64,000 bases of DNA from Terfezia claveryi (Eukaryota; Ascomycota; Pezizomycetes; Pezizales; Pezizaceae): assembly GCA_015179025.1 (NCBI GenBank), contig WHUX01000183.1:42287-106286 (forward strand). Direction: 5' to 3'. The position numbers were made by a program, and so were the translations under genes. The notes beneath the pieces are model-generated. The model had not been told where the DNA came from. It saw nothing but the letters and a program-made list of their open reading frames with translations, and did no database searches. Positions 1 through 64,000 of this stretch are shown in pieces; position 1 is the first letter of the stretch; every line of letters begins with the position of its first letter.

Positions 1-287
1 AATTGGTTGTTCCAACTGACCCAGTGGCATACGTATGGAACGGAAGAACTGGGTTCCTGATATGGTGCAACCAGTAAAATGATGGGGCCTTTATTCGTGA
101 CCACGTAGGTGAGACCTTTCAAGCTATATTGGAGTGGGACTTTGTCGTACCGTGGATCTTGAACCTTGTCTAATGCCTGCCGGTGATCTTGTAATGCCAG
201 GACAATGCATATCTTAACGCCACTGTGTCGTTTTGCCCACATGAATTTCCTTGGTCTCTCCAATATCCTCCGCGACACTTTCTTCAC
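1..287 (-). CDS. partial exon of an unrecognised protein, runs off the left edge
   Basis: On the minus strand one frame is open from base 287 to the window edge (95 codons). It reads as ordinary protein, rich in Lys and Val, with segments such as KICIVLALQDHRQALDKV and LTYVVTNKGPIILLVAPYQ. Directly upstream, bases 288-292 read ATTAG, so the open stretch probably begins at an intron acceptor rather than at a start codon. An upstream exon may lie around 290-420 in another frame. I do not recognise the family. It could be a host gene continuing to the left or a fragment of a transposon protein. The call rests on uninterrupted coding-like sequence and a plausible acceptor only. Confidence 0.4.
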   Translation of the reverse strand, partial: MKKVSRRILERPRKFMWAKRHSGVKICIVLALQDHRQALDKVQDPRYDKVPLQYSLKGLTYVVTNKGPIILLVAPYQEPSSSVPYVCHWVSWNNQ

Positions 288-420
288 CTAATGACCGCGG
301 GTGATCGTAATATAGAAGTTGCGCAATCCTTGCTATAGCTCCTTGGTTGCCCAGAGCTACTCTATCCCCTTTGGGAATGGGCTTCCTATAAAGCACTGGG
401 ATTGGGTGAAATATAATACA

Positions 421-1099
421 CTGAGTGGCAGCTGCCCTGTATGATTCACTTCAAGAGCAGAGGTCGTGCTCGAATATTTCGAGGTCATGATTTGTTGATC
501 GTCCATATCCGTAACCCAGAGTCCTCTGCACCAGGTATATAGTACGTGTGGAGTACCCTTAAATTCTAACTAGAGCCTGCCCATATATGACAATAAATAT
601 CCTCTTTTGTGGCACTGGTTGTGCTGCGTTCGTATCTTAGCACAGAGCATTCTTTATCCACAATACCAAAAAAAATTATTCCTGAGATAAATAAAACCAC
701 ACTGAATCAAAATACCGCACTTGATTCCCAAGAAACACATGTATCAAGTTCAGCCCTCCAAACCATTTGGCACCGTTTCCCCCAGAGCAACTTTTAGTAC
801 CCGGTGCCTTCAACTCAGAGCGACATCCAGAACCTTAGCGATGAAAGAATAAATAAGGACTTCAGTTCGCATGCAGAACCTTGAGATTTGTTGATGTTGG
901 GAAAGGAGTGGTATATTTCGCAGGCTGAGAATCTAGAAATTTGACACCTGGAAGGCTGAGGAGGGACTCGCGCTATGGGAACTGGTATAAGTTAAATAGT
1001 ATAGGCGGAGTACTGCCAAAGCCGAATTGAATGTTTTAACAACTGAAAGGAAAAAGGCATCAGCCTAATTATCGATCCGCGTCCTCGAACCTTGGAGCC
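421..1099. other. intergenic, no supported gene
   Basis: Short AT-rich open frames occur here but none has a family signature or splice signals. The right part is the 3' flank of the DnaJ-like gene. Confidence 0.5.
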
Positions 1100-2407
1100 T
1101 TATCCTTTGCCACAACTGCCACTCTCAGCGCCACTGAGATGTGAACTGAGTACGGTCGCCTTCGTATCCTGCGTGCTCGCCTCTACTCCCCCTTTTGCAT
1201 TTCCATTTCCAGTAGCCCTTGTCTTCTGAATGGAACCACCCCCCCCGACCTGGACACTGCTAACAGACAAGGCACCAGGCGGGAGGCCTGATGGCTTGCG
1301 AGGGGGTAGGATATGTTCGAGGGCAAAGAGCTTCTCAATGTCATTGAAGCTGTTTGGTGGAAATTTGATATTGAACTGTATGTAGAGATTTCCGTTGCCA
1401 TGGTGACGGTATGAAGGCATACCCTGTCCGATTATAGCCTTGACCTTACCAGGGCTGATGACCTCGCCTGGCTTGATAGTGATACTTAACCAACGTCGGT
1501 CAAGGTGCTGAATTCCAACCCGTCCTCCAGCCAAAGCTGTCAGAAGATCGATTTCGGAATAGTAGAACAGGTCGTCATCCTTCCGCTGGAATCTGAGATG
1601 GGGCTTGGTTGTTATGATGAATACAACATCTCCCGGGATGATATCGGGGCCCTGATTACCCTCTCCATGGAACACAATCCTTGTACCGTCCTTAACTCCC
1701 TTGTCGACATGGAAGCGTAGGGTTTTGCGTTCGGTGACAACATTACTTCCATTGCAGTGTTTGCACATATCTTTATTGCTTACAACCCCTCCTTTTCCGT
1801 TACATTCAGAGCAGAAAATATGGACTCGCTGAACCACGAGTCCCATCTGTCGCATGACCGTTTTCACTCGGGCACCATTACAGCCGGTACATTTGTTGAT
1901 TGTACCTTCCTTTGCTCCCCGACCCTCACACTTAGGGCAAATGACATTCTTCTGAATTGTCAATTTCGATGCCTTGCCCTTATATATGTCTTCGAGTGGA
2001 ACCTTGACTCTGTTGACGATGTCGCGGGACCTCGTTGGAACTTGCTGTGTCAATCCCCTGCCACAAAATATACCACCACCAATTCCCCTACCACTAAACA
2101 TGCCATCACTCATTCCACTGAAGAGATGCGAGACCAGATCCTCGGCAGACATCCGATCACCCATTCCACCCTCACGATCGTCCCCATATTGGCTGTACAC
2201 CTTTCGTTTGTCCGGGTCGGTGAGAACTTCGTAGGCATGTCGAATCTCCTTGAACGTATTGGCGGCCTCAGAGTTGTGTGCATTCTGATAGTGCCATTTC
2301 ATAGTAAGTTTCTTATAGGCCTTCTTGATTTCCGCGTCGCTTGCGTCTGGTGTTACCTCCAGGACCTGATACAGACGGTTTTTGTCGGCGTTCCGGTTCC
2401 CAGACAT
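1100..2407 (-). CDS. class I DnaJ/Hsp40 co-chaperone with a degenerate HPD motif
   Basis: Single-exon gene of 435 aa. Seen in order: a J domain (about residues 11-75), a Gly/Met-rich linker (about 80-130), a cysteine-rich zinc region with four CxxC repeats (CPKC at 157, then CTGC, CSEC, CKHC at 215), and two C-terminal substrate-binding domains to about residue 375. This is the Ydj1/DnaJA layout and length (409 aa in yeast), a cytosolic partner of Hsp70. The start at 2407 is chosen because the J domain begins shortly after it; an in-frame Met at 2542 would add a low-complexity leader. Oddity: helix II/III, where the family has His-Pro-Asp, reads KWHYQNAH, so Pro and Asp are missing (His39 kept). 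Family knowledge says HPD loss abolishes stimulation of Hsp70 ATPase. The last four residues are CGKG, a Cys at the farnesylation position but not a good CaaX box. It may be a divergent paralogue or retrocopy. Confidence 0.9.
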   Translation of the reverse strand: MSGNRNADKNRLYQVLEVTPDASDAEIKKAYKKLTMKWHYQNAHNSEAANTFKEIRHAYEVLTDPDKRKVYSQYGDDREGGMGDRMSAEDLVSHLFSGMSDGMFSGRGIGGGIFCGRGLTQQVPTRSRDIVNRVKVPLEDIYKGKASKLTIQKNVICPKCEGRGAKEGTINKCTGCNGARVKTVMRQMGLVVQRVHIFCSECNGKGGVVSNKDMCKHCNGSNVVTERKTLRFHVDKGVKDGTRIVFHGEGNQGPDIIPGDVVFIITTKPHLRFQRKDDDLFYYSEIDLLTALAGGRVGIQHLDRRWLSITIKPGEVISPGKVKAIIGQGMPSYRHHGNGNLYIQFNIKFPPNSFNDIEKLFALEHILPPRKPSGLPPGALSVSSVQVGGGGSIQKTRATGNGNAKGGVEASTQDTKATVLSSHLSGAESGSCGKG

Positions 2408-2720
2408 TATTGGAAGTCGATATTGAGCTGAGGAGAAAGGCAGCGACTTGGCGGTATATGTTGGGACTTCAGTGAAAATTTGGAGAATTTGGGGCGAGTG
2501 ACAATTTGCGGCGAGCAAGACGAACATTCGAGCTGGGTTCATTCATGCCAAGCATGACGAAGCCCACTTCCAAATCCGGCGGCGATCTTAGAATAGTCTT
2601 CACTCTGATCACGTGCGAAGGCTGCCAAGACAATACTAAATCTTTTTCTTATTTACTAAACACACATACGGCTATCCTAGTCTGGCTTGCGGTAATCCCA
2701 GTAAAGGGACCAATAACGGA
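2408..2720. promoter_or_regulatory. 5' flank of the DnaJ-like gene
   Basis: This is the only upstream space for the chaperone gene before transposon sequence begins near 2720. I see no clear TATA or heat-shock element array, so regulation cannot be read from it. Confidence 0.3.
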
Positions 2721-3501
2721 AACCCGGGTGGATTCAGGACAGGCAAGGTAGTCTGTCAGGTCCTGCGCGCAGATTTTAAACCGAAAAGCTCCAGTGCCTC
2801 ATGGCATATAAAGAAATGTGTTGCGAGTGGAATGGCTCACCCCAAATTCAAATTCCCCGAGGGGCTCAGGTGATGAAACTCTGGCGAGTAGAAAAAGCTC
2901 AAGTAGAAGAAACATCCGTGCTGTCATTAACCGGCTAATGGAGATGACCCCAAGGGGACTGAGTGAAGTAACTTGAATCGCAAGGGGAAAGAAATAAATA
3001 TAGCCCTGATAGGAGATTAAAGAAAATCTTCTCAAGTGGAAAAATACCCAGTGTCATACCCCATAAAAATAAAGAAATACGCTCAAGTGGGGTAGCACAC
3101 TGTGTCATGTCCCATGAAAACTCCGCTTGTCGTTCCCGTGGAGAGAATCATCTGTTCCCGTCGTAATTTGTGATGTGGAAGGACCACTTACCCATGCGGA
3201 GGCCGTATTTGTTGTTGTCGATCTTTTCCGCCATGCAGATGTCCAGCGGTGATGCCAGCTTTCCAATCCTCCTTCCTTCTAACACCAGCCAAGCACCCAA
3301 AATTTGAGCCTCTCTTGTTGTCTTCCTCGAGCCAGCTCTCATCAGAAAATGTTTGTACTCAGTTGGTGCCCCGTGTAGACTACGACTCATGCTCGGAATG
3401 GTGTTTGTTTTTGTGGAGGGTTCGGGGGCGGTGTGCCACCGCCACCGGCCTTTTGTCTTTACCCTTCTCACACTGATTGTTTGGTTAATTCTTATCAGCA
3501 A
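2720..3501 (-). mobile_element. LINE-derived element, ORF1 RRM-like segment joined to the LINE 3' tail (copy 1)
   Basis: Read on the minus strand, the piece encodes a segment ending GRRIGKLASPLDICMAEK then GLRMGKWSFH. It matches the ORF1-type segments at 17.5-17.8, 19.3-19.6, 12.8 and 14.2 kb. About 400 bp further on comes the family 3' UTR (a GCTGTCATTAACCGG motif) and the tail block with the CCCGGGTGG, GGACAAGGCAAG and TTAATCTGCC motifs. No reverse transcriptase lies between them. Frames are broken, so this is a relic. The RRM-like ORF1 identity is inferred from resemblance to fungal LINE ORF1 proteins. Confidence 0.6.
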
Positions 3502-3639
3502 CCCGATACCCTAATATCCTCTCTCTTGTATAGACGAAGTACTCCGAAAACACCTGGGTATCGGGGGGAGAGCTTCTTTAAACGAGGATTGAACTCTCCG
3601 CTGCAATTTGATGGTTGCATGGTTGGCCACTGCCTTTTT

Positions 3640-4110
3640 TAAACTAATCACTCTTATTCGGTGCCAGGAGGAGACCATGTGGAGCCAGCGGGAGATTCAG
3701 GACAAGGCAAGTTAATCTGCCAAGTCCGGCACCTACATATATACCGTTGTAACAAAATCTCGAGAACGAGAAGGCAACAACAAATATAACTTCTACTAAT
3801 ATGAACTAAAGAGCCAATTGGCAAAAGCAACGTGGGAAATGAACTTAGGAAGCCAAAGTAGTGTCAGATAAACTCAAGTGAAGCGGAACCTCGTGCTGTC
3901 ATTAACCGGCTAATGCCAGATGCTTGACAGAAATCCGCCGCAACCAATATTGGAGAATAAGTAAACTCAAGTGAAGTGGGACTCCCTGACTGAGACCCGC
4001 TCCAAACCTCTACTTGTGTCCATTCCATTAGGGTCCCCCATTTCGAGCTAGTTGTCGGTAAAGGAAGCCGAAGTGCCTCTACCACGTCCCATTGATCCCC
4101 GTGTTCCATA
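3640..4110 (-). mobile_element. truncated LINE 3' end
   Basis: The LINE tail block (GGACAAGGCAAGTTAATCTG at about 3700) and the CTGTCATTAACCGG 3' UTR motif (about 3895-3912) are present in minus orientation. The rest is short, broken and non-coding. Confidence 0.55.
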
Positions 4111-4312
4111 TGGGACGGCCGACATCTTCCTAATCCTTGTGTTGCGTAAAGCAGCCCTTTGATCGTTGTAATCTGGAGGTGATGTGTCGACCGTCCTATT
4201 TATGGTAACCGCACTGGCAGGCGCTCGAGTCAGATTTCTTCAGTTTATGGAGCCATAGCTTTTGGGGCCTCGGTCTGCATTGTACGCCGACATTTACCGT
4301 TATTCTCCTTAT

Positions 4313-5108
4313 CTAGAAATCACGAATTCCTATACGGTTCGAAACTATGCTCCAAAGTTCCGCACTTAATCCTGTTCTCCCAGATCTGACGACTTCGCGC
4401 ATTTGGTATGTGGAAACTCTGAGCCTGCCATGCCTCATGAGGAATAGTTGGTATTCTGTGCGGTGGTTCAATATCCTGTCGAAAAACTCCTTCCTTCGTA
4501 AAGCCAAATGCGATAATTTCCTCCCGATTGAAAACACCTCCTTCAGAATCTCTCTTTCTTGTGCCGTTATATCCTCACCGATCCGCAGATTTTGTATTCG
4601 TTCCGAAGGTAACCTTGAGCCCTTCGGAATATCCGAAAGCTTAGGTATAATCCAGCCTTTCACGTAAAGAGATAGGTCTATTCTTGAATTGAGAGTCATG
4701 TCAGTTTTGGGCACACGAGTCTCAAACAAGGAGTTACCCATTCGATGTGTTTTTCTCTCCTTCGTCTTCCCCAGCTGGCTTTGCTCTATCCTTATGAGGT
4801 TTATTCACTGGTCTTATCTTATCCGCCTTCTTTTTATATAACATCAAATTGGCGAGGATTCTTCTGATTTCTTTCTCATCCATGTGAGCACGTCGGTTCC
4901 ACTCTGATTTCTTGACGCCAAATCCGTTTGATATGCGCATTTGGCTCCTGTGTTCTTCGGAGGATTGCTTGATGGCCATTTCTGTTACCATCGATGGAGC
5001 TAAGGATATTTGGCCTGGTGCGGAGGCGAAGGTACCAGCACTTGACTTTTCCACCTGCGGTTTTAAATTTTTTGTTGGGGGGTGGGTTCTGGAGGGTATT
5101 GTTTCCAC
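4313..5108 (-). pseudogene. Ty3/gypsy pol, region upstream of the reverse transcriptase, decayed
   Basis: Two adjacent open stretches (4734-5108 and 4313-4741) overlap in different frames. The second contains WIIPKLSDIPKGSRLPSERI and DITAQEREILKEVF, which resemble the segment before the reverse transcriptase in fungal Ty3/gypsy polyproteins (an 'IPKGSRLTPERI ... LT..ERE' pattern). The upstream stretch is Lys/Glu-rich. No RT core follows in this copy. The frame change and missing RT mark it as a relic. The assignment is by recognition of the pattern and should be confirmed by profile search. Confidence 0.5.
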
Positions 5109-5109
5109 C

Positions 5110-5335
5110 TGCGATATATCTTTGTTTTCTTTTTGGGTCGAGGTTCAGTCAGGCCTCTTCGGGTCATGCGGGCAAGCCTGTCAATGACAGCATGGTACCT
5201 CGATCCACTTGAGTTTGTATATTTAGCGTCGGACCTGGCAAATTAACTTGCCTTATCCCTGAATCACCCCGCTTTCCGGGTGGCTCCTGGTCCCCTTACG
5301 CGGACCGCATAAGAGTAATGTTTTTTTTTTTTTAA
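5110..5335 (+). mobile_element. 5'-truncated LINE 3' end, plus orientation
   Basis: The plus strand carries the family 3' UTR landmarks in order: CAGTCAGGCCTCTTCGGG, GTCAATGACAGCATGG, the GGACCTGGCAAATTAACTTGCC block, the CCGGGTGGCTCCTGGTCCCC block, and the GCATAAGAGTAAT end. It abuts LINE and gypsy relics of opposite orientation, so it is a later nested insertion. Confidence 0.65.
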
Positions 5336-5389
5336 TTAAAAAACTCCGGAGGAATTGGTGACCTTTACATAGAGAGTTTCCTCTGCTGT

Positions 5390-5700
5390 CTTCCGAGACA
5401 AAGGCAGCGGCGGCGTGTCCTGCTCTTCCGGTGCCATCTGTGTAGCAGATTCGCCACCCTTCGTCCAGCATTCTCCCGATCTTGACTGCCCACTTGCCTT
5501 TGTCTCTTGAGTTTGGGTCTGTGTGCTCGTAGAGAGGGCGAGATATGAGGCTGCTGGGGTTGCTTTTGTCGGGATTTCCGAACCTGAGGCGCGGGAGGTC
5601 TGAGGTGGAGGCTGCGTTGAAGGCAGAAACCATGGGATCTGTGGTGTATATGAGAGAGTTGGGGAGCATTGCCTGGATATCTAGGTTACCAGTTCGTACT
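5390..5700 (-). pseudogene. LINE ORF2 fragment with the start of the RNase H domain
   Basis: The minus strand encodes the segment linking reverse transcriptase to RNase H, with SAFNAASTSDLPRLRFGNP, KSNPSSLISRPLYEHTDPNS and then the RNase H entry ICYTDGTGRAGHAAAAFVSE, whose first catalytic Asp lies in YTDG. It is the downstream half of the LINE whose RT lies at 6216-7123; a copia fragment separates the two halves. The domain is cut off after about 35 residues. Confidence 0.7.
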
Positions 5701-6215
5701 GCTCGAGCCGCAATACAGCAGTACTTACTTGCATACTTCAAGCCATCTCATTAACTGTCCTAATAGTTCGCTCACTTGCACCATTTTGAGGTTGTATATA
5801 TGGAGTTGATGGCTCCTGCATACATAATACCACGCTCACGTAGGAGTTGCCGAAAAATGGTACCATCGTATTTTCCAACTCCATTATCGCTGCGGAATCT
5901 CTGAATTTTGGCTTCTGGACATTGAGTTTCTAATAGTCCTTAAAACTCTCGAAATCTGAGTGATATTTCATCGGCACTTCTTTGTCTTTAGGAAATAGGC
6001 TTAGATGTTGTGACTTTAGTTATCAATACAGAATTTATAATACCGATAGCTGCTACGTGAAAGAGTGCTTATTGGACCACACATATCTGAATGGATAACG
6101 CTTCCAAGATATGTAGCTCTCACGCTCGGCTTGCCGTTAATATTCATATGCTGTGTTCCTTGAAGAACTTTGAAGATTGACCCCTAGTGGCTCAATGTTG
6201 GCGATTTGTCCTAGC
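5701..6215 (-). pseudogene. Ty1/copia integrase remnant inserted in a LINE
   Basis: Read in three frames on the minus strand, the stretch shows IHSDMCGPIST (the copia integrase entry), then KIQRFRSDNGVGKY (second catalytic Asp region), LLRERGIMYAGAINS, and SERTIRTVNEMA (the GxxERxNRT region holding the catalytic Glu). Several stops and frameshifts separate them, so the fragment is dead. It replaces the junction between LINE RT thumb and LINE RNase H. Confidence 0.65.
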
Positions 6216-7123
6216 TTGCCTCCAGATCTCCCGTGATATGCTCCACAATCTTGCGTAGGACTTGGAATTGGAGGCATTTCATGTTGGCAAGCCTCGGGTC
6301 TGGGTTGTTGAACTGTCTCAACCGGAGCTCGGCTTTTCAGGTAAAGATTGACCTAGTGCACCGTGTGTATAAAGAGCGTATGGAGCCGGGACTCATCCCT
6401 TTGTTGCTGTTCCCGTACCTCATTAGAATCGATTACATTTGCTTTGCCTTTTCTGTGCGGGAATCAACGTGCTTCCGGAATGAAAGTTTGTTGTATGAAT
6501 GTGTCTTGCTATCTAGGCCCAAGTGTAGAGCGGCATCCTTGTTCTTGTCCCAATCTAGCTAGTCGCCTGAATTTACCCTTCTTACTATCTCGTTGTGTTC
6601 GCATTTGGAGTGTCAGGATGTGATAATGAGAGGGTTGACATCATCAGCGTAACTGAATAGCATGAATCGTGGTACAGGGAGGTTGCGGAGACTGTGGGAG
6701 CAGGGACGATTGTTGCTAATGTAAATCTCTTTAACAATCTAGTCGGCTCTGATGAGGTACAAGATTGGTAGATGGGGAAGATCGTGGGGCTTATGGGGCT
6801 CCCTTGAGGGGTCCCCTCATGTATTGACCCTTCCCCTCTGACTTGATCGTCCCATACCATGTCGAGATCTCGGGGATATTCAGTCTGGATCGGTGGTGTT
6901 GTCGAACCGTGAAGCTGACAAAACTTCATTTTATCGTGAATGTCCTTGGGAGAGGAAGCGGCGGATTGATAAAAAGGTATGAAGTCCAGGTTTCGGATGT
7001 ATCGAGGCCTATATGACCTTCTTTAGGCAGACGTAATTGAAGGCGGAGACGATATTCTTTCCTAGTAATATTACCTGATCCCTTTGCTAGAGCCCTCTGA
7101 GCCTTAGACATTGTCTGCATCAT
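6216..7123 (-). pseudogene. LINE ORF2 reverse transcriptase, decayed
   Basis: From right to left on the minus strand: a linker with GNITRKEYRLRLQ, the RT core with DKMKFCQLHG and GTPQGSPISPTIF (RT motif 4), a damaged Tyr-Ala-Asp-Asp region near 6650 (reads YHDS with frameshift), and a thumb-like segment with ALHLGLDSKTHSYNKLSFRKHV and KGMSPGSIRSLYTRC. The order matches non-LTR retrotransposon ORF2. Frameshifts and stops exclude activity. It continues across the copia piece into the RNase H fragment at 5390-5700. Confidence 0.7.
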
Positions 7124-7218
7124 ACTATCTATGGCTGACCTGTTATTGCGGGATTAGTATTGTATTGGGTGGAAGAGATCCAGTTGGTGTTGTAATTGGT
7201 CGGCAATGGCCTTCTCTA

Positions 7219-7446
7219 CTAGCTTTTGACAACATGATTGGCCTCTAGCCTTTGACTAAGTTGTGGTTTATGTAGTACCGGTATTGGGGTGAGACTATAT
7301 CCATGCTGGTATCGCTTTCGTCTCCATTGAGGGACGGTGGCTGTGGGTGCCCCCTGACTGGTAGACGGGTCTGGAGTCGTCGATGTACTCGATCCATCTT
7401 TCCGGGTAGTCTGGTTGGGATGGTCTTTTCTGTTTCCCTTGGACAT
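7219..7446 (-). other. short Ser/Thr/Pro-rich open frame, unassigned
   Basis: A 75-codon frame with KDGSSTSTTPDPSTSQG lies just upstream (on the minus strand) of the LINE RT relic. It may be part of the LINE or of its ORF1 region. Nothing shows that it is expressed. Confidence 0.2.
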
Positions 7447-7559
7447 GTTGTGTTCGATTGGTCGGGTGGTGGTTGTTGACTGTTGTCAGGGGTGTTGGGT
7501 GTGCTTATGAGATGTGGGAGTTATAATGATGCGTATGGTGTGCGGGGTTTGGATCTGGT

Positions 7560-7640
7560 TGGATGACCGGGTGGATTCAGAACAAGGCCAGTTAATCTGC
7601 CAGGTCCGGCGCGCAAAGCAAAAAGGCGAAAGGCGGGGAG
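7560..7640 (-). mobile_element. LINE 3' tail fragment
   Basis: It contains the tail block (GGGTGGATTCAGAACAAGGC, then TTAATCTGCCAGGTCCGGCG) in minus orientation. The sequence beyond it matches nothing else in the window. Confidence 0.55.
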
Positions 7641-9190
7641 GTGTGGGAATTACCTACTTGTGGATTGGGCGGGGACGTCGATATGGCGTGCTGGCTGGCC
7701 CACGATACGAGGAGGTCAAGAAGGATTGCTGGAAATCGAGAAGTTTTAAGGCGGGGGTTCGCTGGATGTGTGTTTTGGATCTCGTAAGGTTTGGTCCGGA
7801 AAGCAACCAGACTAGGTCCGGGGGGCCTTCTGTGTTGTGAGATACGCCCAGACTAAGATACGCTCGGAAACGTATCTGTGGGTTGGTGAATTACTTACTC
7901 TGACCCTATGTCATGATAACCACCTCTCTGACGTCCTGTACAACACAGATAATAGCCTTCTTGGCCCAGTCAAGTGGATACGAAAGATTATATCAGGAAA
8001 AAATGAATTCAACCAAAAAGAAGAGAGCAAACCAAAAAATTAGGCTAACTAAGAACTCGACTATCCCGCAAGCACTCAAATACATAGATTAATGCGTTTA
8101 TTTCTGAGAAGAAGTTCAAAAATTAAAACTCTTGAGAGTCAGGAATAATAGAAGTCTTTGCAGAGGTCTTCGAGAACTAAGGTATAGTAGTTTTTCTTTT
8201 TTTCTTTTTTTTTTTTCCCCCTCCAGCAGTCTTTGAGAGGTCAGGCATATGAAAGAACTATATTGAAAAAGTAAGACAACGGGGATACCGTATCGAATGG
8301 TAAATTCAAGCCGCCAGTTTTGGGTGTTTCCAGAGTGTTGAGGACCCAGAACGTGGTTTGTTGGAGTAGTAAGTACGCAGACACTTCCAGAGTAGCAAAA
8401 AGGTACCTATAGAACTGTAAGACGACGCAGTGGTATTTGACATAGTGAATACATGATATCAGCCCAGTCTTGATAGTTGGTGCCATTGAGCTTGATCATA
8501 TTTACTCCGTTAGGGTTCCGCATCCATCAAGTAAAGGGAATTGCAAATCTGCAAAAAGGTTAAGTTTAATGCTAAAAGAAGTCAAGGCAGAGAAATGATA
8601 AGAGGTAGACCGTAGACCGTAGACGTAGACGATCAGAGGCCAGCACAAGAAGATTATTAGCAGAGGGAGTAGCAAATCACGTTTTTGGTAGTCTAGAGTT
8701 GAGAGTTAAGTCGAGCCGAGGGAACTTAACACTCTAGTCGTCTTATGTGAACAAAAGAAGAGAAGGAAAGGTGGATCCGCCTTGTCTAAACTATTTAATC
8801 CTCAAATAGGTAGCGTTGTACATGTCCTTTCACATGGGACGTCTATAGCTAACGTTGATAGTTCCGCTAGAAGAGCGATTTTCTGGATGCTCATGCCAAA
8901 GGGAAATATCGGGAGATATTGGCCCAACGGGGGAATTGACTCAATGCTTATCCTCTACCATGTTGGAGACTGTAACCGCTAGGACAAAACGTGATCACTG
9001 GGTGTTAGGTTTGCCTAGACACCACGCTCAAACTAAAACCGGCAGACAAAACATCATACAACGAGAACACTGTACCTTTTGATTAGTCTGGTTGGCACCC
9101 TTTTGATATTACTTAGCTTAAACCAACCAGACTGTATGGTGATTGTGGTCGCTGTATTTTACATTTAAATAGGTGACCACTCAGAAACCC
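7641..9190. other. gene-poor stretch with an inverted AGTCTGGTTGG repeat
   Basis: No supported gene. A perfect 11-bp inverted repeat (AGTCTGGTTGG / CCAACCAGACT) forms a stem with a loop of about 30 nt at roughly 9085-9134. The same AACCAGACT core recurs at 7806, 12098, 12125 and 12183. A short TAGACCGTAGACCGTAGACG run lies near 8610. These may be ends of an unclassified small element. Confidence 0.3.
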
Positions 9191-9194
9191 GGGT

Positions 9195-9345
9195 GGGGTC
9201 TCGTCTCGGTATTTGTATTTAGTTTTCGCGTGATTTTGGCAGAATAACTTGCCTTAACCTTGAATCCACCCGGGTTTCTGGGTGGCTTCTCATGGCCCCC
9301 TAATGGGTCCGCATAGAAGTCATAAGTATTTTTTTTTTAAAAAAA
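9195..9345 (+). mobile_element. LINE 3' tail, plus orientation
   Basis: The block AATAACTTGCCTTAACC, ACCCGGGTTTCTGGGTGG and the GGGTCCGCATAGAAGTCATAAG end lie on the plus strand, followed by a mixed T/A run. It stands tail to tail with the minus-strand LINE starting at 9371. Confidence 0.6.
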
Positions 9346-9370
9346 AAAGAAAATCAAAAAAAGAAAATCA

Positions 9371-10430
9371 AAAACCCGGGTGGAACCAGGACAAGGCAGG
9401 TTAATCCGCCAAGTCCGGCGCCTGTATACCAACAATAAGGCACTTCGAGAGCCGAAAGGCAGCAACAAATATGATCAAACAAAATAACCTCAAGAGCCGA
9501 TTGGCAAAAGTAAAAGCAAGATAACTGAATGCGGAAGCTAAATTCGAGGCCCCATTGGTTAAATTAAGAGTCGAAGGGTAGGGACAAATATAAAAAGCGA
9601 TATAAAACCTCAAGTGAGACGGAACTCCCCTACTGTAATTAACCGGGAGATGCGAGTGAGGTCCGCCTCAACCAGTACTGTGATGGGATATAATATAAAC
9701 CGAAAATAAATGGACTCAAGGGTCGCCCCTCCCGCCCAGCCGTTTTAATAGGAAACTGAAAAGGCTCCTATTGCGTCCTAATCCTCCCCATCCTCCTCTT
9801 GGATCCATGTGAGGTCCTCCCATTCTGTGATGCTGCCGACGGCAGCTCTTTGCTCGCCGATATCCGAGCAGTGGAAGGTGATTTGATGCCTGTTTGTGTG
9901 TGATGGTCACACCACTGGCATGCCGCAGTGTCCGATTTCCCGATTTCATGGACCCACTGCGTTCCGAGGCCCTTTGTCGGTTCCTAGCCACGTGTAGGCT
10001 GAGAGGGCATGTCGGTTCCATTCCGATCTCCGGACGCCATACTTTGGATGTGCATCCTTTGCTTCCGAGTGCCTTGGGATTTTGTCTGGTGCCCTCTGTC
10101 ACCGTTGACGGAGTTAGAGATACTTGCCCCAGGGGGAGGCGAAAGCTGCCAGCTTTTCCGCTTCCGCATTTCCTTTGATGCCAATGTGGGATCGCCAAGA
10201 GGTGGAGGTATCGCATTGATTAGGTGTTTCCCCGAGGGCTCCGCTATCTCCGATTCGATCCCGCTCCTCCCCCGCTCTCCTTTGGAGGTGTTGATAGCAC
10301 TTGCTATGGCTGCAGCAGAGTCGGATATGATAGCGAGCATGTTGTGGTCGCTGTAGCGGTATATACATATGGGATGTTTGTTGAACGAAGGTGTTTGAGC
10401 CTGGTTTGAACTATTTGTCAAAGATTGCCG
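9371..10430 (-). pseudogene. LINE 3' half: RNase H domain, C-terminal region and tail, decayed
   Basis: Minus strand, several frames: MLAIISDSAAAIASAI (RNase H second catalytic Asp region), ISTSWRSHIGIKGNAEAEKL (the 'GHxGIxGNExAD' block, with His and Asn kept but Asp replaced), then the downstream C-terminal segment with GDRNGTDMPSQPTRG and QWCDHHTQTGI. The tail block follows at 9371-9420. Frameshifts between blocks show it is dead. The layout matches the copy at 30021-31021. Confidence 0.65.
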
Positions 10431-10916
10431 AAGTGACTCATTGACGGTAGTCTCGTTGGCACAAGCCCCCCACAGAGACTAAGTTGACTTTATGAAGGGA
10501 CTGTACTTGTTTGGTTGTGGCTACAGGAATTTTGCGCATCAGTACTAAATATGTGAAGCCCAGCGATCGGAGTCATGTTGTCGGTGTACAGGTAGGTTCC
10601 GGTTGCACTACCCCTCTGCGAAACACTCATGGTAGGGTGAAAGCAATGGAGCATTACATTTTCATATTATCAACATGTGTTTTGAGTGTGAAGGGTGATA
10701 TATCTGTTTTTCTTATTATGGGAATATGAAATACAGGAAATTTTTGATCTGGAAATTAATCAGATTGCATTTTCCGTGAGCTATGTATAGTAAATACGGC
10801 CCTGTAAGAGTGGAGATTGCTAGTAAGTAATTTTCTCTCTATCAGCCAGCAAAGGTGGATATTAAGAACTTCAAATTTCAAGTTCCACCGAAACCGACGA
10901 ACCCTGTCTACACAAG
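10431..10916. other. intergenic, nothing supported
   Basis: AT-rich sequence between the LINE relic and the 3' end of the unknown two-exon gene. No domain or repeat is seen. Confidence 0.4.
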
Positions 10917-11860
10917 TCAATCCGTAGCCTTCTGCATCTCCTTCAGCGCCGGCAACCACCCCCACCCGTGCCACCCCTTTTGCCGAGGCTTGAACTTGAC
11001 GAAATCGTTTTCATTCATCTCCTTGAGCCACTTCAACCTTTCCCACATTGGCCTCATATCATTTCTCATTTGTTCTGTGACCTGCTCGTAAGCTCCCAAG
11101 CCAACCAACCAGCGAATCACATAGGCCAATGTTTGTACCCTCTCCTCTGACGGTGAGATTTTGCTGTTGTTACCTCTGGCCTCATACCAGTGAAAAGATT
11201 GGCAAATTCCCCCCAAAGGATAGTGCTCGAGATAGTATAATAGTTCGATAGCATCAGCAATGCTCGTGTGGGGGCAGCTGTGAGCAGTGAGAACCAGGTA
11301 TTTGTGGCTTTCGTGCGATAGAAGGTCTAGAACAGCGATATGACGTGGTGTGGTGGAGTTTTTTGCAGTACTGGGATAATTGTTGCTACTAATGAGGCCT
11401 AGGGGGATTGTGCGCGTAGCGAAGGGTTGGTCGGGCGTATTGTATGGCGGCGTGTAGTGTGGGAGCTTGAGGTGGAGAAAGGATCGTAAGAGGCCTAGAT
11501 TCTTACGTGCGAAACCGAGAAATGATGCCATTTTGATATCATGAACCTCTGGCCCTCCAAGATCATTGAATCCACATAGATATAACATCTATTGGCCCAG
11601 TTAGTAAATTGTTACCCACACCTCACGTCGCTAGATTTCATTACCATAGCTACGACCTGCTTCGCCCGCATTATTTGTTTGACTTCTGGAGGCCCCGCAG
11701 ACCAACAGCACCACTTCATTCTCTGACTGTGAATCCTCAGGGTGATTTCGAATGTGAGGTCGTCTGTTTCAGGATCCGGAATGATATACCCTGACTGTGC
11801 AGATATCACAGAAGACAGATAAATGGGAGGGTGGGTAAAGTCACAGGCGTACCCTCTCAT
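10917..11860 (-). CDS. unknown conserved-looking protein, two exons
   Basis: The best model is two exons, 11627-11860 and 10917-11588, joined in frame across a 38-nt intron (11589-11626). The intron runs GTGAGG to AATAG and contains a perfect TACTAAC branch point at about 11600-11606. The product is 301 aa. Exon 1 holds a DDLTFEITLRIHSQRM segment; exon 2 begins MLYLCGFNDLGGPEVHD and ends in a charged, tryptophan-rich tail (KPRQKGWHGWGWLPALKEM). No signal peptide or membrane helix stands out. I do not recognise the family. A TATATATATA run lies 20-30 bp before the start. It is one of the few non-transposon genes here. The intron is short for fungi, so the start or first exon could differ. Confidence 0.6.
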
Positions 11861-11899
11861 GGCTGTGTATGCTGCTGGAGATATATATATGTAGTGTTG

Positions 11900-12639
11900 A
11901 TGGGATGAGATAAATGTAGAATCCGTAGAGTCGACAGGTTTGTGTTTAAGCAGTCTTGTTGTGTAGACGAAAATATCAGCACTTAAAAATAGTCTCGTGC
12001 CTGGTTCAACTCATTCCCATATATAGTTAGCCTCACACTAGTTGTCTGTACATTCAATAAGGCGGTGTGGGCCAGCGAATCACCCAGGTGCACCCTAGTC
12101 AACCAGACTACCTCGTAGGAGCTAGTCTGGCTTGCGTAGGAGCATCCGATAGAATTACAGAAGGGCCCATCCAACAAGCCCCTAGTCTGGTTCAAGCCTA
12201 GTCTCTCGTGCCGAGTGGGTTACTTGGGCATTGAACAACGGAAAACATGACGAGGTAGCGACAAGCGGGCAAAAAATGAATATCAACTTGGATCACCTCA
12301 ACATCAACATCTCGGCTAACCCTCCTTTGAACTGTAGGTGATTCCTGCCTCCCAGCGTGTATCCCGCATTGGCCCAGACTCATACGATATCACTCAAACC
12401 TCGGGGTGAGCCACTAGTGACTAGAGCTGGCTGGGCTGGCCCAGAACAACACCACTGTTTTTCTTTTGTAGTAGTAGTCTAGGTATACGGTGATGTCCAA
12501 AGGTCATGACGGAGCCCGAAGCTTCCCCTTAAAAAGAACTGGACTATTCTTTAGGAGCAAGATGTGGAAGCTACGTACATCTGTATCCGGCTAACGTTAT
12601 CAAACTGTGAAAGACCCAATCAGTGGCAATCACCAACCG
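11900..12639. other. intergenic, no supported gene
   Basis: Upstream region of the unknown gene. It contains several TAGTCTGG motifs (12090-12190) related to the inverted repeat near 9.1 kb. No coding signature. Confidence 0.35.
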
Positions 12640-12970
12640 TATCCGAACCCGAGTTTGAATCTGCAACTGGACTCTTCCTTCCTCTCTCAAAATCATATAC
12701 TTCTACAGGTAGCCAGCGTCCTTAAATCTTCATCCCCAACTGACCACCCTGTTCATAAAAAGAGACCGGACTATCAAGGAAAATAACTACCGAGCTGGTA
12801 GTCTTGCTAATTCTCCTGTGCCCTCCCAGGAGCCAACGTGCCCCCATGACCCTCCGTATTCCTGTCTTCTTCACATCCTGTATGGTGTCTGCCATGGGCC
12901 TTTAGCAGGGTATTCCGTGCACAACAAATTCCTTAGTGTCAATCTATTCATCCTCAACCAACTCAACGTT
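12640..12970 (-). mobile_element. LINE ORF1 RRM-like fragment (diverged duplicate of 14.05-14.36 kb)
   Basis: The minus strand encodes MADTIQDVKKTGIRRVMGAR followed by WLLGGHRR and a KTTSSVVIFL strand. That is nearly the same order as the segment at 14137-14343 (MVDTMRDEKRTGIRGIMGAR, then LLGRSRR and KTTSSVVLFL). The DNA alignment extends beyond the protein in both copies. The open frame is short and broken. Confidence 0.55.
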
Positions 12971-14049
12971 GGTAAAAACAATAATAAAAAAAGAACGGGC
13001 TCCACATCCACGTTCACCCAACCTCACAATGTAACAGCAAACTTGAGCCCCAATTTATGTGAAGGCTCGTCACTTCCCTGATGGAATGAGCCAAAGAAAC
13101 AACAACATTACCCTGGGTATGGAAATTTAGATTCGACCTCTAAAACTCCTCTGTGAAATAATCCAAATACCAGTTGAGGCAAAGGATAACTTCCCTATCC
13201 GCTCATAGTTCATAACTTCTGAACTTGCCAGATCTTCTTTCTTTTGGCGCTTAGTTTGCTATTAAATCAAAATCCAGTGCACGGAGTGCGTTATCGACCC
13301 TTGGAGCTAGCAGCCTTACCATTTTCTAATGATATGCGCACTTGTCCGAGACAAATCCACAATAATTTTATTGTTCAGTTTGGACAACGACTCTGATTGG
13401 TCAGCTTCATCTACAGTAGATGAGTTTAACACATAGGGAAGACTGTTGTGCCAACTATTTCATATCAGTACTAGGTCTCACAAACTTTTTAGGGTATAAC
13501 AAACATGTACATACAAACATGTAACCATCCATTCCATCTGTTGTATATCTCTTGAAGGAGGGGTTATCACCTCCGTTGATTCATTTACTGTTTCATACTT
13601 TTTAGTTGCTCTTGCGATTGTCTGCACCTGGCGAGCAATATCCGCCGGTGCCATATTCTGTGTCTTGGACATTTCTGTTCCTTATTTTTTTTGAGCTCCT
13701 TCGCTGTGTTTGTCATAGGTTCTGATACAATTCCGAAATTGGGTTGTTATCCGAGAATAACAGGATCACACTTGCTTTAATTCAAGAAAGGCTCAGATGA
13801 GTATATGTAACGTTGTGGTTGTATTCTTTCCTGCCTGCCACAACAATTTGTTATATCGCAAGTTTATGTCAAATAAACACCTCTTTTTACCCTCCAACCT
13901 TTTTTTTAAGAAGTCTATACCCGCAATCCAGGTAAGGCGACGTTCAACCTAAGCTTTCGGTACCGGAAGCAATACACCTGTGAACCGCCAACGTAAGGAA
14001 CCTGTGCATAACCCAACTTACCTGCATAACCCAACTTACCAACACCAAC
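12971..14049. other. spacer, no supported gene
   Basis: A 64-codon frame (13478-13672, minus) with a MSKTQNMAPADIARQVQTIA start may be the beginning of a LINE ORF1-like protein. Otherwise AT-rich and featureless. Confidence 0.3.
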
Positions 14050-15030
14050 CCAAATCCGATTTCGAGGCCACCTCCGCCCTCACCTGGCCTCTGTCAAATT
14101 CATATGCTTCAACCTGGAGCCATATTCCTCTCAACATCATCCTTGTATGACCTCCTGCATATGAAAAGAGACCGGCATCGTAAGAAAAAGAACTACCGAG
14201 CTTGTAGTTTTATTCATTCTCCTGCTTCGCCCCAGGAGCCCTCTTGCTCCCATGATACCTCTAATCCCCGTTCGTTTCTCATCCCGCATTGTGTCCACCA
14301 TGGATCTATGGTAGGGGACTCCATGCAGCACGAAGGCTTTCAAGTCGACGTACCGCTTATTGGCATCTATTTTGTTTGGTGATCTGAGGTCTAGTCACCT
14401 GTTGAGGTACTTGACGTATGTAGACTCTTTTGGTTACGGAAGCTGTAACCGGACCCGCATCCCCACCTTGGGCTTTATACTTTGTTCTGGTTTTTAGTCC
14501 ACCATCACGATATCTTCTTCCGTTTGTGTTTTTGCCGGGTATGTGTCTTCCGGACGTGGCCTTGTCTTCCGGACGTGGCCTTGGCTTCATCCCTTGCTTC
14601 TTCTCCATCGCCGCCTCCAAATCCTCCATCTTTTCCGCCTGTTGACCTATGTCTGGCTCAACCTCACCACCTTGACTATCTCTTCTAACACCTCTTCCTG
14701 GCTGTATTGCTCACCTTTCCACTCTGGAGACTCCTCTCCTCAGCTACTCTGTACCTCTTCTTCCAAAACCCCTTCCAGCCTGGTATTTTCTCGGAGCATT
14801 TTCACCCCAACAACTAGAAGCTCCTCTTCTGAGAAATCAATTTATCCCTTCTCCCCTGTAGGTACCCTGTATAGTGCGTCCATATTCAATCCTTTCTTCA
14901 CGTCTGCTCTCCTCGGACTCCCACTCAAATCGATCTGTATCCATTCTTTCATCCTCTGATAGGCCCTCCTTTATAATCCCTAATTTTTGCATCCCTTCCA
15001 TGAGGGAACTCATTCGCTCCAATGGCATCG
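14050..15030 (-). pseudogene. LINE ORF1 (gag-like) remnant
   Basis: Three minus-strand frames in order: an acidic N-terminal part (14837-15028, starting MPLERMSSLMEGMQKLGI), a basic middle (14357-14629, EDLEAAMEKKQGMKPRPRP), and an RRM-like part (14137-14343, with VLHGVPYHRSMVDTMRDE, GIRGIMGARGLLG and TSSVVLFL). The frame changes between parts mark it as decayed. Assignment to LINE ORF1 comes from the RRM-like pattern and its co-occurrence with LINE tails elsewhere. Confidence 0.5.
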
Positions 15031-15659
15031 GAGCCTTTTTTTTTACTGTTGGAGTGCCATCTGGTGTCGGTAGTTGTGTTTTTCTGGTATCCTGCGTGCC
15101 GGTGGAGTATTATATAGGCCCGGTGCGTCTGCCTTTTCCTTTTCCATTGCTCTTACCCGACTGTGGAACCGTTGGTTGATTCACAGCTGAATGGGTTTGC
15201 ACTGCTTTCTCTGTCAGGATTTGGAATCTCCGTCGAAAAGAGCCTATGGCCTTCTTGTTGCCAAGTGATTGTTCTGTGGTTGATAGTCACGTACATAGGT
15301 ATTTTCTCTGGGAAGAAGTCGTAATACTACACTTCGGGAAATCTGTAATTCCATTCTTGCCTCGTTAAAAAGGAGTTAGATCACTGCTGTTCCAGGGTCT
15401 GATCGTGACTATGCTATTCCGTTCTCGAGGGCTATGAAATCCTGTGAACAAAGTCGGAAACACTCCGGTTGTCGTGTTCGATCTTGCGTCGGTGTCGATT
15501 ATTGGCGTTACCCGCCAACCCTTTCCCCTTTAAATAGTATATACCTGCGAGGTCTCAAGGTCATGACGGGATTACCCGCCGACTAATCGTATGGATAAAG
15601 TACAATAGCTCAGTTGTAGCCCAAGAAAATGTAGAGGCTCATGTTTCTGTTAAAATAAA

Positions 15660-16055
15660 CATCCACTACACCCGTGTTATCGCTCGCCATCGCCACTATC
15701 CACGGTCGCCACCATATTCACCTGAACATTCAGCTGAATCCATCTCGCCACTATTGTACTATCGTAACGTTCGCACATGCGCAAGTATCGCATATAAGGT
15801 TGCCACCTAGTTGTCACCCGCAATCCTTGAATTTTCATGCTTCTGATTGGCCGAATAACACATCCTGCGTATGGTCTTACCCTGAATTTCCATGTATATA
15901 CACAAACCCCCTGGGGACCTGTATTCGCATTGAGACTTCACCCGCATCGTTCACTACTACCTAGTGCACTCTGCGCTCAACTGTCCAGTGCACCGCGTAT
16001 TTACCATCGGCTATAGTGGACATATTGCTATGGATCTGTGCTGGAACCGCGCTGC
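15660..16055 (+). repeat. unclassified interspersed repeat, copy 1
   Basis: Bases 15800-15920 match 46000-46135 in direct orientation (the AACACATC...CCATGTATATA stretch). Bases 15935-16050 match 46800-46915 in inverted orientation (TCACCCGCATCGTTCACTAC). The leading ACATCCACTACACCCGTGTT resembles 47897-47920. It is non-coding and its class is unknown. Confidence 0.5.
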
Positions 16056-17170
16056 CTCTCTAGTACCACTTCCGCTTTTCAAATCAATATCATCCGCCCT
16101 CCAAATACTGAATTAACCCATTAGCTAAACAAACTTTCTCTTCCTCCTCGACAGCATACTCCTCCTACAGAAAATAATATTATTTCTTCGAAATGCTATA
16201 CGCATCAACCTAGGTAATGGATAGATGGTTTCTATAGATAACACTCTCAAGCCCTATGCCATTTACTCCCACTTCAAATTAATTCATCATCTTTGATATT
16301 TCCCAATGAACATCCACCCTTCTACCTGATTTATATCATACATATTTTCAGTAATAATATTCACCAATTGTTATCCAACAGCTCATAGCCACTCAGACAA
16401 AAAGCCTCCCTATTTATGTTGTAATATTCCCCTAGTCTCCTCTGGCACAGCGAAATGCAAAGCTTCTAGAATCATCGTGCCTTTACTTGCATGAGATACA
16501 TCACATATCTACTCTTTAAGCCTCAAATATAACCTGAGTAATATCAAGCCACATCTCCCATTGTATAAATTAATATACCTTCATGAACTATACTGTATTG
16601 TGATTACCATTAGTTATAATTCAACGTTTTGAACAGCACCTAATGACAACATTCTTCGAAGTATAATCCTGGAAATGAATCACAAAAAAGAGACCCGTCC
16701 AAATATTTAAATAAATAAACATATATAAAAGATTCATTCCCTTAAGTAAATAATCATTCCTACCTCCCTCAATTGATCCTTGAGATGACTAATAGTGTCT
16801 CCCCTCCCACTTTTCCAACCAAGCCAAATCAGCCAGAATCAAATTCTTGTCCCTAGCAATGGCCTTCATAATGTGATATGTAACCTCGTTGACTCGGACT
16901 CTTATTGTCTTACAATTATCATTGAGTTTCGCTGACGCTGCCTGGATTTCATCTTCCGCAAGTTTTTGTGTTAACTAATAATCTCCACTTTGAGGGCCCC
17001 AGCGAGCATGCTTAATCGCACGAACTTCCGATTCGCCATCCATATAAGTCCAGTGCAGAACATAATTCCGTTATGTGCATGGGCCAACCAGGCTAGACAG
17101 ATCATATTTTTTAAAGTTCTTTTAAATATTCAGTACTCATATATGGTCCCAGTAAGGGTCAATGATAAGC
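16056..17170. other. AT-rich spacer
   Basis: No gene, repeat or splice-supported frame is seen. Composition is clearly more AT-rich than the surroundings. Confidence 0.4.
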
Positions 17171-17174
17171 CACC

Positions 17175-17800
17175 TAGAATTCCCGGTCAGTCCAGGACAA
17201 GATAAGTTAATCTCTCAGTTCCGGCGGCTAGAACTCAAACAAAAATAAAACAAAAATCGTGCTATGGTCGTGGCTCCCATGCTGTCATTAACCGGCTCAT
17301 GCCAGATCCCCTGAAGGGGTCTGACTGGGACCCGACCCGGAAATAGGAAACTCGCAATAGGAAATACAAGGGATCTCGTAAATAATAGCTCAAGTTGAAA
17401 TAAGACCCCTCGCCAGTAGAAACAAAGAATATCTCGCCGGTGGAAAAACTGCCCGAAGCGCTCTGGGAAATTAAACAAGTTTAAACAAGAACACCCCTTC
17501 TCTATCTGTCATCCCTTAGAGTACCGGAATCGTATCACCTGACTCTGTAGTGCGGAAGAATTTCCTGCCCATGCCGAGCCCCCGCTTGATGTCGATCTGT
17601 TCCGCCATATAGATGAGCAGCGACGACGCCAGCTTACCGACCCTTCTTCCTTCCTGAGCAACCAGCGTACCCATAATTTTGGTCGGTCTTGTTATTGTCT
17701 TCTTCTATCCAGCGGTGGATCTTACGGGGTTTGTATATAGTTTGGTCCGCGTGTAGGACTATGGCTCTTGTTGTTGGATTGGGGGGCTTTTTGGTGTGAT
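17175..17800 (-). mobile_element. LINE-derived element, ORF1 RRM-like segment plus 3' tail (copy 2)
   Basis: The minus strand encodes HRWIEEDN, a MGTLVAQEGRRVGKLASSLL segment and LIYMAEQIDIKRGLGMGRKF, then directly a 3' UTR with GCTGTCATTAACCGG (about 17280) and the tail block (17185-17225). Layout equals copies 1 and 3. One frameshift lies at about 17690. Confidence 0.6.
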
Positions 17801-17849
17801 TGGATATTTCGGAGGTGGGGTTTGCCTTTCCGCTTACTCCTTTGCCTTT

Positions 17850-18540
17850 AAAAGTCCTACTCTGGGAATTTTCTAACGTGGGGCGCTCTTCAGTGATTCG
17901 TATAGAGAAGATCTTCTCTGGCATTCTTTGCACGTCAAAATCTATTTCAACTCCTCGATATAGCCCCTTCCACCAGTATCTCAGGGCGAATTTGTCATGG
18001 GTTCCTTTCTTACCACGGTGACCGCTTTCTTCGTAGAGTTGTCCCATGATTTCCACCTGCTCATCCTTACTCCAGATTACTCTTTTAGGGGGCATATTTT
18101 GTCTAGGTCTGCGGAAAAGAAGATCTTGCTGAACCATAAACCTCAAGGCATGTTGCCTGAACAATTCGAACTGTTTATCCGATACCTGATCCGGTCGTTC
18201 CAAGGTTAGCAGATAACGCTTGACCTTCCTGAGGCAATCTGGCATTCATTCGTCCTCATTATCGTTGTCTTCATCAGCCTCGTTAACTGCTAGGTCCACA
18301 TCCATTGCCTCTTCTAGTTCTTCACTTGATTCATTTAATCCTAACACTGATCTCCTTCTGCGAGATAACCCGTCCGGACCAACATGCCTTAGTCTTTTTA
18401 GCACTCCCTGAAATTCCAGCTTTCCAGCATCATACTTCTTCTCCGTATAAGTCCACATTCCCGATTCGTAACGAGCTAGAGCTTCTTCCTTTTTCCCGGG
18501 GACTTTTTGCTGCAGTATTGCACCCCATCCCATTAGGGAA
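17850..18540 (-). pseudogene. Ty3/gypsy pol remnant (RNase H joined to integrase zinc-binding region)
   Basis: Right to left on the minus strand: GWGAILQQK with ARYESGMWTYTEKKYDAGKL and LEFQGVLKRLRHV, the RNase H-like part of a gypsy polymerase. Then an acidic spacer (EELEEAMDVDLAVNEADED), then IMGQLYEESGHRGKKGTHDK and ALRYWWKGLYRGVEIDF, the HHCC-type zinc-binding entry of an integrase. The two halves sit in different frames and the middle is missing. The 3' side runs into a LINE-derived element. Confidence 0.65.
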
Positions 18541-19020
18541 TAATCTACCGATAAGACTATTGTCCCTTGAGATTCACAATTAATAGGTTGGAGGGTAGGG
18601 AGATTCCTTTAAGTAATCCATTTCTTCCTGTTGTTCATACCCCATTCGAAGTCCACGCCTTTCTTGCTCAAACGAAATAGAGGTCAGCTATGGTAGAGGA
18701 GTCAGTGGTCCAAAATCCTATAATAAACGCGTATTCCTGGAAAAAGCCAGGACGTCCGTCAAATTGCGACCTTCCGAACTTTGGTGCTTTCTGGAGTTCT
18801 CCCCCCTATTCCACACACATGAGCCACAATTCTCAATCTTTCCATAAAAACTCACTGTTAGCTCCTGAGATTGTGCCTCCAGCTCTTCAATATCAGCTAA
18901 TGACTTATCTACCTCAGTGCAAATAACTCATATACTCTCTTTTGGGTTGGCTCTCCCTTCTCCTGCTGTTTCTGGTGGTCTTTTCTTTCTTTTTCTTGAA
19001 AACTCAGTATTCACATGTGG
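18541..19020. other. decayed retroelement flank, nothing assignable
   Basis: Probably more of the gypsy relic, from position and composition. No motif is readable. Confidence 0.25.
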
Positions 19021-19600
19021 TTCCTGTCAGGGGGCCCATGATGAGCCCCCCCGGAAATCCGCTCAGGGACAAGGCAAATTAATCTGCCAGGTCCGACGCT
19101 AGATACAAAGAACTAAAGTGAATCGAGGTCCCATGCTGTCATTAACGGGCTTGCGCCCAATGACCCAAGGAGGCCTGTCTGAACCTCCACCCAAATGAAT
19201 AACCAAAATATCTCGCAGGTGGATACAAACCCCCGACCAAACAAAAACTCGAACTTAAAGCGCGGGTAGAATATAAAAGCAACCCTCGCCCAAAAGCAAT
19301 CCTCAGCTTTTCCAGTCGTAGGCTGTGCCTCTTACCCATGTGAAGCCCTCGTGTTACCCCATGTGGAGACCTCGTGTGGTGTCTGCTTCCTTCGCCATGT
19401 AGATGACGAGTGATGATGCTAACTTTCCGACCCTTCTGTTCCCCCGCAGCAGCCACCGGATACCAAGAGTTCGAACCTCTTGTTGTTCTCCTCGATCCAT
19501 CGGCGCATTTAGGCCAGGTTTGTACTTTATTGGGGCTGCGTGAAAACCACGGCACGTGCTCGCGGTGATGACGGTGGGTTTGGGTCAATTCGGCAGGGGT
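19021..19600 (-). mobile_element. LINE-derived element, ORF1 RRM-like segment plus 3' tail (copy 3)
   Basis: It has a tail block at 19060-19110 and CTGTCATTAACGGGC at about 19135. Upstream on the minus strand is a coding segment reading GIRWLLRGNRRVGKLASSLV and IYMAKEADTTRGLHMG across frameshifts. No reverse transcriptase lies between them. Confidence 0.6.
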
Positions 19601-19712
19601 TGGTCGGAGTGCTCAGGGGTGCTCGCGGGTGGTCGGGGGTGGTCGGGGGTGATCAGCGGTGGCCGGGGGTGGTCTGGGATGGTCTGGAGGGCGGGGGCGG
19701 TCGGGGGTGGTG
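19565..19712 (+). repeat. G-rich GGTGGTCGGG minisatellite
   Basis: About 150 bp of imperfect 10-bp-type units (GGGGGTGGTC variants). Many runs of three or more G on the plus strand make G-quadruplex formation plausible. It is not translated in a consistent frame. Confidence 0.7.
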
Positions 19713-19849
19713 TCGTACTCGCTCGCGCTTTGCCCTTACTATTTCCAGGTCCTGGAGTTGGTCGGTTTTGGAGGGGGGTCGGTATTCATAGACATACTGT
19801 TCCGAAAGTCGATACAGTGGCGGTCGAGAAGAATCGCAAGATATCGTGA

Positions 19850-20172
19850 GCATTTAAGTGGGATAAGAGGGCGTTGTTGTTGGGATGGGGGGAAGTCGGA
19901 ATTCTTCAGGGAATTTAACGAGACTATCTAAGGGTGTAGATGTAATCCTTCAAGAGCGAGACGGATATCTCACTGCACTGGACTATGCACAAGATAGGGA
20001 GGAAGAGGGTGGCGGGTCATCTACAGTTGTTTCAGGGTTGTTGTTTTGCTCGTTGTTCTTGAGCGTACCGAGTCTTTTAAGATTAGGGAACGGGGCCGTC
20101 TCATAGCCTGAGGTTCCAGACTTATAGACTCTAATTGAAAAAATTAAACAAATTACAAAAAAAAAAAAAAAG
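19850..20172 (+). mobile_element. LINE family B, 5'-truncated 3' end with poly-A
   Basis: The plus strand shares the 3' UTR block GTACCGAGTCTTTTAAGATT, the GGAACGGGGCCG block and CTCATAGCCT with the LINEs at 35978-36622 and 55660-55793, then ends in a poly-A run at about 20157-20172. It abuts the left end of the small-gene array. Confidence 0.6.
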
Positions 20173-20380
20173 AGACTTGTTGTGAAAATGTTTATTTTGC
20201 ATAATAATTGTAGTTGGGATTGAATATAAATGAAATCCGGAATGCGCACGTGAGCACGTGGTTGAATGAAATTCAATGTTTTTCTAACAAAGCTAATCCG
20301 ATACTAATCAACCCCCGAATAGGAGGAATGAAACTAGATATACCAATTCAGACCTTCTCTCTGCTGATGTACTCAGATTT

Positions 20381-20674
20381 TTATACTACAACTAATGCCA
20401 AACAAAGCGTCACCTTGTGCGAAACCATAGCCACAATTTCATCCAAAGTCATGCCCCCCAGAGTTTGAAAATCAGTAATCCGGATGATTCCATTCAGCAT
20501 CCAATCCGCAACAATAAGCATGATCAAGGTGTCCAACATTTCCTCCGTAATCCTGTAGCCCAGCAATATCCACATATCAGTCGTTGAATCAAAGCTGAGA
20601 AAATCGTGAACATCAAGGAAATCCAAGAGATCAGTCTTCAAATCATCCGACCATGAGTAGCAGTTTTTAGTCAT
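20381..20674 (-). CDS. array small protein, copy 1 (97 aa)
   Basis: First copy from the left. The N-terminus is the most divergent of the set (MTKNCYSWSDD). The central blocks read FLSFDSTTDMWILL and ADWMLNGIIRITDF, so the Trp-x-x-Leu and Trp-Met-x-x-Gly-Ile positions are kept. It ends hydrophobically (LALVVV). Start taken at the Met in the ACAATG context shared by all copies. A single exon is sufficient. Confidence 0.7.
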   Translation of the reverse strand: MTKNCYSWSDDLKTDLLDFLDVHDFLSFDSTTDMWILLGYRITEEMLDTLIMLIVADWMLNGIIRITDFQTLGGMTLDEIVAMVSHKVTLCLALVVV

Positions 20675-21433
20675 TGTTATTGCAGTCTATGTTTTTCTCT
20701 CTGGCGTTTCCTTTGTATTAGTAGGGTATGCAAGTATTGTAGAAACTGGAACTATGGCAATAGACATGGCTCTAGAGTCCCTAATGTACCTCCCTTGAGC
20801 CGTGGACATGGCACCATTCACTTTGCCGCTAATTCCCTATGGCCCCGGCCCTGGAGCCATGCCCAGACCCAGTTCTCACTATTACTGGGTTATTTGCAAT
20901 CCCATAAGGGATATGGCCTATAGTTTATAGTTCCTTTGTACTTGTGTTATTTTGCTATACGTGATCCTATTGAACCCCCAAGCTTCTGTAGGATCTAAAG
21001 GTCTCCCCGGCCAAGTTAATTTAATCCAATACAAAAAAGCTTCCGAATGAAAATATGAAATGAAACAAGCAATAGCCCTCGCCCCTGGCCCCCGTCTCCC
21101 GGGATCTCTAGGAACATTCCGAGGCCGAGAAGATCATAGGTACTTAATTGTCTGATATGATTCATCTTCACTATGCAGCTAGGCCTGGGCACGTGACGAG
21201 ACTTCTTGTGAAAATGTTTTTTTTGCACAACAATTGTGCAAGCTGAGATTGAATAAAATGAAATCCGGAATGCGCACGTGGGCATGTGGTTAAATAAATC
21301 AAATAAATGCTATCCTTCTGTGAAATTCAAAGTCCCCTCCAACAAAGCTAATCCGACACTATTCAATCAAGAAATAGGAGGAATGAAACCAGATATACCA
21401 ATTCAGACCTTCTCCCTGATCTACTCAGAGCAT

Positions 21434-21748
21434 TTATAGCCCCTCCGCTATCTCCACGATGGCTACCAAACCTTTCTCAATATCCTCCTTAACCATAAAC
21501 ACAACCTCCCACATTTTCATGCGCTTCAGAGTTGCCCACTGAGTAATCTTGGTGATTCCGTTCTCCATCCACTCCTGAACCATAAGGATGACCAAGAACC
21601 TAAACGTGTCCTCCTTAAGCCTGGTGCTCATCAACATACACCAGCGTTCCCCTGGGAAACCTTCATCGTAGGTGATAAAACCGAAAAGTTCTAGGAATTT
21701 CGTGAGCTCAGCCTTCAAAGTAACCTCAATTTGCGAGTTGGTAGGCAT
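21434..21748 (-). CDS. array small protein, copy 2 (104 aa)
   Basis: Intermediate between the two subfamilies. The central block is FITYDEGFPGERW, two residues longer than in copies 3 and 11-13, and the tail is extended (VEIAEGL). Keeps QEWMENGITKITQW. The upstream leader has a tandem duplication of about 50 bp around 21770-21840 (the CTCGTGCGTTTAGTATGGTA block twice). Confidence 0.7.
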   Translation of the reverse strand: MPTNSQIEVTLKAELTKFLELFGFITYDEGFPGERWCMLMSTRLKEDTFRFLVILMVQEWMENGITKITQWATLKRMKMWEVVFMVKEDIEKGLVAIVEIAEGL

Positions 21749-22549
21749 TGTTATTAGGGTTATTGTTGTTCTTGTCTCGGGCGTTTAGTATGGTATGCAG
21801 TTGTTCTTCTCTCGTGCGTTTAGTATGGTATGTAAGTGTAGTAGAAGAAGAAACTATGGCAATGGACATGGCTCTGGAGTCCCTAATATACTTCTCAGAG
21901 TGGCAATGGGACCATTCACTTTGCAATTATTTCCCTATGGCTGCATCCCTGGTGGCCACCTCCAAACCCAGTTCTCGCTATTACTGTGTTAATTTGAAAT
22001 TCCATGAGGTATATGGCTTATAGTTTATATTTCCTTTGTACTTGTGTTATTTTGCTATACGTGATCCTGTTTAACCCCCAAGCTTCTGTAGAATTCAATG
22101 GTCTGCCCCGGCCAGGTTAAGTTAAGTTAATCCAATACAAAAAAACTCTAGAATGAAAATAGGAAATGAAACAAGTAATAGCCCTCGCCCCTGACCCCGT
22201 CCCCTAGAATGTAGGAACACTGTGAGGCTGAGAGGATCATAGGAATGTATGATATGATTCATCTACATTATGCAGGTAGGCCTGGACACGCAACAAGCCG
22301 TCCGGAGACTAAGTCTCGAGACTTCTTGTGTAAATGTTTATTTTGAACAATAATTTGCAAGTTGGGATTGAATATAAATGAAATGCGCACGCAGGCATGT
22401 GGTTAAGTAAAATTAGGTAAATACTATCCTTCTGTGAAATTCAAAGGTCTTCAAACAAAGCTAATCCGATACTAATCAATCCCGGAATAGGAGGATTGAA
22501 ATTAGATATTTCAATTCAGACCTTTTCCCTGCTGATGTACTCAGCATTT

Positions 22550-22849
22550 TCATACCCCCAATGCTGCCAAATAACCCATCACCCGCTTCGCAACCATAGC
22601 AACAACCATATCCGAATTCATGCCCTTCAGAGTTTTAAACTCACTCATGGTGGTGATTCCATTGTCGATCCACTCCTCAACCATAACCTCAATCAAGGGG
22701 TCAAACATTTCCTCCGTAAGGCTGGAGCCCATCAGTATCCATAGTTTAGTCCCTGCATCCCAGGTGAGAAAACCGTTAAGACTTAGGAAATCGAAGAGAT
22801 CAGACCCCAAAACATCCTCAACTGGGTACCGGTAGTCGTCTGTAGGCAT
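22550..22849 (-). CDS. array small protein, copy 3 (99 aa)
   Basis: Subfamily A. It carries FLTWDAGTKLWILM, LTEEMFDPLIEVMVEEWI and DNGITTMSEFKTLKGM. It ends GYLAALGV with the stop inside the downstream conserved block. The last complete copy before the array is broken near 23320. Confidence 0.72.
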   Translation of the reverse strand: MPTDDYRYPVEDVLGSDLFDFLSLNGFLTWDAGTKLWILMGSSLTEEMFDPLIEVMVEEWIDNGITTMSEFKTLKGMNSDMVVAMVAKRVMGYLAALGV

Positions 22850-23509
22850 TGTTATTGCAGTTTAAGTTGTTTTTCTGTCTGGTGTTTCGCTTGGATTAGA
22901 AGGGTATGCAAGTGTAGCAGATAGAGGAACTATGGCAATGGACATGGCTCTGGCTGGAGTCCCTAATATATCTCTCTTGAGCCGTGGACATGGCACATTC
23001 TCTTCGCCGCTACTTCCCTATGGCCCCGGCCCTGGTAGCCACCTTCAGACTCAGTTCTCGCTTTTACTGGGTTAATTTGCAATCCTATAAGGGATATGGC
23101 CTATAGTTTATAGTTCCTTTGTACTTGTGCTATTTTGCTATACGTGATTCTGTTAAACCTTCAATCTTCTGTAGGATCCAAAGTTCTGCCTGGCCAAGTT
23201 AATCCAATATAAAACAATTCCGAATGAGGGTAAGAAATGAGGCAAGAACTACCCCTCGCCCCTAGCCCCGTCTCCCGGGATATAGGAACATTCCGAGGCC
23301 GAGGTGATCATAGGTATGTGTGGTATGAGTGGTGTTCTTCCTCAGAACACAGGTATGTAGCGTCCGTAGTTATCTCTCCATCCATGTGATTCTCGCGAGC
23401 CAGCCCGAGACTGTGTACGAGCCCGCTCGGTACGCGAAAGGCAGGTTCCAGCGAGCGGCCCAGAATATTTTCACAATGTCAGGCCATGCAGACTCAGAGG
23501 TGGAATTAT

Positions 23510-23766
23510 TAAATCCCTTTGATGTTCGTTTGTTGGGTGCACCTAATAAGTCTGGAAGCGTAGTGCTCACGAGTTGGATAGTGCGGATTCAATACGCCAT
23601 ACAAGAAGAGGTTTTCAAACACCAAGCAGTAAGGCGCGTTGGTCATCAGTACCATGTCTATCTTGTAGAGGTATGGTATGTACGCTAACAATATCCCCAA
23701 TGGCAAAAACCTCAATATTATGTTGTTATTCATACCGCTTCATCATATTTTGACGAGCTTTAGTAG
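23510..23766 (-). pseudogene. Ginger-like element, C-terminal SH3-like segment (remnant)
   Basis: The minus strand shows the same order as 44.96-45.25 kb: a KRYE-type entry, an AIGDIVSVHT-like strand, LQDRHGTDDQR, then LNPHYPTREHY. Frameshifts break it. The nested Ginger-type element at 23767 abuts it. Confidence 0.6.
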
Positions 23767-24720
23767 TGTTCTGTCCTGCCCGGGAATACAAGAATGAAAT
23801 TCCTCCGGAGGACAGATCATGGGTTGTAATGGGACAATTCCCGGGCAGGACATCCCTGGGACGTGCGATTCGCGAATCAGCCGATTCCCGGGCAATGCTG
23901 GCCAGTTAAAGTAGGCTCGCTACTCAATGAATGTATGCCTGCCAGTTAGCTGAACGTACGTATCCATAGGCTTGCCACTCTCTGTATGGCACCCGCCCAG
24001 CTGCTTATTAGATCGACACTATCCAGCTCGTGAGCTATTACGCACTCCAGACTCATTAGATGCACCTAATATTCGAATTCTAAAAGGATTTAATATCTAT
24101 ACTTCTGAGTGTGCATGGCCTGATATTGCGCAAATGTATCACACTTCGTGAAGCTGCTCGCCGTACTGCAATTAGTTTATATCCTGAAGTATGTCTTCCG
24201 CATTCTATCTTAATTTTCTACCAAGACTCACATTTATTACAGAATTCCTACAAGTGCAAGGGGAAATGTCAAACCCGACAATTCAGCTGTGTTAAATCCG
24301 ATCTGCATTGTAGCAGTCGCTGTCATCCATCTCATAGCTGCTTGAAGGCTTGTATCGACCAAGATGCACAGTCGCAATTGGACTTGGAAGCGGATTTGGA
24401 AGAAGACTTGGAAGCGGACTTGGAAGAAGACGTTGAGGATCATGGTGATATTTCATTACTAAGTAAAATTCATGTTCATCGGTAGGTACTGATAAGTCAG
24501 CATGCTGATATTTTATTATTTAGTACAATTCATGTTCGTTAGCACTGGTGTATTTCATCTTCCATTTTCTTATTTATTTTTATTTTTTTATTTCTTAAGA
24601 ACTTATTACTATTTCGGTACTCTCTCTAAATTACTACATTTGGTTATCGCATTCCCGGGACGACCCATGATCTGTCCTCCGGAGGAATTTCATTTTTGAA
24701 TTCCCGGGCAGGACAGAACA
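23767..24720 (+). mobile_element. non-autonomous Ginger-like element with terminal inverted repeats
   Basis: The left end starts TGTTCTGTCCTGCCCGGGAA and the right end finishes TTCCCGGGCAGGACAGAACA, a near-perfect inverted repeat. A second inverted block follows inside (AATTCCTCCGGAGGACAG and its complement, then the ATCATGGGT / ACCCATGAT pair), so the ends match over about 55 bp. Ginger elements are known to start TGT and end ACA. Inside, on the plus strand, are only C-terminal remains of the integrase gene: an SH3-like end (RHYPAREL-type, about 23990-24030), a cysteine motif with CKGKCQTRQFSC and CSSRCHPSHSC (24245-24345), and an acidic LDLEADLEEDLEADL stretch. The integrase core is absent. 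I find no convincing target duplication. Confidence 0.8.
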
Positions 24721-24740
24721 CCAACATAGTAAGGAAGTTA

Positions 24741-24741
24741 G

Positions 24742-24770
<29 letters not shown>
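24741..24770. repeat. poly-A run
   Basis: About 30 consecutive A bases immediately right of the element end. It may be a slippage tract or the tail of an unseen retroposon. Confidence 0.6.
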
Positions 24771-24772
<2 letters not shown>

Positions 24773-24829
24773 TACATCTGTGCTAATGAACATAAATTGT
24801 ACGAAATAAAAAAACGTCACCACACTTAC

Positions 24830-25180
24830 TTATCAGTATGGACAAACATGAATAGTACTTAGTAATGAAATATCACCATGATCCTCCTGTTCCACTGCCA
24901 AGTCTTCTTCCTTGTCTAAGTCTTCTTCCAAGTCTGCTTCCAAGTCTCTGCTTTCAACTCTTCTTTCAAGTCTACTGCCAAGTCTTCTTCCAAGTCCAAT
25001 TGCGACTGTAAATCTTGGTCAATAGGAGTATTCAAGTAGCTATGTGATGGATGGCAGCGGCTAAATGCAAATCAGATTTAATACAGCCGTATTGCTGGTT
25101 TTGGCATTTCCCCTACACTTGTAGGAATTCTGTAATAAATGTAAGTTTAGGATGAAAATTAATAGAGAATGCGGAAGACA
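24830..25180 (-). pseudogene. Ginger-like CXC-segment remnant, inverted relative to 24.19-24.47 kb
   Basis: The minus strand carries the same cysteine segment in altered form (GKCQNQQYGCIKSDL) and the Leu/Asp/Glu repeat (LDLEEDLAVDL). With its partner at 24190-24470 it makes a large imperfect palindrome around the poly-A run. Stops and frameshifts are present. Confidence 0.6.
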
Positions 25181-25300
25181 TGTTCCGGGCCAGCCGCGAG
25201 AAAATTAAACTCGCGGGCCCCCAGGAGACCACCCATCTCCTGGCTGGCCCGGGCTCCGCGGGAGAATACGGAATGGGCGGGCCACCCGCGAGTATGAAAA
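25181..25300 (+). repeat. GC-rich inverted-repeat element end (left partner)
   Basis: Begins TGTTCCGGGCCAGCCGCGAG. Over about 120 bp it matches the reverse complement of 37306-37436, including GCGAGAAAATTAAACT, CCCATCTCCTGG and GGGAGAATACGGAATGG. Related GC-rich sequence lies at 26125-26230. Starting in TGTTC and ending in GAACA is consistent with Ginger-type termini. Confidence 0.7.
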
Positions 25301-26459
25301 AAATGAAGGTTTACGGTATCTTCATAATTTCGATGATATGGCTGACGTGTCCACCGGATGCTTAACTTGTTAATATGCAATTGTGAGTCCCCCGATGCGC
25401 AAACAACAAGCCAAAAACCTCGAGCAACTTCTCTTTTGCAACTGCAGAAATCTGGCAACACAGATGCTGACCTTAAGGGTTATGATGATGAGAAGGAGGC
25501 GGATCGAAGTGATAATGAGCAGGGAGATTATATTGCTGAAGAGGAGACTGTTCAATATGCTACGAGTACGCTTAGGGAGGAGATTGTGCATGTGTAACTA
25601 CATACCAATTATACCGCTGTCGGTTGTTCCGGAAATCTTTTTTTTTCCGGGAAATTGTTTTATAAGACAGTAAATTCAAGGCCCCTCCGACCCCTGTTTG
25701 TAAATCAGACAGCATTATTACTTGCAAATTAATACGGTATGATGCAAACTACCTACCATGAAGAGAAGCTGCTTCCTTAACTACATTGTCCCAGCCAGAA
25801 ATCAAATACATGTAAATATATATATGTATTTTTTATTTAATTATTTAGACTGAAGCCCGCTCTAAACGTCTACTTGCCTTTTCGCATGAGGTCCCCGCTT
25901 CCGGCAAGCTTTCTGAAAGGCAACCGAAGAAAGCATCTAATCCAAAAAATCTCGTTCCAGTCCTTCCTCGTCAGAATTTTCCAAGGAGGGCACAATACAT
26001 GCTTCTTAATCTTCAATCTCATTTCATACCTTATTCCCGCTTTGTATTTCACTTCATGCTTTGTTGCATGTTGTATGTACTCTATATCTACTCTATACCA
26101 ATTTTTACTTACTTGGGTAATTACGTCCTCCCGTGTTCTCCCGCGGGGCCTGTGCCCCCCGCGAGACAATAGACCACTGTCGCGGCAGGCCCGGGCCACC
26201 CGCGAGCCAGGCCTGTGGCGAATATTGAGTTCTCGCGGTTGGCGCGGAACATATACGCCGGTGAGTCTACGTTAACTTACCACAGTACTTGAATTCCTTG
26301 GGAGGACATCCCACGCAGGAATACCCACTGTAACTCTACTTTAGCTAGCCTGTATACGCATATCCACTGGCGAGTCTACGTTAACAAACCACAATACATG
26401 TATTCAGACAATTCCCGGGCAAGACATCCCACGCAGGAATACCATTCCTGGAAAGGACA
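25301..26459. other. spacer with GC-rich element fragment, no supported gene
   Basis: Small open frames around 25370-25670 are on both strands and have no signature. The 26125-26440 part has CCCGCGGGG, GCCACCCGCGAG and AATTCCCGGGCAAGACA, which are element-end-like fragments. Confidence 0.4.
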
Positions 26460-26505
26460 GAACATACCAAATCAGACCTTCTCCCAGCTGATGTACTCAG
26501 CATTT

Positions 26506-26805
26506 TTATACCCCCAATTCTGCCAAATAATCCGTCACCTGCTCCTCAACCATAGAAATAACCTCATCCAAATTCATTACCTGTGTAGATTCAAACTCAC
26601 TCATCTGGGTGATTCCCATCTCCATCCACTCCTCAACAATAAGCATGATCACGGTGTGAAACATTTCTTCCGTTAGCCTGGAGTTCATCAGTATCCACCA
26701 TCGAGTCCCTGGGGTGCCATCGTCATAGGTGAGAAAACCGTAAAGTTTTAGGAAATCCGTGAGCTTAGTCTTCAAAAGTTCCTTAACTGGGCAGTTTGAA
26801 GTCAT
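26506..26805 (-). CDS. array small protein, copy 4 (99 aa)
   Basis: Combines features of both subfamilies: the longer FLTYDDGTPGTRWWILM block with the subfamily A tail (SMVEEQVTDYLAELGV). It keeps VEEWMEMGITQMSEF. Foreign DNA ends about 45 bp beyond its stop codon, so its 3' flank is truncated. Confidence 0.72.
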   Translation of the reverse strand: MTSNCPVKELLKTKLTDFLKLYGFLTYDDGTPGTRWWILMNSRLTEEMFHTVIMLIVEEWMEMGITQMSEFESTQVMNLDEVISMVEEQVTDYLAELGV

Positions 26806-27549
26806 TGTTATTGCAGTTTATGTTGTTTTTCTCTCTGGCATTTCGTTTGGATTAGTAGGGTATGCAAGTGTTGTAGAAACCAGAACTTTGGCAATAGAGA
26901 TAGCTCTGGAGTCCCTAATATCCTTTCTTAAGCCGTGGGCATGGCACCATTCTCTTCGCCGCTACTTCCCTATGGCCCCAGCCTTGGTAGCCAACTTCAG
27001 ACCCAGTTCTCGCTATTACAGGGTTAATTTGCAATTCCCATAAGGAATATGGCCTATAGTTTATATTTCCTTTGTACCTATGCTATTTTGCTGTACATGT
27101 TTCTGTTTAACCTTCAAGCTTCTGTAGGATCCAAAGGTCTGCCTCAGCCAACTAAATGCAATACAAAACATTTCCAAATGAAAATAAGAAATGAAACGAG
27201 ACATTCGCTTCGCCCCTGGCCCTGTCCCCCAGAATTCACGAACATTCTGAGGCTGAGAGGATCATAGGTATGTGTGATATTATTCATCTTCACTATGCAG
27301 CTAGGCTTGGGTTTGCGACAGACTTCTTGTGAAAATGTTTATTTTGCACAATAATTTGGCAAGTTGGGATTGAATATAAATGAAATCTGGAATGCGCACG
27401 TAAGCATGTGGTAAAGCAAAATTAGGTAAATACTATCCTTCTGTTAAATTCAAAGTTTTTCCAACATAGCTAACCCGATACTAATCAATCCCCGAATAGG
27501 AGGAATGAAACTAGAGATACCAATTCAGACTTTCTCCCTGCTGATGTAC

Positions 27550-27849
27550 TCAGCGTTTTCGTACCAATAATGTCAACCAAATCGTCACCCTCTCCCTAAC
27601 CATAGCCACAACCTCGTCCAAAGTCATGCCCTTCAGAGTTTCAAACTCACTCATGTTGTTGATTCCATTCTGCCTCCAATCCCCAACAATAAACCTGATC
27701 ATGGTATGCAACCTTTCCTCCGCAATAATGGTGCTAATCAGTATCCACAGTGGAATCCTTGGATAATAGGTGAGCAAACGGTGAGCAAGTAGGAATCTCA
27801 AGAGCTCAGTCGCAAAAACATCCTCAACTGGGTGGCCGTTTGTAGTCAT
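27550..27849 (-). CDS. array small protein, copy 5 (99 aa)
   Basis: The most altered centre of the set: LLTYYPRIPLWILI replaces the usual FLTWDxGT block and GDWRQNGINNMSEF replaces the Trp-Met-Glu-Asn-Gly block. The tail ends in Arg-Lys-Arg. The frame is nevertheless open throughout. The spaced hydrophobic positions suggest the helices are kept. Confidence 0.65.
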   Translation of the reverse strand: MTTNGHPVEDVFATELLRFLLAHRLLTYYPRIPLWILISTIIAEERLHTMIRFIVGDWRQNGINNMSEFETLKGMTLDEVVAMVRERVTIWLTLLVRKR

Positions 27850-28284
27850 TGTTATTGCGGTTTATGTTGTTTTTCTCTCTGGCGTTTCGTTTGGATTAGA
27901 AGGGTATGCAAGTGAAGTAGAAAGAGGAATTATGGCAATGGACATGACTCTGGAGATCCCTAATATACCTCTATTGAGTCGTGGACATGGCACCATTCTC
28001 TTCGCCGCTAATTCCATATGGCCCCGGCCTTGGTAGCCACCTTCAGACCCAGTTCTCGCTATTACTGGGTCAATCCAATAAGGAATATGGCCTATAGTTT
28101 GTACTTGTGTTATTTTGCTATACGTGATCTTATTGAACCCCCAAGCTTCTGTAGGATCCAAAGTTCTCCCCTGAACTTCCGAATGAAAATATGAAATGAA
28201 ACAAGCAATAGCCCTCGCCCTGGCCCCGTCTCCGAGAATCTAGGAACATTCCGAGGCTGAGGGGATCATAGGAATGTGTGGTAT

Positions 28285-28422
28285 TGTTCTGTCCTGCACG
28301 GGAATGCGATAACCAAATGTAGTAATTTAGAGCGGGTACCGAGATAGTAATAAGTATCTAAAAACGAAAAAAAAAAAGATGGAAAATGAAATACATCATT
28401 GCTAACGAACATGAATGGTAGG
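28285..28422 (+). mobile_element. Ginger-like element end fragment
   Basis: Starts TGTTCTGTCCTGCACGGGAA and continues as the reverse complement of the right end of the 23767-24720 element (through ATGAATTGTA-like sequence), with a short internal deletion. Confidence 0.65.
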
Positions 28423-28624
28423 CGGTGCCACCCGTTAGGGGAGCCGCCACCCCGACAGCAAGCTGGTTGAGGGGTAACTCGCAACCGGTAGAGAGGAAAA
28501 AGATGTCGGATATCACCTAAAAACTAACCGACGTCCCAACTACCATTGGTTACGTCCTGGCCCTTTGTGCAAGTGCTAGCTGGGACGACAGGTCACCTCT
28601 CGCGGAGTAAGCAAGGTTCCAGAG
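28423..28624. other. unclassified insertion
   Basis: About 200 bp of GC-balanced sequence with no match elsewhere in the window (GGTGCCACCCGTTAGGGG, GCTGGGACGACAGGTCACC). It separates the Ginger fragment from resumed array sequence. Confidence 0.35.
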
Positions 28625-28815
28625 TGTCTGAAAGGGTCAAAGGTATGTGTGATATGATTCATCTTCACTATGCAGCTAGGCCTGGGTTCGCGTTGTGAAA
28701 ATGTTTATTTTGCACAATAATTTGGGAAGTTGGGATTGAATATAAATGAAATCTGGAATGCGCACGCAAGCATGTGGTAATTCAGACCTTCTCCCTGCTG
28801 ATGTATGCAGCGTTT

Positions 28816-28954
28816 TTATACCCCCATTTCTGCCAAATAAGCTGTCACCAGCTCCTTAACCATAGCCACAACCTCATCCAAATTCATGCCCTTCAGAGTT
28901 ACAAACTCACTCATGGTGGTGATTCCGTTCTCCATCCACTCCTCAACAATAGCC
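28816..28954 (-). pseudogene. array small protein, truncated copy
   Basis: Only the C-terminal 46 codons remain (from a GAIVEEWMENGI-type start to VTAYL and the usual stop). The break falls at AACAATAGCC / CCGCCCAGTT, where the sequence jumps to the upstream leader of a unit. That deletion removed the N-terminus, the start codon and the proximal promoter. Confidence 0.75.
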
Positions 28955-29512
28955 CCGCCCAGTTCTCGCTATAACCGGGTTAATTTGCAATCCCATAAGG
29001 GATATGGCCTATAGTTTATAGTTCCGTACCTATGCTATTTTGCTATACATGATTCTGTTAAACCTTCAAGCTTCTGTAGGATCCAAAGGTCTGCCCGGCC
29101 AAGTTAATCCAATATAAAACAGTTCCGAATGAGGGTAAGAAATGAGGCAAGAAATACCGCTCGCCCCTGGCCCCGTCCGCCAGGATCTTTAGGAACATTC
29201 CGAGGCCGAGGAGATCATAGGTACTTAATTCTGTCATATGATTCATCTTCACTATGCAGCTAGGCTTGGGCACGCGACGAGAAGTCTCGAAACTTGTGAA
29301 AATGTTTATTTTGCACCATAATTTTGCAAGTTGGGATTGAATATAAATGAAATCCGGAATGCAATGCGCACGTGGGCATATGGTTAAATAAAATCGGGTA
29401 AATACTATTCTTCTGTGAATTTCAAAGTCCCTCCAACAAAGCTAATCCTATACTATTCAATCCCCAAATAGGAGGAATGAAACTAGATCATACATTTTCC
29501 CTGCTGGAGCTT

Positions 29513-29833
29513 CTAGGAGCCCCACACTATCCCCTCCGAGGCTATCAAACTTTTCTCCGCATGCTCCTTAACCATAATCAGAATCTCCCACGTTTTCTTG
29601 CCCTCCTTAGTTTTAAAGTCATTCATCGTGTTGATCCCTTTCTCCATCCAAAGCTCAACCATAAGCTTGACCAAGGTTGGATACCTTTCCATCATAATTT
29701 TGGTGCCCATCAGGTTACACCAGCGTATCCCTGAGGTATCATCTTCAAAGCTGACAAAACCATAAACCTTTAGGTATTTCATGAGCTGAGCTGTCAAAAG
29801 CTTCTCAATCTCATCTTTGCGGTTTGTAGACAT
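29513..29833 (-). CDS. array small protein, copy 6, subfamily B (106 aa)
   Basis: Subfamily B: MSTNRKDEIEKLLTAQLMKY, then VSFEDDTSGIRWCNLMGTK, VELWMEKGINTMNDF and an EGIVWGS tail longer than in subfamily A. An in-frame Met at 29959 would add 42 residues, but the corresponding region is out of frame in subfamily A, so the shorter start is preferred. Confidence 0.7.
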   Translation of the reverse strand: MSTNRKDEIEKLLTAQLMKYLKVYGFVSFEDDTSGIRWCNLMGTKIMMERYPTLVKLMVELWMEKGINTMNDFKTKEGKKTWEILIMVKEHAEKSLIASEGIVWGS

Positions 29834-29933
29834 TGTTATGAGAGTTATTGTTGTTTTCTTTCTGGCATTAGTATGGTATGCAAGTGTAGTAGAAAGAGGA
29901 ACTATGGCAATGGGCATGGCTCTGGAGTCCCTA

Positions 29934-29950
29934 ATATACCTCTCTTGAGC
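29934..29950 (-). promoter_or_regulatory. TATA-like box conserved in array units
   Basis: Minus-strand GGTATATTAGGG lies about 105-120 bp before the ATG. The same box, with up to two changes, precedes nearly every copy (plus-strand positions near 20786, 21886, 22966, 26917, 27961, 31857, 35128, 51893, 53398, 55010). Copy 9 near 50798 lacks it. Position and conservation suggest a core promoter; no transcription start is known. Confidence 0.45.
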
Positions 29951-30020
29951 CGTGGTCATGGCACCATTCTCTCCGCCGCTACTTCCCTATGGCCCCGGCC
30001 TTGGTAGCCACCTTCAGACC

Positions 30021-31021
30021 AATTTTTCTTTTTTTTTGTTAAAATACTTGTTACTCCTCTGCGGCCCCGTCGGGGGGCCATGAGGAGCCACCCAGATGCC
30101 TGGGTGGTTTCAAGGTTAAGGCAAGTTAATCTGCCAGAACCACGCAAACTAAATTAAACACAGGTGCTGAGGAATAAAATGTGAACTGAGGTGAAAGTGA
30201 ACTGACAAAAGGGACTCGTAAATTGAACTGTAACTTGGAAAGGGTGAAACTAAATGAGATGAACTGGCTAGATAATGGAAATCGGCTGAATGACCGAAAA
30301 ACTAGATGAACTCGTAAAATAGTTTCTTGAAGAAGGCCTCCGTGGCCTCATAGCTCTCCTCACCCTCCTTTCTCCACTCCGGCTTGTCCAGATCCTTCCA
30401 ACTCCGTTTCTCGCCTAGTAGGGCCCTCCGGGGGTGAGTAAACCGTGGGCAGTCGAAGACAACGTGCTCTCCTGTCTCTGAGGGGAGGCCGCATGCGCCA
30501 CCTGCGGATACAGCTTTGCCCATATGGTGGAGCCAGCTCTTTTGGGGACCCTTCGTATTGCCTTTGACGAGGTGCGAAGCCCACCTTCTGTTGCTATGTT
30601 GGGTTTGCCTGTGAGAACGCCTAGGTGAGATTGGAAACTGGCGGTCCTGTCCGCCCTCTCATTCCCTTCGATGCCTAAATGACCTCTGATCCATGATAGA
30701 TGAGGTCTCTGTGGGGGTTGCCGACTAGCCGTGCTTTGATCTTTTTTTTCGATGCGGGGGGGGGAAACGGTACTCATGTTGTAGACTGCTTGGACCGCTG
30801 CTCGGGAGTCCGACAGGATGGCTAGCACGTCCCAGTCCTCCCTCTGCAAAGCCAGTGATATGGCATGTAATTCACCGTCTGCAACCGTAGCATGTTTGCC
30901 CAAGGACATTCACGACCGCATGTTATAGAACAACTCTACCAGCTAAAAAGTGCGGTTTCGTCCGTATCTCAAGATACAGAAGGCCCCCGGGCACCAAAAC
31001 AAGTTCATCAGAAGGAGCTCG
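30021..31021 (-). mobile_element. 5'-truncated LINE inserted in an array unit, 11-bp target duplication
   Basis: The insert begins (left, minus-strand poly-A side) after ACCTTCAGACC at 30010-30020 and ends before the same 11 bases at 31022-31032. On the minus strand it encodes the ORF2 end. The RNase H part (30415-30909) has ATVADGELHAISLAL (Glu position), AILSDSRAAVQAVYN (Asp position) and WIRGHLGIEGNERADRT (His and Asp block). The C-terminal zinc-like part has CGLPSETGEHVVFDCPRF. One frameshift lies near 30490. The tail block is at 30080-30140. It matches the 9371-10430 relic but is less decayed. Confidence 0.85.
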
Positions 31022-31437
31022 ACCTTCAGACCCAGTTCTCGCTATTACTGGGTTAATTTGCAAATGAGGCAAGAAATACCCCTCGCCTCTACCCCGTCCC
31101 CCAGGTTCTTTAGGAACATTCCGAGGCGAGGAGATCATAGGTACTTAATTCTGTCATATGATTCAACTTCACTATGCAGCTAGGCTTGGGCACGCGACGA
31201 GAAGTCTCGAGACTTGTGAAAATGTTTATTTTTGCACAATAATTGTACAAGTTGGGATTGAATATAAATGAAATTCGGAATGCACATGTGGGCATGTGGT
31301 TAAATAAAATCAGGTAAATACTATCCTTCTGTGAATTTCAAAGTCCCTCCAACAAAGCTAATCCAACACTATTCAATCCCCAAATAGGAGGAATGAAACT
31401 AGATCAGACCTTCTCCCTGCTGATCAACTCAGAGCTT

Positions 31438-31758
31438 TTAGGAGCCCCACACTATCCCCTCCGAGGCTATCAAACTTTTCTTCACATGCTCCTTAACCAT
31501 ATCCAGAACCTCCCACATTTTCATGCCCTCCTTAGTTAAAAAGTCATTCATTGTGGTGATCCCTTTCTCCATCCAAAGCTCAACCATAAGTTTGACCAAG
31601 GTTGGATACCTTTCCACCATAATTCTGGTGCCTACCAGATTAAACCAGCGTACCCCTGAGGTGCTATCTTCAGAGGTGACAAAACCATATTCCTTTAGGT
31701 ATTGCATGAGCTCAGCTGTCAAAAGATTCTCAATGTCAACTTCGCAGTTTGTAGACAT
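31438..31758 (-). CDS. array small protein, copy 7, subfamily B (106 aa)
   Basis: Very close to copy 6: MSTNCEVDIENLLTAELMQY, SEDSTSGVRWFNLVGTRIM, VELWMEKGITTMNDF, EGIVWGS. The difference from copy 6 is mainly substitutions with no frame change. Its leader carries the conserved box at 31857-31865 and is interrupted 200 bp further upstream by the Harbinger element. Confidence 0.72.
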   Translation of the reverse strand: MSTNCEVDIENLLTAELMQYLKEYGFVTSEDSTSGVRWFNLVGTRIMVERYPTLVKLMVELWMEKGITTMNDFLTKEGMKMWEVLDMVKEHVKKSLIASEGIVWGS

Positions 31759-32182
31759 TGTTATGAGGGTTATTGTTGTTTTCTCTCTGGCATTAGTATG
31801 GTATGCAAGTGTAGTAGAAAGAGGAACTATGGCAATGGGCATGGCTCTGGAGTCCCTAATATACCTCTCTTGAGCCGTGGTCATGGCACCATTCTCTTCA
31901 CCGCTACTTCCCTATGGCCCCGGCCTTGGTAGCTACCTTCAGACCCGGTTCTCGCTATTAGAGACCTTCCGAAATCCATCCAGAGGGCGTGGCGCTGACT
32001 AGGATCAGTGTTCCGCTCTAGAGGAGTAAGAAGACCTTCCGAAATATTCCAAAGCTGTAGAATTAGTCAGCACGTGTAGAAAACAACACGCAACAACATC
32101 AACCTGTACCAGTAACATGTTTTGCAGTCACCATGTCAGTATCATTACGATTACTGCATGCCCAATCTCAACGTGAAAAAGA

Positions 32183-33288
32183 ATGCATCGAGTGATAGTT
32201 GGAGCACATATAGAACAACTAGGTGCTGAGCAGCGATGGAGAGGGCAACTGCGGGAAGAAGGAGAGTTGGATCTGAATACACTGAATGATGAGGCCTGGC
32301 GTGCATACTTCCGGTAGGTTGAGCTTAAGGCCCTAGGATTTTTAATTTAATCTAACATATACTACAGTTTCACTCGCAGTGAAGTAGAAAACCTAGTTGA
32401 TATACTACAAATTCCAAACCCAGTCCGTGGAGGCAATGGTATCAGACAAGATCCTCGAACAAGCTTGTGTATGCTCCTTAATCGACTTGCTTATCCAAAT
32501 CGATATGCGGATCAAGCTCTCAAATTTGGTTGGAGACCACAACGGATTTCAGAGATTATCAATCATTTATTAGATTATATTGTCCAGAAATGGAAATATC
32601 TTCTAGAATTTGATACCCGTCGATTAAATCGTGAAAAGCTTTTGGAATATGCACAAGCTATCCACCGCAAGAATGATTGTCCATTAACTACCTGTTGGGG
32701 ATTTATTGATGGGACTATTAGAGGAATAGCACGACCTGTACAGTTTCAGCGTACATGTTATAATGGATGGAAACGAAAGCATTGTTTGAAATATCATGCA
32801 GTGGTTACACCAAATGGATTGGTATCTCATCTTTTTGGACCGGTAGAAGGTCGTCGAAATGATGCACATTTATGGAGTGAAAGCGGACTACAGCGTTCTC
32901 TTGAAGAGCATTCTTTTGCACCAGATGGTACTGCATTACAGATATATGGAGATCCTGCCTATGGAGTTACTCGACATCTACTATCACCATTTTAAGGAGC
33001 ATCTTTAACTCCAGAACAACAAATTTCAATAGACGGATGTCTGCAGTACGCATTGTAGTTAAATGGGTATTTAAAGATATTAGACAACAACTATTTCCTT
33101 TCTTAAGCTATGTTCCAAACCAGTGGCACCTCCAACAGCGTGTGGGACCTCAATTTCTATTGTATAATGCTCATATCTGTTTACATGGAGGTCAGATCAC
33201 ACAATTCTTTAATACTACAGGAGGGGTGACACCACCAACCTTGGAAGAATATTTCCATTATGATGATATTGATCCTCCAAACCGTTGA
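32183..33288 (+). pseudogene. PIF/Harbinger DDE_Tnp_4-type transposase, inactivated
   Basis: Exon 1 (32183-32313) joins exon 2 across a 54-nt GT-AG intron (32314-32367) with frame kept (AYFR to FTRSEVENLVDILQ). The core shows WGFIDGTIRGIARP (first Asp), VEGRRNDAHLWS and IYGDPAYGV (second Asp). Three lesions: an in-frame TAA at 32992-32994, a one-base frameshift near 33030, and, after the frameshift, a VVKWVFKDIRQ segment with Lys where the family has the catalytic Glu. The first exon may begin upstream at an ATG near 32132 if another frameshift is allowed. Confidence 0.85.
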
Positions 33289-33329
33289 AGTCCTAAGAGT
33301 GCTTGCAAAAGCTCTCAATGTTCTTGTCC

Positions 33330-34138
33330 TCAACGTTGTGATTCTTGATGGATACTTTCAGCCAGGTTTTCCAAAGAGTTGATAGTCCACTCATGTTGAA
33401 CTAACAGCTGCCCTCGAAATGCACTCTCTTCAGCAATCAAGCTATCAATCTGATCCTTTTCTGCCTTTTCCTCCTTTTCCAATTTTTGTGATAGCTCTAC
33501 TAATTGTTCCATCTGGTTCCGCTTTCTTCGCTTCTTGTCCTGGTTTTTTTCGCTAGATCTGGATCCCAGATCTACTGCTTGTCCTCTCATAGCTTCCTCT
33601 CGCACTCTTTTCCCATCTTGTTCCAGCTCTTCTAACCGTCTTTTTGCTTCTGCCTTTACTTCTGGATCACGTCCATGTTGATCTGACCGCATGACAATTT
33701 CATCCATATCTCGTGTATATTCTGATACTAATTCATCTGCTCCAGTCTTTTGCAAAGATAAAGATTCCTTAGCCTATGGTTCCTCATTAGCTGTATTCTA
33801 CTGTTTCTGCAAATTACTCTTACCTTATGAGCCTTCACCAAATAGATGCATCGAGATTTACAAGCAATAGCAGACCGCTTAATAGGTACTGGCTGAATGC
33901 ATGCCAGATTCTCCGCAACTAACTCCCATCCTTTCATAGCTTGACCTCTTGTACAATTATATGGATCATCTGCAAGCACTTGCTTCGCCAAAGCTCGGTC
34001 CTCCCAGGGCTGCCACTTCTGTGTGGTTCTTCGCTCTGGAACCGGTGTCGCATCAGTGCTGACAGACTGCGATCGCTTTGGGCTCGGCGCTGGCCCCGCT
34101 CCCCCACTACTTGCTTGGGTATCACTCTGGGAACTCAT
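33330..34138 (-). CDS. Harbinger Myb/SANT-like accessory protein
   Basis: Two exons, 33824-34138 and 33330-33773, with a 50-nt intron (33774-33823, GTAAGA to CATAG) keep one frame and give 252 aa. Residues about 40-105 form a Myb/SANT-like DNA-binding domain (KWQPWEDRALAKQVLADDP, then GWELVAENL and RSAIACKSR). A Glu/Lys-rich coiled-coil region follows (RRLEELEQDGKRVREEA, QKLEKEEKAEKDQIDSL). In Harbinger elements this protein binds the ends and brings the transposase into the nucleus. Unlike the transposase it has no lesion. Confidence 0.8.
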
Positions 34139-34745
34139 CTAATACCTTTGAGGATTTATTGGAGGTATCTGAGGTCGTTTCCGATGCGTGGTTGTTGCGG
34201 AAATACAGGCGGAAGTTCTGTAGCTGTAAACACGTTTTTTTCTGTAGCTCGCTGGCGCTCTAGAGTTGTGGTACCGCCACTCTTGGCGTTTGTTGCAGGG
34301 GCCTCTCGCCCTCTGGAGGGATTTCGGAAGGTCTCTATTACTGGGTTAATTTGCAAATGAGGCAAGAATACCCCTCGCCTCTGGCCCCACGCCCGGGATC
34401 TCTAGGAAAATTCCGAAGCCGAGGAGATCATAGGTACTTAATTCTGTCATATGATTCATCTTCACTATACAGCCAGGCCTGAGCACACGACGAGAAGTCT
34501 CGAGACTTGTGAAAATGTTTATTTTGCACAATAATTTTGCAAGTTGGGATTGAATATAAATGAAATTTCCGAAATGCGCACGTGGGCATGTGGTTAAATA
34601 AAATCAGGTACAGTAAATACTATCCTTCTGTGAATTTCAAAGTTCCTCCAACAAAGCTAATCCGACACTATTCAATCCCCAAATAGGAGAAATGAAAGTA
34701 CATATACCAATCCAGACCTTCTCCCTGCTGATCAACTCAGAGGTT

Positions 34746-35066
34746 TTAGAAGCCCCCCACTATCCCCCCTGAGGCTATCAAACCTTTCTCCACATGCTCC
34801 TGAACCATAATCACAACCTCCCACAATTTCATGCCCTGCTTACTTTTAAAGTCATTCATTGTGGTGATTCCTTTCTCCATCCACTGCACAACCATAAGCT
34901 TGACCAAGATTTGATACATTTGCACCATAATTCTGGAGCTCATCAGTTTACACCAGTGCGTCCCTGAGGTACCATCTTCGAAGGTGACAAAACCGTAAAC
35001 CTTTAGGTAATGCATGAGCTCAGCTGTCAAAAGATTCTCAATCTCAACTTCGCAGTTTGTAGACAT
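34746..35066 (-). CDS. array small protein, copy 8, subfamily B (106 aa)
   Basis: MSTNCEVEIENLLTAELMHY, TFEDGTSGTHWCKLMSSR, VVQWMEKGITTMNDFKSKQG and a GGIVGGF tail. The upstream unit is cut about 140 bp before the ATG by a LINE poly-T, leaving the TATA-like box near 35128 but removing the distal leader. Confidence 0.7.
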   Translation of the reverse strand: MSTNCEVEIENLLTAELMHYLKVYGFVTFEDGTSGTHWCKLMSSRIMVQMYQILVKLMVVQWMEKGITTMNDFKSKQGMKLWEVVIMVQEHVEKGLIASGGIVGGF

Positions 35067-35205
35067 TGTTCTGAGGGTTATTGTTGTTTTCTCCCTGGCA
35101 TTAGTATGGTATGCAAGTGTAGGAGCCCCTAATATACCTCTCAGCGCGGCCATGGCACCATTCACTTTGCAGCTATTTCCCTATGGCCGCAGCCCTAGAA
35201 GCCAT

Positions 35206-35450
35206 TTTTTTTTTTTTTTAATTACTTGTTACTCTTATTCGGTCACCATGAAGAGACGCCCGGAAACCCGGGTGGATTCAGGACAAGGCAAGTTAATCCG
35301 CCAAGTCCGGCGCGCAGAAAGCAAAGAAGATAGATACATGTGTGAAGGAAAGAGACGCGAAACCCCCGTGCTGTCATTAACCGCAAAGATAGCGTTTTTT
35401 TTTTGTTTTTTTTATTTTGAGTCTGTACGTCTGTGGGGCCTAAGGCTATA
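35206..35450 (-). mobile_element. LINE family A 3' end, inserted in the last cluster II unit
   Basis: A poly-T run (minus-strand poly-A) follows array sequence directly. Then come the GTTACTCTTATTCGG end, AAACCCGGGTGGATTCAGGA, GGCAAGTTAATCCGCCAAG and GCTGTCATTAACCG, the standard family order. The upstream limit is unclear. Confidence 0.7.
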
Positions 35451-35700
35451 AGACCGCTCCGTTCCTCCCCTTCAAAGGTTCGGTACTCTCACGGAACAAC
35501 GAGTTGCCTAAACGCCCTGCCCTCCAAGCCAAGAAAATAAATGGAAACTGAAATAACCCCTTGCTCCCCCGCCACGCCTTTACCGGCCCTTCCACTGATA
35601 ACAACAGATAACGCGTCCAGACGCCACGCTCGCAACCGGCCTTAAGTGACTATCATGGCAACTTTGGCCCACAATACGTTCCTTGTTGCGTCCCTAACCT
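35451..35700. other. spacer, nothing supported
   Basis: Composition similar to flanking retroelements. No motif recognised. Confidence 0.3.
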
Positions 35701-36962
35701 TCGTATCCTTTCCCCGTCCCCTCTTTCACAACCTCAACACAACCCTCTGTTGGTGTCTCCCTCGTTGCTACATTCAATACTGGAAGGTAATGTTCCTCGA
35801 CGGTGGTTCCGGAGAGGGTCTACTCTTAGAGGATTCTGATGAAGATGAACTAGAAAGCGATTTGTTGGTACATGTAACATTTGCAGGATGACATTGGGTT
35901 GTACATTCTCGGCTTAAATGCAAACAGAAACAGCAACGGGTTTGACATTTGCCTTTACATTTACATGTAGTTTCAGGGGTGGTTAAATGGGAAAGAAAGG
36001 CAAGGGTCAACTATACTCACTGCAGGACAGGGAAGGGTAACCTCCAGTCCTGGCGGGCGAGGTTGGATGATTCGGTTGACCCCACATGCCGGAGGTGTGG
36101 AGGGCACGAAGAGACGGGCACACACGTGGCTCTGGTGTGCCCCCACGGGGAGGAAATAGGCAGGAAATGGAGCACCTGGGAGGAGATGGACGAGAAAAAG
36201 AGGTGGCTCAGGACGGTTAAGGATGGGGAGGGGGAACACAGGATTGATCTGGTTGAGACCTTTTTCTCAAGCCTAGATCTAGCCTAGTAAGGCGATGTAC
36301 GGAGGAGGGGGGCCGGGGGCTGGAAGGGTGACGGGGGAAGGGGGAGGGCCGGCAGAGGGCGTGGTGGTGGAGGACATCATGATGGGGATGCGGCCGGTCA
36401 GAGGGCGTGGCGGGGGAGGTATCACGATGGGGATGAGGCTGGTCAGTGGGCGTGGCGGGGGAGGAGGGGTTCTCGGGTGACTTTCCTTGGTTCGGGAGGC
36501 TGGGCGTTTATGCAGCTCGTTGTTCCGTGGGTGTACCGAGTCTTTTAAGATGAGGGAACGGAGCCGCCTCATAGCCTCAAGCTTTACAGGCGTATAGATT
36601 TCAAAAACAAAAAAAAAAAAAAATGTAGTTTCAGGCTCAGTCAATGTACTTAAGGAAGCAGCTTCTCTTAATGATAGGCAGTTTGCATTATATATGGATA
36701 CCGGTAATGTGTGCAATTGTTCCAAATCAGGATGTGAAAAATTTGGCGGAAGCTGCTGTAGTTCACGAGTGGGATAATAGCGGTTCAGTATGCCATGGAG
36801 GGTTAGCAACTGATATCGATCAGGATGGGGTTCAAGGATGATCTTGCCGAAGAGCCTAGGTGCATTGGTTGCATGTCGGTCAATTCTAGGAATGTAAAGT
36901 GATACTAGATCACCAACATGAAATTGCGCAATATCTTGGAATTTGCTGTATTTTATACTCAT
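35700..36962 (-). pseudogene. Ginger-like element C-terminal half, split by a LINE
   Basis: Ignoring the LINE at 35978-36622, the minus strand reads continuously: FQDIAQFHVGDLVSLYIPRI, LFGKIILEPHPDRYQLLTL and LNRYYPTRELQQLP (SH3-like region, 36636-36962), then EPETT at the insertion point, then CKCKGKCQTRCCFC and ECTTQCHPANVTC (CXC cysteine motif, 35870-35965) and a Ser-rich acidic end. The gene was open across the site when the LINE entered. The 5' half with the integrase core is missing. Confidence 0.75.
35978..36622 (+). mobile_element. LINE family B, 5'-truncated, 13-bp target duplication
   Basis: Flanked by ATGTAGTTTCAGG at 35965-35977 and 36623-36635. The plus strand encodes the ORF2 C-terminus (about 35995-36287), with LQSWRARLDDSVDPTCRRCG and ETGTHVALVCPHGEE (a CxxC...H...C zinc-like motif) ending LVETFFSSLDLA. 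A G-rich 3' UTR with the TACCGAGTCTTTTAAGATGA block and a poly-A of about 18 follow. The coding end is intact, so the insertion is relatively young. Confidence 0.88.
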
Positions 36963-37305
36963 TATGGAGCGAGCATGCCTTTCGTGGCGAGCCTAGTATG
37001 TGGCAAGCGTACATTATATGGCAAACATGCCTTGAGTGGCGAGCGTAAGTCAAGCATGCCATATGGAGCATGTACGGCGAGCTCACCATATATCACAAGC
37101 ATCTTGTGTGGTAAGTATAGGTACAGCCTAGTCTGATTGCACTACCCCTTGCAGAGGGTACGACCAGTGGTAAGCAAGTCTGACTCGTCTGAGGCCTCTT
37201 GTGCACTTGCATATTGACCCGGTGGACAGTCATGTGTTTAGTTGAGGGTAATGAGCCCACCCGATAGCCACATTATCTAAATTATCAAGATATCATAAAG
37301 AACGA
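36963..37305. repeat. degenerate short repeats
   Basis: 36970-37110 is made of imperfect units with GGCGAGC, GGCAAGCGTA, CATGCC and ATATGG. They resemble the GGCTCGCTACT and GGCTTGCCACT units at 23915-23990, so they are probably Ginger subterminal repeats. No gene. Confidence 0.4.
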
Positions 37306-37436
37306 TTTTTCTCATACTGGCGGCTGGCCCGGCCATTCCGTATTCTCCCGCGGCGCCCGGGCCACCCAGGAGATGGGTGTTCTCCTGGGGGCTCGGTCCT
37401 CTCGCCAGTTTAATTTTCTCGCGGGGACCAGGAACA
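37306..37436 (-). repeat. GC-rich inverted-repeat element end (right partner)
   Basis: Reverse complement of 25181-25300, ending GGGGACCAGGAACA. It brackets, with its partner, 12.26 kb containing cluster II. The bases outside the two ends (GACA and GATT) do not match. Confidence 0.7.
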
Positions 37437-37629
37437 GATTGATCAAAAATTTTGTCTTACGGCTTAATCATTCATACAATATCACCACATCCCACCCAAC
37501 AACCTCTATCAAAGCATGTCGCAAGTTACCACATCCTCATCCACATCTTCAAGCTTCTCTATTAAAAGCCAAAAGCACGCTCGATGCATACGGAAGTAAC
37601 CTCCTCTGGATAGCAGTCCATAATATCTT

Positions 37630-37905
37630 TTAAAATATCATCACTTTTAGGCATCCTGCAGTGCCTTTACCTCTATCTATGAGGTATCGTTTCATGTCTA
37701 TGCTCTCCGAAGCTCTTGAAATATCCTCTAGAAGGTCATGATAGTAATCAGCTGATGAATTGGAGCTAGGCTCATCTTCGAGGATTTCCTCAATGGCTGC
37801 GCTTTCTATATCGTCAAGATGTTGTTGGACTCGGGCTTTTTCCGTATAACGAGGCATGTTGATAGCTGAGATGTTAAGCATCAACATCAATAACAATTTT
37901 TTCAA
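37630..37905 (-). CDS. small acidic protein, possibly the N-terminal part of a Harbinger-type transposase
   Basis: 91 codons. After an internal Met at 37854 it reads MPRYTEKARVQQHLDDIE, AAIEEILEDEPSSNSSAD and SIDMKRYLIDRG. A start of the type MPRxTxKxxxxxxLDxI, followed by acidic sequence and a RYL/RxxxR segment, is seen at the N-terminus of fungal PIF/Harbinger transposases. No DDE core follows. It may be an orphan fragment. Confidence 0.3.
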   Translation of the reverse strand: MKKLLLMLMLNISAINMPRYTEKARVQQHLDDIESAAIEEILEDEPSSNSSADYYHDLLEDISRASESIDMKRYLIDRGKGTAGCLKVMIF

Positions 37906-37998
37906 ATTAGGCGGTCAAATGGTGCACCTCTATATGGCTTAGTCCGTACCTACAGGGGATCCTGGCCAATTTTGCATGTCAATAAAATAAAAATTTCC

Positions 37999-38190
37999 TC
38001 ATTTGACTACTACTATTACTAAGCTATTCCGTTTAACCCTCACGCTCCAAAGGTCTACCCGGGTTAAGTTAATGCAATACACAACAATTCCAAATGAAAA
38101 TAAGAAATTAAACAAGACATACGCCTCGCCCTGGCCCCGTCCCCCAGATTCCGAGCCTAAGGAAATCATAAGACGTGTAGTATGATTGGT
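37999..38190 (-). repeat. array unit fragment, decayed
   Basis: AACCCTCACGCTCCAAAGGTC, AATACACAACAATTCCAAATG, AAGACATACGCCTCGCC and CCCCGTCCCCCAGATTCCGAG match the distal leader of array units (compare 51010-51170). The gene part is absent. It shows that the array once extended or was copied into the 35-50 kb interval. Confidence 0.6.
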
Positions 38191-38334
38191 GATCCTTCGT
38201 AAATAATGCTGTGTTGGATGTGGCATCTTTACTACACTACAAGCTAGATGCGTTGACGAATGGACATTCAACTATACTATAGTTCATCAGCAAAAGGAAT
38301 ATATATTCTGTTGAAACGAGGATAACAGGACAAC

Positions 38335-38402
38335 GCAGGATAAGCTGACGGCAGGGTAAGCTGACGGTAGGGTAAGCTGACGGTAGGATGGGCTGGTATG
38401 AC
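38335..38402 (+). repeat. short tandem repeat, GGTAAGCTGACGGTA type
   Basis: About four copies of a 15-16-bp unit (GGGTAAGCTGACGGTA variants). Confidence 0.7.
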
Positions 38403-38890
38403 GAGGCTAAGGAATGGCTATATTTGAATGTTCAGGTTGCCGGATACGGGGTTTTTTGGAGCGAAGGATTTCCTTACTTTCATGTATTAATAAACCAAGC
38501 GGTTTCTTTCATAGTATATGCACATACTCTTCTCTCACGCACACGAAGAACATAATTCTTCATATTCTGCTCCGCTCGTTGAAATCTGCCGCGTAGGCCT
38601 GGGCACGAGCGGGCTCGTACACAGTCTCGAGCCGGCTTGCCAGAATTGCATGAATGAATAGATAACTGCGTACGCTACATACCGATGTTCTGGCCTACGC
38701 GAACATTGGCTAATTCGCGAATGGGCTGACCTAGTCACTCCCGGACCCCAGAAATAAGTAGGGTTGTCAAATCCCAACCTGGTTCATGCACCAAATTTTT
38801 AGTACAAGTCACAAGCTAACTAAAATAGGCCGAGGGATTTGATTACAGGTTTGTTGCTATGGACCAAAGCGTCATACCAACCACATCTAC
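38403..38890. other. spacer with Ginger-like snippets, no supported gene
   Basis: 38600-38760 contains GAGCGGGCTCGTACACAGTCTC and GCGAACATTGGCTAATTCGC, resembling the region around 23380-23440 and the element ends at 41.4 and 44.2 kb. No coding. Confidence 0.35.
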
Positions 38891-38899
38891 ATCACACAC

Positions 38900-39142
38900 A
38901 TGCCGCGAACGTCAGAAAGAGCTCAACTTCTGCACGATATCGATGCTGCATTTGAGATTGCAGCGTGTTCGTATTTACTGGCATCAGATGAAGCAGAAGA
39001 TGAAATAGAGGATAAATCCACATCAGCAAAAAAAAGTTTGCGTCAGGTGCTTCGGAAGCACATGACGCCCTTTTACAAAACTCGCGATTACTATAGCCAT
39101 GCGCTCCGTCCGGACGCAAATCATTTAATTAATATTTCCTGA
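38900..39142 (+). CDS. small protein, possibly the N-terminal part of a Harbinger-type transposase
   Basis: 80 codons: MPRTSERAQLLHDIDAAFEI, then LLASDEAEDEIEDK and KKSLRQVLRKHM. The start pattern resembles 37630-37854 on the other strand and fungal Harbinger transposase N-termini. No transposase core follows before AT-rich sequence and a tandem repeat. Treated as a probable orphan fragment. Confidence 0.3.
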   Translation: MPRTSERAQLLHDIDAAFEIAACSYLLASDEAEDEIEDKSTSAKKSLRQVLRKHMTPFYKTRDYYSHALRPDANHLINIS

Positions 39143-39479
39143 CGCACAACTATTTTATAATACTTTCCCTATGCAACTAATTTTAATCCTTATGTACACC
39201 TATCTTATAATACTTACACTACGCAACTAATTTGAATCCATATTTCTTGACACGCACCTATTATATCATACGCACATGAAGTATTGTTCTTCCTGTACGC
39301 ATGCAAATTCTGACTCTAAGTTAAGTTCACCATCTGACGCAAATTGGAAGCTAGTATAGGCGCGGCCTTGCGATCGCGCTTGATACCTGCATTCTATGCA
39401 TTTCCAGAAATGTAATTGATTCTGACAATATCTCCAAAACTAGCTAGCTAAACACACGGCAAACCAGAATTACTGCCCA

Positions 39480-39945
39480 AATCAGTGCCATATCACCGTG
39501 CAAATGAGCCTGGAATCCACCGTGCAAATCGACCTAGAAATCAGCGTGCAAACGAGCCTGGAATCCACCATGACATCAGCGTTCAAATGAGCCCGGAATC
39601 CACTGGAAAATCGACCTAAAAATCCGTGTGCAAAAGAGCCTGGAATTGAGCGAGCAAATTAGCTAAGAAATCACTGTGTAAATGAGCCTAGAATCCAGCG
39701 AGCAAACCAGCCTCGATATCCACGTGCAGAGGAGCCTAGAATTCAGCGAGCAAGTCACGTCACAAGTTAGCCTCAATCTACGCATGCAACTGAGCCTTCA
39801 ATATCAACGACCACATCAGCCTCGATGTCCGCATCCACATGAGCCCACAAATCAGCATCGAAACAAGCTTCCTTTCATGGTGCAAATAAGCATACAAATC
39901 GGTGCGTACATTATGGGAAGGAATGATAGGAAAGAAACTCCAAGT
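39480..39945 (+). repeat. imperfect minisatellite, GTGCAAATGAGCCTGGAATCC type
   Basis: About 12-14 degenerate units of roughly 30-38 bp with the core GAGCCTGGAATCCA alternating with ATCGACCTAGAAATCAGC. The longest plus-strand frame through it is not conserved between units. Confidence 0.65.
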
Positions 39946-40609
39946 CCCAGGCGGCCACACTTTTGAAATAGGGGATTTGCTAGTCTGGGTTGGGGATTCC
40001 CCAGCCCCTTAACGTGGAATTCAACTCCCGTTGACTTAGAAACCAGCTTGCAGTGTCTTAAAACCTGCTCCGTGTGTTGTCTTAGAACCTGCTGCGCATG
40101 CTGCTAAGAACCTGTTCCCACTACTGTGCTCCATAGAAGGCGTCGAATGGAGCTTCTTCACTTATTGGAACAATCTAGTACAGAGGAGAAATAGCTGGAT
40201 GTAGTACATTTAAACATGGATTTATCATGATTGAATTCATGCATTCGCGGCATACATTCGCGGCCTCCAAATATATATGAATTCATGGATTCGCGGCCTC
40301 TAAATATGTATGAATACCAGGGGACACAGCCTTGCTGATAGGAAGCACGGGATGCAACCGGAAGCACGGGACGCAGAAAAATACCACCACCTAAATGATA
40401 GGAAGCCACATGACGCACATGAAGATACAGTGAACTCTCGATATAAGAATATACCCCCCCCCCGCCCCCATACAAAATAAGAATATATTTGATAGAAGAA
40501 TATTCTTATTTTCTCGAGGTTGTTTATTAAGGTATTCTTATAGCAAGAGTACCTGATTGGGTAATATATGAACAGCCTAGCTGGAATAGGAATGCTTATC
40601 GATAAGAAA

Positions 40610-40735
40610 TACCCCACAACCAACAACACCGCCAAAGACAACGCTACCAAATACAACGCCGCCAAACACAATACCGCGACACACGATACCGCGACACACA
40701 ATACCGCGACACACAATATTGCTACACCTACAATA
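40610..40735 (+). repeat. 15-bp minisatellite, ACAATACCGCGACAC type
   Basis: About eight units of ACAATACCGCGACAC / ACAACGCCGCCAAAC variants. In phase with a 72-codon Asn/Thr/Ala-rich frame, but I see no other sign of coding. Confidence 0.65.
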
Positions 40736-41018
40736 CCACCTCCGAACCCCCGAACTAATTCGATATGCCTGCTAGTGGTGCATTGAAAAGTAAAGGTTGG
40801 ACGGAAATGAATTCTCTCTCTCCAAGTCTGAAGGTCTTTAAGTACAAGCTCCGGGGCGTCCAGGCCCCATTTCCCAAAGAGGGAGCGCCGTTCTTTCGCC
40901 TCACGTGATATCTCCTCTCACGGGGAGTCTCACCTGACTTCCACCTTACACGAGGCTAGAAGCGAAGCTTGCTCGCGTCTCCATTGGTCCTCCTTGTCTT
41001 CTGCAGCATGCTGTCGGT

Positions 41019-41391
41019 CTATCTACTTCTCACTCCGTTCCTCCAGAATATCATTAATGCCTTTGGACAAGTCATCCCTACCCTTGAACTCCTCCGAGCC
41101 ATCTTCTCCCAGAATTGCTGAGACCATATCGAGGTCAGTAGCTTCGGGTGCTCCCTCTCCCCCGATGATCCTGACAAAGTGTTCTCGCAAGAACACCCCA
41201 CTGTTTTCCATTCTCGCAAGTCCATTGGAACCTTTCTGTCCTCTGCTCTCTTCCCCATTTGTCAATCAACTCCTTATTCTCTGTGTCCAGAAACCCAACC
41301 GGATTTCCTTTCCCCACCCATGGTCCAATTCCTACAAGTACCACCACCGGGATGTGGCTCAGCCCCCACGCGCTAGTGACAGAGGTAGCGA
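41019..41391 (-). pseudogene. unassigned protein fragment
   Basis: Minus-strand reading PVVVLVGIGPWVGKGNPVGF and then, after one frame change near 41265, NSGVFLREHFVRIIGGEGAP, EATDLDMVSAILGEDGSEE and LSKGINDILEERSEK with a stop. It looks like the C-terminal end of a real protein, but I do not recognise it. It is cut at 41392 by a Ginger-type end. Confidence 0.35.
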
Positions 41392-41920
41392 TGTTCTGGT
41401 CTGCCTGGGAATCGGCTGATTCGCGATTATGCCAGCCCATTCGCGAATGGGCTGTTTCCTGGGGAGGCCAGCCTGCCCAGGAATGGGTATTCCTGCGTGG
41501 GCTGGCCTCTCCGGGAATAGCTATTTCTGCGTGGGCTTGCCTCCTGCGTGGGCTCCTCTCATCATGTATTGACTAAATTCAAGTGTGGAGGTTAGTTAAG
41601 GTAGGCTCACCGGTGGATATGGTCACGCATACGAGTAATCAGGCCAGGAAAAAAAAAAAAAAAATCACTCCGGAGATGCGTATGCAGGCCAGCTAAGGTA
41701 GGGTTACGAACTCTGGCCAGCTAAGGTAGGCTTGCCACATGAAGATGGTGAAGTAATACCTTTACCACGCATGGCTACTATGGAACATGAACGGCTAGGT
41801 AGTTTATATTCATGAAAATTTTCTTTCTCCTCAATCATCTTCAGATTCTGAGCCTCAAACTCACTATTCAATTCACCAAGTTCGAATAGCAGGTCCCGCT
41901 CAAGTTTCTAAGTCTACTCC
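41392..41920 (+). repeat. Ginger-like element end, copy 1 of a 0.53-kb duplication
   Basis: Starts TGTTCTGGTCTGCCTGGGAA. Contains several inverted GATTCGCG / TTCGCGAATGGG and TTCCTGGGGAGG / CCCAGGAATGGG pairs, a TAGTTAAGGTAGGCTC unit and a poly-A run. Matches 44265-44805 almost base for base to AAGTCTACTCC, where mitochondrial-like sequence begins. Confidence 0.85.
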
Positions 41921-42660
41921 GGGGGGTGGAGTGGGGGACCCTCCCACACGCAGTGTGGGGAGCAAAGCAGCGGACTTTTCAACTAACTAGTTCGGTGGAA
42001 AGCTGAAAAATGACATAAGTCATTCTTCCCAGCCCCCTAATTAACTGTGGGCAGGTAAAAAAAAAAAAAAAAAAAGAACTACAACTCGCTACAGGAAGAT
42101 CTCGCAATTACACGGGATTAAATATGATCCATACAAGGATTCAGGAGGTGGGGCTTTGCCCATCCTTTGAAGAGAATACAAATCACTTAATCTAGTGGTC
42201 ATATGTTAGAAATGAATTCCACCCATGAACCCCACATTGAGTGGATAGTGGGAGCAGTATCTTAACCAATCCTAATAGAAGTCAGGGGGAGAGCAGTATG
42301 GGCTGAAAGCTGCACGTACGGTTCGGTGGGGAGTTCACTGACCTCTGGCGATTATGAACGCGTTCTAGTCGTCGTCTAGAGTCCTGGCGTAAAGCCATAT
42401 CTTAGGAGGGTTCTTACCCAACTACCAGGTGCGATGAAAGAAAAGGCGGCAGCTAGGGAGCAGAGGAGTCTGCTTTTTTTCTCTAGCTTTAGCTGAGCTT
42501 ACCCTCCGGCTCAGCAATAGCAATTAGCTATAGGTATAGGAATTAGCAATAGCAATAGCAATTAGCAAGCTTACCCTCCGGCTCAGCAATGGTAGGGAGG
42601 GTACGGGGGGCTTTCGGTTCGGTTTAGCTTCGCTCTCCCCCAGCGAACCAGGGGGGGAGT
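41921..42660 (+). other. probable nuclear copy of mitochondrial DNA (NUMT) with group II intron sequence
   Basis: The stretch differs from its surroundings: it has the 3' part of a group II intron around 42230-42340, AATAGCAATTAGC short repeats, and GC-rich clusters (CTTACCCTCCGGCTCAGCAA twice; CCCCCAGCGAACCAGGGGGG) of the kind common in fungal mitochondrial genomes. Group II introns are normally organellar in fungi. A GTGCGATGAAAG sequence at 42429-42440 resembles a group II 5' end. No intron-encoded protein remains. The exact edges are uncertain. Confidence 0.6.
42291..42324 (+). ncRNA. group II intron domain V (degenerate)
   Basis: 34 nt, the canonical length. GAGC at the start pairs with GTTC at the end, a GAAA tetraloop sits at positions 15-18, and the 3' strand GCACGTACGGTTC is canonical. 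It is followed by GGTGGGGAGTTCACTGACC, as in many mitochondrial group II introns. Two positions break normal pairing (A at position 5; the distal stem GGGCT/GCTGC), consistent with decay after transfer to the nucleus. Confidence 0.7.
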
Positions 42661-43004
42661 CTCTCATTTGACCCACGTTTTAATATTGGGTGGGTCAAAT
42701 GTTGTTTTCAAAGCCAGGTCCTTAGTGGTGGGTTTCGCCGATCCATTTTCCCCGGGTTGTCCTTTCTCTTTCCCTTGCCTGGCGTCTCGTAGATTGGCAC
42801 GGAGGTCGTTGCTTTGCGGCTCCCGCAGTGTTGGCCAGGTGTGGGAGTTACCGGTATCTGCTGGGAATTGGGCGGGGGTGGCGTAGCAGCGAAGGTGTGG
42901 GGAGCTAAGTCGGGAGTGTCTGTCTCCAGGGTTACAGTGTGGGACAGGTACAGGAATGGATTTCTGGTCTTGTACAGTTGTATCAGGAATTTTGTAGACG
43001 TATA

Positions 43005-43060
43005 TTTTTTTTTTTTAAATACTCAGTACTCCTATGCAGCCCGTAGGGGGCTATGAGGAG
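43005..43060 (-). mobile_element. 56-bp LINE insertion, 13-bp target duplication
   Basis: A poly-T start, AAATACTCAGTACTCCTATG and CCCGTAGGGGGCTATGAGGA form the extreme 3' end of LINE family A, flanked by TTGTAGACGTATA at 42992-43004 and 43061-43073. It is an extremely 5'-truncated copy. Confidence 0.85.
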
Positions 43061-43309
43061 TTGTAGACGTATAGGTATCCTTTAACAAATAAAAAAAATA
43101 AAAATATGATTGAAACTATGTCTACAGGAGGAGACAGCTACGAAAACACAATAATCAAGGGGGAAACCCGTGAATGAGCACCCCATACAAATCTCGACTT
43201 GCAAGTGCTAACGCAATGTAGAACCAAGTAATCTAATTCTGAAACAGGGAAGACGGACTTGAGGCACGGTGGTAAGGGTACGGTCAAGGTGAGCGCTACC
43301 AAAACCATA

Positions 43310-44059
43310 CTAATCCATTAGATACAATGGCACCAAAGTTGCGGGATAGAACCCTCTCTGTTGGTATGTGAACGCCGCAAATTCACTCTGGATGGGCAGA
43401 CTTTCAACTCTCACAAGATGCGGCGAAGCCTCACACACTGTGTCAAACATGGCACATGTACAAGGGTTATCTGCATTCGGTACACGGCCCACCCACATGG
43501 TTTGAACAAAAAATTGCCGCCTTAGATGATGGGATGAACCCGGAAGAAGGATCCAGCCATGTTGGACCGGTTTACCCATGGGTGTGTAGGGTTTATGGAA
43601 ACATTCTTCACAAAACCAGAAACATTTGATCTCTTGATTGATTAGCCCTCGAACGTCTCCGAGTAGAATAGCCCCCACTCCATCTGTATATCGCTCTTGA
43701 TGTGGTGCGCGTCTCGCAAGGAGTGCATATTGGTAGCCCAGGCGAAACATAGTTTCACCGGGTTTCTCTTGCTCTCTTCTCTCCAGTCCGCAGTCCTTGC
43801 ACACGGGTTTGCTGCACAGAAAACACCGCTTCAAACGGCTGGTACAAAGGGGGAATGCATTGAGTAGCCTTCCAACAGTGGCGGTGAACGTCCAGTGAAG
43901 GGTGCGGCAAGTTCGGGCCAGATTGATGATATCGGGCCGATGACTGTAGGAGAGGATAGATTTCAGGATTGGGTAGGCGTTGAAGATACGCAGTAGCAAT
44001 TCTGGGCTCTGAGCGGTGTACTTTGGGGATTCATGTTGGTCCATTGTAGTAAGGGACAT
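43310..44059 (-). CDS. F-box-like protein with a cysteine-rich region
   Basis: Single exon, 249 aa. Residues about 17-60 read SPELLLRIFNAYPILKSILS followed by PDIINLARTCRTLHWTF, an F-box-like helix set (LxxIL...LxxLARTCRxLH). F-box proteins recruit substrates to SCF ubiquitin ligases through Skp1. Next comes a Cys-rich part, RCFLCSKPVCKDCGL (three Cys pairs) and IKCFWFCEECF, a possible zinc-binding module. The C-terminal third is hydrophobic and ends PATLVPLYLMD. The start at 44059 gives a full F-box; a second Met five codons later is also possible. It lies between the two copies of a Ginger end. No lesion is visible. Substrate unknown. Confidence 0.7.
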   Translation of the reverse strand: MSLTTMDQHESPKYTAQSPELLLRIFNAYPILKSILSYSHRPDIINLARTCRTLHWTFTATVGRLLNAFPLCTSRLKRCFLCSKPVCKDCGLERREQEKPGETMFRLGYQYALLARRAPHQERYTDGVGAILLGDVRGLINQEIKCFWFCEECFHKPYTPMGKPVQHGWILLPGSSHHLRRQFFVQTMWVGRVPNADNPCTCAMFDTVCEASPHLVRVESLPIQSEFAAFTYQQRGFYPATLVPLYLMD

Positions 44060-44178
44060 GGCGTGAAGTTGTAGTTTTGATGAGATAAATTGATATTCAG
44101 TTGAGTTTTGTTTTGTGATTGATGTTCAGTGACATTGAGGATCTTTTATGCGCAGTCACAGGGTCAAGTGCTTGTACC

Positions 44179-44264
44179 TGTTCTGGCCTGCCCGGGAATC
44201 GGCTGATTCGTTCATAGGCCATCCCATTCGCGAATGGGACAATTCCTAGAGAGGCCATGAATTG
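44179..44264 (+). repeat. Ginger-like element end fragment
   Basis: Starts TGTTCTGGCCTGCCCGGGAA and matches the first about 60 bp of the next copy at 44265, then stops (GAGGCCATGAATTG). It is a partial end next to a longer one. Confidence 0.65.
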
Positions 44265-45260
44265 TGTTCTGGTCTGCCCGGGAATCGGCTGATTCGCGAT
44301 TATGCCAGCCCATTCGCGAATGGGCTGTTTCCTGGGGAGGCAAGCCTGCCCAGGAATGGGTATTCCTGCCGCCTGCGTGGGCTGGCCTCTCCGGGAATAG
44401 CTATTTCTGCGTGGGCTTGCCTCCTGCGTGGGCTCCTCTCATCATGTATTGACTAAATTCAAGTGTGGAGGTTAGTTAAGGTAGGCTCACCGGTGGATAT
44501 GGTCACGCATACGAGTAATCAGGCCAGGAAAAAAAAAAAAAAAAAAACCTCCAGAGATGCGTATGCAGGCCAGCTAAGGTAGGGTTGCGAACTCTGGCCA
44601 GCTAAGGTAGGCTTGCCACATGAAGATGGTGAAGTAATACCTTTACCATGCATGGCTAGGTACTATGGAACATGAACTGCTAGGTAGTTTATATTCATGA
44701 AAATTTTCTTTCACCTCAATCATCTTCAGATTCTGAGCCTCAAACTCACTATTCAATTCACCAAGTTCGAATAGCAGGTCCCGCTCAAGCTTCTAAGTCT
44801 ACTCCCATACAACCTTGACTAGACTGTGAAGATTCAAAATCTGATACTGAAGCTATACAACCTCAACTGAACTCTGAAAATGTAGAGTCTGATAAAGAAG
44901 CTCCTCAACTACTTCTGGCCTGCGAAAAGCTACTCTAATGTGTTCAACAAAATACCACTAAAGCTCGGCAAAGTATTGTGAAGTGGTATGAACAACAACA
45001 TAATATTGAGGTTTTTGCTATTGGGGATATTGTTAGTGTACATATACCTCGACAAGATAGACATGGTACAGATGACCGACGACTCTATTGTCTTGTTGTA
45101 CGAAAACCTCATCCTAACCGCCATGCTTTATTAACCATATATTGCTTATTGGATCGGCACTATCCAACTCGAGAGCTACTGTACTAACCATTCCAGACTC
45201 ATTACCTAGATGCACCCAAGATTCGAGTATTAAGGGGATTTTTGTAGGAATGGCATAGTA
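44265..45260 (+). mobile_element. Ginger-like element remnant with SH3-like coding segment
   Basis: Bases 44265-44805 are the second copy of the 0.53-kb end. Beyond it the plus strand has CTAAAGCTCGGCAAAGTATT leading into coding sequence (44963-45187): SIVKWYEQQHNIEVFAIGD, IVSVHIPRQDRHGTDDRRLY, PHPNRHALLTIYCLLDRHYP, then TRELLY and a stop. The same SH3-like segment occurs in the intact integrase at 59.4-59.6 kb. No integrase core and no CXC motif are found here. Confidence 0.7.
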
Positions 45261-45299
45261 TTACCCCCTTTAGTTCTTTATAAGGGAACGAAGCAATAC

Positions 45300-45701
45300 A
45301 TGGGTTGGTTTCAGCATTTGGATGAAGATTTAGAACTCAAAAAAACTCTAGCCGCCATACTGGAAAGGCTAAGCTTACAATTGAAAGGAGATGTTCCTGT
45401 TAATACTGAAGAGCTTTTGGATATAATAGAACGTTTGGAGCACTTTGGAATTGCAGCACATAAGCATCGAGACCTAAATTGAGTTACATCTAGCCAATCG
45501 CAGGAGACAGTACAGTTGGCAGCTTCTAACGAGAAGAGGCATATTGGAAAGGGTTATGGTGAGGTAATTGATGGCAAAATACTTACCAATAATATAAAAA
45601 GCGAGATGCAGAGACAGGTCGCTCTACCAAAGCCCAGTAGTTATGAGGTTTCTGATAGTGAATTGGATGGGTGGAATGATGATTCAAGTCGATCTTGTTG
45701 A
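45300..45701 (+). pseudogene. small Leu/Glu-rich protein, interrupted by one stop
   Basis: One frame is open from ATG 45300 to TGA 45699-45701 apart from a single TGA at 45480-45482 (133 residues plus the internal stop). The first half is helical (LDEDLELKKTLAAILERLSL, VNTEELLDIIERLEHFGIA); the second ends SYEVSDSELDGWNDDSSRSC. It may belong to the adjacent Ginger element or be host sequence. Not recognised. Confidence 0.35.
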
Positions 45702-45879
45702 AACCCACATCTAATACACCTGGAGATTGCAGTTGCACTAACTGGTGTTGCCGCTATCCTGGGTATCCATCGTTGAAGCCATAGATTATCCATTGGCAGA
45801 GCCATCATCGCTATCCGGTAATACCACTGTCTGGCGAAGCCGCTGTCCGACGAAGCCGTTGTCCGTCAAAGCTATTACC

Positions 45880-46150
45880 GCCACAATGACAATATTCAAC
45901 AGAACTCTCACACACGCAAGCACCTTACGTCCGCCCATATGCAATCGTCTTGCGTCCGCACGTACGCAAGTATCCTTCCGTAGGTTGGGTTGAGTTGCGT
46001 CACTGTGGTTGCCACCAACCGCTATCGGCAATCCTTGCATTTTCTCGCTTTTGATTGGTTGAATAACACATCGCTGCGCTTTGTCTTTGCCCTGAGATTC
46101 CATGTATATAGACAAAGCTCCGGACCTGTATTTTCCATGAAATCAAGCAA
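45880..46150 (+). repeat. unclassified interspersed repeat, copy 2 (direct part)
   Basis: Matches 15780-15925 in the same orientation (GCAATCCTTGCATTTTCTCG, GAATAACACATCGCTGCG, CCATGTATATAGACAAAG). Confidence 0.5.
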
Positions 46151-46799
46151 GTCTTCAATTCGCTTCGTTTTCTATTGCATGACTTCTGTTGCTTAATTAG
46201 ATATTCCAAAATATCTTTTGTTACACCTTCACTATCTAATTCTACCTTGTCTGTTATCATTGTTTCTACCCGATTACCCTTGTTACGACGGGGTACAATC
46301 CCTCGTCCCCCCCCCTCCTCCCCCGCCTACACCTCTTAAAATGCGTACTCGGTGTTCCTTCATTAATATTCCTTCAATCCCATCTACCCCACACTCTCGT
46401 GTAACTAGATCTAGCTCAAAGTGTATTTAGTATTACATTGATCCACATCCCGGTGATGGATGGTAATGCCCATATATTTTTAGCTTCTACTATGTCCACT
46501 CACAAGCAAACCTGTCCTGTAGAGGTAGCTCAGAAGGAAGGGGTATTCTTTCAGAAATAGGGGCATCATGCCAGTGCCTCTATATCAGACAGGATGGTTT
46601 CACTTTGTTGCCTATGTTACCATCGTTCCGCTTTCTGTGATCTTGCTTTATGGATCCACTTATGAGGGGTATTTCAAATATGAGGTGCATCATATATAGA
46701 CTTGTAGATCTAGGATTCTCTGAGGGATCGGTAGATTCGTGGTAACCTTTATACGGTAGAAAGGATATTCTGTAATGTATTGCCCTCAAAAACCTCTGT

Positions 46800-47010
46800 G
46801 TGGTACCAGAGCGGATCTGTAGCGATATATCTACTATAGCGGATGGTAATACGCGGAGTGGACACTAGGGCGCGGAGTGCACTTAGGTAGTAGTGAACGA
46901 TGCGGGTGAAGACTTGCTAAGTAATTCTTAACACAAATCAGTGTCCGGAACGTTGCCTAGTGGGAATTCAGGGTAAGTCAATGTACAGGGATATGATATT
47001 CCGCCAAGCA
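46800..47010 (-). repeat. unclassified interspersed repeat, copy 2 (inverted part)
   Basis: The reverse complement matches 15885-16050 (CTTCACCCGCATCGTTCACT, GCGTATTACCATCCGCTATA). With 45880-46150 it forms a foldback around about 650 bp of unrelated sequence. Confidence 0.5.
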
Positions 47011-47039
47011 GAAGGAAGAGAATACAAGTTTTGCGGATA

Positions 47040-47195
47040 ACTTTTTCTGCGCCTCTGCTGCCGCCGCCTCTGCCTCCTCTGCCATCCCGCCTCTGCCTCC
47101 GCCGCCGTCACTCCCTCCGCCTCTGCTGCCATCACCTCCGCCTCTGCTACTGTCAACCCCGCCTCTGCTGCCATCTGCTGCTATCACTCATGGTG
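47040..47195 (-). repeat. CCTCTGCTGCCGCC-type minisatellite
   Basis: About 150 bp of 6- to 9-bp units (GCCTCTGCCTCC, GCCGTCACTCCCTCC), the reverse-strand version of the array at 47.93-49.74 kb. Confidence 0.7.
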
Positions 47196-47925
47196 ATTGG
47201 CAGTTGGAACGCCATCCAATTCGACGCTGAATTATGATTACCGAATGAAGCTAGAGAATGAATCCGCAGAGTGAATTCAGAGGGCCAATCTACGGAGGGC
47301 GAATCTGCCTGCGAAAATCTACAGTGGCGAATCAAACCCCGGGGAGGGTGGGGGCGCACCCCTAACATTACTTCGCTCGCAAACAGGGACCCTCAATATT
47401 GCTCTATTACCTAGTTACATTCTGTCAGATAACCTATAATTACACAAATATGGGACTGTCTGGATTTTTTGCCAGAATTTTTGCCCAGTATGAGGTACAC
47501 GGGAAATAATTATTTTCCTCCTATTTGCTTTTCTGCTCATTCTAACCTAGATACTAACTATTGTGATCTCTGGATCTTTCTAATGGTTAGGTGTCGAGCG
47601 AACACTGTATACGAGCGTAAAAACCCCCAAGCGAGCTTAATGCTACACAGAGAGCTCGAAGACCAAGACTCCAAGCGAGGTCGAAGGCCACAAGAGTTCG
47701 TACTTCCCAAGAGAGCTTAAATCCCAGCGAACCGGTGACATCCAGGTTGCTATAACCTCAAACACTCAGTTCGAGTTCAAAGATCAAAGACCACAGGCTA
47801 CGCCTTTATTTGGAACCCAAACGAGTGCACGTGTACAAAAAGCTGCAAGTGGAAATGAGCAAGACCGCCCCCCTCACACTAGCTATTGTTGAAGCGCACA
47901 TCCACTACACGCGGGTTATCCGTAT
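47196..47925. other. spacer, no supported gene
   Basis: Contains several GCGAATC/GAATCCGC short motifs (47270-47330) and small frames without signature. Confidence 0.35.
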
Positions 47926-49745
47926 CGGAGGTGAAGGCAGCAGATGGGGGGGGGGAGCTGGCAGCCAAGGCAGAGGTGGGAGTGACGGCAGCAGAGGCAG
48001 AGGCGGCGGTAGCTGAGGCCGATGCGGCGGCGGAGGCAGAGGCGGATGTGACAGCAGAGGGCAGCAGAGGAATAAGTGGAGGTGACGGCAGCAGAGGCGG
48101 AGGAGGTGACGACAGCGGAGGAAGAGGCGGAGGTCACAGCAGCGGAGGCAGAGGGAGGTGATGGCAGTGGAGGCAGAGGCGGGGGTGACGGCAGCAGAGG
48201 CGGATGGAGGTGACGGTAACGGAGGCAGAGGAGACGGCAGCAGAGGCGGATGTGACGGCGCAGAGGCGGAAGCAGTGACGGTAGCGGAGGTACAGGCCGA
48301 GGTGACGGCAGCGGAGGTATAGGTGACGGCGACAGAAGCGGAGGGAGTGACGGCGTCGTAGGTAGAGACGGAGGTGACAGGCGCAGAGGCAGAGGCGGCG
48401 TCAGTAGCGGCGGATCAATTATCTGAAGGCTTAAGCTTGCGCCATGAGCTTGCGCCCTGCCAAAGTGACGGCGACGGAGTCATAGGCGGAGATGACGGTA
48501 GAAGAGGAGGCGGTACCGGAGGCGCAGGGAGGTGACGGCAGCGGAGGTAGAGGGAACGGCGGCAGGAGCGGAGGGAGTGACGGCCGGCGGAGGTAGAGGC
48601 GGAGGTGAGCGGCGGTGACAGGCGCAGAGGCAGAGGCGGCGGCAGTAGCTGCGGATCAATTATGTGAACGCTTAAGCTTGCGCCATGAGCTTGCGCCCTG
48701 CCGAAGTGACGGAGGCGGAGCCAGAGGCGTAGTTGACGGTAGAAGAGGCGGCGGTACCGGAGGCAGAGGCAGCAGCGGAGGCGCAGGGAGGTGACGGCAG
48801 CGGAGGTGATGGCAACGGAGGCAGAGGCGGCGGTAGCAGCGGCGCAGGAAGGGTGACGGCAGCGGAGGCAGAGGCGGTGGCAGCAGCGGCGCAGGGAGGT
48901 GATGGCGGCAGAGGTGCTGTTGGGGAGGCGGCGGTGATGGTAGCAGAGGCGGAAGTGACGGCGGCAGAGGCGGAGAGAGTAACGGCAGTGGAGGTAGAGG
49001 GGAAGGTGATATCGGCGGAGGCGGAGGTGACAGTATCGGAGGCAGCGCAGCGGAGGAAGAGGTGGAGGTCACAGCAGCGGAGCCGGAGGCGGCGGTGACG
49101 GCGGCAGAGGTGGAGGGAGTGGCGGCTGCTGACCCAGAGGTGGAGATGACGGTAGCGGAGGCGGCGGTGACGGCTGCAGAGGCGGAGGGAGTGACTGCGG
49201 CGGAGGTAGAGGCGGAGGTGACAGGCGCAGAGGCAGAGGCGGCGGCAGTAGCGGCGGATCAATTATCAGAACGCTTAAGCTTGCGCCATGAGCTTGCGCC
49301 CTGCCAAAGTGACGGCGACGGAGTCATAGGCGGAGATGATGGTAGAAGAGGAGGCGGTACCGGAGGCGCAGGGAGGTGACGGCAGCGGAGGTAGACATGA
49401 CGGCTGCAGAGGCGGAGGGAGTGACGGCGGCGGAGGTAGAGGCGGAGGTGACAGGCGCAGAGGCAGAGGCGGCGGCAGTAGCGGCGGAACAATTATGTGA
49501 ACGCTTAAGCTTGCGCCATAAGCTTGCGCCATGCCAGATTGACGGCGGCAGAGGCGGAGGGAGGTGGCGGCAGCGGAGGTAGAGGTGACGGCAGCAGATG
49601 CAGAGGCAGCGGTATCAGAGGCGGAGGAAGGTGACGGCAGCAGAGGCGGGTGTGACTGTAGCGGGGGCCGCGGTGATGGCAGCATGACGGCAGCGGACAG
49701 AGCGGGGTAACGGCAGCAGAGCCAGAGCTGATAAGCATCGGAGGG
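47926..49745 (+). repeat. 1.8-kb GGAGGCAGAGGCGG minisatellite with higher-order units
   Basis: Short purine-rich units (GCAGAGGCGG, AGGTGACGGCAGCGGAGG) make up the array. A unique-looking insert (ATCAATTATxTGAAxGCTTAAG then CTTGCGCCATGAGCTTGCGC) recurs at about 48416, 48656, 49258 and 49490, which defines higher-order units of about 230-600 bp. Both strands are open over long stretches (Ala/Glu/Val-rich on plus, Pro/Ser/Leu-rich on minus) because of unit composition, so I do not call genes. Confidence 0.85.
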
Positions 49746-50189
49746 ACAGTAGAGGCGCGGGGCATATCTTTCCGAACGAATCTTACGACAGAAAATCCTT
49801 CCATAAACATCCACCGCAGAACAAAACCGGCGCCTATCCAAGTCGCTCAAACGCTCACCAAGACTACCAAGACCCGCTCCTATGTGGAGAAAGGCGATTT
49901 ATCTTTCCGGACCCTCTTACCCTCAACCGCGACTTTAATCATTCACCCACAAGGTCACATACCTTATTCCCCGGCCATTCAGATTTCCTTGGAATGCAGA
50001 CTTTAACTCAACAGCCTGCGGTTAGCTAGCTGGTCATGACTCCCCATGGGAGTAATGTTAGGTGAATATTGAGGAGGACAAGAGTACAAATTAAGATATT
50101 GTCATTGGCTCTGTTACATAACCTAGTGTAGGCCAGCAATCCCAAGAATCGGGTGGCTTCCCGGGTTTGGCATTGCCACTTGCACTTGC
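49746..50189. other. spacer, no supported gene
   Basis: No repeat or protein signature. AGTAATGTTAGGTG near 50050 is complementary to CACCCCTAACATTACT near 47360, a possible element boundary pair around the minisatellite. Confidence 0.35.
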
Positions 50190-50305
50190 AGGAAAGTTTC
50201 ATTCGTAAATGTAAATCCAGGTGATAAATTAAATAGAGAATGCGGAAGACATACTTCAGTATATAAACTCACAGCTGTACGGCGAGCAGCTTAACGAAGA
50301 AACCG
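50190..50305 (-). pseudogene. Ginger-like remnant joined to the array
   Basis: The sequence AAATAGAGAATGCGGAAGAC and GGCGAGCAGCTTAACGAAG corresponds to the reverse complement of about 24140-24270 (upstream of the CXC motif). Array sequence starts immediately to the right. Confidence 0.5.
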
Positions 50306-50368
50306 ATACTAATCAATCCCCAAATAGGAGGAATGAAACTAGCTATAAAAATTCAGAACTTCTCCCTA

Positions 50369-50686
50369 CTAAAGTAGACAGCGTTTGTAAAACCCCGAGA
50401 CTATCAAATTTTCCCTCACGTGCTCCTGAATCGTAGTCACAACCTGCGGCAAATCCATGCCCTGCTTAGATTCAAGGTCACTCATTTTGGTGATTCCAGA
50501 CTTCATCCACTCCTCAATAATAGGTTGGATCAAGGCATGAACCTTTTTCTCCGCAAATCGAAATGCCAGGAGTACATACCAGCCCCTCTCTGGGGTGCCA
50601 TTATCATAGGAGAGAAAACTGGCAGGTTTTAGGAATTCCATGAGCTCAGCCTTCAAAGAATCCTCAACTGGGAAGTTTGTAGTCAT
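50369..50686 (-). CDS. array small protein, copy 9 (105 aa)
   Basis: Divergent member: MTTNFPVEDSLKAELMEFLK, then FLSYDNGTPERGWYVLL, IEEWMKSGITKMSDLESKQG, and an unusual tail VSGFYKRCLL with a Cys. The upstream leader lacks the GGTATATTA box and has a shortened spacer. The frame is open. Confidence 0.65.
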   Translation of the reverse strand: MTTNFPVEDSLKAELMEFLKPASFLSYDNGTPERGWYVLLAFRFAEKKVHALIQPIIEEWMKSGITKMSDLESKQGMDLPQVVTTIQEHVRENLIVSGFYKRCLL

Positions 50687-51028
50687 TGTTATTGTAGTTT
50701 ATGTTGTCTTTCTCTCTGGCGTTTCGTTGGGATTAGTAGGGTATAAGTGTTGTAGAAACCGGAACTATGGCAATAGACATGGCTCTGGAGTCCCTAACCT
50801 GTCTTGAACCGTGGCCATGGCACCATTCTCTTTGCCGCTAATTCCCTATGGCCCCGGCCCTGGTAGCCATCCCCAGACCCAGTCCCCGCTATTACTAGGT
50901 TGATATAAGGCATATGGCCTATACTTAATAGTTCCTTTGTACTTACGCTATTTTGCCATACATGATTCTGTTCAAGCTTCAAGCTTCTGTAGGATCCACA
51001 GGTGTGCCTCAGCAATACAAAACAATTC

Positions 51029-51090
51029 TCCTCATAGTCCCCCTTACGGGGCTGCCTAGGAGTACTGAGTTTTAAAAAAAAAAAAAAAAA
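51029..51090 (+). mobile_element. 62-bp LINE insertion, 15-bp target duplication
   Basis: The end of LINE family A (CTCATAGTCCCCCTTACGGG, GGAGTACTGAGTTTT and poly-A) lies between two copies of AATACAAAACAATTC (51014-51028, 51091-51105) inside an array leader. It is the plus-strand counterpart of the 43005-43060 insertion. Confidence 0.9.
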
Positions 51091-51490
51091 AATACAAAAC
51101 AATTCCAAATGAAAATAAGAACTGAAACGAGACATACGCCTCGTCCCTGGCCCCATCACCCAGAATCTACGAACATTCCGAGGCTGAGAGGATCATAGGT
51201 ATGTGTGATATGATTCATCTTCACTATGCACCTAGCCCTGGGCGCGCGACAAACCGTCTGTGAAAATGTTTATTTTGCACTATAGTTTGGCAAGTTGGGA
51301 TTGAATATAAATGAAATACGGAATGCGCCCGCAGGCATGTGGTAAAGTAAAATTAGGTAAAATACTATCCTTCTGTGAAATTCAAAGTTTTTCCAACATA
51401 GCTAATCCGATACTAATCAATCCCCGAATAGGAGGAATGAACTTAGATATACCAATTCAGACCTTCTCCCTGCTGATGTACTCAGTGTTT

Positions 51491-51781
51491 TTATACCCCC
51501 ATTCCTTCCAAATAATCCGTCACCTGCTCCTCAACCATAGCCACAACCTCATCCAAATTCATGCCCTTCAGAGTTTCAAACTCACTCATGGTGGTGATTC
51601 CATCCTCCATCCAGTCCTCAACAATAGCCGAGATCAAGATCTCTAACATTTCCTCCATAAGCCTGGCGTCCATCAGTATCCACAGTCCAGTCCCTTCATC
51701 CCAGGTGAGAAAATCGTAAATATTTAGGAATCCCAAGAGCTCAGACCCCAAAACATCGATAACTGGGTCGCTGTTTGTCAT
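51491..51781 (-). CDS. array small protein, copy 10, subfamily A (96 aa)
   Basis: Close to the subfamily A consensus: PVIDVLGSELLGFLNIYDF, LTWDEGTGLWILM, IVEDWMEDGITTMSEFETL, KGMNLDEVVAMVEEQVTDYL. It is the shortest open copy. Its start Met is followed directly by TNSDP. Confidence 0.75.
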   Translation of the reverse strand: MTNSDPVIDVLGSELLGFLNIYDFLTWDEGTGLWILMDARLMEEMLEILISAIVEDWMEDGITTMSEFETLKGMNLDEVVAMVEEQVTDYLEGMGV

Positions 51782-52117
51782 TGTTATTGCAGTTTATGTT
51801 GTTTTTCTCTCTGGAGTTTCGTTTGGATTAGAAGGGTATGCAAGTGTAGTAGAAAGAGGAACTATGGAAATGGACATGGCTCTGGAGCCCCTAATATACC
51901 TATATTGAGCCGTGGACATGGCACCATCCCCTTCGCCGCTACTTCCCTATGGCCCTGGCCCCGTCCCCCAGAAATTACGTACATTCCGAGGCTGAGAGGA
52001 TCATAGGTATGTGTGATATGATTCATCTTCACTATGCACCTAGCCCTGGGCGCGCGACAAACCGTTTCGAGACTTCTTGTGAAAATGTTTATTTTGCACA
52101 ATAATTTGGCAAGTTGG

Positions 52118-52790
52118 GACATCCATTCACGCTAGAATGGGCTGGCGTTAGCTGCCCGGTAGCACTCACGATTTCCCTTTATACACACGTCTTTTGTTCC
52201 TTTGTTGGTATTTTCAGTCGGTTTCGGGTATGGGCCTCAGTCAGGCCCCTTGGGATCATCCGCCATTGGCTGTTAATGACGGCATTTTTTTTTTTAGAAC
52301 GAAGGGAACTGAGTTAGCTAAAGAATCGAAATGATACTGAGTAAACTAATAATAATAACGGACTGGAACCAAGGGGATTCGTAAATGTAACTGCCAGCTC
52401 CCGACGGCAACGGCATTTCCTTATCGCTTTCTCGAAGTGAAACTGGGTGGTGCTCGTGGGTACAACTCAGTAGGCTTGCTAGGTGAGCTCGTGGTTTAGC
52501 AGCCTGAAGAAGGCCTCCGTGGCCTCCTATGTGTCCTACTCCTCTTTTCTCCACTCTGGCTTGTCAAATTCTTCCCAACTATGCTTCCCTCCTAATAGGT
52601 CCCTCCGGAGGGTTAATGACAGCATGGAGGCCCTTTGCTGGGGTTTTCACACTTTCAGACATCTCGATGGCACCGCTTCTGGGCCCGGGGAGTCTACGTT
52701 CCCTTCACACATGTTTCTATCTTGAATCCACGTGGTCCCCTTACTGGGACCGAATAAGAGTAACAAGTATTTAACAAAAAAAAAAAGAAA
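52118..52790 (+). mobile_element. LINE family A insertion, 12-bp target duplication, itself interrupted
   Basis: Flanked by TTGGCAAGTTGG (52106-52117 and 52791-52802). It carries the 3' UTR with TTTTCAGTCGGTTTCGGGTA, CTCAGTCAGGCCCCTTGG and the GAATAAGAGTAACAAGTATT end plus poly-A. A second LINE (52286-52611) lies inside. It has the same insertion site and 5' junction (GTTGGGACATC) as 54053-54401. Confidence 0.88.
52286..52611 (-). mobile_element. nested LINE insertion, 14-bp target duplication
   Basis: Between GTTAATGACGGCAT (52272-52285) and GTTAATGACAGCAT (52612-52625). A poly-T start, then the minus-strand ORF2 C-terminus also found at 30302-30420 (AAGAAGGCCTCCGTGGCCTC, CTCCACTCTGGCTTGTC). 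Confidence 0.88.
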
Positions 52791-52993
52791 TTGGCAAGTT
52801 GGAATTGAATATAAATGAAATTTGGAATGCGCACGCAGGCATGTGGTTAAGTAAAATTAGGTAAATCCTATCCTTCTCTGAAATTCAAAGTTTTTCCAAC
52901 AAAGCTAATCCGATACAAATCAATCCCCGAATAGGAGGAATGAAATTAGATATACCAATTCAGACCTTCTCCCTGCTGATGTATGCCGCGTTT

Positions 52994-53287
52994 TTATACC
53001 TCCATTTGTGCCAAATAAGCCGTCACCTGCTTCTTAACCATACCCACAACCTGATCCAAATTCATGCCCTTCAGAGTTTCAAACTCACTCATATTGGCGA
53101 TTCCATTCTCCATCCAGTCCTCAGCAATAGCCCAGATCAAGGTGTCTAACATTTCATCTGTAAGCCCGGAGTTCATCAGTGTCCACAGTTGAGTCCCTGC
53201 ATCCCAGGTGAGAAAATCCCGAAAACTTAGGAATCCCAAGAGCCCAGACGGCAAAACATCGATAACTGGGAAGCTGTTTGTAGTCAT
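52994..53287 (-). CDS. array small protein, copy 11, subfamily A (97 aa)
   Basis: PVIDVLPSGLLGFLSFRDF, LTWDAGTQLWTLM, LTDEMLDTLIWAIAEDWM, ENGIANMSEFETLKGMNL and a VTAYLAQMEV tail. A LINE sits about 200 bp beyond its stop and a solo LTR about 230 bp before its ATG, yet the frame is intact. Confidence 0.75.
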   Translation of the reverse strand: MTTNSFPVIDVLPSGLLGFLSFRDFLTWDAGTQLWTLMNSGLTDEMLDTLIWAIAEDWMENGIANMSEFETLKGMNLDQVVGMVKKQVTAYLAQMEV

Positions 53288-53520
53288 TGTTATTGCAGTT
53301 TATGTTGTTTTTCCCTCTGGCGTTTCGTTTGGATTAGAAGGGTATGCAAGTGTAGCAGAAAGAGGAACTATGGAAATGGACATGGCTCTGGAGTCCCTAA
53401 TATACCTAGAGCCGTGGACATGGCACCATCCCCTTCGCCGCTACTTCCCTATGGCCCCGGCCTTGGTAGCCACCTTCAGACCCAGTTCCGCTATTACTGG
53501 GTTAATTTGCTATCCCATAA

Positions 53521-53723
53521 TGTCACGGCTCACTGAATATAGACTGGAACTGCGAACTGGTTGGAAAGTATGGCGCTTAGATTGATTCCTATATTAGCAG
53601 CCCCAATTCTACTCACTTGTATTCTCTCTCCTCACGCAACATAGAATCTCTCTCTATATCGTAATCCATAGTTCAGAGCCCAAGCGCTCCCTAGAACGAG
53701 GTCATAGCTATTGCCCCGTTACA
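53521..53723 (+). mobile_element. solo LTR, 5-bp target duplication
   Basis: 203 bp starting TGTCACGGCTC and ending CCCCGTTACA, with CATAA on both sides (53516-53520, 53724-53728). Array sequence CCCATAAGGGATATG is cut at this point. TG...CA ends, a 5-bp duplication and the absence of internal sequence are the signature of LTR-LTR recombination. Family unassigned. Confidence 0.85.
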
Positions 53724-54052
53724 CATAAGGGATATGACCTATACTTTATAGTTCCTTTGTACTTGCGCTATTTTTGCTAGACATGATTCTGTTTAACCTT
53801 CAAGCTTCTGTATATCATGTAGGATCCAAAAGTCTGCCTCAGCAATACAAAACAATTCCAAATGAAAATAAGAAATGAAACGAGACATACGCCTCGCCCC
53901 CCCCAGAATTTACGAACATTCCGAGGCTGAGAGGATCATAGGTATGTGTGATATGATTCATCTTCACTATGCAGCTAGGCCTGGGCGCGTGATTAACCGT
54001 TTCGAGACTTCTTGTGAAATTGTTCACCTTGCACAATAATTTGGCAGGTTGG

Positions 54053-54401
54053 GACATCTATTTTGTTCCTTTGTTGGTATTTTCAGTCGGTTTCGGGTAT
54101 GGCCTCAGTCAGGCCCCTTGGGGTCATCCGCCTTTGGCGGTTAATTACCGCATGGAGGCCCTTTGCTGAGGTTTTCACAATTTCAGACATCTCGATGGCA
54201 CCTCTTCTGGGCCCGGGGAGTCTACGTTCCCTTCACACATGTATCTATCTTCATTGCTTTCTGCGCGCCGGACCTGGCAGGTTTACTTGCCTTGTTCTGA
54301 ATCCACCCGGGCTTCCGGGTGGCTCTTCGTTGTCCCCTTACTAGGACCGAATAAGAGTAACAACAAGTATTTAACTATTTTACGAAAAAAAAAAAACGAA
54401 A
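54053..54401 (+). mobile_element. LINE family A insertion, duplicated together with its array unit
   Basis: Same junction and 3' UTR as 52118-52790 but without the nested LINE and with its own small deletion near the 5' side. The right flank GTGTCAAGTTGG is a diverged copy of the target duplication. Confidence 0.8.
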
Positions 54402-54604
54402 GTGTCAAGTTGGGATTGAATATAAATGAAATCTGGAATGCGCATGCAGGCATATATTTAAGTAAAATTATGTAAATCCTATCCTTCTGTGAAATTCAAA
54501 GTTTTTCCAACAAAGCTAATCCAATACTAATCAATCCCCGAATAGGAGGAATGAAATTAGATATACCAATTCAGGCCTTATCCCTGCTGATGTACTCAGC
54601 GTTT

Positions 54605-54898
54605 TTATACTCCCATTAATGGCAAAACACCCGTCACCTGCTCCTCAACTATAGCAACAACCCTATCCGAATTCATGCGCTTCAGAGTTCCAAACTCACT
54701 CATCTTGGTGATTCCATTCTCTATCCACTCCTCAACAATAACCCAGATCAAATTGTCTAACATTTCCCCCGTAATTTTGGAGCTCATCAGTATCCACAGT
54801 TTAGTCCCTTCATCCCAGGTGAGCCAATTGTGAAGAGTTAGGAATTCCAAGAGCTCAGCCCCCAAAACATCCTGAACTGGGTAGCTGTTTGTAGACAT
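54605..54898 (-). CDS. array small protein, copy 12, subfamily A (97 aa)
   Basis: MSTNSYPVQDVLGAELLEFL, WLTWDEGTKLWILM, LDNLIWVIVEEWIENGITK, KRMNSDRVVAIVEEQVTGVL. Last copy on the right. Its leader is complete to about 55370 and includes the TATA-like box near 55010. Confidence 0.75.
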   Translation of the reverse strand: MSTNSYPVQDVLGAELLEFLTLHNWLTWDEGTKLWILMSSKITGEMLDNLIWVIVEEWIENGITKMSEFGTLKRMNSDRVVAIVEEQVTGVLPLMGV

Positions 54899-55370
54899 TG
54901 TTATTGCAGTTTATGTTGTTTTTCTCTCTGGCGTTTCGTTTGGACTAGAATGGTATGCAAGTGTAGTAGAAAGAGGAACTATGGCAATGGATATCACTCT
55001 AGAGTCCCTTATATACCTCTATTGAGCGGTGGACATCGCACCATTCTCTTCGCCGCTAATTCCCTATGGCCCCGGCCTTGGTAGCCACCTTCAGACCCAG
55101 TTCTCGCTATTACTGGGTTAATTTGCAATCCCATAAGGAATATGGCCTATAGTTTATACTTCCTTTGTACTTGTGTTATTTTGCTATACGTGATCCTATT
55201 GAACCCCCAAGCTTCTGTAGGAACCAGAGTTCTCCCCTGCCAAGTTAATTTAATCCAATACAAAAAAACTTCCGAATGAAAATATGAAATGAAACAAGCA
55301 ATAGCCCTCGCCCCTGGCCCCGTCTCCGAGAATCTAGGAACATTCCGAGGCTGAGGGGATCATAGGAATG

Positions 55371-55535
55371 TTCGTGAATGATCGATTTCTGATGTGGTAC
55401 GAGAGACATTGTCGAACGTGTCTTCTACTCCCATATTGTCTGTTAGTGCAGTTGCAGTTGGCGAGACAAACATATGCTGCGTTTTTTCTCCAAGCTTGAG
55501 AAGTAGGCATTTTTTTTTTTTTAATTTTTTTTTAT
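55371..55535. other. spacer
   Basis: Unique-looking sequence between the array edge and a T-rich run. No gene. Confidence 0.4.
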
Positions 55536-55630
55536 TTAATTATTCAGTATCATATACGGTGGGACCATGATAAGCCACCCGGAAACCCAGGTTGATTCAG
55601 GACAAGGTAAGTTAATCTGCCAGGTCCATT
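55510..55630 (-). mobile_element. LINE family A 3' end
   Basis: T-rich start, TATTCAGTATCATATACGG, GGAAACCCAGGTTGATTCAG and GGTAAGTTAATCTGCCAGG in the usual minus-strand order. Confidence 0.65.
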
Positions 55631-55795
55631 TTCACAGTTTCTTTTCGTTGGGGAGTTACCGGTACAGATGTACAGTACGTTAGCTCTTCCTGTTGTTCCG
55701 TGGGTGTACCGGGTCTTTAAAGGCGAGGAAACGGGCCGTCGCATGACATTACAGTATGTCGAATCGACGTACAGACTCAAAAAAAAAAAAAAGAA
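55631..55795 (+). mobile_element. LINE family B 3' end with poly-A
   Basis: GTTGTTCCGTGGGTGTACCG, GGTCTTTAAAGGCGAGG and GGGCCGTCGCATGACATTAC followed by poly-A match the end of 35978-36622. It lies inside the family A tail (GAATCTGCCAAGTCCGC resumes at 55793), so it is nested. Confidence 0.65.
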
Positions 55796-55809
55796 TCTGC
55801 CAAGTCCGC

Positions 55810-55987
55810 TGTGGTACTAGTTACTGTACCACATCGCTGCATACTTAGCTGCATACATGCATACGTGCATAGCGTAGATAGATAGCTTAGTCAGGTATGT
55901 CGAGCTTGGCAATGCCTATTGGTCATATGTCAGGCGACATAGACTTGGAGAATACATGCTCATTTACATACATCATATCACCCTACA
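55810..55987 (+). mobile_element. possible 5' LTR of the gypsy-like relic
   Basis: 178 bp starting TGTGGTACTAG and ending CACCCTACA, followed by GTTGGTGCATCGATCGAG, which could be a primer-binding site, and then by a gag frame starting at 56080. No partner LTR is in the window, so this rests on termini and position only. Confidence 0.35.
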
Positions 55988-56079
55988 GTTGGTGCATCGA
56001 TCGAGAAGATTCGCAGCAGTTAGGTTGTTAAAGTATTGCGAAGCCTATCATCCTGGATTCTACAAGCCCCATCAAGGAA

Positions 56080-58537
56080 TTGCAGTCGTCGTTAGACGGT
56101 CCGACTTGGTCTGTCAAAGGTGACGGGACGAAGGAGAAGGCAAATCTCAAAAGGTTTCTCAGGGGAGAGGAATCCGAAGAGGGTGAAGGCACAGTGTTAA
56201 GAGTGAGGAAAGGTAAGCCAATCCCACCCTCTGTGGAAGAACGGGTTGTTTTAGCACCTGCAAGTAGAGTGCTCTTTACGTCCCAGGAAGGTGAGGGCAG
56301 CCAGAGGATAGCCAGTGAGGCAGACCTTGAGCAAACCCCGAGACCCAGAGGACATCTCCAATCAGCGAGTTCTGTTGCCTCTACCCCTTCGTTTGGTTTT
56401 CTGCAGGACTTTATACCTACCTCTGAAGGCATACAAGCGGTGGCAAGCGGAATATCAGCAGTCTCATCATATCTAAGATCGGAGGCTTCTATAATAAGCC
56501 CAGAAGAAGAAGAAGAAGAAGAAGAAGAAGACGAACAGGAGAGCGAAGAGGAGCAGAATTCAAGCTCCAGCGGACAGGCACAGCCGTCACAGCAAGCAAG
56601 CACACGGGCGAGTACACTCCGAGCAAGCTCGCACCAAGCAAGCTGACATCGGGCGAGTATACAACAGGCGAGTATACAACAAGCAAGCACTCGAGCGAGT
56701 ACTCAACAAGCAGCAATACAAAGCTTCCACAATCCAAATACATTAGGCTGAACGAGTTCAGAATGTTCGACGGTATTCCAGCCGAACTCGACAGTTTTGA
56801 CAATGCGATTAGGCAATGGTGTATTAGGACTGGCATGCCTCTATATCATGGCGGCAATGTCGTCGGGGACCCGGAATCGGACTATGAATACGTCAGTCGA
56901 GGTGACCCTGAAGGAGTAAGCAACTACATACTAGGCAAATGTATAGTGGCGGCAATCTCATCAAGATTGGAGAAGACAGCACTGAGGTGGTGGGAGGACT
57001 ACGACTCGAACGAAGCGAATTCTTACCCCAATTGTTAGAGAAAGAATGAGGAGATGAGAAGCCCTCCTAAGGATGGAGTTCCAATGGGAGTGGTGGAAGT
57101 GTCATTGAGGGATCTGTTGAAGTAGCAGTTCAGTACAGATGTTGATGCGAGGGAAGTAGAGCTAGAATTGGAACGTTTCGTTTGGAAGCCATTCGAGCAT
57201 AATGGCATGAATGTCACAGTGGTTCGGGGACATATAGAGCATTTAATGAAGAGGGCTGGAAGGACAGGGTCTTTTCAGCAGGTTAGGTACATTCGCAATT
57301 GCCTACCCCAGAAGTTCCGAGAGAAGGTAGAAATGGCGGAGACAGAAGAGAAGCTCTGGAAGAAGATATCTCGAGCTTATGTCACTATAGAGGTTGACCA
57401 AGTTGACAGAAAGGAGGTCTGCAGCGGGTGCAGTAGGCAGGGTCATACTATTGATTTTTGTAGGGAGAGTTCAGCAAATACGAGGAATATAACCTCAACA
57501 ACAGCGAACACCTAACGAACCCTATCAAACCCTACAAACCCATCAAACCCATCAAACCCAGGAGAAAGGCAACCCCTTTGCCCGATATACAAGCGCGGGC
57601 AACATGAGGCTAAGAATTGCTATTCAGTGGTTGGCAGGCCTGGGGAGGCTAAGGCGAATACCCCAACGGCATATTCTGCACAATAGCAATAAGCAGCTAC
57701 AGCAACCTCTAAGCATATACATCAAGCAACAATGGCTACTACTAATCAAGCTGGTGAGAAGAAGGAGCTGAGGCAAGCTACACTCACAGAATTCGTATCA
57801 CAGCAGAAGTTATGCTATCAGTGCGGCGAAACAGGCCACATAGCTCACTTTTGCCCCCGAGTGGCAAACAGCCAGCAAGCACCAAATAAGCCTTCGTTTT
57901 TAGCGGCATTCATGGCTGCAGAGGACAGGAGCAAGAGAACAGCTGTGGAGGATAGAAATAAAAGAACGGCTGCTTTTGGATAGGAGCAAGAAGATGTGCT
58001 TCTACAATATACCTACGACGTCTTTGCAGCATGACTTCAGGGAACAGGCAGTTACCCCACTAAAGAGTAGGTATTGAAGGGAAAAGGCTATTTTCGGAGG
58101 TGGACAAGAAATCGGTGATTTTAGACGAAGTTAAAGCTCCAATTTCCTTACCCTTATACCAAGCGCTTTCTCAGACACATACGGAAGGAGAGGTGTTTGA
58201 GGTAGATAAGATACCTGATTAGCTTGTGGGAGAGGCGGAGGGCTGTCTTTGGTCTATGACCTCGACCGCAAAAAGCCAAAACCTTTGGACAGTATGGGAC
58301 ACGGAGCGGTTGTGGCAGTAGTGCCAATGAGCACAGTCATACAAACTGGCACGGAATGGCAAAATACCACAGATATCGACTTCATTTTAGCAGACGGGGT
58401 GAGTACTGCACCAGTTGGGCTTGCCCCTCATTTTATCTTCAAGCTAGGAGAGATTTTCTTTGCATTGAAGGTATATATAGTGGAAACGACGAATTATCAG
58501 CTGCTATTGGGGACGTCCTTCATGTATAGGGTTGGAG
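56080..58537 (+). pseudogene. LTR retrotransposon gag-protease region, decayed
   Basis: Plus strand, successive frames separated by stops or shifts. First an N-terminal charged region with an acidic run (56080-56646, EEEEEEEEEDEQESEEEQ near 56510-56565). Then gag (56763-57038: PAELDSFDNAIRQWCIRTG, KTALRWWEDYDSNEA), further gag with a CCHC knuckle CSGCSRQGHTIDFC (57417-57460), and a second knuckle CYQCGETGHIAHFC (57810-57851). Last is a retropepsin-like segment (58249-58537: DIDFILADGVSTAPVG, ETTNYQLLLGTSFM). The protease ends at 58537, where a Ginger-like end begins. No RT, RNase H or integrase of this element is in the window. Confidence 0.75.
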
Positions 58538-58549
58538 TGTTCTGTCCCA

Positions 58550-58655
58550 TAGAGCGGTGCGTCCCGCCCACGTGTGGGACGTCCCATACGCCTGTGGGAC
58601 GCTAAAGCTGGGTGGGACGTCCCACCCAGCTTTGGCACTAGTGACCGTCCCATCC
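58550..58655. repeat. GGGACGTCCC palindromic subterminal repeats
   Basis: Several overlapping palindromes (TGGGACGTCCCA twice, AGCTGGGTGGGACG / CGTCCCACCCAGCT). They sit right inside the element end, where transposase-binding sites would be expected. Confidence 0.7.
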
Positions 58656-58891
58656 AGCGGTGGAATAATTTTCTAGCATAATTATTGCAAGCCGGACAAA
58701 ATTATTGCATACAGAACTATCTATCTATGTAAGAGAAACAACCAACCGAAACAACCAAGTGAAACAACCAAGCGAAATAACCAAGCAAAATAACCAAGCA
58801 AAATAACCAGACATATATACATAAGATACAAATAAATAAAACAAGCAGTAGTATGATCTAAAAAAAAAACAGATAAATAAAAGAACAGAAA

Positions 58892-61233
58892 TCAAGTTCT
58901 CCGGACTACTATACTATCTATTAAATTATCCCCACCAGCTGAATTAGAGACCGAAGCAGTAAGTCGGGAGGAACGACGAGTCATGGAGGTAGAGCCTGAA
59001 GGTGCAAGTGTAGAGCGTGAGACTACAGTGCGAGTATTACGCTCCTCAAGGGCAGCGAGGTTTAGACATGCCCCAGCCTGATCACCCAAGCGGTCCTTGC
59101 CCCGGTGGCAATAGTTAGTGCATCTAGAGCCAGATTTGAAGCACTTGCACCGTTTGGTTTGACAGGTAGAGCTGTTGCTGCAAGTACAGTATAGAAGCAC
59201 CTCTGTTATTTGAGAGGCTAGAGTAGCAGCGCGCCGGAGAGTGATTACTGATGAATTACTTGTGAGATCCAAAGTTGTAGCTGGAGAAAGCATAAGTAGA
59301 AGAAAATCAAGCTGACAATAGGGATAAGGCACTTACCCACAAGCTCAGGAACCCGGTTGAGTTCACCGGTTGGATATAATCGATCCAAGATACCATACTC
59401 TGTCTGTAGTTGATATCTACCAGAGTGTGGCTGGCCTATAACTCGAGCATATAGTCTAGGATGGTCTAGAGTACCCCGGTCTTCTGTAGGAATGCGCAGG
59501 GAAACAACTGTATTGGGCTCAAAGGACTCAATAATAAATCGTTTATTATAACGATTGGCCATTTGATCCAGAGTCTTTTGGGCAATAGACAGTATTGATT
59601 CCTCTGCTTCCGTGAGGAGAATAGTAGGAGGCACAGCAGCAGTAGCCTCCAGAGTCGCTATAGCAGTAGCCTCTAGAGTTGCTACAGCAGTAGCCTCTGG
59701 AGTCACTATAGCAGTAGCCTCTGGAGTCACTATAGCAGTAGCCTCTGGAGTCGCTACAGCAGTAGCCTCTGGAGTCGCTACAGCAGTAGCTTCTGGAGTC
59801 GCTGCAGTAGTCTCCAACAATGCTGGATCAATTGAGAGTAAGCAGCTCTGGGGGGGGGTTGCTGTGCTCGGGAGTGTTGTGCTTAAGGGTATTATGCTCG
59901 AGAGTCCTGTGCTCGGAAGTGCTGTGCTCGGGAGTGCTGTGCTCGGGGGTGCTGTGCTTGGGGGTACTGTGCTCGTGGGTTCTGTGCTTGGGGGTGCTGT
60001 GCTCGGAGGTGCTGTGCTCGAGAGTACTATGCTCGGGGGTACTGTACTCGGAGGTGCTGTGCTCAGAGGTGATAGCTAGAAAAAATATCAGTAAAATCTC
60101 TAGTTTATACACATGGTATCAAATCCCAGTTCCTACTTGAAAAACCTCATCGAAAACCTCATCCTCAATATCATCCAGCTGTGCATTAGGATCCACTGTA
60201 ACTCGGTCCTCCCATCGAGGCTTCCGGTTATAAAATATCTCATAGGGCATTTTGCCACCTAACGATGAGTGGCTTTGTCTGTTCATACCAAGAGCAATAT
60301 CCGGCAGTGCATCACTCCAGCCCTGGCTATCATGGTCTGCAAGCCAACAACGTAACTTGGTCTTCATGACTCCATTTGCCTGTTCAACCAGCCCCTGTGT
60401 CTGTGGATGTCGTGGCCTACCATTGATTATTTTGACCCCATATTTCCTCAATAAATCTAAGAGAATGCTCTTGAACTCAGCTCCATTATCACACTGCAGA
60501 ATGTAAGGAACTCCAACAATCCCTATCCATTGAGCAATACACTTAGTAACTCCAGCTGCTGTTTTATCGAGAAGAGGATAAAGAAAGCTATATTTGGAAA
60601 AGTGGTCTTTAATATGTAAGATCCAATGGTTCCCATTATGAGGTGTGGCTCTCATATCGACTAGGTCGATCTGAACTCGCTCTAATGTATAATGCGACTC
60701 AATAGGCTCTAAAGGAGCCCGGGAATTCGAAGGCCGACTCCGAATACATGTAGTGCAGTATTTTAGTAGCCAAAAAACCTCTTGCCTAGAGATTCCATAA
60801 AATTTCTCCTGAACAAGCTGGAAGGTTTTTTTGATCCCTGGATGATGACAACGGAGATGGCAGTCCAAAATTGATTGATATACTTCTTCTAGTCTAACAA
60901 CTTGCCTATAATACTAGAATTAACTCTTGAACTCATTGATAATGCTATAAAGATTTACCGCTGTGGATGTTTATCAACTGCCTTGCGCCATAATTTCCCA
61001 TCTACTAACTCATAATTGTCAAGTGCATCACCTCTGGAATTTGACCATTTCTGCCTCTCACGTTTATCTGTCATAGACTCAGGAGCTTTAGTATTGGGAT
61101 CTAGGGAGGTCAGAATAGATATATAATCATCATATTTGTTGCTGGGGAAACGAGCACGGTTGAGGTTTTCATCGGACTGCATCCAAGCCTGGAATGCTTC
61201 CTCGGTACCATCAGGAAAAATAGAGGTAGACAT
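58892..61233 (-). CDS. Ginger-like integrase (DD35E) with SH3-like and CXC cysteine domains
   Basis: Four exons on the minus strand: 60959-61233, 60137-60905, 59337-60075, 58892-59280. The introns (53, 61 and 56 nt) all fit GT-AG. The joined length is 2172 nt, one frame, 723 aa. Domains: N-terminal acidic region (1-92); HHCC zinc-binding part (His108, His112, Cys142, Cys145); rve core with catalytic Asp172 (VQIDLVDM), Asp231 (LQCDNGAEF) and Glu266 (GLVEQANG), spacing Asp-35-Glu; a Pro/Ser/Thr-rich linker of 5- and 8-residue repeats; an SH3-like part (VSLRIPTEDRG, YGILDRLYPTGEL); and a C-terminal CXC motif (CTCSNSSTCQTKRCKC, CTNYC). Such integrases occur in Ginger transposons and in domesticated relatives such as KRBA2 and GIN. 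All catalytic residues are present and no lesion is seen, so it may be active. Confidence 0.85.
59625..59815 (-). repeat. 24-bp coding minisatellite in the integrase linker
   Basis: About eight units of AGCAGTAGCCTCTGGAGTCG plus four bases, in frame, encoding EATAVATP-type octapeptides. Confidence 0.85.
59862..60075 (-). repeat. 15-bp coding minisatellite in the integrase linker
   Basis: About 14 units of GTGCTGTGCTCGGGG type, in frame with the exon, encoding PSTAP-type pentapeptides. Unit lengths of 15 and 24 bp let the linker change size without frameshift. Confidence 0.85.
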
Positions 61234-61329
61234 AACAGGTAGGTAGGGGTAAGACAGACTGGGGATCTAAGGAAAGAAGTTGTCGATATCTAGACTTCTT
61301 ATAAAGCTTTTCTTAGTAGAGGCAATACG

Positions 61330-61482
61330 TATGATTGGGGAATGCGCTGGATGCCCTAGCCAGCAATGCGCATAGTTGGAGAATGCGCTGGACGCCCTAG
61401 CCAGCATTACGCATAATTGGGGAATGCGGAATGCGCTGGACGCCCTCGCCTAATGAGGGAATGAGCTGGATGCCCTAGCAAC
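61330..61482 (+). repeat. GGGGAATGCGCTGGATGCCC tandem units
   Basis: Three to four units of roughly 50 bp (GGGGAATGCGCTGGATGCCC, TAGCCAGCAATGCGCAT), upstream of the integrase start. Candidate subterminal repeats or promoter region. Confidence 0.6.
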
Positions 61483-63330
61483 ACATGAATTCATATATAT
61501 ACGAAAACACATGAATTCATACATATAGAGAGACTCGAACCGAAAACACATGAATTCATATATATAGAGAGACTCGAAAACACATGAATTCATACATATA
61601 GAGAGACCCGAAAACACATGAATTCATACATATAGAGAGACTCGAAAACACACCCGAAAACACATGAATTCATACATATAGAGAGACTCGAAAACACATG
61701 AATTCATACATATAGAGAGACCCGAAAACACATGAATTCATACATATAGAGAGACCCGAAAACACATGAATTCATACATATAGAGAGACCCGAAAACACA
61801 TGAATTCATACATATAGAGAGACCCGAAAACACATGAATTCATACATATAGAGAGACTGAAAACACACCCGAAAACATATGAATTCATACATATAGAGAG
61901 ACCCGAAAACACATGAATTCATACATATAGAGAGACTCGAAAACACACCCGAAAACACATGAATTCATACATATAGAGAGACTCGAAAACACATGAATTC
62001 ATACATATAGAGAGACTCGAAAACCACATGAATTCATACATATAGAGAGACTCGAAAACACACCCGAAAACACATGAATTCATACATATAGAGAGACCCG
62101 AAAACACATGAATTCATACATATAGAGAGACCCGAAAACACATGAATTCATACATATAGAGAGACTCGAAAACACATGAATTCATACATATAGAGAGACC
62201 CGAAAACACATGAATTCATACATATAGAGAGACCCGAAAACACACCCGAAAACACATGAATTCATACATATAGAGAGACTCGAAAACACATGAATTCATA
62301 CATATAGAGAGACCCGAAAACACATGAATTCATACATATAGAGAGACCCGAAAACACATGAATTCATACATATAGAGAGACTCGAAAACACATGAATTCA
62401 TACATATAGAGAGACTCGAAAACCACATGAATTCATACATATAGAGAGACCCGAAAACACATGAATTCATACATATAGAGAGACCCGAAAACACATGAAT
62501 TCATACATATAGAGAGACCCGAAAACACATGAATTCATACATATAGAGAGACTCGAAAACACACCCGAAAACAATGAATTCATACATATAGAGAGACCCG
62601 AAAACACATGAATTCATACATATAGAGAGACCCGAAAACACATGAATTCATACATATAGAGAGACTCGAAAACACATGAATTCATACATATAGAGAGACT
62701 CGAAAACCACATGAATTCATACATATAGAGAGACCCGAAACACACTCGAAAACACATGAATTCATACATATAGAGAGACTCGAAAACACATGAATTCATA
62801 CATATAGAGAGACCCGAAAACACATGAATTCATACATATAGAGAGACCCGAAAACACATGAATTCATACATATAGAGAGACTCGAAAACACACCCGAAAA
62901 CACATGAATTCATACATATAGAGAGACTCGAAAACACATGAATTCATACATATAGAGAGACCCGAAAACACACCCGAAAACACATGAATTCATACATATA
63001 GAGAGACCCGAAAACACATGAATTCATACATATAGAGAGACTCGAAAACACATGAATTCATACATATAGAGAGACCCGAAAACACATGAATTCATACATA
63101 TAGAGAGACTCGAAAACACATGAATTCATACATATAGAGAGACCCGAAAACACATGAATTCATACATATAGAGAGACCCGAAAACACACCCGAAAACACA
63201 TGAATTCATACATATAGAGAGACTCGAAAACACATGAATTCATACATATAGAGAGACCCGAAAACACATGAATTCATACATATAGAGAGACCCGAAAACA
63301 CATGAATTCATACATATAGAGAGACCCGAA
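61483..63330 (+). repeat. 34-bp satellite, about 54 monomers
   Basis: The monomer CGAAAACACATGAATTCATA plus CATATAGAGAGACC is repeated almost without change. It differs mostly in CTCG/CCCG at the junction and in occasional extra ACCCGAAAACAC blocks. It contains the palindrome ATGAATTCAT. There is no spacer variation, so it is not a CRISPR array. The minus-strand frame it creates (MYEFMCFRVS units) is a by-product. Confidence 0.95.
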
Positions 63331-63540
63331 CCGGAGGCAAAATTGCAGTCTGTAGGGGGGGGCAAAACGAGTTACCCCAGTCCACTATACTCCGAGCGCC
63401 ATCACACTACTTCTTAGGTCGCCCTCGTTGTAGACTTGTGGTTTGGTGGAGATATAGTGAACTGGAGCATTAAGGAATGGATACCCGACAACCCTGCTCC
63501 CTCGTCCTTCCAATGATATTAAGGCAATTAACTTCTTGCC
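63331..63540. other. body of a possible SINE-like element
   Basis: Lies downstream (minus strand) of the tRNA-like segment. No coding signature. A run of C on the minus strand near 63350 may end it. Confidence 0.3.
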
Positions 63541-63622
63541 TCCACTGGGATTCGAACTCGGGCCCTCAATAAATAGACATAACCGTAAAGTAAAGTACTT
63601 ACCACTGCGCTATGCCTACTGT
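63541..63622 (-). ncRNA. tRNA-like sequence with Pol III A and B boxes
   Basis: The minus strand has TAGCGCAGTGG (A box, matches TRGYNNAGTGG) at about 63602-63612 and AGTTCGAATCC (B box, near GGTTCGANTCC) at 63548-63558. Spacing suits an internal Pol III promoter. The acceptor and T stems do not pair well, so a functional tRNA is unlikely. It fits a tRNA-derived SINE head or a tRNA pseudogene. Confidence 0.5.
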
Positions 63623-63805
63623 CAGTTTCGTCAAACTGAATGACCCTAGCCTCACATACCAATTCCTATGCGACAGACCTAACGGAGGGTGTTGGGCGCA
63701 CTCATGTGTCACCATGTGTTAGTTGACACATTGCGAGAATACATGTGCGCATACATGTGAAAAGGAGGATATCGAGTATATATACCTCCTATGATAGCTT
63801 GATCT

Positions 63806-64000
63806 GGAGGCAAGGCAATACTGCCGGAGGGAAGGCAATATTGCTGGAGGCAAGGCAATATGCCTGAGGCAAGGCAATGTTGCTAGAGGCAAGGCAATGT
63901 TGCTGGAGGCAAGGCAATACTGCCGGAGGCAAGGCAACGTTGCTGGAGGCAAGGCAACGTTGCTGGAGGCAAGGCAATACTGCCGGAGGGAAGGCAATGT
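63806..64000 (+). repeat. 20-bp minisatellite, GGAGGCAAGGCAATRYTGCY
   Basis: About ten units, alternating ACTGCC and GTTGCT at the end of the monomer, continuing past the right edge of the window. Confidence 0.9.

Follow-up and report, generated by a model that had tools for sequence, protein, structure and literature searches.

Why does a broken tandem array in a transposon-rich stretch of the genome of the desert truffle Terfezia claveryi keep a short gene open in nearly every unit? The window analysed here, 64,000 nucleotides in all, contains twelve open copies of this gene and one truncated copy. All of them lie on the minus strand; an earlier note on this DNA had described them as lying on one strand. 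Copies 1 to 5 are intact and are located at 20381..20674 (97 aa), 21434..21748 (104 aa), 22550..22849 (99 aa), 26506..26805 (99 aa) and 27550..27849 (99 aa). The truncated copy (28819..28968) retains the C-terminal half only. A public protein, P0001, fuses this truncated copy with the copy starting at 29513. Copies 6 to 8 are given as core ORFs: 29513..29833, counted from the family ATG, with the frame open upstream and an ATG at 29959; 31438..31758, likewise open upstream with an ATG at 31884; and 34746..35066, open upstream with a GTG at 35165. Copies 9 to 12 are again intact, at 50369..50686 (105 aa), 51491..51781 (96 aa), 52994..53287 (97 aa) and 54605..54898 (97 aa). Between 35200 and 50200 the array is interrupted: no family ORF occurs over about 15 kb, a region that contains a 64-base unit remnant (38088-38151) and a G+C-rich repetitive stretch (about 48-50 kb). 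Undisturbed neighbours are spaced 1.04-1.12 kb from start to start, in agreement with the unit length of about 1.05-1.1 kb stated before; the remaining gaps are larger. The array looks like a head-to-tail duplication. The twelve copies align well, with 8 invariant columns and a mean column identity of 46%, and the protein motifs proposed earlier match the family consensus, with variation in single copies.

Searches of the T. claveryi genome (72.6 Mb) revealed 53 distinct intact family ORFs, 93-113 aa long, besides about 14 copies that are broken or partial. Each of the 53 reads as one open frame from ATG to stop, perhaps with spliced exons upstream. In two profile searches the annotated relatives were eight proteins of Terfezia claveryi and one of T. 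boudieri, and in the searches made relatives were found in Terfezia only. Apparently, this gene family is undescribed so far. Profile comparison with Pfam, NCBIfam and PADLOC found no known family shared by the members, the weak matches each concerning one or two of them, which bears out the impression that the proteins carry no recognised domain. The PDB contained no convincing sequence relative. The C-terminal region of the phage NrS-1 primase is a tentative candidate for a sequence or fold match. A first structure model was built on copy 4. AlphaFold2 predicted one compact fold consisting of a helix, three strands and three helices (pLDDT 91), and the same fold was predicted for two distant subclasses. 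A Foldseek search with the predicted fold gave no significant match.

The family is neither neutral nor simply conserved: amino-acid change outruns both synonymous change and change in the flanks. Whole-gene mean omega values near 2 are rare. Codon maximum likelihood (M0) yielded an omega of 2.46 for the twelve window copies, or 2.11 on a flank-derived tree, and values of 2.01, 1.95, 1.74 and 1.23 in four subclades, the last of which (C43) is not above 1 under M0 (2dlnL 2.2). Twelve simulation runs at omega 1 returned 0.79-1.41. Refitted comparisons of M8 over M8a gave 93.3 for the window copies and 76.8, 35.2, 11.9 and 42.2 for the subclades, site tests that recombination among units can inflate. 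Further support is provided by a comparison with the flanks of 25 copies (300 pairs), where dN exceeded the flank distance in all 228 pairs with a flank distance below 0.25; the medians were 0.477 for dN, 0.215 for dS and 0.155 for the flanks. Among the 40 closest pairs listed, dN was greater than dS in 39, by 1.3- to sixfold. Between copies 10 and 11, for example, 35 changes are nonsynonymous and 2 synonymous. Of 20 pairs compared by codon position, 12 varied more at both position 1 and position 2 than at position 3 (e.g. 14, 18 and 5 changes), and 8 did not. The closest array pair, C70a/C70b, had a dN/dS of 0.83. Recent dispersed copies had fewer nonsynonymous changes than expected, with pairwise omega at 0.17-0.45 in five of the six pairs compared; the remaining pair differed by 4 nonsynonymous and 0 synonymous changes. 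Hydrophobic residues made up 12 of the 32 selected positions and 33 of the 66 others. Selection for the product or its dosage had been suggested for the array. Selection on the product is supported, in the form of diversifying selection (array omega about 2-2.5), and the dosage part is rejected because dosage would favour identical products.

These results make it probable that a large family of small single-exon proteins, found so far in Terfezia only, is under strong diversifying selection and forms a repertoire in an arms race. The best reading is a family of intracellular recognition or conflict proteins that may have arisen through duplication in tandem, exchange and positive selection. 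Each copy would express a stable scaffold inside the cell, with variable residues on its surface that bind a co-evolving partner, and the array would act as the repertoire generator of the arms race. Genetic conflict within the cell (killer or antidote, suppressor, self-recognition) is tentatively the likeliest role, favoured because the proteins have no apparent secretion signal and the fungus outcrosses. Ranked below it are various other roles, which might apply but are not likely, and restriction of viruses or transposons, which is somewhat doubtful. More speculatively, the family may represent a fungal intracellular recognition repertoire, with tens of variants of one scaffold of about 100 residues, similar to immune or self-recognition systems and occasionally spread by transposons. 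Its variants would arise by duplication, exchange and selection.

The wtf killer meiotic drivers of Schizosaccharomyces pombe encode membrane proteins with several transmembrane segments. The Terfezia members are mostly not membrane-like; a 19-residue hydropathy window of at least 1.6 occurred anywhere in the protein in 5 of 53. The gene structure also differs: five or six exons are present in the majority of wtf genes (PMC6526906), whereas the Terfezia family is read as single-exon and about 100 aa long. The wtf drivers kill spores that lack them, and the Terfezia family is not known to have any killing activity. Like the Terfezia family, wtf is multi-copy and fast-evolving in a fungus, includes broken as well as intact members, exchanges sequence between copies and has links to transposons (PMC6526906). 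The Terfezia family, large, little annotated and of no recognised kind, is apparently intracellular and belongs to a symbiotic fungus that outcrosses. Its partner, once found, would reveal a new arena of conflict, in which nuclei might oppose one another or the opponent might be a virus, a transposon or the plant. The family also shows that small single-exon families slip past annotation.

The partner could instead be a plant target, if the proteins were leaderless effectors that enter the host plant in ectendomycorrhiza and diversify against its targets; we consider this rather unlikely and place it below intracellular conflict. Venom-toxin, reproductive-recognition and effector families under positive selection are secreted as a rule. 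They resemble the present family in the conserved frame and flanks and in the nonsynonymous excess among paralogues. Unlike such secreted families, MiSSP-like effectors included, the Terfezia proteins have no N-terminal secretion signal by hydropathy, and this argues against an effector role. A 10-residue hydropathy window of at least 2.0 within the first 30 residues was present in 2 of 53, both borderline. The previously noted lack of a signal peptide thus holds as far as hydropathy goes, for 51 of the 53.

The promoter and the UTRs are conserved among the units. In one example, also on the minus strand, the 5' flank with promoter and leader spans 53288..53437 and carries a TATA-like GGTATATTA near 53398-53406; the 3' flank, likewise conserved, spans 52844..52993. 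The TATA-like element was found in 15 of 25 flanks. Conserved regulatory DNA next to a changing protein is the hallmark of a molecular arms race with some opponent. Trees of the 5' flank, the coding part and the 3' end conflict in a 14-copy set (AU test), so that parts seem to be exchanged between units. In C70a/C70b the synonymous divergence was 0.088 and the flank divergence 0.010, and in the closest pairs dS likewise exceeded the flank distance; either the flanks are possibly constrained, or the coding part is mutated or converted faster. Both the conflicting trees and the synonymous excess would fit hypermutation targeted to the coding part or frequent gene conversion from donor to acceptor, as in antigenic variation, while selection would do no more than preserve the open frame. 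We regard this as improbable, since mutation alone does not yield the excess of dN over dS in the closest pairs and PHI gave no sign of mosaics within units (p 0.42-0.97).

The gene-bearing selfish repeat considered in the earlier note fits one dispersed subclass and not the window. This subclass is associated with a MITE-like element whose terminal inverted repeats (TIRs) are about 90-120 bases long. Two copies, C782 and C7, have the gene between the TIRs, with subterminal sequence of the element on both sides; the outermost bases of one repeat are missing in each, and the C7 gene is broken. Five short elements without the gene served as comparison. The window had no match to the five TIR sequences at E 0.1, and none of the 20 pairs listed in its inverted-repeat scan flanks a unit. 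A MITE-like element is thus able to capture a member of a small single-exon gene family. The arrangement in C782 and C7 resembles the Pack-TYPE and MITE gene carriers (PMC8903248), in that the TIRs enclosing the gene belong to an element that looks non-autonomous; it differs in that one dispersed subclass only is concerned, the window being free of such repeats. That the whole family is mobile-element cargo, selected for the spread of the element, is nevertheless very improbable, as most of the 53 members fall outside this subclass and the array resembles head-to-tail duplication.

Least credible of all is a neutral satellite-like repeat with frames open by chance, which the tandem units among transposons and the broken copies might suggest, but which would predict stops in 68-77% of copies, as simulated under neutral evolution, and an omega of 1 instead of about 2, and would not keep the frame on many contigs in members only 22-33% identical to copy 4. 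The earlier note had tied neutrality to a dN/dS near 1 with stops in other copies; dN/dS is well above 1, and 53 intact copies stand against about 14 broken ones. None of 2000 neutral runs stayed fully open in either of two sets (14 and 9 copies), sets that were picked as intact, so that the fairer yardstick is the window, where 12 of 13 copies are open, and the genome as a whole, where about 14 of 67 are broken. For the 53 copies an open sense frame was the selection criterion. Their five other frames held 144-457 stops in total, and a single copy was stop-free in one antisense frame.

Alignment and a six-frame profile scan recovered the tandem array claimed in the earlier note, with 12 open copies of the ~100-aa, single-exon family on the minus strand (copies 1-12) and one truncated copy; the profile scan found no further family copies in the window. 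Undisturbed neighbours are spaced at 1.04-1.12 kb, and the array is split by ~15 kb without a family ORF, within which a 64-base unit remnant lies. Other features of the window were recorded as well. An intact-looking ORF for a DnaJ-type chaperone (1100-2542, minus strand; DnaJ, central and C-terminal domains) lies outside the array. A group II intron match in Rfam at 42289-42422 (plus strand; 42.7 bits, gathering threshold 40) is perhaps a mitochondrial DNA fragment within the nuclear contig. Positions 47900-49900 hold ~2 kb of degenerate, G+C-rich minisatellite (64% over 48-50 kb) with long ORFs in several frames.

T. claveryi is a desert truffle placed in the Pezizales. Its genome (a single genome of 72.6 Mb in 794 contigs) was searched at the protein level with members of several subclasses and once at the DNA level, and both approaches agreed on one set of loci. 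As lower bounds, these comprise 53 distinct intact ORFs with lengths of 93-113 aa (12 in the window and 41 elsewhere) and, by our own count, 14 more broken or partial places, one of them ended by a contig edge. The 53 omit a 184-aa open copy with internal repeats (L068, C68:306353-306904), in which the GIMKLSDLQLGEDMR stretch occurs in three in-frame near-copies, and the ORF at C94:10823-11200, on the same contig as the window (C94:42287-106286), which is identical to that at C72:104730-105107. The latter identity possibly stems from contigs that overlap in the assembly or from recent duplication of a segment; likewise, C334 and C403 are 99% identical over 653 bases. The family has several subclasses, with identity to copy 4 as low as 22%. 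Nine public protein names were returned from the protein database, which covers other truffles through predicted proteins only, and the window profile recovered the T. claveryi proteins P0001 and P0004 as relatives. The 182-aa public protein P0011 (C32:60484-60813 region) has an unrelated-looking N-terminus fused to a family member, either as an artefact of gene prediction or perhaps as a genuine two-domain gene.

Protein-altering changes form the majority between close copies. Between copies 10 and 11, 35 changes are nonsynonymous and 2 synonymous; between copies 5 and 10 the numbers are 66 and 5. The third codon position varies more than the first and second in ordinary genes; here, the first and second were both more variable than the third in 12 of 20 pairs examined, and not in the other 8. 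An overlapping gene does not explain this pattern, since the five other frames hold 144 to 457 stops in total. The coding part was compared with 150 bases of flank per side in 25 main-class copies (300 pairs). Flank distance was below 0.25 in 228 pairs; dN exceeded flank distance in all of these and dS in 99.1% (medians: dN 0.477, dS 0.215, flank 0.155). Among the 40 closest pairs, only C70a/C70b had a dN/dS below 1 (0.83). Codon models were fitted with a likelihood program of our own making. M0 omega was 2.01 for a 14-copy subclade (2dlnL against omega 1 = 23.5), 1.95 for a 9-copy subclade (14.8), 1.74 for 7 dispersed copies (4.6) and 1.23 for the C43 group of 9 copies (2.2, not significant). 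First M8 fits placed an omega of 2.5-3.8 at 43-59% of sites, and refitted M8 improved on M8a by 76.8, 35.2, 11.9 and 42.2 in the four sets. On a flank-built tree the 14-copy set gave 2.11. Simulation at omega 1 on three of the trees returned estimates of 0.79-1.41 (12 runs).

Trees of the 5' flank, coding part and 3' flank were mutually rejected in the 14-copy set (AU p <0.04 in 6 of 6 cross tests, lowest 6e-7) and in 4 of 6 cross tests at 0.05 in the 9-copy set, with replicates too few for exact AU and some unrelated tail in the 3' alignments. PHI gave no mosaic signal within units (p 0.42-0.97). Whole parts therefore seem to be exchanged between units, as by unequal crossing-over. In the closest pairs synonymous sites diverge more than the flanks, which could mean that the regulatory flanks are constrained or that the coding part has undergone additional change. 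Of 25 aligned flanks, 15 contain a TATA-like GGTATATTA at 72-127 bases upstream of the ATG and 20 contain a looser form, and several dispersed copies carry GGTATATAA at a similar place. In 41 of the copies the frame is open for 2-57 codons upstream of the ATG.

No Pfam, NCBIfam or PADLOC family is common to the members and, by hydropathy, a secretion-signal-like start is absent in 51 of 53 proteins, in line with the earlier note, which recognised no known domain and no signal peptide. A membrane-like segment is absent in 48 of 53, and net charge is mostly acidic (median -5, range -20 to +4; 53 proteins). Two distant subclasses share one element order in the AlphaFold2 predictions: a helix and three strands, then a helix, a short helix and a long helix. 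For copy 4 the mean pLDDT was 84.5 from 13 sequences, with the four other models at 53-62; for the public protein P0006 it was 91.2 from 18 sequences, with all five models at 90-91. Foldseek found no significant match to these models in the PDB. Along the helices of copy 4, the selected positions have unselected leucines and phenylalanines scattered between them. Hydrophobic residues make up 12 of 32 selected against 33 of 66 other positions, a contrast that is slight by hydropathy class. The selected residues would probably be surface-exposed.

The protein would be a scaffold whose variable surface binds a co-evolving partner, working like other arms-race families. The exon and membrane-segment features of wtf were tested and are not shared by the family, nor are the tested features of classical secreted effectors. 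T. claveryi is described, in PMC13152902, as haploid and heterothallic, needing outcrossing for sexual reproduction. Because the fungus outcrosses and the proteins have no secretion signal, we tentatively put a role in intracellular conflict first, as a possibility rather than an expectation. Next come leaderless plant-directed effectors, which we consider rather unlikely, and anti-virus or anti-transposon factors, doubtful to the same degree. A neutral satellite with frames open by chance is contradicted: the dN/dS check that the earlier note had proposed gave an M0 omega of 2.46 (2dlnL against omega 1 = 34.6), not near 1, for the 12 window copies alone, with M8 over M8a at 93.3, and neutral simulation expects a stop in 68-77% of copies.

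One dispersed subclass is related by DNA (copies on C334, C223, C556, C782, C46, C403, C246, C446, C7, C9 and C90). Downstream of its gene lies a 108-base terminal inverted repeat that belongs to a short, widespread element, for which 40 places among 68 candidates were scored. Five elements without the gene (on C556, C14, C201, C701 and C130) start with TA-C(A/G)GAGGC, are ~515-585 bases long and have inverted repeats of 89-119 bases. On C782 and C7 the gene, broken on C7, is flanked on both sides by repeats and subterminal sequence; C782 lacks the outermost bases of its left repeat, and C7 those of its right repeat. The right repeat is retained in C334, C403, C556, C223, C9 and C246, the scoring having covered all copies but those on C46, C446 and C90. 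Given the inverted repeats beside or around its genes, it is probable that a MITE-like element carried this subclass as cargo. No match to the repeats was found in the window at E 0.1. The MITE-like family as a whole has at least 40 end copies with inverted repeats of ~90-120 bases on C782, C7 and other contigs (L094, L100, L104, L107-L112), some adjoining or surrounding a family gene. The dispersed copy at C246:189200-189900 (L096) has four stops and, by eye, an abundance of G-to-A and C-to-T type differences, a pattern that resembles repeat-induced point mutation or decay through methylation.
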